Assembly (NCBI GenBank): GCA_964019135.1
Contig: OZ025255.1
Location: 868,001-932,000 of the forward strand
Length of the DNA: 64,000 nucleotides
Direction: 5' to 3'
DNA from: Arenicola marina
Lineage: Eukaryota; Annelida; Polychaeta; Arenicolidae
Within the stretch, counting starts at the first letter, position 1; each line of letters starts with the position of its first letter. Shown here piece by piece: positions 1 through 64,000 of this stretch. The translations under genes and the position numbers were made by a program. The notes under the pieces were generated by a model. It was not told the DNA's origin, did no database searches, and worked only from the letters and a program-made list of their open reading frames with translations.

Positions 1-1622
1 TGCGTTTAGCACTTCACTCCTAAGTACAATAGTCACCTGCGGTCAGCACTTCACTCCTGAGGTGCAATAGTCACCTGCGGTTAGCACTTCACTTCGATGT
101 ACAATAGTCACCTGCGTTTAGCACTTCACTCCTAAGTACAATAGTCACCTGCGGTCAGCACTTCACTCCTGAGGTGCAATAGTCACCTGCGGTTAGCACT
201 TCACTTCGATGTACAATAGTCACCTGCGGTTAGCACTTCACTCCGAAGTGCAATAGTCACCTGCAGTTAGCACTTCACTCCGAGGTGCAATAGTCACCTG
301 CGGTTAGCACTTCACTCCGAAGTGCAATAGTCACCTGCAGTTAGCACTTCACTCCGAGGTACAATAGTCACCTGCGGTTAGCACTTCACTCCGAAGTGCA
401 ATAGTCACCTGCAGTTAGCACTTTACTTCGAGGTACAATAGTCACCTGCGGTTAGCACTTCACTCCGAGGTACAATAGTCACCTGCGGTTAGCACTTCAC
501 TCCGATGTACAATAGTCACCTGCAGTTAGCACTTCACTCCGAAGTGCAATAGTCACCTGCAGTTAGCACTTTACTTCGGGGTACAATAGTCACCTGCGGT
601 TAGCACTTCACTCCGAGGTACAATAGTCACCTGCGGTTAGCACTTCACTCCGATGTACAATAGTCACCTGCGGTTAGCACTTCACTCCGAAGTGCAATAG
701 TCACCTGCAGTTAGCACTTTACTCCGAAGTACAATAGTCACCTGCGGTTAGCACTTCACTCCGAGGTACAATAGTCACCTGCGGTTAGCACTTCACTCCG
801 AGGTACAATAGTCACCTGCGGTTAGCACTTCACTCCGAGGTACAATAGTCACCTGCGGTTAGCACTTCACTCCGAGGTACAATAGTCACCTGCGGTTAGC
901 ACTTCACTCCGAGGTGCAATAGTCACCTGCGGTTAGCACTTCACTCCGATGTACAATAGTCACCTGCGGTTAGCACTTTCCTCCGAAGTGCAACAGTCAC
1001 CTGCAGTTAGCACTTCACTCCGATGTAAAATAGTCACCTGCGGTTAGCACTTCACTCCGAGGTACAATAGTCACCTGCGGTTAGCACTTCACCCCGATGT
1101 ACAATAGTCACCTGCGGTTAGCACTTCACTCCGATGTACAATAGTCACCTGCGGTTAGCACTTCACTCCGAGGTGCAACAGTCACCTGCAGTTAGCACTT
1201 CACTCCGAGGTACAATAGTCACCTGCGGTTAGCACTTCACTCCGATGTACAATAGTCACCTGCGGTTAGCACTTCACTCCGATGTACAATAGTCACCTGC
1301 GGTTAGCATTTGCTCCGAGGTGCAATAGTCACCTGCGGTTAGCACTTCACTCCGATGTACAATAGTCACCTGCGGTTAGCACTTCACTCCGATGTAAAAT
1401 AGTCACCTGCGGTTAGCACTTCACTCCGAGGTACAATAGTCACCTGCGGTTAGCACTTCACTCCGATGCACAATAGTCACCTGCGGTTAGCACTTCACTC
1501 CGAGGTACAATAGTCACCTGCGGTTAGCACTTCACTCCGATGCACAATAGTCACCTGCGGTTAGCACTTCACTCCGAGGTACAATAGTCACCTGCGGTTA
1601 GCACTTCACTCCGAGGTGCAAT
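1..1622 (+). repeat. 37-bp minisatellite array in upstream intron
   Basis: About 43-44 head-to-tail units of 37 bases, of the form TGCGGTTAGC-ACTTCACTCC-GAGGTACAAT-AGTCACC. Variation clusters at GAGGTA/GATGTA/GAAGTG and GCGG/GCAG. The first three units (37, 38 and 37 bases) form a 112-base block that is repeated at once (1-112 and 113-224). The array runs in from before the window. In position it is the distal part of the intron preceding exon A. Each unit carries GT steps (CG|GTTAGC, AG|GTACAA) that could be donor copies. The upstream exon is not in the window, so exon origin cannot be shown here. Confidence 0.95.
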
Positions 1623-1913
1623 AATAATAAAATCGCCTGCGCTAAGTCCTTTCCTCAAAGGGTGCAATACAGTTACCGACATTAAGCACTTCACTCCAGG
1701 ATTACATTAAAGTTATTCATACAGCAATATTTACCACTTGAAACGTGTTGAGTGGAAATGATGTATTTAGGTTATTTGTGTACACAAATATAGTATGAAA
1801 TAAACACAAGGACTTTGTAACAACAACACAGTTAAACTCATGTGGGAAAGCGTGGCTTTCTTGTGTACTACGTCATCAAAATTACCCTTGCCAGTTGTAT
1901 ACTGTTTGATGTA
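1623..1913 (+). other. Intron tail: decayed repeat units then unique sequence
   Basis: From 1623 to about 1710 two badly decayed units of the 37-bp repeat are visible (a TAATAATAAAA insertion, then CGCCTGCGCTAAG and TTAAGCACTTCACTCC remnants). This is typical of an array edge that is no longer homogenised. After that the sequence is AT-rich and non-repetitive. It holds a perfect 18-base palindrome at 1773-1790 and an AATAAA at 1799-1804. No exon or RNA gene was seen. Confidence 0.8.
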
Positions 1914-1941
1914 TTGACGAGGTGTGCTTGCTTCCATTCAG
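1914..1941 (+). other. 3' splice site of exon A
   Basis: Branch-like TTGAC at 1914-1918, then the pyrimidine-rich TGCTTGCTTCCATTCAG ending at 1941. It fixes the start of exon A at 1942 in phase 2. The competing AG at 1920-1921 lacks a comparable tract. Confidence 0.75.
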
Positions 1942-2019
1942 TCCGCCGTGCTACAACATGTGGAAGAGGAGAAGTACCAAGAATGTCCCCTACCACCTCT
2001 TCCTCATCGGCGCCATCGG
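1942..2019 (+). CDS. SLC50A1: SWEET transporter exon A (end of TM1, loop, start of TM2)
   Basis: A 78-base internal exon: one base completing a codon, 25 full codons, then GG of a split Gly codon (phase 2 on both sides). It reads PPCYNMWKRRSTKNVPYH and then FLIGAIG. This is the SWEET signature at the TM1-TM2 border: the TM1 proline, the aromatic and basic cytoplasmic loop ending K-x-x-S-T, and the Pro-Tyr that opens TM2. The acceptor AG at 1940-1941 has a good pyrimidine tract. An AG at 1920-1921 would also stay in frame and add seven residues (VCLLPFS), but has a weak tract. An in-frame TGA at 1907-1909 sets the upstream limit. The donor is CGG|GTAGGC at 2020. Read-through meets an in-frame TAG at 2021-2023. 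The last 40 bases of this exon are repeated 71 more times in the next intron. Confidence 0.85.
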
Positions 2020-5000
2020 GTAGGCATTGACCGCTGACACAGCTCTAGTAGAATGTCCCCTACCACCTCTACCTCATCGGCGCCATCGGGTAGGCATTGA
2101 CCGCTGATACAGCTCTAGTAGAATGTCCCCTACCACCTCTTCCTCATCGGCGCCATCGGGTAGGCATTGACCGCTGATACAACCCTAGTAGAATGTCCCC
2201 TACCACCTCTACCTCATCGGCGCCATCGGGTAGGCATTGACCGCTGATACAGCTCTAGTAGAATGTCCCCTACCACCTCTACCTCATCGGCGCCATCGGG
2301 TAGGCATTGACCGCTGGTACAGCTCTAGTAGAATATCCCCTACCACCTCTTCCTCATCGGCGCCATCGGGTAGGCATTGACCGCTGATACAGCTCTAGTA
2401 GAATGTCCCCTACCACCTCTACCTCATCGGCGCCATCGGGTAGGCATTGACCGCTGATACAGTTCTAGTAGAATGTCCCCTACCACCTCTTCCTCATCGG
2501 CGCCATCGGGTAGGCATTGACCGCTGATACAGCCCTAGTAGAATGTCCCTTACCACCTCTACCTCATCGGCGCCATCGGGTAGGCATTGACCGCTGATAC
2601 AGCTCTAGTAGAATGTCCCCTACCACCTCTACCTCATCGGCGCCATCGGGTAGGCATTGACCGCTGATACAGCCCTAGTAGAATATCCCCTACCACCTCT
2701 TCCTCATCGGCGCCATCGGGTAGGCATTGACCGCTGATACAGCCCTAGTAGAATGTTCCCTAGCACCTCTTCCCCATCAGGGCCATCGGGTAGGCATTGA
2801 CCGCTGACACAACCCTAGTAGAATGTCCCCTACCACCTCTTCCTCATCGGCGCCATCGGGTAGGCATTGACCGCTGATACAGCCCAAGTAGAATGTCCCC
2901 TACCACCTCTTCCCCATCAGGGCCATCGGGTAGGTATTGACCGCTGACACAACCCTAGTAGAATGTCCCCTACCACCTCTTCCTCATCGGCGCCATCAGG
3001 TAGGCATTGACCGCTGACACAGCCCTAGTAGAATGTCCCCTACCACCTCTACCTCATCGGCGCCATCGGGTAGGCATTGACCGCTGACACGGCCCTAGTA
3101 GAATGTCCCCTACCACCTCTACCTCATCGGCGCCATCGGGTAGGCATTGACCGCTGACACGGCCCTAGTAGAATGTCCCCGACCACCTCTACCTCATCGG
3201 CGCCATCGGGTAGGCATTGACCGCTGACGCGGCCCTAGTAGAATGTCCCCTACCACCTCTACCTCATCGGCGCCATCGGGTAGGCATTGACCGCTGACAC
3301 AGCTCTAGTAGAATGTCCCCTACCACCTCTACCTCATCGGCGCCATCGGGTAGGCATTGACCGCTGACACAGCTTTAGTAGAATGTCCCCTACCACCTCT
3401 TCCTCATCGGCGCCATCGGGTAGGCATTGACCGCTGATACAGCCCTAGTAGAATGTCCCCTACCACCTCTACCTCATCGGCGCCATCGGGTAGGCATTGA
3501 CCGCTGATACAGCCCTAGTCGAATGTCCCCTACCACCTCTACCTCATCGGCGCCATCGGGTAGGCATTGACCGCTGACACAGCCCTAGTAGAATGTCCCC
3601 GACCACCTCTTCCTCATCGGCGCCATCGGGTAGGCATTGACCGCTGACACAACTCTAGTAGAATGTCCCCTACCACCTCTACCTCATCGGCGCCATCGGG
3701 TAGGCATTGACCGCTGACACAACCCTAGTCGAATGTCCCTTACCACCTCTTCCTCATCGGCGCCATCGGGTAGGCATTGACCGCTGACACAGCTCTAGTA
3801 GAATGTCCCTTACCACCTCTTCCTCATCGGCGCCATCGGGTAGGCATTGACCGCTGACACAACCCTAGTCGAATGTCCCCTACCACCTCTTCCTCATCGG
3901 CGCCATCGGGTAGGCATTGACCGCTGACACGGCCCTAGTAGAATGTCCCCTAGCACCTCTACCTCATCGGCGCCATCGGGTAGGCATTGACCGCTGATAC
4001 AGCCCTAGTAGAATGTCCCCTACCACCTCTTCCCCATCGGCGCCATCGGGTAGGCATTGACCGCTGACACGGCCCTAGTAGAATGTCCCCTAGCACCTCT
4101 ACCTTATCGGCGCCATCGGGTAGGCATTGACCGCTGATACAGCCCTAGTAGAATATCCCCTACCACCTCTTCCCCATCGGCGCCATCGGGTAGGCATTGA
4201 CCGCTGACACAGCCCTAGTAGAATGTCCCCTAGCACCTCTACCTCATCGGCGCCATCGGGTAGGCATTGACCGCTGACACAACCCTAGTAGAATGTCCCC
4301 TACCACCTCTACCTCATCGGCGCCATCGGGTAGGCATTGACCGCTGATACAGCCCTAGTAGAATGTCCCATACCACCTCTTCCTTATCGGCGCCATCGGG
4401 TAGGCATTGACCGCTGACACGGCCCTAGTAGAATGTCCCCTACCACCTCTTCCCCATCAGGGCCATCGGGTAGGCATTGACCGCTGACACAACCCTAGTA
4501 GAATGTCCCCTACCACCTCTTCCTCATCGGCGCCATCGGGTAGGCATTGACCGCTGATACAGCCCAAGTAGAATGTCCCCTACCACCTCTTCCCCATCAG
4601 GGCCATCGGGTAGGCATTGACCGCTGATACAGCCCTAGTAGAATGTCCCCTACCACCTCTTCCCCATCAGGGCCATCGGGTAGGCATTGACCGCTGATAC
4701 AGCCCTAGTAGAATGTCCCCTACCACCTCTTCCTCGTCGGCGCCATCGGGTAGGCATTGACCGCTGACACAACCCTAGTAGAATGTCCCCTACCACCTCT
4801 TCCTCATCGGCGCCATCGGGTAGGCATTGACCGCTGATACAGCCCTAGTAGAATGTCCCCTACCACCTCTTCCTCATCGGCGCCATCAGGTAGGCATTGA
4901 CCGCTGACACAACCCTAGTAGAATGTCCCCTACAACCTCTACCTCATCGGCGCCATCAGGTAGGCATTGACCGCTGACACAGCCCTAGTAGAATGTCCCC

Positions 5001-7005
5001 TACCACCTCTTCCTCATCAGGGCCATCGGGTAGGCATTGACCGCTGATACAGCCCTAGTAGAATGTCCCCTACCACCTCTACCTCATCGGCGCCATCAGG
5101 TAGGCATTGACCGCTGATACAGCCCTAGTGGAATGTCCCCTACCATCTCTTCCTCATCGGCGCCATCGGGTAGGCATTGACCGCTGACACAACCCTAGTA
5201 GAATGTCCCCTCCCACCTCTTCCCCATCAGGGCCATCGGGTAGGCATTGACCGCTGATACAGCCCTAGTAGAATGTCCCCTACCACCTCTACCTCATCGG
5301 CGCCATCAGGTAGGCATTGACCGCTGATACAGCCCTAGTAGAATGTCCCCTACCACCTCTACCTCATCGGCGCCATCGGGTAGGCATTGACCGCTGACAC
5401 GGCCCTAGTAGAATGTCCCCTACCACCTCTACCTCATCGGCGCCATCGGGTAGGCATTGACTGCTGACGCAGCTCTAGTAGAATGTCCCCTACCACCTCT
5501 ACCTCATCGGCGCCATCGGGTAGGCATTGACCGCTGACACAACCCTAGTAGAATGTCCCCTACCACCTCTACCTCATCGGCGCCATCGGGTAGGCGTTGA
5601 CCGCTGACACGGCCCAAGTAGAATGTCCCCTACCACCTCTTCCCCATCAGGGCCATCGGGTAGGCATTGGCCACTGACACAGCCCTAGTAGAATGTCCCC
5701 TACCACCTCTTCCCCATCAGGGCCATCGGGTAGGCATTGACCACTGACATAACCCTAGTAGAATGTCCCCTAACACCTCTTCCTCATCGGCGCCATCGGG
5801 TAGACATTGACCGCTGACACAGCTCTAGTAGAATGTCCCCTACCACCTCTACCTCATCGGCGCCATCGGGTAGGCATTGACCGCTGGCACAACCCTAGTA
5901 GAATGTCCCCTACCACCTCTTCTTCATCGGCGCCATCGGGTAGGCATTGACCGCTGACACAGCTCTAGTAGAATGTCCCCGACCGCCTCTTCCCCATCGG
6001 CGCCATCGGGTAGGCGTTGACCGCTGACACGGCCCTAGTAGAATGTCCCCTACCACCTCTTCCCCATCGGCGCCATCGGGTAGGCATTGACCGCTGACAC
6101 AGCCCTAGTAGAATGTCCCCGACCACCTCTACCTCATCGGCGCCATCGGGTAGGCATTGACCACTGACACAGCCCTAGTAGAATATCCCCGACCACCTCT
6201 ACCTCATCGGCGCCATCGGGTAGGCATTGACCGCTGACACAGCCCTAGTAGAATGTCCCCTACCACCTCTTCCTCATCGGCGCCATCGGGTAGGCATTGA
6301 CCGCTGACACAGCCCTAGTAGAATGTCCCCTACCACCTCTTCCTCATCGGCGCCATCGGGTAGGCATTGACCGCTGACACAGCTCTAGTAGAATGTCCCC
6401 GACCACCTCTTCCCCATCGGCGCCATCGGGTAGGCGTTGACCGCTGACACGGCCCTAGTAGAATGTCCCCTACCACCTCTTCCCCATCAGGGCCATCGGG
6501 TAGGCATTGACCGCTGACACAGCCCTAGTAGAATGTCCCCGACCACCTCTACCTCATCGGCGCCATCGGGTAGGCATTGACCACTGACACAGCCCTAGTA
6601 GAATATCCCCGACCACCTCTACCTCATCGGCGCCATCGGGTAGGCATTGACCGCTGACACAGCCCTAGTAGAATGTCCCCTACCACCTCTACCTCATCGG
6701 CGCCATCGGGTAGGCATTGACCAATGACACAGCCCTAGTAGAATGTCCCCTACCACCTCTACCTCATCGGCGCCATTGGGTAGGCATTGACCACTGACAC
6801 AGCCCTAGTAGAATGTCCCCGACCACCTCTTCCCCATCAGGGCCATCGGGTAGGCATTGACCGCTGATACAGCCCTAGTAGAATGTCCCCGACCACCTCT
6901 ACCTCATCGGCGCCATCGGGTAGGCATTGACCACTGACACAGCCCTAGTAGAATGTCCCCGACCACCTCTTCCCCATCAGGGCCATCGGGTAGGCATTGA
7001 CCGCT
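1980..7005 (+). repeat. 70-bp array seeded on exon A and its splice donor (72 units)
   Basis: Seventy-two units. The marker GAATGT starts at 1981 in the exon and at 6951 in the last unit, exactly 71 x 70 bases, so there is no net length change. Each unit has about 40 bases copied from the end of exon A (from AGAATGTCC to GCCATCGG), the donor GTAGGC and a further 24 intronic bases (ATTGACCGCTGACAC, then a variable CAGCCCTAGT). Common variants are TTCC/TACC, CATCGGC/CATCAGG and GATAC/GACAC; they recur in blocks, suggesting multi-unit duplication. The first unit overlaps exon A, so the array begins inside coding sequence. It fills almost all of the 5.1-kb intron. Confidence 0.96.
2020..2025 (+). 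other. 5' splice site of exon A (GTAGGC)
   Basis: CGG|GTAGGC. It is chosen because it leaves phase 2, matching exon B, and because the next codon in frame is TAG. The same hexamer recurs every 70 bases through the following array. Confidence 0.85.
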
Positions 7006-7115
7006 GTTAAAGTGGAAATGGGTTGGAAAAATGCATTGATTACGTCTAAAACTATCGGAAAAGAGTGTACCCCCCCCCCCCAAATTGACATTTTCTGGGA
7101 ACGCCCCAGGTCAAT
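7006..7115 (+). other. Unique intron tail with 12-base C run
   Basis: Non-repeated sequence between the end of the 70-bp array and the exon B branch region. It holds a run of 12 C at 7070-7081 and an AATGCATT palindrome. No coding or RNA feature was seen. Confidence 0.8.
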
Positions 7116-7150
7116 CTTAACTGAAATGTGTTTCTTGTTTTCATTTTAAG
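7116..7150 (+). other. 3' splice site of exon B
   Basis: Branch-like CTTAAC at 7116-7121 (A 30 bases before the junction), then the T-rich TTTCTTGTTTTCATTTTAAG ending at 7150. Reading frame continuity from exon A confirms the junction. Confidence 0.9.
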
Positions 7151-7274
7151 ATGCATTGGTAACCTGCACTACAGTGTTCTGCTTGGGAACGGGACGCTGA
7201 TGTTCCTCAACAGCTTTGGAAGTCTGCTCCTCATCAGCTACACACTGCTCTACCTGCTGGTCGCCACGCCAAAG
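7151..7274 (+). CDS. SLC50A1: SWEET transporter exon B (TM2 and TM3)
   Basis: A 124-base internal exon: one base completing the Gly codon begun in exon A, then 41 codons ending exactly on AAG. It begins CIGNLHYSVLLGNGTLMF and includes LNSFG and YTLLYLLVATPK. This gives the rest of TM2, the short G-N-G turn and all of TM3. The Asn of LNSFG sits where SWEETs carry the conserved TM3 asparagine that lines the sugar site (known for the family; assigned here by spacing). The human protein has GDG, then VNTVG and a Y-x-L-x-Y end to TM3, in the same places. Acceptor is TTTTAAG with a branch-like CTTAAC 30 bases upstream; donor is AAG|GTCAGC. The last 37 bases of this exon plus the donor form the unit of the roughly 930-copy array that follows. 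Reading on past the donor stays open to a TGA at 9126. Confidence 0.93.
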
Positions 7275-7280
7275 GTCAGC
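7275..7280 (+). other. 5' splice site of exon B (GTCAGC)
   Basis: AAG|GTCAGC. It is the first of roughly 930 near-identical copies. It is chosen as the real donor because SWEET homology stops here and phase 0 fits exon C. Confidence 0.85.
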
Positions 7281-7350
7281 CAATCACCCACCCCTACACA
7301 CTGCTCTACCTGCTGGTCGCCACGCCAAAGGTCAGCCAGTCCTCCATCCC

Positions 7351-8676
7351 TACACACTGCTCTACCTGCTGGTCGCCACGCCAAAGGTCAGCCAATCCTC
7401 CACCCCTACACACTGCACTACCTGCTGGTCGCCACGCCAAAGGTCAGCCAATCCTCTACCCCTACACACTGCTCTACCTGCTGGTCGCCACGCCAAAGGT
7501 CAGCCAGTCCTCACCTACACACTGCTCTACCTGCTGGTCGCCACGCCAAAGGTCAGCCAGTCCTCCACCCCTACACACTGCTCTACCTGCTGGTCGCCAC
7601 GCCAAAGGTCAGCCAGTCCTCACCTACACACTGCTGTACCTGCTGGTCGCCACGCCAAAGGTCAGCCAGTCCTCCACCCCTACACACTGCTCTGCCTGCT
7701 GGTCGCCACGCCAAAGGTCAGCCAGTCCTCCACCCCTACACACTGCTCTACCTGCTGGTCGCCACGCCAAAGGTCAGCCAATCCTCACCTACACACTGCT
7801 CTACCTGCTGGTCGCCACGCCAAAGGTCAGCCAATCCTCCACCCCTACACACTGCTCTACCTGCCGGTCGCCACGCCAAAGGTCAGCCAATCATCGACCC
7901 CTACACATTGCTCTACCTGCTGGTCGCTACGCCAAAGGTCAGCCAATCCTCCACCCCTACACACTGCTGTACCTGCTGGTCGCCACGCCAAAGGTCAGCC
8001 AATCCTCCACCCCTACACACTGCTCTACCTGCTGGTCGCCACGCCAAAGGTCAGCCAATCCTCCACCCCTACACACTGCACTACCTGCTGGTCGCCACGC
8101 CAAAGGTCAGCCAATCCTCTACCCCTACACACTGCTCTACCTGCTGGTCGCCACGCCAAAGGTCAGCCAGTCCTCACCTACACACTGCTCTACCTGCTGG
8201 TCGCCACGCCAAAGGTCAGCCAGTCCTCCACCCCTACACACTGCTCTACCTGCTGGTCGCCACGCCAAAGGTCAGCCAGTCCTCACCTACACACTGCTGT
8301 ACCTGCTGGTCGCCACGCCAAAGGTCAGCCAGTCCTCCACCCCTACACACTGCTCTACCTGCTGGTCGCCACGCCAAAGGTCAGCCAGTCCTCCACCCCT
8401 ACACACTGCTCTACCTGCTGGTCGCCACGCCAAAGGTCAGCCAATCCTCACCTACACACTGCTCTACCTGCTGGTCGCCACGCCAAAGGTCAGCCAATCC
8501 TCCACCCCTACACACTGCTCTACCTGCCGGTCGCCACGCCAAAGGTCAGCCAATCATCGACCCCTACACACTGCTCTACCTGCTGGTCGCTACGCCAAAG
8601 GTCAGCCAATCCTCCACCCCTACACACTGCTGTACCTGCTGGTCGCCACGCCAAAGGTCAGCCAATCCTCCACCCC
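7351..8676 (+). repeat. 663-bp tandem duplication inside the exon B array
   Basis: Copies 7351-8013 and 8014-8676. Rare markers recur at the same offset: CACTGCACTA at 7411 and 8074, and TCATCGACCC at 7891 and 8554. Twelve units were duplicated as a block. Confidence 0.85.
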
Positions 8677-11600
8677 TACACACTGCTCTACCTGCTGGTC
8701 GCCACGCCAAAGGTCAGCCAATCCTCACCTACACACTGCTCTACCTGCTGGTCGCCACGCCAAAAGTCAGCCAATCCCCCACCCCTACACACTGCTCTAC
8801 CTGCTGGTCGCCACGCCAAAGGTCAGCCAGTCCTCCACCCCTACACACTGCTCTACCTGCTGGTCGCCACCCCAAAGGTCAGCCAATCCTCCACCCCTAC
8901 ACACTGTTCTACCTGCTGGTCGCCACGCCAAAAGTCAGCCAGTCCTCCACGCCTACACACTGCTCTACCTGCTGGTCCCCACCCCAAAGGTCAGCCAATC
9001 CTCCACCCCTACACACTGTTCTACCTGCTGGTCGCCACGCCAAAGGTCAGCCAATCCTCCACGCCTACACACTGCTCTACCTGCTGGTCGCCACGCCAAA
9101 GGTCAGCCAATCCTCACCTGCACACTGATCTACCTGCTGTTCGCCACGCCAAAGGTCAGCCAATCCTCACCTACACACTGCTCTACCTGCTGGTCGCCAC
9201 GCCAAAGGTCAGCCAATCCTAGACCCCTACACACTGCTCTACCTGCTGGTCGCCACGCCAAAGGTCAGCCAATCCTCCACCCCTACACACTGCTCTACCT
9301 GCTGGTCGCCACGCCAAAGGTCAGCCAGTCCTCACCTACACACTGCTCTACCTGCTGGTCGCCACGCCAAAGGTCAGCCAGTCCTCCACCCCTACACACT
9401 GCTCTACCTGCTGGTCGCCACGCCAAAGGTCAGCCAGTCCTCCACCCCTACACACTGCTCTACCTGCTGGTCGCCACGCCAAAGGTCAGCCAGTCCTCAC
9501 CTACACACTGCTCTACCTGCTGGTCGCCACGCCAAAGGTCAGCCAGTCCTCCACCCCTACACACTGCTCTACCTGCTGGTCGCCACGCCAAAGGTCAGCC
9601 AATCCTCCACCCCTACACACTGCTCTACCTGCTGGTCGCCACGCCAAAGGTCAGCCAGTCCTCCACCCCTACACACTGCTCTACCTGCTCGTCGCCACGC
9701 CAAAGGTCAGCCAGTCCTCCACCCCTACACACTGCTCTACCTGCTGGTCGCCACGCCAAAGGTCAGCCAGTCCTCACCTACACACTGCTCTACCTGCTGG
9801 TCGCCACGCCAAAGGTCAGCCAGTCCTCCACCCCTACACACTGCCCTACCTGCTGGTCGCCACGCCAAAGGTCAGCCAGTCCTCCACCCCTACACACTGC
9901 TCTACCTGCTGGTCGCCACGCCAAAGGTCAGCCAGTCCTCACCTACACACTGCTCTACCTGCTGGTCGCCACGCCAAAGGTCAGCCAGTCCTCACCTACA
10001 CACTGCTCTACCTGCTGGTCGCCACGCCAAAGGTCAGCCAGTCCTCACCTACACACTGCTCTACCTGCTGGTCGCCACGCCAAAGGTCAGCCAGTCCTCC
10101 ACCCCTACACACTGCTCTACTTGCTGGTCGCCACGCCAAAGGTCAGCCAATCCTCCACCCCTACACACTGCTCTACCTGCTGGTCGCCACGCCAAAGGTC
10201 AGCCAGTCCTCACCTACACACTGCCCTACCTGCTGGTCGCCACGCCAAAGGTCAACCAATCCTCCACCCCTACACACTGCTCTACCTGCTGGTCGCCACG
10301 CCAAAGGTCAGCCAATCCTCCACCCCTACACACTGCTCTACCTGCTGGTCGCCACGCCAAAGGTCAGCCAGTCCTCACCTACACACTGTTATACCTGCTG
10401 GTCGCCACGCCAAAGGTCAGCCAATCCTCTACCCCTACACACTGCTCTACCTGCTGGTCGCCACGCCAAAGGTCAGCCAGTCCTCACCTACTCACTGTTA
10501 TACCTGCTGGTCGCCACACCAAAGGTCAGCCAGTCCTCCACCCCTACACACTGCTCTACCTGCTGGTCGCCACGCCAAAGGTCAGCCAGTCCTCACCCAC
10601 ACACTGCTCTACCTGCTGGTCGCCACGCCAAAGGTCAGCCAGTCCTCCACCCCTACACACTGCTCTACCTGCTGGTCGCCGCGCCAAAGGTCAGCCAGTC
10701 CTCCACCCCTACACACTGCTCTACCTGCTGGTCGCCACGCCAAAGGTCAGCCAATCCTCACCTACACACTGCTCTACCTGCTGGTCGCCACGCCAAAGGT
10801 CAGCCAATCCTCCACCCCTACACACTGCTCTACCTGCAGGTCGCCACGCCAAAGGTCAGCCAATCCTCCACCCCTACACACTGCTCTACCTGCTGGTCGC
10901 CACGCCAAAGGTCAGCCAATCCTCCACCCCTACACACTGCTGTACCTGCTGGTCGCCACGCCAAAGGTCAGCCAATCCTCCACCCCTACACATTGCTCTA
11001 CCTGCTGGTCTCCACGCCAAAGGTCAGCCAATCCTCCACCCCTACACACTGCTCTACCTGCTGGTCGCCACGCCAAAGGTCAGCCAATCCTCACCTACAC
11101 ACTGCTCTACCTGCTGGTCGCCACGCCAAAGGTCAGCCAATCCTCCACCCCTACACACTGCTGTACCTGCTGGTCGCCACGCCAAAGGTCAGCCAATCCT
11201 CCACCCCTACACACTGCTCTACCTGCTGGTCGCCACGCCAAAGGTCAGCCAATCCTCCACCCCTACACACTGCTCTACCTGCTGGTCGCCACGCCAAAGG
11301 TCAGCCAATCCTCCACCCCTACACACTGCTCTACCTGCTGGTCGCCACGCCAAAGGTCAGCCAATCCTCACCTACACACTGCTCTACCTGCTGGTCGCCA
11401 CGCCAAAAGTCAGCCAATCCCCCACCCCTACACACTGCTCTACCTGCTGGTCGCCACGCCAAAGGTCAGCCAGTCCTCCACCCCTACACACTGCTCTACC
11501 TGCTGGTCGCCACCCCAAAGGTCAGCCAATCCTCCACCCCTACACACTGTTCTACCTGCTGGTCGCCACGCCAAAAGTCAGCCAGTCCTCCACGCCTACA

Positions 11601-14018
11601 CACTGCTCTACCTGCTGGTCCCCACCCCAAAGGTCAGCCAATCCTCCACCCCTACACACTGTTCTACCTGCTGGTCGCCACGCCAAAGGTCAGCCAATCC
11701 TCCACGCCTACACACTGCTCTACCTGCTGGTCGCCACGCCAAAGGTCAGCCAATCCTCACCTGCACACTGATCTACCTGCTGTTCGCCACGCCAAAGGTC
11801 AGCCAATCCTCACCTACACACTGCTCTACCTGCTGGTCGCCACGCCAAAGGTCAGCCAATCCTAGACCCCTACACACTGCTCTACCTGCTGGTCGCCACG
11901 CCAAAGGTCAGCCAATCCTCCACCCCTACACACTGCTCTACCTGCTGGTCGCCACGCCAAAGGTCAGCCAGTCCTCACCTACACACTGCTCTACCTGCTG
12001 GTCGCCACGCCAAAGGTCAGCCAGTCCTCCACCCCTACACACTGCTCTACCTGCTGGTCGCCACGCCAAAGGTCAGCCAGTCCTCCACCCCTACACACTG
12101 CTCTACCTGCTGGTCGCCACGCCAAAGGTCAGCCAGTCCTCACCTACACACTGCTCTACCTGCTGGTCGCCACGCCAAAGGTCAGCCAGTCCTCCACCCC
12201 TACACACTGCTCTACCTGCTGGTCGCCACGCCAAAGGTCAGCCAATCCTCCACCCCTACACACTGCTCTACCTGCTGGTCGCCACGCCAAAGGTCAGCCA
12301 GTCCTCCACCCCTACACACTGCTCTACCTGCTCGTCGCCACGCCAAAGGTCAGCCAGTCCTCCACCCCTACACACTGCTCTACCTGCTGGTCGCCACGCC
12401 AAAGGTCAGCCAGTCCTCACCTACACACTGCTCTACCTGCTGGTCGCCACGCCAAAGGTCAGCCAGTCCTCCACCCCTACACACTGCCCTACCTGCTGGT
12501 CGCCACGCCAAAGGTCAGCCAGTCCTCCACCCCTACACACTGCTCTACCTGCTGGTCGCCACGCCAAAGGTCAGCCAGTCCTCACCTACACACTGCTCTA
12601 CCTGCTGGTCGCCACGCCAAAGGTCAGCCAGTCCTCCACCCCTACACACTGCCCTACCTGCTGGTCGCCACGCCAAAGGTCAGCCAGTCCTCACCTACAC
12701 ACTGCTCTACCTGCTGGTCGCCACGCCAAAGGTCAGCCAGTCCTCACCTACACACTGCTCTACCTGCTGGTCGCCACGCCAAAGGTCAGCCAGTCCTCCA
12801 CCCCTACACACTGCTCTACTTGCTGGTCGCCACGCCAAAGGTCAGCCAATCCTCCACCCCTACACACTGCTCTACCTGCTGGTCGCCACGCCAAAGGTCA
12901 GCCAGTCCTCACCTACACACTGCCCTACCTGCTGGTCGCCACGCCAAAGGTCAACCAATCCTCCACCCCTACACACTGCTCTACCTGCTGGTCGCCACGC
13001 CAAAGGTCAGCCAATCCTCCACCCCTACACACTGCTCTACCTGCTGGTCGCCACGCCAAAGGTCAGCCAGTCCTCACCTACACACTGTTATACCTGCTGG
13101 TCGCCACGCCAAAGGTCAGCCAATCCTCTACCCCTACACACTGCTCTACCTGCTGGTCGCCACGCCAAAGGTCAGCCAGTCCTCACCTACTCACTGTTAT
13201 ACCTGCTGGTCGCCACACCAAAGGTCAGCCAGTCCTCCACCCCTACACACTGCTCTACCTGCTGGTCGCCACGCCAAAGGTCAGCCAGTCCTCACCCACA
13301 CACTGCTCTACCTGCTGGTCGCCACGCCAAAGGTCAGCCAGTCCTCCACCCCTACACACTGCTCTACCTGCTGGTCGCCGCGCCAAAGGTCAGCCAGTCC
13401 TCCACCCCTACACACTGCTCTACCTGCTGGTCGCCACGCCAAAGGTCAGCCAATCCTCACCTACACACTGCTCTACCTGCTGGTCGCCACGCCAAAGGTC
13501 AGCCAATCCTCCACCCCTACACACTGCTCTACCTGCAGGTCGCCACGCCAAAGGTCAGCCAATCCTCCACCCCTACACACTGCTCTACCTGCTGGTCGCC
13601 ACGCCAAAGGTCAGCCAATCCTCCACCCCTACACACTGCTGTACCTGCTGGTCGCCACGCCAAAGGTCAGCCAATCCTCCACCCCTACACATTGCTCTAC
13701 CTGCTGGTCTCCACGCCAAAGGTCAGCCAATCCTCCACCCCTACACACTGCTCTACCTGCTGGTCGCCACGCCAAAGGTCAGCCAATCCTCACCTACACA
13801 CTGCTCTACCTGCTGGTCGCCACGCCAAAGGTCAGCCAATCCTCCACCCCTACACACTGCTCTACCTGCTGGTCGCCACGCCAAAGGTCAGCCAATCCTC
13901 CACCCCTACACACTGCTCTACCTGCTGGTCGCCACGCCAAAGGTCAGCCAATCCTCCACCCCTACACACTGCTCTACCTGCTGGTCGCCACTCCAAAGGT
14001 CAGCCAATCCTCCACCCC
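8677..14018 (+). repeat. About 2.64-kb tandem duplication inside the exon B array
   Basis: Copy 1 is about 8677-11319 and copy 2 about 11320-14018. Offset 2643 holds for AAAAGTCAG 8761/11404, the CCTAGACCCC unit 9221/11864 and the CTGCTCGTCG unit 9681/12324. From about 10121 the offset is 2699, meaning copy 2 gained one 56-bp unit. A third partial, rearranged copy follows at about 14.6-16.9 kb. Right boundaries are approximate. Confidence 0.8.
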
Positions 14019-17000
14019 TACACACTGCTCTACCTGCTGGTCGCCACGCCAAAGGTCAGCCAATCCTCCACCCCTACACACTGCTGTACCTGCTGGTCGC
14101 CACGCCAAAGGTCAGCCAATCCTCCACCCCTACACACTGCTCTACCTGCTGGTCGCCACGCCAAAGGTCAGCCAATCCTCCACCCCTACACACTGCTCTA
14201 CCTGCTGGTCGCCACGCCAAAGGTCAGCCAGTGTCCTCACCTACACACTGCTGTACCTGCTGGTCGCCACGCCAAAGGTCAGCCAATCCTCACCTACACA
14301 CTGCTCTACCTGCTGGTCGCCACGCCAAAGGTCAGCCAATCATCACCTACACACTGCTCTACCTGCTGGTCGCCACGCCCAAGGTCAGCCAATCCTCACC
14401 TACACACTGTTCTACCTGCTGGTCGCCACGCCAAAGGTCAGCCAATCCTCACCTACACACTGCTCTACCTGCTGGTCGCCACGCCAAAGGTCAGCCAATC
14501 CTCACCTAAACACTGCTCTACCTGCTGGTCGCCACGCCAAAAGTCAGCCAATCCTCCACACCTACACACTGCTCTACCTGCTGGTCGCCACGCTAAAGCT
14601 CAGCCAATCCTCCATCCCTACACACTGCTCTACCTGCTGGTCGCCAGGCCAAAGGTCAGCCAATCCTCCACCCCTACACACTGCTCTACCTGCTCGTCGC
14701 CACGCCAAAGGTCAGCCAGTCCTCCACCCCTACACACTGCTCTACCTGCTGGTCGCCACGCCAAAGGTCAGCCAGTCCTCACCTACACACTGCTCTACCT
14801 GCTGGTCGCCACGCCAAAGGTCAGCCAGTCCTCCACCCCTACACACTGCCCTACCTGCTGGTCGCCACGCCAAAGGTCAGCCAGTCCTCACCTACACACT
14901 GCTCTACCTGCTGGTCGCCACGCCAAAGGTCAGCCAGTCCTCACCTACACACTGCTCAACCTGCTGGTCGCCACGCCAAAGGTCAGCCAGTCCTCCACCC
15001 CTACACACTGCTCTACTTGCTGGTCGCCACGCCAAAGGTCAGCCAATCCTCCACCCCTACACACTGCTCTACCTGCTGGTCGCCACGCCAAAGGTCAGCC
15101 AGTCCTCACCTACACACTGCCCTACCTGCTGGTCGCCACGCCAAAGGTCAACCAATCCTCCACCCCTACACACTGCTCTACCTGCTGGTCGCCACGCCAA
15201 AGGTCAGCCAATCCTCCACCCCTACACACTGCTCTACCTGCTGGTCGCCACGCCAAAGGTCAGCCAGTCCTCACCTACACACTGTTATACCTGCTGGTCG
15301 CCACGCCAAAGGTCAGCCAATCCTCTACCCCTACACACTGCTCTACCTGCTGGTCGCCACGCCAAAGTTCAGCCAATCCTCCACCCCTACACACTGCTCT
15401 ACCTGCTGGTCGCCACGCCAAAGGTCAGCCAGTCCTCACCTACACACTGTTATACCTGCTGGTCGCCACGCCAAAGGTCAGCCAATCCTCTACCCCTACA
15501 CACTGCTCTACCTGCTGGTCGCCACGCCAAAGGTCAGCCAATCCTCCACCCCTACACACTGCTCTACCTGCTGGTCGCCACGCCAAAGGTCAGCCAGTCC
15601 TCACCTACACACTGTTATACCTGCTGGTCGCCACGCCAAAGGTCAGCCAATCCTCTACCCCTACACACTGCTCTACCTGCTGGTCGCCACGCCAAAGTTC
15701 AGCCAATCCGCCACCCCTACACACTGCTCTACCTGCTGGTCGCCACGCCAAAGGTCAGCCAGTCCTCACCTACACACTGTTATACCTGCTGGTCGCCACG
15801 CCAAAGGTCAGCCAGTCCTCCACCCCTACACACTGCTCTGCCTGCTGGTCGCCACGCCAAAGGTCAGCCAGTCCTCACCCACACACTGCTCTACCTGCTG
15901 GTCGCCACGCCAAAGGTCAGCCAGTCCTCCACCCCTACACACTGCTCTACCTGCTGGTCGCCGCGCCAAAGGTCAGCCAGTCCTCCACCCCTACACACTG
16001 CTCTACCTGCTGGTCGCCACGCCAAAGGTCAGCCAATCCTCACCTACACACTGCTCTACCTGCTGGTCGCCACGCCAAAGGTCAGCCAATCCTCCACCCC
16101 TACACACTGCTCTACCTGCCGGTCGCCACGCCAAAGGTCAGCCAATCCTCCACCCCTACACACTGCTCTACCTGCTGGTCGCCACGCCGAAGGTCAGCCA
16201 ATCCTCCACCCCTACACACTGCTGTACCTGCTGGTCGCCACGCCAAAGGTCAGCCAATCCTCCACCCCTACACATTGCTCTACCTGCTGGTCTCCACGCC
16301 AAAGGTCAGCCAATCCTCCACCCCTACACACTGCTCTACCTGCTGGTCGCCACGCCAAAGGTCAGCCAATCCTCACCTACACACTGCTCTACCTGCTGGT
16401 CGCCACGCCAAAGGTCAGCCAATCCTCCACCCCTACACACTGCTCTACCTGCTGGTCGCCACGCCAAAGGTCAGCCAATCCTCCACCCCTACACACTGCT
16501 CTACCTGCTGGTCGCCACGCCAAAGGTCAGCCAATCCTCCACCCCTACACACTGCTCTACCTGCTGGTCGCCACTCCAAAGGTCAGCCAATCCTCCACCC
16601 CTACACACTGCTCTACCTGCTGGTCGCCACGCCAAAGGTCAGCCAATCCTCCACCCCTACACACTGCTGTACCTGCTGGTCGCCACGCCAAAGGTCAGCC
16701 AATCCTCCACCCCTACACACTGCTCTACCTGCTGGTCGCCACGCCAAAGGTCAGCCAATCCTCCACCCCTACACACTGCTCTACCTGCTGGTCGCCACGC
16801 CAAAGGTCAGCCAGTCCTCACCTACACACTGCTGTACCTGCTGGTCGCCACGCCAAAGGTCAGCCAATCCTCACCTACACACTGCTCTACCTGCTGGTCG
16901 CCACGCCAAAGGTCAGCCAATCATCACCTACACACTGCTCTACCTGCTGGTCGCCACGCCAAAGGTCAGCCAATCCTCACCTACACACTGTTCTACCTGC

Positions 17001-18089
17001 TGGTCGCCACGCCAAAGGTCAGCCAATCCTCACCTACACACTGCTCTACCTGCTGGTCGCCACGCCAAAGGTCAGCCAATCCTCACCTACACACTGCTCT
17101 ACCTGCTGGTCGCCACGCCAAAAGTCAGCCAATCCTCCACACCTACACACTGCTCTACCTGCTGGTCGCCACGCTAAAGCTCAGCCAATCCTCCATCCCT
17201 ACACACTGCTCTACCTGCTGGTCGCCAGGCCAAAGGTCAGCCAATCCTCCACCCCTACACACTGCTCTACCAGCTGGTCGCCACGCCAAAGGTCAGCCAA
17301 TCCTCCACCCCTACACACTGCTCTACCTGCTGGTCGCCACGCCAAAGGTCAGCCAATCCTCACCTGCACACTGCTCTACCTGCTGGTCGCCACGCCAAAG
17401 GTCAGCCAATCCTCACCTACACACTGCTCTACCTGGTGGTCGCCACGCCAAAGGTCAGCCAATCCTCCACCCCTACACACTGCTCTACCTGCTGGTCGCC
17501 ACGCCAAAGGTCAGCCAATCCTCCACCCCTACACACTGCTGTACCTGCTGGTCGCCACGCCAAATGTCAGCCAATCCTCCACCCCTACACACTGCTCTAC
17601 CTGCTGGTCGCCACGCCAAAGGTCAGCCAATCCTCCACCCCTACACACTGCTCTACCTGCTGGTCGCCACGCCAAAGGTCAGCCAATCCTCCACCCCTAC
17701 ACACTGCTGTACCTGCTGGTCGCCACGCCAAAGGTCACCCAATCCTCACCTACACACTGTTCTACCTGCTGGTCGCCACGCCAAAGGTCAGCCAATCCTC
17801 ACCTACACACTGCTCCACCTGCTGGTCGCCACGCCAAAGGTCAGCCAATCCTCCACCCCTACACACTGCTCTACCTGCTGGTCGCCACGCCAAAGGTCAG
17901 CCAATCCTCCACCCCTACACACTGCTCTACCTGCTGGTCGCCACGCCAAAGGTCAGCCAATCCTCCACCCCTACACACTGCTCTACCTGCTGGTCGCCAC
18001 TCCAAAGGTCAGCCAATCCTCCACCCCTACACACTGCTCTACCTGCTGGTCGCCACGCCAAAGGTCAGCCAATCCTCCACCCCTACACA

Positions 18090-19940
18090 CTGCTGTACCT
18101 GCTGGTCGCCACGCCAAAGGTCAGCCAATCCTCCACCCCTACACACTGCTCTACCTGCTGGTCGCCACGCCAAAGGTCAGCCAATCCTCCACCCCTACAC
18201 ACTGCTCTACCTGCTGGTCGCCACGCCAAAGGTCAGCCAGTCCTCACCTACACACTGCTGTACCTGCTGGTCGCCACGCCAAAGGTCAGCCAATCCTCAC
18301 CTACACACTGCTCTACCTGCTGGTCGCCACGCCAAAGGTCAGCCAATCATCACCTACACACTGCTCTACCTGCTGGTCGCCACGCCAAAGGTCAGCCAAT
18401 CCTCACCTACACACTGTTCTACCTGCTGGTCGCCACGCCAAAGGTCAGCCAATCCTCACCTACACACTGCTCTACCTGCTGGTCGCCACGCCAAAGGTCA
18501 GCCAATCCTCACCTACACACTGCTCTACCTGCTGGTCGCCACGCCAAAAGTCAGCCAATCCTCCACACCTACACACTGCTCTACCTGCTGGTCGCCACGC
18601 TAAAGCTCAGCCAATCCTCCATCCCTACACACTGCTCTACCTGCTGGTCGCCAGGCCAAAGGTCAGCCAATCCTCCACCCCTACACACTGCTCTACCTGC
18701 TGGTCGCCACGCCAAAGGTCAGCCAATCCTCACCTGCACACTGCTCTACCTGCTGGTCGCCACGCCAAAGGTCAGCCAATCCTCACCTACACACTGCTCT
18801 ACCTGCTGGTCGCCACGCCAAAGGTCAGCCAATCCTCCACCCCTACACACTGCTCTACCTGCTGGTCGCCACGCCAAAGGTCAGCCAATCCTCCACCCCT
18901 ACACACTGCTGTACCTGCTGGTCGCCACGCCAAATGTCAGCCAATCCTCCACCCCTACACACTGCTCTACCTGCTGGTCGCCACGCCAAAGGTCAGCCAA
19001 TCCTCCACCCCTACACACTGCTCTACCTGCTGGTCGCCACGCCAAAGGTCAGCCAATCCTCCACCCCTACACACTGCTCTACCTGCTGGTCGCCACGCCA
19101 AAGGTCAGCCAGTCCTCACCTACACACTGCTGTACCTGCTGGTCGCCACGCCAAAGGTCAGCCAATCCTCACCTACACACTGCTCTACCTGCTGGTCGCC
19201 ACGCCAAAGGTCAGCCAATCATCACCTACACACTGCTCTACCTGCTGGTCGCCACGCCAAAGGTCAGCCAATCCTCACCTACACACTGTTCTACCTGCTG
19301 GTCGCCACGCCAAAGGTCAGCCAATCCTCACCTACACACTGCTCTACCTGCTGGTCGCCACGCCAAAGGTCAGCCAATCCTCACCTACACACTGCTCTAC
19401 CTGCTGGTCGCCACGCCAAAAGTCAGCCAATCCTCCACACCTACACACTGCTCTACCTGCTGGTCGCCACGCTAAAGCTCAGCCAATCCTCCATCCCTAC
19501 ACACTGCTCTACCTGCTGGTCGCCAGGCCAAAGGTCAGCCAATCCTCCACCCCTACACACTGCTCTACCTGCTGGTCGCCACGCCAAAGGTCAGCCAATC
19601 CTCACCTGCACACTGCTCTACCTGCTGGTCGCCACGCCAAAGGTCAGCCAATCCTCACCTACACACTGCTCTACCTGCTGGTCGCCACGCCAAAGGTCAG
19701 CCAATCCTCCACCCCTACACACTGCTCTACCTGCTGGTCGCCACGCCAAAGGTCAGCCAATCCTCCACCCCTACACACTGCTGTACCTGCTGGTCGCCAC
19801 GCCAAATGTCAGCCAATCCTCCACCCCTACACACTGCTCTACCTGCTGGTCGCCACGCCAAAGGTCAGCCAATCCTCCACCCCTACACACTGCTCTACCT
19901 GCTGGTCGCCACGCCAAAGGTCAGCCAATCCTCCACCCCT
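18090..19940 (+). repeat. 872-bp tandem duplication inside the exon B array
   Basis: The same marker changes recur 872 bases apart: the GCTAAAGCTC unit ending at 18603 and 19475, and the AAATGTCAG unit at 18934 and 19806. Boundaries are approximate. Confidence 0.7.
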
Positions 19941-21544
19941 ACACACTGCTGTACCTGCTGGTCGCCACGCCAAAGGTCAGCCAATCCTCACCTACACACT
20001 GTTCTACCTGCTGGTCGCCACGCCAAAGGTCAGCCAATCCTCACCTACACACTGCTCCACCTGCTGGTCGCCACGCCAAAGGTCAGCCAATCCTCACCTA
20101 CACACTGCTCTACCTGCTGGTCGCCACGCCAAAAGTCAGCCAATCCTCCACCCCTACACACTGCTCTACCTGCTGGTCGCCACGCCAAAGGTCAGCCAAT
20201 CCTCACCTACACACTGCTCTACCTGCTGGTCGCCACGCCAAAGGTCAGCCAATCCTCCACCCCTACACACTGCTCTACCTGCTGGTCGCCACGCCAAAGG
20301 TCAGCCAATCCGCACCTACACACTGCTCTACCTGCTGGTCGCCACGCCAGATGTCAGCCAATCATCACCTACACACTGCTCTACCTGCTGGTCGCCACGC
20401 CAAAGGTCAGCCAATCCTCCACCCCTACACACTGCTCTACCTGCTGGTCGCCACGCCAAAGGTCTGCCAGTCCTCACCTACACACTGCTCTACCTGCTGG
20501 TCGCCACGCCAAAGGTCAGCCAATCCTCACCTACACACTGTTCTACCTGCTGGTCGCCACGCCAAAGGTCAGCCAGTCCTCACCTACACACTGCTCTACC
20601 TGCTGGTCGCCACGCCAAAGGTCCGCCAATCCTCCACCCCTACACACTGCTCTACCTGCTGGTCGCCACGCCAAAGGTCAGCCAATCCTCCACCCCTACA
20701 CAGTGCTCTACCTGCTGGTCGCCACCCCAAAGGTCAGCCAATCCTCCACCCCTACACACTGCTCTACCTGCTGGTCGCCACGCCAAAGGTCAGCCAATCC
20801 TCACCTACACACTGCTCTACCTGCTGGTCGCCACGCCAGATGTCAGCCAATCATCACCTACACACTGCTCTACCTGCTGGTCGCCACGCCAAAGGTCACC
20901 CAATCCTCACCTACACACTGTTCTACCTGCTGGTCGCCACGCCAAAGGTCAGCCAATCCTCACCTACACACTGCTCTACCTGCTGGTCGCCACGCCAAAG
21001 GTCAGCCAATCCTCACCTACACACTGCTCTACCTGCTGGTCGCCACGCCAAAAGTCAGCCAATCCTCCACCCCTACACACTGCTCTACCTGCTGGTCGCC
21101 ACGCCAAAGGTCAGCCAATCCTCACCTACACACTGTTCTACCTCCTGGTCGCCACGCCAAAGGTCAACCAATCCTCACCTACACACTGCTCTACCTGCTG
21201 GTCGCCACGCCAAAGGTCAGCCAATCCTCCACCCCTACACACTGCTCTACCTGCTGGTCGCCACGCCAAAGGTCAGCCAATCCGCACCTACACACTGCTC
21301 TACCTGCTGGTCGCCACGCCAGATGTCAGCCAATCATCACCTACACACTGCTCTACCTGCTGGTCGCCACGCCAAAGGTCAGCCAATCCTCACCTACACA
21401 CTGCTCTACCTGCTGGTCGCCACGCCAGATGTCAGCCAATCATCACCTACACAGTGCTCTACCTGCTGGTCGCCACGCCAAAGGTCAGCCAATCCTCCAC
21501 CCCTACACACTGCTGTACCTGCTGGTCGCCACGCCAAAGGTCAG

Positions 21545-24500
21545 CCAATCCTCCACCCCTACACACTGCTCTACCTGCTGGTCGCCACGCCAAAGGTCAG
21601 CCAATCCTCCACCCCTACACACTGCTCTACCTGCTGGTCGCCACGCCAAAGGTCAGCCAGTCCTCACCTACACACTGCTGTACCTGCTGGTCGCCACGCC
21701 AAAGGTCAGCCAATCCTCACCTACACACTGCTCTACCTGCTGGTCGCCACGCCAAAGGTCAGCCAATCATCACCTACACACTGCTCTACCTGCTGGTCGC
21801 CACGCCAAAGGTCAGCCAATCCTCACCTACACACTGTTCTACCTGCTGGTCGCCACGCCAAAGGTCAGCCAATCCTCACCTACACACTGCTCTACCTGCT
21901 GGTCGCCACGCCAAAGGTCAGCCAATCCTCACCTACACACTGCTCTACCTGCTGGTCGCCACGCCAAAAGTCAGCCAATCCTCCACACCTACACACTGCT
22001 CTACCTGCTGGTCGCCACGCTAAAGCTCAGCCAATCCTCCATCCCTACACACAGCTCTACCTGCTGGTCGCCACGCCAAAGGTCAGCCAATCCTCCACCC
22101 CTACACACTGCTCTACCAGCTGGTCGCCACGCCAAAGGTCAGCCAATCCTCCACCCCTACACACGGCTCTACCTGCTGGTCGCCACCCTAAAGGTCAGCC
22201 AATCCTCCATCCCTACACACTGCTCTACCTGCTGGTCGCCACGCCTAAGGTCAGCCAATCCTCCACCCCTACACACTGCTCTACCTGCTGGTCGCCACGC
22301 CAAAGGTCAGCCAATCCTCCGCCCCTACACACTGCTCTACCTGCTGGTCGCCACGCCAAAGGTCAGCCAATCCTCACCTACACACTGCTCTACCTGCTGG
22401 TCGCCACGCCAAAGGTCAGCCAATCCTCACCTACACACTGCTCTACCTGCTGGTCGCCACGCCAAAAGGTCAGCCAATCCTCCACCCCTACACACTGCTC
22501 CACCTGCTGGTCGCCACGCCAAAGGTCAGCCAATCCTCCACCCCTACACACTGCTCTACCTGCTGGTCGCCACGCCAAAGGTCAGCCAATCCTCCACCCC
22601 TACACACTGCTCTACCTGCTGGTCGCCACGCCAAAGGTCATCCAATCCTCACCTACACACTGTTATACCTGCTGGTCGCCACGCCAACGGTCAGCCAGTC
22701 CTCCACCCCTACACACTGCTCTACCTGCTGGTCGCCACGCCAAAGGTCAGCCAGCCCTCACCCACACACTGCTCTACCTGCTGGTCGCCACGCCAAAGGT
22801 CAGCCAGTCCTCCACCCCTACACACTGCTCTACCTGCTGGTCGCCACGCCAAAGGTCAGCCAATCCTCACCTACACACTGCTCTACCTGCTGGTCGCCAC
22901 GCCAAAGGTCAGCCAATCCTCACCTACACACTGCTCTACCTGCTGGTCGCCACGCCAAAGGTCAGCCAATCCTCCACCCCTACACACTGCTCTACCTGCC
23001 GGTCGCCACGCCAAAGGTCAGCCAATCATCCACCCCTACACACTGCTCTACCTGCTGGTCGCCACGCCGAAGGTCAGCCAATCCTCCACCCCTACACACT
23101 GCTGTACCTGCTGGTCGCCACGCCAAATGTCAGCCAATCCTCCACCCCTACACATTGCTCTACCTGCTGGTCTCCACGCCAAAGGTCAGCCAATCCTCCA
23201 CCCCTACACACTGCTCTACCTGCTGGTCGCCACGCCAAAGGTCAGCCAATCCTCACCTACACACTGCTCTACCTGCTGGTCGCCACGCCAAAGGTCAGCC
23301 AATCCTCCACCCCTACACACTGCTCTACCTGCTGGTCGCCACGCCAAAGGTCAGCCAATCCTCCACCCCTACACACTGCTCTACCTGCTGGTCGCCACGC
23401 CAAAGGTCAGCCAATCCTCCACCCCTACACACTGCTCTACCTGCTGGTCGCCACTCCAAAGGTCAGCCAATCCTCCACCCCTACACACTGCTCTACCTGC
23501 TGGTCGCCACGCCAAAGGTCAGCCAATCCTCCACCCCTACACAGTGCTCTACCTGCTGGTCACCACCCCAAAGGTCAGCCGATCCTCCACCCCTACACAC
23601 TGCTCTACCTGCTGGTCGCCACGCCAAAGGTCAGCCAATCCTCCACCCCTACACACTGCTCTACCTGCTGGTCGCCACGCCAAAGGTCAGCCAGTCCTCA
23701 CCTACACACTGCTGTACCTGCTGGTCGCCACGCCAAAGGTCAGCCAATCCTCACCTACACACTGCTCTACCTGCTGGTCGCCACGCCAAAGGTCAGCCAA
23801 TCATCACCTACACACTGCTCTACCTGCTGGTCGCCACGCCAAAGGTCAGCCAATCCTCACCTACACACTGTTCTACCTGCTGGTCGCCACGCCAAAGGTC
23901 AGCCAATCCTCACCTACACACTGCTCTACCTGCTGGTCGCCACGCCAAAGGTCAGCCAATCCTCACCTACACACTGCTCTACCTGCTGGTCGCCACGCCA
24001 AAAGTCAGCCAATCCTCCACACCTACACACTGCTCTACCTGCTGGTCGCCACGCTAAAGCTCAGCCAATCCTCCATCCCTACACACAGCTCTACCTGCTG
24101 GTCGCCACGCCAAAGGTCAGCCAATCCTCCACCCCTACACACTGCTCTACCTGCTGGTCGCCACGCCAAAGGTCAGCCAATCCTCCACCCCTACACACGG
24201 CTCTACCTGCTGGTCGCCACCCTAAAGGTCAGCCAATCCTCCATCCCTACACACTGCTCTACCTGCTGGTCGCCACGCCTAAGGTCAGCCAATCCTCCAC
24301 CCCTACACACTGCTCTACCTGCTGGTCGCCACGCCAAAGGTCAGCCAATCCTCCGCCCCTACACACTGCTCTACCTGCTGGTCGCCACGCCAAAGGTCAG
24401 CCAATCCTCACCTACACACTGCTCTACCTGCTGGTCGCCACGCCAAAGGTCAGCCAATCCTCACCTACACACTGCTCTACCTGCTGGTCGCCACGCCAAA

Positions 24501-26190
24501 AGGTCAGCCAATCCTCCACCCCTACACACTGCTCCACCTGCTGGTCGCCACGCCAAAGGTCAGCCAATCCTCCACCCCTACACACTGCTCTACCTGCTGG
24601 TCGCCACGCCAAAGGTCAGCCAATCCTCCACCCCTACACACTGCTCTACCTGCTGGTCGCCACGCCAAAGGTCATCCAATCCTCACCTACACACTGTTAT
24701 ACCTGCTGGTCGCCACGCCAACGGTCAGCCAGTCCTCCACCCCTACACACTGCTCTACCTGCTGGTCGCCACGCCAAAGGTCAGCCAGCCCTCACCCACA
24801 CACTGCTCTACCTGCTGGTCGCCACGCCAAAGGTCAGCCAGTCCTCCACCCCTACACACTGCTCTACCTGCTGGTCGCCACGCCAAAGGTCAGCCAATCC
24901 TCACCTACACACTGCTCTACCTGCTGGTCGCCACGCCAAAGGTCAGCCAATCCTCACCTACACACTGCTCTACCTGCTGGTCGCCACGCCAAAGGTCAGC
25001 CAATCCTCCACCCCTACACACTGCTCTACCTGCCGGTCGCCACGCCAAAGGTCAGCCAATCATCCACCCCTACACACTGCTCTACCTGCTGGTCGCCACG
25101 CCGAAGGTCAGCCAATCCTCCACCCCTACACACTGCTGTACCTGCTGGTCGCCACGCCAAATGTCAGCCAATCCTCCACCCCTACACATTGCTCTACCTG
25201 CTGGTCTCCACGCCAAAGGTCAGCCAATCCTCCACCCCTACACACTGCTCTACCTGCTGGTCGCCACGCCAAAGGTCAGCCAATCCTCACCTACACACTG
25301 CTCTACCTGCTGGTCGCCACGCCAAAGGTCAGCCAATCCTCCACCCCTACACACTGCTCTACCTGCTGGTCACCACGCCAAAGGTCAGCCAATCCTCCAC
25401 CCCTACACACTGCTCTACCTGCTGGTCGCCACGCCAAAGGTCAGCCAATCCTCCACCCCTACACACTGCTCTACCTGCTGGTCGCCACTCCAAAGGTCAG
25501 CCAATCCTCCACCCCTACACACTGCTCTACCTGCTGGTCGCCACGCCAAAGGTCAGCCAATCCTCCACCCCTACACACTGCTGTACCTGCTGGTCGCCAC
25601 GCCAAAGGTCAGCCAATCCTCCACCCCTACACACTGCTCTACCTGCTGGTCGCCACGCCAAAGGTCAGCCAATCCTCCACCCCTACACACTGCTCTACCT
25701 GCTGGTCGCCACGCCAAAGGTCAGCCAGTCCTCACCTACACACTGCTGTACCTGCTGGTCGCCACGCCAAAGGTCAGCCAATCCTCACCTACACACTGCT
25801 CTACCTGCTGGTCGCCACGCCAAAGGTCAGCCAATCATCACCTACACACTGCTCTACCTGCTGGTCGCCACGCCAAAGGTCAGCCAATCCTCACCTACAC
25901 ACTGTTCTACCTGCTGGTCGCCACGCCAAAGGTCAGCCAATCCTCACCTACACACTGCTCTACCTGCTGGTCGCCACGCCAAAGGTCAGCCAATCCTCAC
26001 CTACACACTGCTCTACCTGCTGGTCGCCACGCCAAAAGTCAGCCAATCCTCCACCCTTACACACTGCTCTACCTGCTGGTCGCCACGCTAAAGCTCAGCC
26101 AATCCTCCATCCCTACACACAGCTCTACCTGCTGGTCGCCACGCCAAAGGTCAGCCAATCCTCCACCCCTACACACTGCTCTACCAGCTG
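21545..26190 (+). repeat. 2,034-bp tandem duplication inside the exon B array
   Basis: Offset 2034 recurs at 22390/24424, 23155/25189 and 22023/24057/26091. It includes a unit with an extra A (GCCAAAAGGTC), a useful marker. A single copy of the block lies at about 37.9-40.2 kb in the second 16-kb copy. Confidence 0.8.
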
Positions 26191-29100
26191 GTCGCCACGC
26201 CAAAGGTCAGCCAATCCTCCACCCCTACACACTGCTCTACCTGCTGGTCGCCACGCCAAAGGTCAGCCAATCCTCACCTGCACACTGCTCTACCTGCTGG
26301 TCGCCACGCCAAAGGTCAGCCAATCCTCACCTACACACTGCTCTACCTGCTGGTCGCCACGCCAAAGGTCAGCCAATCCTCCACCCCTACACACTGCTCT
26401 ACCTGCTGGTCGCCACGCCAAAGGTCAGCCAATCCTCCAACCCTACACACTGCTCTACCTGCTGGTCGCCACGCCAAATGTCAGCCAATCCTCCACCCCT
26501 ACACACTGCTGTACCTGCTGGTCGCCACGCCAAAGGTCAGCCAATCCTCCACCCCTACACACTGCTCTACCTGCTGGTCGCCACGCCAAAGGTCAGCCAA
26601 TCCTCCACCCCTACACACTGCTCTACCTGCTGGTCGCCACGCCAAAGGTCAGCCAATCCTCTACCCCTACACACTGCTCTACCTGCTGGTCGCCACGCCA
26701 AAGGTCAGCCAATCCTCCACCCCTACACACTGCTCTACCTGCTGGTCGCCACTCCAAAGGTCAGCCAATCCTCCACCCCTACACACTGCTGTACCTGCTG
26801 GTCGCCGGGCCAAATGTCAGCCAATCCTCCACGCTTACACACTGCTCTACCTGCTGGTCGCCACGCCAAAGGTCAGCCAATCCTCCACCCCTACACACTG
26901 CTCTACCTGCTGGTCGCCACGACAAAGGTCAGCCAGTCCTCACCTACACACTGCTCTACCTGCTGGTCGCCACGCCAAAGGTCAGCCAATCCTCACTTAC
27001 ACACTGCTCTGCCTGCTGGTCGCCACGCCAAAGGTCAGCCAATCCTCCACCCCTACACACTGCTCTACCTGCTGGTCGCCACGCCAAAGGTCAGCCAGTC
27101 CTCCACCCCTACACACTGCTCTATCTGCTGGTCGCCACCCCAAAGGTCAGCCAATCCTCCATCCCTACACACTGCTCTACCTGCTGGTCGCCACGCCAAA
27201 GGTCAGCCAATCCTCACTTACACACTGCTCTGCCTGCTGGTCGCCACGTCAAAGGTCAGCCAATCCTCCACCCCTACACACTGCTCTACCTGCTGGTCGC
27301 CACGCCAAAGGTCAGCCAGTCCTCCACCCCTACACACTGCTCTACCTGCTGGTCGCCACCCCAAAGGTCAGCCAATCCTCCATCCCTACACACTGCTCTA
27401 CCTGCTGGTCGCCACGCCAAAGGTCAGCCAATCCTCCACCCCTACACACTGCTCTACCTGCTGGTCGCCACGCCAAAGGTCAGCCAGTCCTCACCTACAC
27501 ACTGCTCTACCTGCTGGTCGCCACGCCAACGGTCAGCCAATCCTCACCTACACACTGTTCTACCTGCTGGTCGCCACGCCAAAGGTCAGCCAGTCCTCAC
27601 CTACACACTGCTCTACCTGCTGGTCGCCACGCCAAAGGTCAGCCAATCCTCCACCCCTACACAGTGCTCTACCAGCTGGTCGCCACGCCAAAGGTCAGCC
27701 AATCCTCCACCCCTACACAGTGCTCTACCTGCTGGTCGCCACCCCAAAAGTCAGCCAATCCTCCACCCCTACACACTGCTCTACCTGCTGGTCGCCACGC
27801 CAAAGGTCAGCCAATCCTCACCTACACACTGCTCTACCTGCTGGTCGCCACGCCAGATGTCAGCCAATCATCACCTACACACTGCTCTACCTGCTGGTCG
27901 CCACGCCAAAGGTCACCCAATCCTCACCTACACACTGTTCTACCTGCTGGTCGCCACGCCAAAGGTCAGCCAATCCTCACCTACACACTGCTCTACCTGC
28001 TGGTCGCCACGCCAAAGGTCAGCCAATCCTCACCTACACACTGCTCTACCTGCTGGTCGCCACGCCAAAAGTCAGCCAATCCTCCACCCCTACACACTGC
28101 TCTACCTGCTGGTCGCCACGCCAAAGGTCAGCCAATCCTCACCTACACACTGCTGTACCTGCTGGTCGCCACCCCAAAGGTCAACCAATCGTCACCTACA
28201 CACTGCTCTACCTGCTGGTCGCCACGCCAAAGGTCAGCCAATCCTCCACCCCTACACACTGCTCTACCTGCTGGTCGCCACGCCAAAGGTCAGCCAATCC
28301 TCCACCCCTACACATTGCTCTACCTGCTGGTCTCCACGCCAAAGGTCAGCCAATCCTACACCCCTACACACTGCTCTACCTGCTGGTCGCCACGCCAAAG
28401 GTCAGCCAATCCTCACCTACACACTGCTCTACCTGCTGGTCGCCACGCCAAAGGTCAGCCAATCCTCCACCCCTACACAGTGCTCTACCTGCTGGTCACC
28501 ACGCCAAAGGTCAGCCAATCCTCCACCCTTACACACTGCTCTACCTGCTGGTCGCCACGCCAAAGGTCAGCCAATCCTCCACCCCTACACACTGCTCTAC
28601 CTGCTGGTCGCCACTCCAAAGTTCAGCCAATCCTCCACCCCTACACACTGCTCTACCTGCTGGTCGCCACGCCAAAGGTCAGCCAATCCTCCACCCCTAC
28701 ACACTGCTGTACCTGCTGGTCGCCACGCCAAAGGTCAGCCAATCCTCCACCCCTACACACTGCTCTACCTGCTGGTCGCCACGCCAAAGGTCAGCCAATC
28801 CTCCACCCCTACACACTGCTCTACCTGCTGGTCGCCACGCCAAAGGTCAGCCAATCCTCCACCCCTACACACTGCTCTACCAGCTGGTCGCCACGCCAAA
28901 GGTCAGCCAATCCTCCACCCCTACACACTGCTCTACCTGCTGGTCGCCACGCCAAAGGTCAGCCAATCCTCACCTGCACACTGCTCTACCTGCTGGTCGC
29001 CACGCCAAAGGTCAGCCAATCCTCACCTACACACTGCTCTACCTGCTGGTCGCCACGCCAAAGGTCAGCCAATCCTCCACCCCTACACACTGTTCTACCT

Positions 29101-32100
29101 GCTGGTCGCCACGCCAAAGGTCAGCCAATCCTCCACCCCTACACACTGCTGTACCTGCTGGTCGCCACGCCAAATGTCAGCCAATCCTCCACCCCTACAC
29201 ACTGCTCTACCTGCTGGTCGCCACGCCAAAGGTCAGCCAATCCTCCACCCCTACACACTGCTCTACCTGCTGGTCGCCACGCCAAAGGTCAGCCAATCCT
29301 CCACCCCTACACACTGCTCTACCTGCTGGTCGCCACGCCAAAGGTCAGCCAATCCTCTACCCCTACACACTGCTCTACCTGCTGGTCGCCACGCCAAAGG
29401 TCAGCCAATCCTCCACCCCTACACACTGCTCTACCTGCTGGTCGCCACGCCAAAGGTCAGCCAATCCTCCACCCCTACACACTGCTGTACCTGCTGGTCG
29501 CCGGGCCAAATGTCAGCCAATCCTCCACCCTTACACACTGCTCTACCTGCTGGTCGCCACGCCAAAGGTCAGCCAATCCTCCACCCCTACACACTGCTCT
29601 ACCTGCTGGTCGCCACGACAAAGGTCAGCCAGTCCTCCACCCCTACACACTGCTGTACCTGCTGGTCGCCACGCCAAATGTCAGCCAATCCTCCACCCCT
29701 ACACACTGCTCTACCTGCTGGTCGCCACGCCAAAGGTCAGCCAATCCTCCACCCCTACACACTGCTCTACCTGCTGGTCGCCACGCCAAAGGTCAGCCAA
29801 TCCTCCACCCCTACACACTGCTCTACCTGCTGGTCGCCACGCCAAAGGTCAGCCAATCCTTTACCCCTACACACTGCTCTACCTGCTGGTCGCCACGCCA
29901 AAGGTCAGCCAATCCTCCACCCCTACACACTGCTCTACCTGCTGGTCGCCACGCCAAAGGTCAGCCAATCCTCCACCCCTACACACTGCTGTACCTGCTG
30001 GTCGCCGGGCCAAATGTCAGCCAATCCTCCACCCTTACACACTGCTCTACCTGCTGGTCGCCACGCCAAAGGTCAGCCAATCCTCCACCCCTACACACTG
30101 CTCTACCTGCTGGTCGCCACGACAAAGGTCAGCTAGTCCTCACCTACACACTGCTCTACCTGCTGGTCGCCACGCCAAAGGTCAGCCAATCCTCCACCCC
30201 TACACACTGCTCTACCTGCTGGTCGCCACGCCAAAGGTCAGCCAGTCCTCCACCCCTACACACTGCTCTACCTGCTGGTCGCCACCCCAAAGGTCAGCCA
30301 ATCCTCCATCCCTACACACTGCTCTACCTGCTGGTCGCCACGCCAAAGGTCAGCCAATCCTCACTTACACACTGCTCTGCCTGCTGGTCGCCACGTCAAA
30401 GGTCAGCCAATCCTCCACCCCTACACACTGCTCTACCTGCTGGTCGCCACGCCAAAGGTCAGCCAATCCTCCACCCCTACACACTGCTCTACCTGCTGGT
30501 CGCCACGCCAAAGGTCAGCCAATCCTCACCTGCACACTGCTCTACCTGCTGGTCGCCACGCCAAAGGTCAGCCAATCCTCCACCCCTACACACTGCTCTA
30601 CCTGCTGGTCGCCACGCCAAAGGTCAGCCAATCCTCCACCCCTACACACTGCTGTACCTGCTGGTCGCCACGCCAAAGGTCAGCCAATCCTCCACCCCTA
30701 CACACTGCTCTACCTGCTGGTCGCCACGCCAAAGGTCAGCCAATCCTCCACCCCTACACACTGCTCTACCTGCTGGTCGCCACGCCAAAGGTCAGCCAAT
30801 CCTCTACCCCTACACACTGCTCTACCTGCTGGTCGCCACGCCAAAGGTCAGCCAATCCTCCACCCCTACACACTGCTCTACCTGCTGGTCGCCACGCCAA
30901 AGGTCAGCCAATCCTCCACCCCTACACACTGCTGTACCTGCTGGTCGCCGGGCCAAATGTCAGCCAATCCTCCACCCTTACACACTGCTCTACCTGCTGG
31001 TCGCCACGCCAAAGGTCAGCCAATCCTCCACCCCTACACACTGCTCTACCTGCTGGTCGCCACGACAAAGGTCAGCCAGTCCTCACCTACACACTGCTCT
31101 ACCTGCTGGTCGCCACGCCAAAGGTCAGCCAATCCTCACTTACACACTGCTCTGCCTGCTGGTCGCCACGTCAAAGGTCAGCCAATCCTCCACCCCTACA
31201 CACTGCTCTACCTGCTGGTCGCCACGCCAAAGGTCAGCAGTCCTCCACCCCTACACACTGCTCTACCTGCTGGTCGCCACCCCAAAGGTCAGCCAATCCT
31301 CCATCCCTACACACTGCTCTACCTGCTGGTCGCCACGCCAAAGGTCAGCCAATCCTCACTTACACACTGCTCTGCCTGCTGGTCGCCACGTCAAAGGTCA
31401 GCCAATCCTCCACCCCTACACACTGCTCTACCTGCTGGTCGCCACGCCAAAGGTCAGCCAGTCCTCCACCCCTACACACTACTGTACCTGCTGGTCGCCA
31501 CCCCAAAGGTCAGCCAATCCTCCATCCCTACACACTGCTCTACCTGCTGGTCGCCACGCCAAAGGTCAGCCAATCCTCCACCCCTACACACTGCTCTACC
31601 TGCTGGTCGCCACGCCAAAGGTCAGCCAGTCCTCACCTACACACTGCTCTACCTGCTGGTCGCCACGCCAAAGGTCAGCCAATCCTCACCTACACACTGT
31701 TCTACCTGCTGGTCGCCACGCCAAAGGTCAGCCAGTCCTCACCTACACACTGCTCTACCTGCTGGTCGCCACGCCAAAGGTCAGCCAATCCTCCACCCCT
31801 ACACAGTGCTCTACCTGCTGGTCGCCACGCCAAAGGTCAGCCAATCCTCCACCCCTACACAGTGCTCTACCTGCTGGTCGCCACCCCAAAGGTCAGCCAA
31901 TCCTCCACCCCTACACACTGCTGTACCTGCTGGTCGCCACGCCAAAGGTCAGCCAATCCTCCACCCCTACACACTGCTCTACCTGCTGGTCGCCACGCCA
32001 AAGGTCAGCCAATCCTCACCTACACACTGCTCTACCTGCTGGTCGCCACGCCAGATGTCAGCCAATCATCACCTACACACTGCTCTACCTGCTGGTCGCC

Positions 32101-32149
32101 ACGCCAAAGGTCACCCAATCCTCACCTACACACTGTTCTACCTGCTGGT

Positions 32150-34300
32150 CGCCACGCCAAAGGTCAGCCAATCCTCACCTACACACTGCTCTACCTGCTG
32201 GTCGCCACGCCAAAGGTCAGCCAATCCTCACCTACACACTGCTCTACCTGCTGGTCGCCACGCCAAAAGTCAGCCAATCCTCCACCCCTACACACTGCTC
32301 TACCTGCTGGTCGCCACGCCAAAGGTGAGCCAGTCCTCACCTACACACTGCTCTACCTCCTGGTCGCCACGCCAAAGGTCAACCAATCCTCACCTACACA
32401 CTGCTCTACCTGCTGGTCGCCACGCCAAAGGTCAGCCAATCCTCCACCCCTACACACTGCTCTACCTGCTGGTCGCCACGCCAAAGGTCAGCCAATCCGC
32501 ACCTACACACTGCTCTACCTGCTGGTCGCCACGCCAGATGTCAGCCAATCATCACCTACACACTGCTCTACCTGCTGGTCGCCACGCCAAAGGTCAGCCA
32601 ATCCGCACCTACACACTGCTCTACCTGCTGGTCGCCACGCCAGATGTCAGCCAATCATCACCTACACAGTGCTCTACCTGCTGGTCGCCACGCCAAAGGT
32701 CAGCCAATCCTCCACCCCTACACAGTGCTCTACCTGCTGGTCGCCACCCCAAAGGTCAGCCGATCCTCCACCCCTACACACTGCACTACCTGCTGGTCGC
32801 CACGCCAAAGGTCAGCCAATCCGCACCTACACACTGCTCTACCTGCTGGTCGCCACGCCAGATGTCAGCCAATCATCACCTACACACTGCTCTACCTGCT
32901 GGTCGCCACGCCAAAGGTCAGCCAATCCTCACCTACACACTGTTCTACCTGCTGGTCGCCACGCCAAAGGTCAGCCAATCCTCACCTACACACTGCTCTA
33001 CCTGCTGGTCGCCACGCCAAAGGTCAGCCAATCCTCACCTACACACTGCTCTACCTGCTGGTCGCCACGCCAAAAGTCAGCCAATCCTCCACCCCTACAC
33101 ACTGCTCTACCTGCTGGTCGCCACGCCAAAGGTCAGCCAATCCTCACCTACACACTGCTCTACCTCCTGGTCGCCACGCCAAAGGTCAACCAATCCTCAC
33201 CTACACACTGCTCTACCTGCTGGTCGCCACGCCAAAGGTCAGCCAATCCTCACCTACACACTGCTCTACCTGCTGGTCGCCACGCCAAAGGTCAGCCAAT
33301 CCTCACCTACACACTGCTCTACCTGCTGGTCGCCACGCCAAAAGTCAGCCAATCCTCCACCCCTACACACTGCTCTACCTGCTGGTCGCCACGCCAAAGG
33401 TGAGCCAGTCCTCACCTACACACTGCTCTACCTCCTGGTCGCCACGCCAAAGGTCAACCAATCCTCACCTACACACTGCTCTACCTGCTGGTCGCCACGC
33501 CAAAGGTCAGCCAATCCTCCACCCCTACACACTGCTCTACCTGCTGGTCGCCACGCCAAAGGTCAGCCAATCCGCACCTACACACTGCTCTACCTGCTGG
33601 TCGCCACGCCAGATGTCAGCCAATCATCACCTACACACTGCTCTACCTGCTGGTCGCCACGCCAAAGGTCAGCCAATCCGCACCTACACACTGCTCTACC
33701 TGCTGGTCGCCACGCCAGATGTCAGCCAATCATCACCTACACAGTGCTCTACCTGCTGGTCGCCACGCCAAAGGTCAGCCAATCCTCCACCCCTACACAG
33801 TGCTCTACCTGCTGGTCGCCACCCCAAAGGTCAGCCGATCCTCCACCCCTACACACTGCACTACCTGCTGGTCGCCACGCCAAAGGTCAGCCAATCCGCA
33901 CCTACACACTGCTCTACCTGCTGGTCGCCACGCCAGATGTCAGCCAATCATCACCTACACACTGCTCTACCTGCTGGTCGCCACGCCAAAGGTCAGCCAA
34001 TCCTCACCTACACACTGTTCTACCTGCTGGTCGCCACGCCAAAGGTCAGCCAATCCTCACCTACACACTGCTCTACCTGCTGGTCGCCACGCCAAAGGTC
34101 AGCCAATCCTCACCTACACACTGCTCTACCTGCTGGTCGCCACGCCAAAAGTCAGCCAATCCTCCACCCCTACACACTGCTCTACCTGCTGGTCGCCACG
34201 CCAAAGGTCAGCCAATCCTCACCTACACACTGCTCTACCTCCTGGTCGCCACGCCAAAGGTCAACCAATCCTCACCTACACACTGCTCTACCTGCTGGTC
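32150..34300 (+). repeat. 1,075-bp tandem duplication inside the exon B array
   Basis: Two copies, offset 1075, marked by GTGAGCC at 32325/33400 and GCCAGATGTC at about 32640/33715. Confidence 0.8.
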
Positions 34301-37300
34301 GCCACGCCAAAGGTCAGCCAATCCTCCACCCCTACACACTGCTCTACCTGCTGGTCGCCACGCCAAAGGTCAGCCAATCCTCACCTACACACTGCTCTAC
34401 CTGCTGGTCGCCACGCCAAAGGTCAGCCAATCCTCCACCCCTACACACTGCTCTACCTGCTGGTCGCCACGCCAAAGGTCAGCCAATCCTCCACCCCTAC
34501 ACACTGCTCTACCTGCTGGTCGCCACGCCAAAGGTCAGCCAATCCTCCACCCCTACACACTGCTCTACCTGCTGGTCGCCACTCCAAAGGTCAGCCAATC
34601 CTCCACCCCTACACACTGCTCTACCTGCTGGTCGCCACGCCAAAGGTCAGCCAATCCTCCACCCCTACACACTGCTGTACCTGCTGGTCGCCACGCCAAA
34701 GGTCAGCCAATCCTCCACCCCTACACACTGCTCTACCTGCTGGTCGCCACGCCAAAGGTCAGCCAATCCTCCACCCCTACACACTGCTCTACCTGCTGGT
34801 CGCCACGCCAAAGGTCAGCCAGTCCTCACCTACACACTGCTGTACCTGCTGGTCGCCACGCCAAAGGTCAGCCAATCCTCACCTACACACTGCTCTACCT
34901 GCTGGTCGCCACGCCAAAGGTCAGCCAATCCTCCACCCCTACACACTGCTCTACCTGCTGGTCGCCACGCCAAAGGTCAGCCAATCCTCACCTACACACT
35001 GTTCTACCTGCTGGTCGCCACGCCAAATGTCAGCCAATCCTCACCTACACACTGCTCTACCTGCTGGTCGCCACGCCAAAGGTCAGCCATTCCTCACCTA
35101 CACACTGCTCTACCTGCTGGTCGCCACGCCAAAAGTCAGCCAATCCTCCACACCTACACACTGCTCTACCTGCTGGTCGCCACGCTAAAGCTCAGCCAAT
35201 CCTCCATCCCTACACACTGCTCTACCTGCTGGTCGCCACGCCAAAGGTCAGCCAATCCTCCACCCCTACACACTGCTCTACCAGCTGGTCGCCACGCCAA
35301 AGGTCAGCCAATCCTCCACCCCTACACACTGCTCTACCTGCTGGTCGCCACGCCAAAGGTCAGCCAATCCTCACCTGCACACTGCTCTACCTGCTGGTCG
35401 CCACGCCAAAGGTCAGCCAATCCTCACCTACACACTGCTCTACCTGCTGGTCGCCACGCTAAAGGTCAGCCAATCCTCCACCCCTACACACTGCTCTACC
35501 TGCTGGTCGCCACGCCAAAGGTCAGCCAATCCTCCACCCCTACACACTGGTGTACCTGCTGGTCGCCACGCCAAATGTCAGCCAATCCTCCACCCCTACA
35601 CACTGCTCTACCTGCTGGTCGCCACGCCAAAGGTCAGCCAATCCTCCACCCCTACACACTGCTCTACCTGCTGGTCGCCACGCCAAAGGTCAGCCAATCC
35701 TCCACCCCTACACACTGCTCTACCTGCTGGTCGCAACGCCAAAGGTCAGCCAATCCTCAACCCCTACACACTGCTCTACCTGCTGGTCGCCACGCCAAAG
35801 GTCAGCCAATCCTCCACCCCTACACACTGCTCTACCTGCTGGTCGCCACGCCAAAGGTCAGCCAATCCTCCACCCCTACACACTGCTGTACCTGCTGGTC
35901 GCCCGGCCAAATGTCAGCCAATCCTCCACCCTTACACACTGCTCTACCTGCTGGTCGCCACGCCAAAGGTCAGCCAATCCTCACCTACACACTGTTCTAC
36001 CTGCTGGTCGCCACGCCAAAGGTCAGCCAATCCTCCACCCCTACACACTGCTGTACCTGCTGGTCGCCACGCCAAAGGTCAGCCAATCCTCACCTACACA
36101 CTGTTCTACCTGCTGGTCGCCACGCCAAAGGTCAGCCAATCCTCACCTACACACTGCTCCACCTGCTGGTCGCCACGCCAAAGGTCAGCCAATCCTCACC
36201 TACACACTGCTCTACCTGCTGGTCGCCACGCCAAAAGTCAGCCAATCCTCCACCCCTACACACTGCTCTACCTGCTGGTCGCCACGCCAAAGGTCAGCCA
36301 ATCCTCACCTACACACTGCTCTACCTGCTGGTCGCCACGCCAAAGGTCAGCCAATCCTCCACCCCTACACACTGCTCTACCTGCTGGTCGCCACGCCAAA
36401 GGTCAGCCAATCCGCACCTACACACTGCTCTACCTGCTGGTCGCCACGCCAGATGTCAGCCAATCATCACCTACACACTGCTCTACCTGCTGGTCGCCAC
36501 GCCAAAGGTCAGCCAATCCTCCACCCCTACACACTGCTCTACCTGCTGGTCGCCACGCCAAAGGTCAGCCAGTCCTCACCTACACACTGCTCTACCTGCT
36601 GGTCGCCACGCCAAAGGTCAGCCAATCCTCACCTACACACTGTTCTACCTGCTGGTCGCCACGCCAAAGGTCAGCCAGTCCTCACCTACACACTGCTCTA
36701 CCTGCTGGTCGCCACGCCAAAGGTCCGCCAATCCTCCACCCCTACACACTGCTCTACCTGCTGGTCGCCACGCCAAAGGTCAGCCAATCCTCCACCCCTA
36801 CACAGTGCTCTACCTGCTGGTCGCCACCCCAAAGGTCAGCCAATCCTCCACCCCTACACACTGCTCTACCTGCTGGTCGCCACGCCAAAGGTCAGCCAAT
36901 CCTCACCTACACACTGCTCTACCTGCTGGTCGCCACGCCAGATGTCAGCCAATCATCACCTACACACTGCTCTACCTGCTGGTCGCCACGCCAAAGGTCA
37001 CCCAATCCTCACCTACACACTGTTCTACCTGCTGGTCGCCACGCCAAAGGTCAGCCAATCCTCACCTACACACTGCTCTACCTGCTGGTCGCCACGCCAA
37101 AGGTCAGCCAATCCTCACCTACACACTGCTCTACCTGCTGGTCGCCACGCCAAAAGTCAGCCAATCCTCCACCCCTACACACTGCTCTACCTGCTGGTCG
37201 CCACGCCAAAGGTCAGCCAATCCTCACCTACACACTGTTCTACCTCCTGGTCGCCACGCCAAAGGTCAACCAATCCTCACCTACACACTGCTCTACCTGC

Positions 37301-40300
37301 TGGTCGCCACGCCAAAGGTCAGCCAATCCTCCACCCCTACACACTGCTCTACCTGCTGGTCGCCACGCCAAAGGTCAGCCAATCCGCACCTACACACTGC
37401 TCTACCTGCTGGTCGCCACGCCAGATGTCAGCCAATCATCACCTACACACTGCTCTACCTGCTGGTCGCCACGCCAAAGGTCAGCCAATCCTCACCTACA
37501 CACTGCTCTACCTGCTGGTCGCCACGCCAGATGTCAGCCAATCATCACCTACACAGTGCTCTACCTGCTGGTCGCCACGCCAAAGGTCAGCCAATCCTCC
37601 ACCCCTACACAGTGCTCTACCTGCTGGTCACCACCCCAAAGGTCAGCCGATCCTCCACCCCTACACACTGCTCTACCTGCTGGTCGCCACGCCAAAGGTC
37701 AGCCCATCCGCACCTACACACTGCTCTACCTGCTGGTCGCCACGCCAGATGTCAGCCAATCATCACCTACACACTGCTCTACCTGCTGGTCGCCACGCCA
37801 AAGGTCAGCCAATCCTCACCTACACACTGTTCTACCTGCTGGTCGCCACGCCAAAGGTCAGCCAATCCTCACCTACACACTGCTCTACCTGCTGGTCGCC
37901 ACGCCAAAGGTCAGCCAATCCTCACCTACACACTGCTCTACCTGCTGGTCGCCACGCCAAAAGTCAGCCAATCCTCCACCCCTACACACTGCTCTACCTG
38001 CTGGTCGCCACGCCAAAGGTCAGCGAATCCTCACCTACACACTGCTCTACCTCCTGGTCGCCACGCCAAAGGTCAACCAATCCTCACCTACACACTGCTC
38101 TACCTGCTGGTCGCCACGCCAAAGGTCAGCCAATCCTCCACCCCTACACACTGCTCTACCTGCTGGTCGCCACGCCAAAGGTCAGCCAATCCTCCACCCC
38201 TACACACTGCTCTACCTGCTGGTCGCCACGCCAAAGGTCAGCCAATCCTCCACCCCTACACACGGCTCTACCTGCTGGTCGCCACCCTAAAGGTCAGCCA
38301 ATCCTCCATCCCTACACACTGCTCTACCTGCTGGTCGCCACGCCTAAGGTCAGCCAATCCTCCACCCCTACACACTGCTCTACCTGCTGGTCGCCACGCC
38401 AAAGGTCAGCCAATCCTCCGCCCCTACACACTGCTCTACCTGCTGGTCGCCACGCCAAAGGTCAGCCAATCCTCACCTACACACTGCTCTACCTGCTGGT
38501 CGCCACGCCAAAGGTCAGCCAATCCTCACCTACACACTGCTCTACCTGCTGGTCGCCACGCCAAAAGGTCAGCCAATCCTCCACCCCTACACACTGCTCC
38601 ACCTGCTGGTCGCCACGCCAAAGGTCAGCCAATCCTCCACCCCTACACACTGCTCTACCTGCTGGTCGCCACGCCAAAGGTCAGCCAATCCTCCACCCCT
38701 ACACACTGCTCTACCTGCTGGTCGCCACGCCAAAGGTCATCCAATCCTCACCTACACACTGTTATACCTGCTGGTCGCCACGCCAACGGTCAGCCAGTCC
38801 TCCACCCCTACACACTGCTCTACCTGCTGGTCGCCACGCCAAAGGTCAGCCAGCCCTCACCCACACACTGCTCTACCTGCTGGTCGCCACGCCAAAGGTC
38901 AGCCAGTCCTCCACCCCTACACACTGCTCTACCTGCTGGTCGCCACGCCAAAGGTCAGCCAATCCTCACCTACACACTGCTCTACCTGCTGGTCGCCACG
39001 CCAAAGGTCAGCCAATCCTCACCTACACACTGCTCTACCTGCTGGTCGCCACGCCAAAGGTCAGCCAATCCTCCACCCCTACACACTGCTCTACCTGCCG
39101 GTCGCCACGCCAAAGGTCAGCCAATCATCCACCCCTACACACTGCTCTACCTGCTGGTCGCCACGCCGAAGGTCAGCCAATCCTCCACCCCTACACACTG
39201 CTGTACCTGCTGGTCGCCACGCCAAATGTCAGCCAATCCTCCACCCCTACACATTGCTCTACCTGCTGGTCTCCACGCCAAAGGTCAGCCAATCCTCCAC
39301 CCCTACACACTGCTCTACCTGCTGGTCGCCACGCCAAAGGTCAGCCAATCCTCACCTACACACTGCTCTACCTGCTGGTCGCCACGCCAAAGGTCAGCCA
39401 ATCCTCCACCCCTACACACTGCTCTACCTGCTGGTCGCCACGCCAAAGGTCAGCCAATCCTCCACCCCTACACACTGCTCTACCTGCTGGTCGCCACGCC
39501 AAAGGTCAGCCAATCCTCCACCCCTACACACTGCTCTACCTGCTGGTCGCCACTCCAAAGGTCAGCCAATCCTCCACCCCTACACACTGCTCTACCTGCT
39601 GGTCGCCACGCCAAAGGTCAGCCAATCCTCCACCCCTACACACTGCTGTACCTGCTGGTCGCCACGCCAAAGGTCAGCCAATCCTCTACCCCTACACACT
39701 GCTCTACCTGCTGGTCGCCACGCCAAAGGTCAGCCAATCCTCCACCCCTACACACTGCTCTACCTGCTGGTCGCCACGCCAAAGGTCAGCCAGTCCTCAC
39801 CTACACACTGCTGTACCTGCTGGTCGCCACGCCAAAGGTCAGCCAATCCTCACCTACACACTGCTCTACCTGCTGGTCGCCACGCCAAAGGTCAGCCAAT
39901 CATCACCTACACACTGCTCTACCTGCTGGTCGCCACGCCAAAGGTCAGCCAATCCTCACCTACACACTGTTCTACCTGCTGGTCGCCACGCCAAAGGTCA
40001 GCCAATCCTCACCTACACACTGCTCTACCTGCTGGTCGCCACGCCAAAGGTCAGCCAATCCTCACCTACACACTGCTCTACCTGCTGGTCGCCACGCCAA
40101 AAGTCAGCCAATCCTCCACACCTACACACTGCTCTACCTGCTGGTCGCCACGCTAAAGCTCAGCCAATCCTCCATCCCTACACACAGCTCTACCTGCTGG
40201 TCGCCACGCCAAAGGTCAGCCAATCCTCCACCCCTACACACTGCTCTACCAGCTGGTCGCCACGCCAAAGGTCAGCCAATCCTCCACCCCTACACACTGC

Positions 40301-43300
40301 TCTACCTGCTGGTCGCCACGCCAAAGGTCAGCCAATCCTCACCTGCACACTGCTCTACCTGCTGGTCGCCACGCCAAAGGTCAGCCAATCCTCACCTACA
40401 CACTGCTCTACCTGCTGGTCGCCACGCCAAAGGTCAGCCAATCCTCCACCCCTACACACTGCTCTACCTGCTGGTCGCCACGCCAAAGGTCAGCCAATCC
40501 TCCACCCCTACACACTGCTCTACCTGCTGGTCGCCACGCCAAATGTCAGCCAATCCTCCACCCCTACACACTGCTCTACCTGCTGGTCGCCACGCCAAAG
40601 GTCAGCCAATCCTCCACCCCTACACACTGCTCTACCTGCTGGTCGCCACGCCAAAGGTCAGCCAATCCTCCACCCCTACACACTGCTCTACCTGCTGGTC
40701 GCCACGCCAAAGGTCAGCCAATCCTCTACCCCTACACACTGCTCTACCTGCTGGTCGCCACGCCAAAGGTCAGCCAATCCTCCACCCCTACACACTGCTC
40801 TACCTGCTGGTCGCCACTCCAAAGGTCAGCCAATCCTCCACCCCTACACACTGCTGTACCTGCTGGTCGCCGGGCCAAATGTCAGCCAATCCTCCACGCT
40901 TACACACTGCTCTACCTGCTGGTCGCCACGCCAAAGGTCAGCCAATCCTCCACCCCTACACACTGCTCTACCTGCTGGTCGCCACGACAAAGGTCAGCCA
41001 GTCCTCACCTACACACTGCTCTACCTGCTGGTCGCCACGCCAAATGTCAGCCAATCCTCACTTACACACTGCTCTGCCTGCTGGTCGCCACGTCAAAGGT
41101 CAGCCAATCCTCCACCCCTACACACTGCTCTACCTGCTGGTCGCCACGCCAAAGGTCAGCCAGTCCTCCACCCCTACACACTGCTCTATCTGCTGGTCGC
41201 CACCCCAAAGGTCAGCCAATCCTCCATCCCTACACACTGCTCTACCTGCTGGTCGCCACGCCAAAGGTCAGCCAATCCTCACTTACACACTGCTCTGCCT
41301 GCTGGTCGCCACGTCAAAGGTCAGCCAATCCTCCACCCCTACACACTGCTCTACCTGCTGGTCGCCACGCCAAAGGTCAGCCAGTCCTCCACCCCTACAC
41401 ACTGCTCTACCTGCTGGTCGCCACCCCAAAGGTCAGCCAATCCTCCATCCCTACACACTGCTCTACCTGCTGGTCGCCACGCCAAAGGTCAGCCAATCCT
41501 CCACCCCTACACACTGCTCTACCTGCTGGTCGCCACGCCAAAGGTCAGCCAGTCCTCACCTACACACTGCTCTACCTGCTGGTCGCCACGCCAAAGGTCA
41601 GCCAATCCTCACCTACACACTGTTCTACCTGCTGGTCGCCACGCCAAAGGTCAGCCAGTCCTCACCTACACACTGCTCTACCTGCTGGTCGCCACGCCAA
41701 AGGTCAGCCAATCCTCCACCCCTACACAGTGCTCTACCAGCTGGTCGCCACGCCAAAGGTCAGCCAATCCTCCACCCCTACACAGTGCTCTACCTGCTGG
41801 TCGCCACCCCAAAAGTCAGCCAATCCTCCACCCCTACACACTGCTCTACCTGCTGGTCGCCACGCCAAAGGTCAGCCAATCCTCACCTACACACTGCTCT
41901 ACCTGCTGGTCGCCACGCCAGATGTCAGCCAATCATCACCTACACACTGCTCTACCTGCTGGTCGCCACGCCAAAGGTCACCCAATCCTCACCTACACAC
42001 TGTTCTACCTGCTGGTCGCCACGCCAAAGGTCAGCCAATCCTCACCTACACACTGCTCTACCTGCTGGTCGCCACGCCAAAGGTCAGCCAATCCTCACCT
42101 ACACACTGCTCTACCTGCTGGTCGCCACGCCAAAAGTCAGCCAATCCTCCACCCCTACACACTGCTCTACCTGCTGGTCGCCACGCCAAAGGTCAGCCAA
42201 TCCTCACCTACACACTGCTGTACCTGCTGGTCGCCACCCCAAAGGTCAACCAATCCTCACCTACACACTGCTCTACCTGCTGGTCGCCACGCCAAAGGTC
42301 AGCCAATCCTCCACCCCTACACACTGCTCTACCTGCTGGTCGCCACGCCAAAGGTCAGCCAATCCTCCACCCCTACACATTGCTCTACCTGCTGGTCTCC
42401 ACGCCAAAGGTCAGCCAATCCTACACCCCTACACACTGCTCTACCTGCTGGTCGCCACGCCAAAGGTCAGCCAATCCTCACCTACACACTGCTCTACCTG
42501 CTGGTCGCCACGCCAAAGGTCAGCCAATCCTCCACCCCTACACACTGCTCTACCTGCTGGTCACCACGCCAAAGGTCAGCCAATCCTCCACCCTTACACA
42601 CTGCTCTACCTGCTGGTCGCCACGCCAAAGGTCAGCCAATCCTCCACCCCTACACACTGCTCTACCTGCTGGTCGCCACTCCAAAGTTCAGCCAATCCTC
42701 CACCCCTACACACTGCTCTACCTGCTGGTCGCCACGCCAAAGGTCAGCCAATCCTCCACCCCTACACACTGCTGTACCTGCTGGTCGCCACGCCAAAGGT
42801 CAGCCAATCCTCCACCCCTACACACTGCTCTACCTGCTGGTCGCCACGCCAAAGGTCAGCCAATCCTCCACCCCTACACACTGCTCTACCTGCTGGTCGC
42901 CACGCCAAAGGTCAGCCAATCCTCCACCCCTACACACTGCTCTACCAGCTGGTCGCCACGCCAAAGGTCAGCCAATCCTCCACCCCTACACACTGCTCTA
43001 CCTGCTGGTCGCCACGCCAAAGGTCAGCCAATCCTCACCTGCACACTGCTCTACCTGCTGGTCGCCACGCCAAAGGTCAGCCAATCCTCACCTACACACT
43101 GCTCTACCTGCTGGTCGCCACGCCAAAGGTCAGCCAATCCTCCACCCCTACACACTGTTCTACCTGCTGGTCGCCACGCCAAAGGTCAGCCAATCCTCCA
43201 CCCCTACACACTGCTGTACCTGCTGGTCGCCACGCCAAATGTCAGCCAATCCTCCACCCCTACACACTGCTCTACCTGCTGGTCGCCACGCCAAAGGTCA

Positions 43301-46159
43301 GCCAATCCTCCACCCCTACACACTGCTCTACCTGCTGGTCGCCACGCCCAAGTTCAGCCAATCCTCCACCCCTACACACTGCTCTACCTGCTGGTCGCCA
43401 CGCCAAAGGTCAGCCAATCCTCTACCCCTACACACTGCTCTACCTGCTGGTCGCCACGCCAAAGGTCAGCCAATCCTCCACCCCTACACACTGCTCTACC
43501 TGCTGGTCGCCACGCCAAAGGTCAGCCAATCCTCCACCCCTACACACTGCTGTACCTGCTGGTCGCCGGGCCAAATGTCAGCCAATCCTCCACCCTTACA
43601 CACTGCTCTACCTGCTGGTCGCCACGCCAAAGGTCAGCCAATCCTCCACCCCTACACACTGCTCTACCTGCTGGTCGCCACGACAAAGGTCAGCCAGTCC
43701 TCCACCCCTACACACTGCTGTACCTGCTGGTCGCCACGCCAAATGTCAGCCAATCCTCCACCCCTACACACTGCTCTACCTGCTGGTCGCCACGCCAAAG
43801 GTCAGCCAATCCTCCACCCCTACACACTGCTCTACCTGCTGGTCGCCACGCCAAAGGTCAGCCAATCCTCCACCCCTACACACTGCTCTACCTGCTGGTC
43901 GCCACGCCAAAGGTCAGCCAATCCTCTACCCCTACACACTGCTCTACCTGCTGGTCGCCACGCCAAAGGTCAGCCAATCCTCCACCCCTACACACTGCTC
44001 TACCTGCTGGTCGCCACGCCAAAGGTCAGCCAATCCTCCACCCCTACACACTGCTGTACCTGCTGGTCGCCGGGCCAAATGTCAGCCAATCCTCCACCCT
44101 TACACACTGCTCTACCTGCTGGTCGCCACGCCAAAGGTCAGCCAATCCTCCACCCCTACACACTGCTCTACCTGCTGGTCGCGACGACAAAGGTCAGCCA
44201 GTCCTCACCTACACACTGCTCTACCTGCTGGTCGCCACGCCAAAGGTCAGCCAATCCTCCACCCCTACACACTGCTCTACCTGCTGGTCGCCACGCCAAA
44301 GGTCAGCCAGTCCTCCACCCCTACACACTGCTCTACCTGCTGGTCGCCACCCCAAAGGTCAGCCAATCCTCCATCCCTACACACTGCTCTACCTGCTGGT
44401 CGCCACGCCAAAGGTCAGCCAATCCTCACTTACACACTGCTCTGCCTGCTGGTCGCCACGTCAAAGGTCAGCCAATCCTCCACCCCTACACACTGCTCTA
44501 CCTGCTGGTCGCCACGCCAAAGGTCAGCCAATCCTCCACCCCTACACACTGCTCTACCTGCTGGTCGCCACGCCAAAGGTCAGCCAATCCTCACCTGCAC
44601 ACTGCTCTACCTGCTGGTCGCCACGCCAAAGGTCAGCCAATCCTCCACCCCTACACACTGCTGTACCTGCTGGTCGCCACGCCAAATGTCAGCCAATCCT
44701 CCACCCCTACACACTGCTGTACCTGCTGGTCGCCACGCCAAAGGTCAGCCAATCCTCCACCCCTACACACTGCTCTACCTGCTGGTCGCCACGCCAAAGG
44801 TCAGCCAATCCTCCACCCCTACACACTGCTCTACCTGCTGGTCGCCACGCCAAAGGTCAGCCAATCCTCTACCCCTACACACTGCTCTACCTGCTGGTCG
44901 CCACGCCAAAGGTCAGCCAATCCTCCACCCCTACACACTGCTCTACCTGCTGGTCGCCACGCCAAAGGTCAGCCAATCCTCCACCCCTACACACTGCTGT
45001 ACCTGCTGGTCGCCGGGCCAAATGTCAGCCAATCCTCCACCCTTACACACTGCTCTACCTGCTGGTCGCCACGCCAAAGGTCAGCCAATCCTCCACCCCT
45101 ACACACTGCTCTACCTGCTGGTCGCCACGACAAAGGTCAGCCAGTCCTCACCTACACACTGCTCTACCTGCTGGTCGCCACGCCAAAGGTCAGCCAATCC
45201 TCACTTACACACTGCTCTGCCTGCTGGTCGCCACGTCAAAGGTCAGCCAATCCTCCACCCCTACACACTGCTCTACCTGCTGGTCGCCACGCCAAAGGTC
45301 AGCAGTCCTCCACCCCTACACACTGCTCTACCTGCTGGTCGCCACCCCAAAGGTCAGCCAATCCTCCATCCCTACACACTGCTCTACCTGCTGGTCGCCA
45401 CGCCAAAGGTCAGCCAATCCTCACTTACACACTGCTCTGCCTGCTGGTCGCCACGTCAAAGGTCAGCCAATCCTCCACCCCTACACACTGCTCTACCTGC
45501 TGGTCGCCACGCCAAAGGTCAGCCAGTCCTCCACCCCTACACACTACTGTACCTGCTGGTCGCCACCCCAAAGGTCAGCCAATCCTCCATCCCTACACAC
45601 TGCTCTACCTGCTGGTCGCCACGCCAAAGGTCAGCCAATCCTCCACCCCTACACACTGCTCTACCTGCTGGTCGCCACGCCAAAGGTCAGCCAGTCCTCA
45701 CCTACACACTGCTCTACCTGCTGGTCGCCACGCCAAAGGTCAGCCAATCCTCACCTACACACTGTTCTACCTGCTGGTCGCCACGCCAAAGGTCAGCCAG
45801 TCCTCACCTACACACTACTCTACCTGCTGGTCGCCACGCCAAAGGTCAGCCAATCCTCCACCCCTACACAGTGCTCTACCTGCTGGTCGCCACCCCAAAG
45901 GTCAGCCAATCCTCCACCCCTACACACTGCTGTACCTGCTGGTCGCCACGCCAAAGGTCAGCCAATCCTCCACCCCTACACACTGCTCTACCTGCTGGTC
46001 GCCACGCCAAAGGTCAGCCAATCCTCACCTACACACTGCTCTACCTGCTGGTCGCCACGCCAGATGTCAGCCAATCATCACCTACACACTGCTCTACCTG
46101 CTGGTCGCCACGCCAAAGGTCACCCAATCCTCACCTACACACTGTTCTACCTGCTGGTC

Positions 46160-49100
46160 GCCACGCCAAAGGTCAGCCAATCCTCACCTACACACTGCTC
46201 TACCTGCTGGTCGCCACGCCAAAGGTCAGCCAATCCTCACCTACACACTGCTCTACCTGCTGGTCGCCACGCCAAAAGTCAGCCAATCCTCCACCCCTAC
46301 ACACTGCTCTACCTGCTGGTCGCCACGCCAAAGGTGAGCCAGTCCTCACCTACACACTGCTCTACCTCCTGGTCGCCACGCCAAAGGTCAACCAATCCTC
46401 ACCTACACACTGCTCTACCTGCTGGTCGCCACGCCAAAGGTCAGCCAATCCTCCACCCCTACACACTGCTCTACCTGCTGGTCGCCACGCCAAAGGTCAG
46501 CCAATCCGCACCTACACACTGCTCTACCTGCTGGTCGCCACGCCAGATGTCAGCCAATCATCACCTACACACTGCTCTACCTGCTGGTCGCCACGCCAAA
46601 GGTCAGCCAATCCTCACCTACACACTGCTCTACCTGCTGGTCGCCACGCCAGATGTCAGCCAATCATCACCTACACAGTGCTCTACCTGCTGGTCGCCAC
46701 GCCAAAGGTCAGCCAATCCTCCACCCCTACACAGTGCTCTACCTGCTGGTCGCCACCCCAAAGGTCAGCCAATCCTCCACCCCTACACACTGCTCTACCT
46801 GCTGGTCGCCACGCCAAAGGTCAGCCAGTCCTCACCTACACACTGCTCTACCTGCTGGTCGCCACGCCAAAGGTCAGCCAATCCTCACCTACACACTGTT
46901 CTACCTGCTGGTCGCCACGCCAAAGGTCAGCCAGTCCTCACCTACACACTACTCTACCTGCTGGTCGCCACGCCAAAGGTCAGCCAATCCTCCACCCCTA
47001 CACAGTGCTCTACCTGCTGGTCGCCACCCCAAAGGTCAGCCAATCCTCCACCCCTACACACTGCTGTACCTGCTGGTCGCCACGCCAAAGGTCAGCCAAT
47101 CCTCCACCCCTACACACTGCTCTACCTGCTGGTCGCCACGCCAAAGGTCAGCCAATCCTCACCTACACACTGCTCTACCTGCTGGTCGCCACGCCAGATG
47201 TCAGCCAATCATCACCTACACACTGCTCTACCTGCTGGTCGCCACGCCAAAGGTCACCCAATCCTCACCTACACACTGTTCTACCTGCTGGTCGCCACGC
47301 CAAAGGTCAGCCAATCCTCACCTACACACTGCTCTACCTGCTGGTCGCCACGCCAAAGGTCAGCCAATCCTCACCTACACACTGCTCTACCTGCTGGTCG
47401 CCACGCCAAAAGTCAGCCAATCCTCCACCCCTACACACTGCTCTACCTGCTGGTCGCCACGCCAAAGGTGAGCCAGTCCTCACCTACACACTGCTCTACC
47501 TCCTGGTCGCCACGCCAAAGGTCAACCAATCCTCACCTACACACTGCTCTACCTGCTGGTCGCCACGCCAAAGGTCAGCCAATCCTCCACCCCTACACAC
47601 TGCTCTACCTGCTGGTCGCCACGCCAAAGGTCAGCCAATCCGCACCTACACACTGCTCTACCTGCTGGTCGCCACGCCAGATGTCAGCCAATCATCACCT
47701 ACACACTGCTCTACCTGCTGGTCGCCACGCCAAAGGTCAGCCAATCCGCACCTACACACTGCTCTACCTGCTGGTCGCCACGCCAGATGTCAGCCAATCA
47801 TCACCTACACAGTGCTCTACCTGCTGGTCGCCACGCCAAAGGTCAGCCAATCCTCCACCCCTACACAGTGCTCTACCTGCTGGTCGCCACCCCAAAGGTC
47901 AGCCGATCCTCCACCCCTACACACTGCACTACCTGCTGGTCGCCACGCCAAAGGTCAGCCAATCCGCACCTACACACTGCTCTACCTGCTGGTCGCCACG
48001 CCAGATGTCAGCCAATCATCACCTACACACTGCTCTACCTGCTGGTCGCCACGCCAAAGGTCAGCCAATCCTCACCTACACACTGTTCTACCTGCTGGTC
48101 GCCACGCCAAAGGTCAGCCAATCCTCACCTACACACTGCTCTACCTGCTGGTCGCCACGCCAAAGGTCAGCCAATCCTCACCTACACACTGCTCTACCTG
48201 CTGGTCGCCACGCCAAAAGTCAGCCAATCCTCCACCCCTACACACTGCTCTACCTGCTGGTCGCCACGCCAAAGGTCAGCCAATCCTCACCTACACACTG
48301 CTCTACCTCCTGGTCGCCACGCCAAAGGTCAACCAATCCTCACCTACACACTGCTCTACCTGCTGGTCGCCACGCCAAAGGTCAGCCAATCCTCACCTAC
48401 ACACTGCTCTACCTGCTGGTCGCCACGCCAAAGGTCAGCCAATCCTCACCTACACACTGCTCTACCTGCTGGTCGCCACGCCAAAAGTCAGCCAATCCTC
48501 CACCCCTACACACTGCTCTACCTGCTGGTCGCCACGCCAAAGGTGAGCCAGTCCTCACCTACACACTGCTCTACCTCCTGGTCGCCACGCCAAAGGTCAA
48601 CCAATCCTCACCTACACACTGCTCTACCTGCTGGTCGCCACGCCAAAGGTCAGCCAATCCTCCACCCCTACACACTGCTCTACCTGCTGGTCGCCACGCC
48701 AAAGGTCAGCCAATCCGCACCTACACACTGCTCTACCTGCTGGTCGCCACGCCAGATGTCAGCCAATCATCACCTACACACTGCTCTACCTGCTGGTCGC
48801 CACGCCAAAGGTCAGCCAATCCGCACCTACACACTGCTCTACCTGCTGGTCGCCACGCCAGATGTCAGCCAATCATCACCTACACAGTGCTCTACCTGCT
48901 GGTCGCCACGCCAAAGGTCAGCCAATCCTCCACCCCTACACAGTGCTCTACCTGCTGGTCGCCACCCCAAAGGTCAGCCGATCCTCCACCCCTACACACT
49001 GCACTACCTGCTGGTCGCCACGCCAAAGGTCAGCCAATCCGCACCTACACACTGCTCTACCTGCTGGTCGCCACGGCAGATGTCAGCCAATCATCACCTA

Positions 49101-49440
49101 CACACTGCTCTACCTGCTGGTCGCCACGCCAAAGGTCAGCCAATCCTCACCTACACACTGTTCTACCTGCTGGTCGCCACGCCAAAGGTCAGCCAATCCT
49201 CACCTACACACTGCTCTACCTGCTGGTCGCCACGCCAAAGGTCAGGCAATCCTCACCTACACACTGCTCTACCTGCTGGTCGCCACGCCAAAAGTCAGCC
49301 AATCCTCCACCCCTACACACTGCTCTACCTGCTGGTCGCCACGCCAAAGGTCAGCCAATCCTCACCTACACACTGCTCTACCTCCTGGTCGCCACGCCAA
49401 AGGTCAACCAATCCTCACCTACACACTGCTCTACCTGCTG
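46160..49440 (+). repeat. Triplicated block of about 1.1 kb (second 16-kb copy)
   Basis: Corresponds to 32150-34300 in the first 16-kb copy but is present three times. GTGAGCC occurs at 46334, 47468 and 48543, offsets 1134 and 1075. This shows continued growth after the 16-kb duplication. Confidence 0.75.
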
Positions 49441-52400
49441 GTCGCCACGCCAAAGGTCAGCCAATCCTCCACCCCTACACACTGCTCTACCTGCTGGTCG
49501 CCACGCCAAAGGTCAGCCAATCCTCACCTACACACTGCTCTACCTGCTGGTCGCCACGCCAAAGGTCAGCCAATCCTCCACCCCTACACACTGCTCTACC
49601 TGCTGGTCGCCACGCCAAAAGTCAGCCAATCCTCCACCCCTACACACTGCTCTACCTGCTGGTCGCCACGCCAAAGGTCAGCCAATCCTCCACCCCTACA
49701 CACTGCTCTACCTGCTGGTCGCCACTCCAAAGGTCAGCCAATCCTCCACCCCTACACACTGCTCTACCTGCTGGTCGCCACGCCAAAGGTCAGCCAATCC
49801 TCCACCCCTACACACTGCTGTACCTGCTGGTCGCCACGCCAAAGGTCAGCCAATCCTCCACCCCTACACACTGCTCTACCTGCTGGTCGCCACGCCAAAG
49901 GTCAGCCAATCCTCCACCCCTACACACTGCTCTACCTGCTGGTCGCCACGCCAAAGGTCAGCCAGTCCTCACCTACACACTGCTGTACCTGCTGGTCGCC
50001 ACGCCAAAGGTCAGCCAATCCTCACCTACACACTGCTCTACCTGCTGGTCGCCACGCCAAAGGTCAGCCAATCCTCCACCCCTACACACTGCTCTACCTG
50101 CTGGTCGCCACGCCAAAGGTCAGCCAATCCTCACCTACACACTGTTCTACCTGCTGGTCGCCACGCCAAATGTCAGCCAATCCTCACCTACACACTGCTC
50201 TACCTGCTGGTCGCCACGCCAAAGGTCAGCCATTCCTCACCTACACACTGCTCTACCTGCTGGTCGCCACGCCAAAAGTCAGCCAATCCTCCACACCTAC
50301 ACACTGCTCTACCTGCTGGTCGCCACGCTAAAGCTCAGCCAATCCTCCATCCCTACACACTGCTCTACCTGCTGGTCGCCACGCCAAAGGTCAGCCAATC
50401 CTCCACCCCTACACACTGCTCTACCAGCTGGTCGCCACGCCAAAGGTCAGCCAATCCTCCACCCCTACACACTGCTCTACCTGCTGGTCGCCACGCCAAA
50501 GGTCAGCCAATCCTCACCTGCACACTGCTCTACCTGCTGGTCGCCACGCCAAAGGTCAGCCAATCCTCACCTACACACTGCTCTACCTGCTGGTCGCCAC
50601 GCTAAAGGTCAGCCAATCCTCCACCCCTACACACTGCTCTACCTGCTGGTCGCCACGCCAAAGGTCAGCCAATCCTCCACCCCTACACACTGGTGTACCT
50701 GCTGGTCGCCACGCCAAATGTCAGCCAATCCTCCACCCCTACACACTGCTCTACCTGCTGGTCGCCACGCCAAAGGTCAGCCAATCCTCCACCCCTACAC
50801 ACTGCTCTACCTGCTGGTCGCCACGCCAAAGGTCAGCCAATCCTCCACCCCTACACACTGCTCTACCTGCTGGTCGCAACGCCAAAGGTCAGCCAATCCT
50901 CAACCCCTACACACTGCTCTACCTGCTTGTCGCCACGCCAAAGGTCAGCCAATCCTCCACCCCTACACACTGCTCTACCTGCTGGTCGCCACGCCAAAGG
51001 TCAGCCAATCCTCCACCCCTACACACTGCTGTACCTGCTGGTCGCCCGGCCAAATGTCAGCCAATCCTCCACCCTTACACACTGCTCTACCTGCTGGTCG
51101 CCACGCCAAAGGTCAGCCAATCCTCCACCCCTACACACTGCTCTACCTGCTGGTCGCCACGCCAAAGGTCAGCCAGTCCTCACCTACACACTGCTCTACC
51201 TGCTGGTCGCCACGCCAAAGGTCAGCCAATCCTCACTTACACACTGCTCTGCCTGCTGGTCGCCACGTCAAAGGTCAGCCAGTCCTCACCTACACACTGC
51301 TCTACCTGCTGGTCGCCACGCCAAAGGTCAGCCAATCCTCACCTACACACTGTTCTACCTGCTGGTCGCCACGCCAAAGGTCAGCCAGTCCTCACCTACA
51401 CACTGCTCTACCTGCTGGTCGCCACGCCAAAGTTCAGCCAATCCTCCACCCCTACACAGTGCTCTACCTGCTGGTCGCCACGCCAAAGGTCAGCCAATCC
51501 TCCACCCCTACACAGTGTTCTACCTGCTGGTCGCCACCCCAAAGGTCAGCCAATCCTCCACCCCTACACACTGCTCTACCTGCTGGTCGCCACGCCAAAG
51601 GTCAGCCAATCCTCACCTACACACTGCTCTACCTGCTGGTCGCCACGCCAGATGTCAGCCAATCATCACCTACACACTGCTCTACCTGCTGGTCGCCACG
51701 CCAAAGGTCACCCAATCCTCACCTACACACTGTTCTACCTGCTGGTCGCCACGCCAAAGGTCAGCCAATCCTCACCTACACACTGCTCTACCTGCTGGTC
51801 GCCACGCCAAAGGTCAGCCAATCCTCACCTACACACTGCTCTACCTGCTGGTCGCCACGCCAAAAGTCAGCCAATCCTCCACCCCTACACACTGCTCTAC
51901 CTGCTGGTCGCCACGCCAAAGGTCAGCCAATCCTCACCTACACACTGCTCTACCTCCTGGTCGCCACGCCAAAGGTCAACCAATCCTCACCTACACACTG
52001 CTCTACCTGCTGGTCGCCACGCCAAAGGTCAGCCAATCCTCCACCCCTACACACTGCTCTACCTGCTGGTCGCCACGCCAAAGGTCAGCCAATCCGCACC
52101 TACACACTGCTCTACCTGCTGGTCGCCACGCCAGATGTCAGCCAATCATCACCTACGCACTGCTCTACCTGCTGGTCGCCACGCCAAAGGTCAGCCAATC
52201 CGCACCTACACACTGCTCTACCTCCTGGTCGCCACGCCAAAGGTCAGCCAATCCTCACCTACACACTGCTCTACCTGCTGGTCGCCACGCCAAAGGTCAG
52301 CCAATCCTCCACCCCTACACACTGCTCTACCTGCTGGTCGCCACGCCAAAGGTCAGCCAATCCTCCACCCCTACACACTGCTCTACCTGCTGGTCGCCAC

Positions 52401-55400
52401 GCCAAAGGTCAGCCAATCCTCCACCCCTACACACTGCTCTACCTGCTGGTCGCCACTCCAAAGGTCAGCCAATCCTCCACCCCTACACACTGCTCTACCT
52501 GCTGGTCGCCACGCCAAAGGTCAGCCAATCCTCCACCCCTACACACTGCTCTACCTGCTGGTCGCCACGCCAAAGGTCAGCCAATCCTCCACCCCTACAC
52601 ACTGCTCTACCTGCTGGTCGCCACGCCAAAGGTCAGCCAATCCTCCACCCCTACACACTGCTCTACCTGCTGGTCGCCACGCCAAAGGTCAGCCAGTCCT
52701 CACCTACACACTGCTGTACCTGCTGGTCGCCACGCCAAAGGTCAGCCAATCCTCACCTGCACACTGCTCTACCTGCTGGTCGCCACGCCAAAGGTCAGCC
52801 AATCATCACCTACACACTGCTCTACCTGCTGGTCGCCACGCCAAAGGTCAGCCAATCCTCACCTACACACTGTTCTACCTGCTGGTCGCCACGCCAAAGG
52901 TCAGCCAATCCTCACCTACACACTGCTCTACCTGCTGGTCGCCACGCCAAAGGTCAGCCAATCTTCACCTACACACTGCTCTACCTGCTGGTCGCCACGC
53001 CAAAAGTCAGCCAATCCTCCACACCTACACACTGCTCTACCTGCTGGTCGCCACGCTAAAGCTCAGCCAATCCTCCATCCCTACACACTGCTCTACCTGC
53101 TGGTCGCCACGCCAAAGGTCAGCCAATCCTCCACCCCTACACACTGCTCTACCAGCTGGTCGCCATGCCAAAGGTCAGCCAATCCGCCACCCCTACACAC
53201 TGCTCTACTTGCTGGTCGCCACGCCAAAGGTCAGCCAATCCTCACCTGCACACTGCTCTACCTGCTGGTCGCCACGCCAAAGATCAGCCAATCCTCACCT
53301 ACACACTGCTCTACCTGCTGGTCGCCACGCCAAAGGTCAGCCAATCCTCCACCCCTACACACTGCTCTACCTGCTGGTCGCCACGCCAAAGGTCAGCCAA
53401 TCCTCCACCCCTACACACTGCTGTACCTGCTGGTCGCCACGCCAAATGTCAGCCAATCCTCCACCCCTACACACTGCTCTACCTGCTGGTCGCCACGCCA
53501 AAGGTCAGCCAATCCTCCACCCCTACACACTGCTCTACCTGCTGGTCGCCACGCCAAAGGTCAGCCAATCCTCCACCCCTACACACTGCTCTACCTGCTG
53601 GTCGCCACGCCAAAGGTCAGCAAATCCTCTACCCCTACACACTGCTCTACCTGCTGGTCGCCACGCCAAAGGTCAGCCAATCCTCCACCCCTACACACTG
53701 CTCTACCTGCTGGTCGCCACGCCAAAGGTCAGCCAATCCTCCACCCCTACACACTGCTGTACCTGCTGGTCGCCGGGCCAAATGTCAGCCAATCCTCCAC
53801 CCTTACACACTGCTCTACCTGCTGGTCGCCACGCCAAAGGTCAGCCAATCCTCCACCCCTACACACTGCTCTACCTGCTGGTCGCCACGCCAAAGGTCAG
53901 CCAGTCCTCACCTACACACTGCTCTACCTGCTGGTCGCCACGCCAAAGGTCAGCCAATCCTCACTTACACACTGCTCTGCCTGCTGGTCGCCACGTCAAA
54001 GGTCAGCCAATCCTCCACCCCTACACACTGCTCTACCTGCTGGTCGCCACGCCAAAGGTCAGCCAGTCCTCCACCCCTACACACTGCTCTACCTGCTGGT
54101 CGCCACCCCAAAGGTCAGCCAATCCTCCATCCCTACACACTGCTCTACCTGCTGGTCGCCACGCCAAAGGTCAGCCAATCCTCCACCCCTACACACTGCT
54201 CTACCTGCTGGTCGCCACGCCAAAGGTCAGCCAGTCCTCACCTACCCACTGCTCTACCTGCTGGTCGCCACGCCAAAGGTCAGCCAATCCTCACCTACAC
54301 ACTGTTCTACCTGCTGGTCGCCACGCCAAAGGTCAGCCAGTCCTCACCTACACACTGCTCTACATGCTGGTCGCCACGCCAAAGGTCAGCCCATCCTCCA
54401 CCCCTACACAGTGCTCTACCTGCTGGTCGCCACGCCAAAGGTCAGCCAATCCTCCACCCCTACACAGTGCTCTACCTGCTGGTCGCCACCCCAAAGGTCA
54501 GCCAATCCTCCACCCCTACACACTGCTCTACCTGCTGGTCGCCACGCCAAAGGTCAGCCAATCCTCACCTACACACTGCTCTACCTGCTGGTCGCCACGC
54601 CGGATGTCAGCCAATCATCACCTACACACTGCTCTACCTGCTGGTCGCCACGCCAAAGGTCACCCAATCCTCACCTACACACTGTTCTACCTGCTGGTCG
54701 CCACGCCAAAGGTCAGCCAATCCTCACCTACACACTGCTGTACCTGCTGGTCGCCACGCCAAAGGTCAGCCAATCCTCACCTACACACTGCTCTACCTGC
54801 TGGTCGCCACGCCAAAAGTCAGCCAATCCTCCACCCCTACACACTGCTCTACCTGCTGGTCGCCACGCCAAAGGTCAGCCAATCCTCACCTACACACTGC
54901 TCTACCTCCTGGTCGCCACGCCAAAGGTCAACCAATCCTCACCTACACACTGCTCTACCTGCTGGTCGCCACGCCAAAGGTCAGCCAATCCTCCACCCCT
55001 ACACACTGCTCTACCTGCTGGTCGCCACGCCAAAGGTCAGCCAATCCGCACCTACACACTGCTCTACCTGCTGGTCGCCACGCCAGATGTCAGCCAATCA
55101 TCACCTACACACTGCTCTACCTGCTGGTCGCCACGCCAAAGGTCAGCCAATCCGCACCTACACACTGCTCTACCTGCTGGTCGCCACGCCAGATGTCAGC
55201 CAATCATCACCTACACAGTGCTCTACCTGCTGGTCGCCACGCCAAAGGTCAGCCAATCCTCACCTACACACTGCTCTACCTCCTGGTCGCCACGCCAAAG
55301 GTCAACCAATCCTCACCTACACACTGCTCTACCTGCTGGTCGCCACGCCAAAGGTCAGCCAATCCTCCACCCCTACACACTGCTCTACCTGCTGGTCGCC

Positions 55401-58400
55401 ACGCCAAAGGTCAGCCAATCCTCCACCCCTACACACTGCTCTACCTGCTGGTCGCCACGCCAAAGGTCAGCCAATCCTCCACCCCTACACACAGCTCTAC
55501 CTGCTGGTCGCCACGCTAAAGGTCAGCCAATCCTCCACCCCTACACACTGCTCTACCTGCTGGTCGCCACGCCTAAGGTCAGCCAATCCTCCACCCCTAC
55601 ACACTGCTCTACCTGCTGGTCGCCACGCCAAAGGTCAGCCAATCCTCCGCCCCTACACACTGCTCTACCTGCTGGTCGCCACGCCAAAGGTCAGCCAATC
55701 CTCACCTACACACTGCTCTACCTGCTGGTCGCCACGCCAAAGGTCAGCCAATCCTCACCTACACACTGCTCTACCTGCTGGTCGCCACGCCAAAGGTCAG
55801 CCAATCCTCCACCCCTACACACTGCTCTACCTGCTGGTCGCCACGCCAAAGGTCAGCCAATCCTCCACCCCTACACACTGCTCTACCTGCTGGTCGCCAC
55901 GCCAAAGGTCATCCAATCCTCACCTACACACTGCTCTACCTGCTGGTCGCCACGACAAAGGTCAGCCAATCCTCACCTACATACTTCTCTACCTGCTGGT
56001 CGCCACGCCAAAGGTCAGCCAATCCTCCACCCCTACACACTGCTCTACCTGCTGGTCGCCACGCCAAAGGTCAGCCAGTCCTCCACCCCTACACACTGCG
56101 CTACCTGCTGGTCGCCACGCCAAAGGTCAGCCAGTCCTCACCTACACACTGCTCTACCTGCTGGTCGCCGCGCCAAAGGTCAGCCAGTCCTCCACCCCTA
56201 CACACTGCTCTACCTGCTGGTCGCCACGCCAAAGGTCAGCCAATCCTCCACTCCTACACACTGCTCTACCTGCTGGTCGCCACGCTAAAGGTCAGCCAAT
56301 CCTCCACCCCTACACACTGCTCTACCTGCTGGTCGCCACGCCAAAGGTCAGCCAATCCTCCACCCCTACACACTGCTCTACCTGCTGGTCGCCACGCCAA
56401 AGGTCAGCCAGTCCTCACCTACACACTGCTCTACCTGCTGGTCGCCACGCCAAAGGTCAGCCAATCCTCACCTACACACTGCTCTGCCTGCTGGTCGCCA
56501 CGCCAAAGGTCAGCCAATCCTCCACCCCTACACACTGCTCTACCTGCTGGTCGCCACGCCAAAGGTCAGCCAATCCTCACCTACACACTGCTCTACCTGC
56601 TGGTCGCCACGCCAAAGGTCAGCCAATCCTCACCTACACACTGCTCTACCTGCTGGTCGCCACGCCAAAGGTCAGCCAATCCTCACCTACACACTGCTCT
56701 ACCTGCTGGTCGCCACGCCAAAGGTCAGCCAATCCTCACCTACACACTGCTCTACCTGCTGGTCGCCACGCCAAAGGTCAGCCAATCCTCACCTACACAC
56801 TGCTCTACCTCCTGGTCGCCACGCCAAAGGTCAACCAATCCTCACCTACACACTGCTCTACCTGCTGGTCGCCACGCCAAAGGTCAGCCAATCCTCCACC
56901 CCTACACACTGCTCTACCTACTGGTCGCCACGCCAAAGGTCAGCCAATCCTCCACCCCTACACACTGCTCTACCTGCTGGTCGCCACGCCAAAGGTCAGC
57001 CAATCCTCCACCCCTACACACTGCTCTACCTGCTGGTCGCCACGCTAAAGGTCAGCCAATCCTCCACCCCTACACACTGCTCTACCTGCTGGTCGCCACG
57101 CCAAAGGTCAGCCAATCCTCCACCCCTACACACTGCTCTACCTGCTGGTCGCCACGCCAAAGGTCAGCCAATCCTCCACCCCTACACACTGCTCTACCTG
57201 CTGGTCGCCACGCCAAAGGTCAGCCAATCCTCCATCCCTACACATTGCTCTACCTGCTGGTCGCCACGCCAAAGGTCAGCCAATCCTCCACCCCTACACA
57301 CTGCTCTACGTGCTGGTCGCCACGCCAAAGGTCAGCCAATCCTCCACCCCTACACACTGCTCTACCTGCTGGTCGCCACGCCAAAGGTCAGCCAATCATC
57401 CATCCCTACACACTGCTCTACCTGCTGGTCGCCACGCTAAAAGTCAGCCAATCCTCCACCCCTACACACTGCTCTACCTGCTGGTCGCCACGCCAAAGGT
57501 CAGCCAATCCTCCACCCCTACACACTGCTCTACCTGCTGGTCGCCACGCTAAAGGTCAGCCAATCCTCCACCCCTACACACTGCTCTACCTGCTGGTCGC
57601 CACGCCAAAGGTCAGCCAATCCTCCACCCCTACACACTGCTCTACCTGCTGGTCGCCACGCTAAAGGTCAGCCAATCCTCCACCCCTACACACTGCTCTA
57701 CCTGCTGGTCGCCACGCCAAATGTCAGCCAATCCTCCACCCCTACACACTGCTCTACCTGCTGGTCGCCACGCCAAAGGTCAGCCAATCCTCCACCCCTA
57801 CACACTGCTCTACCTGCTGGTCGCCACGCCAAAGGTCAGCCAATCCTCCACCCCTACACACTGCTCTACCTGCTGGTCGCCACGCCAAAGGTCAGCCAAT
57901 CCTCCACCCCTACACACTGCTCTACCTGCTGGTCGCCACGCTAAAGGTCAGCCAATCCTCCACCCCTACACACTGCTCTTCCTGCTGGTCGCCACGCTAA
58001 AGTTCAGCCAATCCTCCACCCCTACACACTGCTCTACCTGCTGGTCGCCAGGCTAAAGGTCAGCCAATCCTCCACCCCTACACACTGCTCTACCTGCTGG
58101 TCGCCACGCCAAAGGTCAGCCAATCCTCCACCCCTACACACTGCTCTACCTGCTGGTCGCCACGTCAAAGGTCAGCCAATCCTCCACCCCTACACACTGC
58201 TCTACCTGCTGGTCGCCACGCCAAAGGTCAGCCAATCCTCCACCCCTACACACTGCTCTACCTGCTGGTCGCCACGCCAAAGGTCAGCCAATCCTCCACC
58301 CCTACACTCTGCTCTACCTGCTGGTCGCCACGCCAAAGGTCAGCCAATCCTCCACCCCTACACACTGCTCTACCTGCTGGTCGCCAGGCTAAAGGTCAGC

Positions 58401-58640
58401 CAATTCTCCACCCCTAAACACTGCTCTACCTGCTGGTCGCCACGCTAAAGGTCAGCCAATCCTCCACCCGTACACACTGCTCTACCTGCTGGTCGCCACG
58501 CTAAAGGTCCGCCAATCCTCCACCCCTACACACTGCTCTACCTGCTGGTCGCCACGCTAAAGGTCAGCCAATCCTCCACCCCTACACACTGCTCTACCTG
58601 CTGGTCGCCACGCTAAAGGTCAGCCAATCATCCACCCCTA

Positions 58641-60260
58641 GTGCCACACACCATCCTGGCCAGTAACAGACCCGGTGGCTGTTACCCCGTGCCACATACT
58701 GGCCAGTAACAGACCCGGTGGCTGTTACCCCGTGCCACATACCGGCCAGTAACAGACCCGGTGGCTGTTACCCCGTGCCACATACTGGCCAGTAACAGAC
58801 CGGGTGGCTGTTACCCCGTGCCACATACCGGCCAGTAACAGACCCGGTGGCTGTTAACCCGTGCCACATACCGGCCAGTAACAGACCCGGTGGCTGTTAA
58901 CCCGTGCCACATACCGGCCAGTAACAGACCCGGTGGCTGTTAACCCGTGCCACATACCGGCCAGTAACAGACCCGGTGGCTGTTAACCCGTGCCACATAC
59001 CGGCCAGTAACAGACCCGGTGGCTGTTACCCCGTGCCACATACCGGCCAGTAACAGACCCGGTGGCTGTTAACCCGTGCCACATACCAGCCAGTAACAGA
59101 CCCGGTGGCTGTTACCCCGTGCCACATACCGGCCAGTAACAGACCCGGTAGCTGTTACCCCGTGCCACATACTGGCCAGTAACAGACCCGGTAGTTGTTA
59201 CCCCGTGCTACATACTGGCCAGTAACAGACCCGGTGGCTGTTACCCCGTGCCACATACTGGCCAGTAACAGACCGGGTGGCTTTTACCCCGTGCCACATA
59301 CCGGCCAGTAACAGACCCGGTGGCTGTTAACCCGTGCCACATACCGGCCAGTAACAGACCCGGTGGCTGTTAACCCGTGCCACATACTGGCCAGTAACAG
59401 AACCGGTGGCTGTTACCCCGTGCCACATACCGGCCAGTAACAGACCCGGTGGCTGTTACCCCGTGCCACATACTGGCCAGTAACAGACCCGGTAGTTGTT
59501 ACCCCGTGCTACATACTGGCCAGTAACAGACCCGGTGGCTGTTACCCCGTGCCACATACTGGCCAGTAACAGACCGGGTGGCTTTTACCCCGTGCCACAT
59601 ACCGGCCAGTAACAGACCCGGTGGCTGTTAACCCGTGCCACATACCGGCCAGTAACAGACCCGGTGGCTGTTAACCCGTGCCACATACTGGCCAGTAACA
59701 GAACCGGTGGCTGTTACCCCGTGCCACATACCGGCCAGTAACAGACCCGGTGGCTGTTACCCCGTGCCACATACTGGCCAGTAACAGAACGGGTGGCTGT
59801 TACCCCGTGCCACATACCGGCCAGTAACAGACCCGGTGGCTGTTACCCCGTGCCACATACTGGCCAGTAACAGACCCGGTGGCTGTTACCCCGTGCCACA
59901 TACTGGCCAGTAACAGAACCCGTGGCTGTTACCCCGTGCCACATACCGGCCAGTAACAGACCCGGTGGCTGTTACCCCGTGCCACATACTGGCCAGTAAC
60001 AGACCCGGTGGCTGTTACCCCGTGCCACATACCGGCCAGTAACAGACCCGGTGGCTGTTACCCCGTGCCACATACCGGCCAGTAACAGACCCGGTGGCTG
60101 TTACCCCGTGCCACATACTGGCCAGTAACAGACCCGGTGGCTGTTACCCCGTGCCACATACCGGCCAGTAACAGACCCGGTGGCTGTTACCCCGTGCCAC
60201 ATACCGGCCAGTAACAGACCCGGTGGCTGTTACCCCGGGCCACATACTGGCCAGTAACAG
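58641..60260 (+). repeat. 43-bp array with a hairpin in each unit (about 37 units)
   Basis: Units of 43 bases of the form GTGCCACATACCGGCCAGT, then AACAGACCCGGTGGCTGTTA, then CCCC. Each contains GTAACAG and its reverse complement CTGTTAC nine bases apart, able to pair, with a CC/GG extension around CGGT. It abuts the exon B array with no spacer. Unrelated to any exon in the window. Confidence 0.95.
59165..59785 (+). repeat. 301-bp (7-unit) duplication in the 43-bp array
   Basis: The rare GTAGTTGTT variant at 59191 and 59492, and AACCGG at 59401 and 59702, recur exactly 301 bases (7 x 43) apart, together with GTGCTACAT and GGCTTTTACC variants. Confidence 0.85.
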
Positions 60261-60273
60261 TTCCACATACCGT

Positions 60274-60655
60274 ATTGTGATATCATTGTGGGATCATTGT
60301 GATATCATGGTGATATCATTGTGATATCATGGTGATATCATTGTGATATCATGGTGATATCATTGTGATATCATGGTGATATCATCGTGATATCATGGTG
60401 ATATCATTGTGATATCATGGTGATATCATTGTAATGTCATTGTGACATCATGGTGATATCATTGTGATGTCATTGTGATATCATTGTAATGTCATTGTGA
60501 CATCATGGTGATATCATCGTGATATCATGGTGATATCATTGTGATATCATTGTGATATCATGGTGCTATCTTTGTAATATCATTGTGACATCATGGTGAT
60601 ATCTTTGTAATATCATTGTAATGTCATTGTGATGTCACAGCAATGTCCTAGCAAT
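60274..60655 (+). repeat. 11-bp array (GTGATATCATT/G), about 34 units
   Basis: Tandem 11-base units alternating GTGATATCATT and GTGATATCATG, decaying to TGTAATGTCA and TGTGACATCA forms toward 60650. Each regular unit has the 8-base palindrome TGATATCA. It lies just upstream of the exon C acceptor. Confidence 0.95.
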
Positions 60656-60719
60656 GGGGTCGAGACCAGTGGTGTCGGGAGGTCGATCCTAATAGTAATA
60701 GTAACCGCTTTCTCTACAG
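60656..60719 (+). other. Unique intron end and 3' splice site of exon C
   Basis: About 64 bases of non-repeated sequence, the only such stretch in intron B. It contains CCTAATAG (branch-like A 28 bases before the junction) and the tract CCGCTTTCTCTACAG ending at 60719. Confidence 0.9.
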
Positions 60720-60875
60720 GGGAAGCCCATCGCGATGTTACTGGCGGCTGCGGCCGTCATCGGCGGCGCCTACGCCCACCTGGACGGCCTGCCAGCCGAG
60801 GACTACAGGCCGTCCCTGGGCAGGCTGGCGGCCTTCGCCACCACAGTGTACGCCTGTCTGCCAGCCCTGGAACTG
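60720..60875 (+). CDS. SLC50A1: SWEET transporter exon C (TM4 linker helix, start of TM5)
   Basis: A 156-base exon of exactly 52 codons, phase 0 at both ends. It reads GKPIAMLLAAAAVIGGAY, then AHLDGLPAEDYRP, then LGRLAAFATTVYACLPALEL. The Ala-rich hydrophobic stretch is the TM4 linker between the two triple-helix bundles, followed by a polar loop. The last 20 residues are the first part of TM5 with its conserved proline (the human segment reads LGLFCSVFTISMYLSPLADL as I recall). Strong acceptor TTTCTCTACAG with a CTAAT branch-like site 28 bases upstream; donor CTG|GTAGGT at 60876. Read-through ends at TAG 60924-60926. Coding sequence is GC-rich and clean. The final 37 bases are repeated through the next intron to the end of the window. 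TM6, TM7 and the C-tail must follow beyond 64000. Confidence 0.93.
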
Positions 60876-61730
60876 GTAGGTACCACACCACCGTGTACGC
60901 CTGTCTGCCAGCCCTGGAACTGGTAGATACCACACCACCGTGTACGCCTGTCTGCCAGCCCTGGAACTGGTAGGTACCACACCACGGTGTACCCCTGTCT
61001 GACAGCCCTGGAACTGGTAGGTACCACACCCCCGTGTACGCCTGTCTGCCAGCCCTGGAACTGGTAGGTACCACACCACCGTGTACGCCTGTCTGCCAGC
61101 CCTGGAACTGGTAGGTACCACACCACGGTGTACGCCTGTCTGCCAGCCCTGGAACTGGTAGGTACCACACCACCGTGTACGCCTGTCTGCCAGCCCTGGA
61201 ACTGGTAGATACCACACCACCGTGTACGCCTGTCTGCCAGCCCTGGAACTGGTAGGTACCACACCACGGTGTACCCCTGTCTGACAGCCCTGGAACTGGT
61301 AGGTACCACACCCCCGTGTACGCCTGTCTGCCAGCCCTGGAACTGGTAGGTACCACACCACCGTGTACGCCTGTCTGCCAGCCCTGGAACTGGTAGGTAC
61401 CACACCACGGTGTACGCCTGTCTGCCAGCCCTGGAACTGGTAGGTACCACACCACCGTGTACGCCTGTCTGCCAGCCCTGGAACTGGTAGATACCACACC
61501 ACCGTGTACGCCTGTCTGCCAGCCCTGGAACTGGTAGGTACCACACCACGGTGTACCCCTGTCTGACAGCCCTGGAACTGGTAGGTACCACACCCCCGTG
61601 TACGCCTGTCTGCCAGCCCTGGAACTGGTAGGTACCACACCACCGTGTACGCCTGTCTGCCAGCCCTGGAACTGGTAGGTACCACACCACAGTGTACGCC
61701 TGTCTGCCAGCCCTGGAACTGGTAGGTACC
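60850..61730 (+). repeat. 282-bp (6-unit) block, three tandem copies in the 47-bp array
   Basis: The variant GTACCCCTGTCTGACAG recurs at offset 282 (ACCCCTGTCT at 60991, 61273 and 61555), each time followed by a CACACCCCCGTG unit. A separate 5-unit (235-bp) periodicity appears at about 62209/62444 and 63149/63384. Confidence 0.85.
60876..60881 (+). other. 5' splice site of exon C (GTAGGT)
   Basis: CTG|GTAGGT at the end of the TM5 coding stretch; SWEET homology continues up to it. It recurs every 47 bases downstream. Confidence 0.85.
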
Positions 61731-64000
61731 ACACCACGGTGTACGCCTGTCTGCCAGCCCTGGAACTGGTAGGTAACACACCACCGTGTACGCCTGTCTG
61801 CCAGCCCTGGAACTGGTAGGTACCACACCACGGTGTACGCCTGTCTGCCAGCCCTGGAACTGGTAGGTACAACACCACAGTGTACGCCTGTCTGCCAGCC
61901 CTGGAACTGGTAGGTACCACACCACCGTGTACGCCTGTCTGCCAGCCCTGGAACTGGTAGGTACCACACCACAGTGTACGTCTGTCTGCCAGCCCTGGAA
62001 CTGGTAGGTACCACACCACCGTGTACGCCTGTCTGCCAGCCCTGGAACTGGTAGGTACCACACCACCGTGTACGCCTGTCTGCCAGCCCTGGAACTGGTA
62101 GGTACCACACCACAGTGTACGTCTGTCTGCCAGCCCTGGAACTGGTAGGTACCACACCACCGTGTACGCCTTTCTACCAGCTCTGGAACTGGTAGGTACC
62201 ACACCACAGTGTACGCCTGTCTGCCAGCCCTGGAACTGGTAGGTACCACACCACAGTGTACGCCTGTCTGCCAGCTCTGGAAATGGTATGTACCACACCA
62301 CAGTGTACGCCTGTCTGCCAGCCTTGGAACTGGTAGGTACCTCACCACAGTGTACGCCTGTCTGCCAACTCTGGAACTGGTAAGTACCACACCACGGTGT
62401 ACGCCTGTCTGCCAGCTCTGGAACTGGTAGGTACCACACCACAGTGTACGCCTGTCTGCCAGCCCTGGAACTGGTAGGTACCACACCACAGTGTACGCCT
62501 GTCTGCCAGCTCTGGAACTGGTATGTACCACACCACAGTGTACGCCTGTCTGCCAGCCCTGGAACTGGTAGGTACCTCACCACAGTGTACGCCTGTCTGC
62601 CAGCTCTGGAACTGGTAAGTACCACACCACGGTGTACGCCTGTCTGCCAGCCCTGGAACTGGTAGGTACCACACCACACTGTACGCCTGTCTGCCAGCTC
62701 TGGAACTGGTAGGTACCACACCACAGTGTACGCCTGTCTGCCAGCTCTGGAACTGGTAGGTACCACACCACGGTGTACGCCTGTCTGCAAGCTCTGGAAC
62801 TGGTAGGTACCACACCAAGGTGTACGCCTGTCTGCCAGCCCTGGAACTGGTAGGTACCACACCACGGTGTACGCCTGTCTGCCAGCCCTGGAACTGGTAG
62901 GTACCACACCACCGTGTACGCCTGTCTGCCAGCTCTGGAACTGGTAAGTACCACACCACAGTGTACGCCTGTCTGCCAGCCCTGCAACTGGTAGGTACCA
63001 CACCACCGTGTACGCCTGTCTGCCAGCCCTGGAACTGGTAGGTACCACACCACAGTGTACGTCTGTCTGCCAGCCCTGGAACTGGTAGGTACCACACCAC
63101 GGTGTACGCCTGTCTGCCAGCTCTGGAACTGGTAGGTACCACACCACAGTGTACGCCTGTCTGCCAGCCCTGGAACTGGTAGGTACCACACCACAGTGTA
63201 CGCCTATCTGCCAGCTCTGGAACTGGTATGTACCACACCACAGTGTACGCCTGTCTGCCAGCCTTGGAACTGGTAGGTACCTCACCACAGTTTACGCCTG
63301 TCTGCCAGCTCTGGAACTGGTAAGTACCACACCACGGTGTACGCCTGTCTGCCAGCTCTGGAACTGGTAGGTACCACACCACAGTGTACGCCTGTCTGCC
63401 AGCCCTGGAACTGGTAGGTACCACACCACAGTGTACGCCTGTCTGCCAGCTCTGGAACTGGTATGTAACACACCACAGTGTACGCCTGTCTGCCAGCTCT
63501 GGAACTGGTAGGTACCTCACCACGGTGTACGCCTGTCTGCCATCTCTGGAACTGGTAAGTACCACACCACAGTGTACGCCTGTCTGCCCGCCCTGGAACT
63601 GGTAGGTACCACACCACGGTGTACGCCTGTCTGCAGCCCTGGAACTGGTAGGTACCACACCACGGTGTACGCCTGTCTGCCAGCCCTGGAACTGGTAGGT
63701 ACCACACCACAGTGTACGCCTGTCTGCCAGTCCTGGAACTGGTAGGTACCACACCACCGTGTACGCCTGTCTGCCAGCCCTGGAACTGGTAGATACCACA
63801 CCACAGTGTACGCCTGTCTGCCAGCCCTGGAACTGGTAGGTACCACACCACGGTGTACGCCTGTCTGCCAGCAATGGAACTGGTAGGTACCACACCACCG
63901 TGTACGCCTGTCTGCCAGCCCTGGAACTGGTAGGTACCACACCACGGTGTACGCCTGTCTGCCAGCCCTGGAACTGGTAGGTACCACACCACAGTGTACG

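Follow-up and report, generated by a model that had tools for sequence, protein, structure and literature searches.

Three consecutive exons of one gene, lying in the 64,000-nucleotide stretch of DNA that was analysed (the window), run without interruption into tandem arrays. The locus raises the question of how arrays built on exon ends could arise, reach such lengths and leave the gene readable.

Exons, arrays and host gene

Tandem repeats were located with TRF, which returned seven rows for the window, representing six distinct arrays that fill nearly its whole length. Three of these, at 1980−7006 (70-bp unit), 7238−58640 (56-bp unit) and 60839−64000 (47-bp unit), adjoin exons A, B and C, respectively; the exons were read from the sequence and, like their arrays, lie on the plus strand. 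Exon A (1942−2019, 78 nt) is bounded by an acceptor AG at 1940−1941 and a donor GT at 2020−2021 and ends in phase 2. Array A holds 72 units of 70 bp, the last of them incomplete, and each unit consists of the last 40 nt of exon A followed by 30 nt of intron starting at the donor GTAGGC. Exon B (7151−7274, 124 nt) has the acceptor AAG and the donor GTCAGC at 7275. Its array spans 51.4 kb and comprises 938 units, in which the last 37 nt of the exon are followed by either 19 or 16 nt of intron from the donor, giving unit lengths of 56 bp (n=556) or 53 bp (n=376), with six units of 55 or 57 bp. Exon C (60720−60875, 156 nt) has the acceptor CTACAG and the donor GTAGGT at 60876; an alternative donor may lie 4 nt downstream. 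The unit of array C is the last 37 nt of this exon plus 10 nt of intron from the donor. For this array, 67 units were anchored (66 complete intervals), and as it exits the window and is cut by the window end, its copy number of at least 66 is a lower bound.

The spacing of the anchored units was regular, being 70 bp in 71 of 71 intervals of array A, 56 or 53 bp in 931 of 937 intervals of array B and 47 bp in 65 of 66 intervals of array C. In a BLAST comparison with the three exons, the unit consensus sequences aligned at 100% identity, the matches covering precisely the 3′-terminal 40 nt of exon A, 37 nt of exon B and 37 nt of exon C; the arrays start at these same distances upstream of the exon ends, with no gap. 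An earlier note on this DNA had proposed that each of the three exons is followed by an array of its own 3′ end, its donor and a short intron piece, that the arrays begin inside coding sequence without a gap and that one of them covers 51 kb. TRF, the anchored units and the BLAST matches confirmed the first of these points, the array starts the second and the extent of array B the third. Its statement that every readable donor carries an array held for three of three readable donors, and is limited to one gene. Of the three readable acceptors in the window, none was overlapped by an array. By arithmetic on the TRF coordinates, array sequence accounts for 97% of intron A and, in the 53.4-kb intron B, for 99.8%.

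The authentic exons and their splice sites are intact, and exons A to C join in frame to give 119 residues. A 121-residue version, in which two residues were not secured, matched the Pfam family MtN3_slv (E = 2.4e-11; 43.9 bits against a cut-off of 23.7) over residues 4−66. The match spans the joint between exons A and B, and exon C lies outside it. Based on this match, the host gene is predicted to be of the SWEET/MtN3 type, encoding a sugar-transporter-like protein. The PDB search gave a single weak match, to 5xpd (sugar transporter chain, E = 0.2). A literature search found no paper joining SWEET, SLC50A1 and Branchiostoma. A 29-base piece of the array B unit had no exact match in viral and prokaryote collections, as expected for a eukaryote.

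Relation to amphioxus mirages and chicken exon stuttering

The arrays had been likened in the earlier note to the 'mirage' minisatellites of amphioxus introns. Mirages are tandem repeats whose units, 10−160 bp long, straddle the border between an exon and an intron and include a copy of the splice signal (PMC3087553, PMC3902484). They were published for Adh3 and the globins BflGb6 and BflGb9 (PMC3087553), and a further paper added PGBD5 and cited troponin C (PMC3902484). RT-PCR of Adh3 and the globins suggests that regular splicing is undisturbed by mirages, which vary in length (PMC3087553). The present units likewise span the boundary and copy the splice site. The copy numbers given in the mirage passages are much lower, with 2−7 copies in PGBD5 (two assemblies) and 3 and 6 in BflGb6 (two haplotypes), compared to 72, 938 and at least 66 in the present arrays. 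Some mirages, such as that of BflGb6 (PMC3087553), are found at acceptors, whereas the present arrays are at donors.

The same layout has been described in chicken as 'exon stuttering' (Hron et al. 2026, PMC12954441), where a lateral part of an exon is repeated together with its splice site through the adjacent intron. In chicken, 236 introns in 115 genes are affected, so that several introns per gene can carry such repeats, and 190 of the 236 introns are on GC-rich dot chromosomes. The repeated exon part measures 20−187 bp with a median of 36, in 1−44 copies and over spans of 112−23,555 bp. This median is close to the 37−40 nt of the present arrays, a closeness that may mean little, since the BLASTn hit threshold shapes the chicken length distribution. 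Purely intronic arrays occur alongside in chicken, as they do in the present gene. The chicken maxima of 44 copies and 23,555 bp contrast with 938 copies and 51.4 kb here, though the chicken count was made via a BLASTn threshold and is not strictly comparable. The two cases may also differ in base composition: the chicken cases lie mostly on GC-rich dot chromosomes, and the unique intron pieces of the present gene are 37, 40 and 50% GC, but its exons have a GC3 of 0.82 (119 codons). Gerbil genes are mentioned in the same paper as a further case of exon stuttering, with data not shown there. The likeness to mirages thus stood as far as layout is concerned. As mirages also occur at acceptors and the same layout is found in chicken, it does not mark the genome as amphioxus.

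Other published observations are related to a lesser degree. Intron gain through AGGT sites that undergo internal tandem duplication (the Rogers model; Gao and Lynch, via PMC3087553) also involves a duplication that carries splice signals, but the present gene shows no new intron. The amphioxus VCBP paper mentions that introns of VCBP3 contain whole or partial exons together with splice sites, possibly a further mirage-like case, and the amphioxus huntingtin paper notes assembly errors as well as tandem repeats in the scaffolds it used.

The kind of array is therefore already known from amphioxus and chicken, and it is the size that is extreme, the present locus being larger than any case sized in the relevant passages of PMC3087553, PMC3902484 and PMC12954441. 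What appears to be new is the scale, the involvement of three successive donors of a single gene and the recognition that one and the same layout has been described in amphioxus and in chicken. In the text of the chicken paper, the words 'mirage' and 'lancelet' do not occur and 'amphioxus' appears a single time, as part of a genome reference's title; the mirage papers do not seem to be cited there, and uniting the two literatures is suggested. The locus also indicates that boundary-spanning arrays can reach 938 units in one intron, with the donor preserved in most units and the exons still open.

Origin and turnover of the arrays

The consensus of each array equals the present exon end (40/40, 37/37 and 37/37 nt for A, B and C), though single units often do not, the exonic part being an exact copy of the exon end in 9 of 72 units of array A, 487 of 938 of array B and 9 of 66 of array C. 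This suggests that the arrays are young relative to exon change, or are still exchanging with the exon copy. The exonic and intronic parts of the units showed divergence of the same order. Mean values were 0.041 and 0.045 for array A (72 units), 0.043 and 0.031 for array C (65 of 66 units), and 0.022 and 0.017 for the 556 56-bp units and 0.014 and 0.032 for the 376 53-bp units of array B; units of deviant length, six in array B and one in array C, were left out of this comparison.

Probably, the locus is an instance of the known mirage or exon-stuttering kind, in which a donor-spanning duplication expanded mainly by neutral unequal exchange within the intron while the first donor served for splicing. 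The seed would have been a short tandem duplication across the 3′ end of each exon. Because every extra copy follows the first donor, the copies would be intronic and tolerated, and could be enlarged by unequal exchange, slippage or gene conversion without having a function. The first donor would be the one spliced, with later copies ignored or leading to transcripts that are discarded. The anatomy of the arrays, the identity of each exon end with the array consensus and the blocks of local duplication (below) speak for this explanation.

The array edges carry little information on the seed event. By eye, the exon-side start of array B and the sequence past its last unit both carry CTA, which is weakly compatible with microhomology-mediated duplication. 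The last copy of array A lacks 13 nt of the unit (by eye), and its edge shows no clean microhomology join, a point against the neutral-duplication explanation. Polar growth from the exon side was considered and rejected; the exon-proximal end is the most homogeneous in array C, and arrays A and B are without such a gradient.

A wider reading is that exon 3′ ends are preferred birthplaces of minisatellites, a donor-linked factor seeding duplications with a near-fixed exonic reach of 37−40 nt, and that one process lies behind amphioxus mirages, avian exon stuttering and the present gene. This seems rather unlikely as it stands. The factor, just as doubtfully, could be co-transcriptional occupancy by U1 or the spliceosome; a fork barrier or R-loop some 40 nt 5′ of the donor is another candidate.

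Turnover within the arrays was examined from the recurrence of unit variants. The first 20 units of array C repeat at a lag of six (11 of 14 comparisons identical, against 1 of 40 in the remainder). At 60839−61780, a higher-order block of six units (282 bp) is seen in repeated form. In array B, blocks recur 257, 277 and 294 units further on, the best 40-unit stretches having 93, 98 and 88% equal units, respectively; the recurrence is inexact, the longest run of identical units being 38. These inexactly recurring blocks lie at 18681−36854 and represent either recent large duplications or joined alleles. The internal blocks indicate turnover, those of array B also being explicable by joined alleles. 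An artefact of assembly, for example two alleles placed in series, would then contribute to the copy number, most notably to the 51 kb of array B, a proposal that is otherwise compatible with neutral expansion from donor-spanning duplications. The shifts of 257−294 units, or about 14−16 kb, fit such a join, but the blocks are inexact and occur at three different shifts, and the arrays are bounded by unique flanks with good splice sites. Like arrays in introns of chicken PHF8 were confirmed in raw nanopore reads (PMC12954441). An artefact of this kind is thus unlikely.

The remaining three arrays in the window are not tied to readable exon ends. The 37-bp array (1−1623) lies in the intron upstream of exon A, is cut by the window start and has no tie to a readable exon end; two apparent decayed copies are visible by eye past its end. 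The 43-bp array (58658−60260) is intronic, adjoins the 3′ side of array B and does not derive from exons A to C, its sole resemblance to them being 10 nt of exon C matched in reverse (E = 0.03). The 11-bp array (60274−60637) is also intronic and has no match to exons A to C. Seeding of these three arrays on exons A to C was rejected, as BLAST against the three exons gave no real match. The suggestion in the earlier note that minisatellites are seeded on exon ends was upheld for the three donor arrays; as a rule it rests on three donors, with three other arrays in the window unseeded on readable exon ends. These three arrays would also agree with random placement in introns, the donors being overlapped by chance. 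In 200,000 draws with random placement of the six arrays, each reduced to a single unit, and with a site counted as spanned when more than 5 nt lay on each side, all three donors were spanned with p of about 0.0024, and all three donors but no acceptor with p of about 0.0019. These values are post hoc, come from one locus and ignore coding constraint; with that reservation, chance placement is quite improbable.

Splice donors and reading frames within the arrays

All units of array A (72 of 72) and array C (66 of 66) retain the donor GT, as do 913 of the 932 array B units of 53 or 56 bp. Ranked by the number of adjacent dinucleotides that are as conserved or more, GT itself counted, it stood at 19 of 70 in array A, 33 of 56 and 17 of 53 in the 56- and 53-bp units of array B and 7 of 47 in array C. 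In A, the 53-bp units of B, and C, but not in the 56-bp units of B, the donor therefore ranked above the median dinucleotide, and in none of the four sets was it outstanding. By position-wise diversity, the copied donors show no clear extra conservation, and selection on them is no more than possible. The invariant GT of arrays A and C would also fit weak selection on donors, which counts against a purely neutral origin.

The 9-mer at the real exon's donor is unchanged in 64 of 72 units of array A, 766 of 938 of array B and 53 of 66 of array C. Since most units share it, sequence alone cannot mark the true donor, and splicing, if normal, must rely on position, the simplest choice being the donor that is made first. 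The locus thereby offers a natural test of spliceosome choice, the first among hundreds of matching donors.

All three sense-strand frames of array B are open, each containing 12−18 stops, and the longest run is 5405 codons; the opposite strand has more than 1000 stops per frame. This openness follows from a consensus unit without TAA, TAG or TGA, with the lengths 56 and 53 both shifting the frame by two. Six distinct stop-making variants were seen where 11.9 were expected, and 207 of 5454 control triples were as low; as these triples overlap one another, the signal is weak. Pure neutrality does not predict the open strand or the few stop-making variants, a weak argument against the preferred explanation. 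Coding use of array B, for which these two features were regarded as weak grounds, was not built on. When the frame of exon A is extended beyond its donor, it reaches a stop at the first complete codon; that of exon C ends at 60926, roughly one unit downstream.

That the arrays are functional, their repeated donors binding U1 or serving as a device for splicing or for delaying transcription, or a portion of array B coding in the mRNA, would accord with the invariant GT of arrays A and C, its above-median conservation in three unit sets and the open, mildly stop-variant-poor sense strand of array B, but is very improbable, given that the donor in the larger, 56-bp set of array B is kept no better than the median, that the frames past exons A and C soon close and that openness needs only one stop-free unit. 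Array B is also strongly strand-asymmetric, its sense strand being poor in G, with a GC skew of −0.42 to −0.46 in every 2-kb step from 8001 to 58000.
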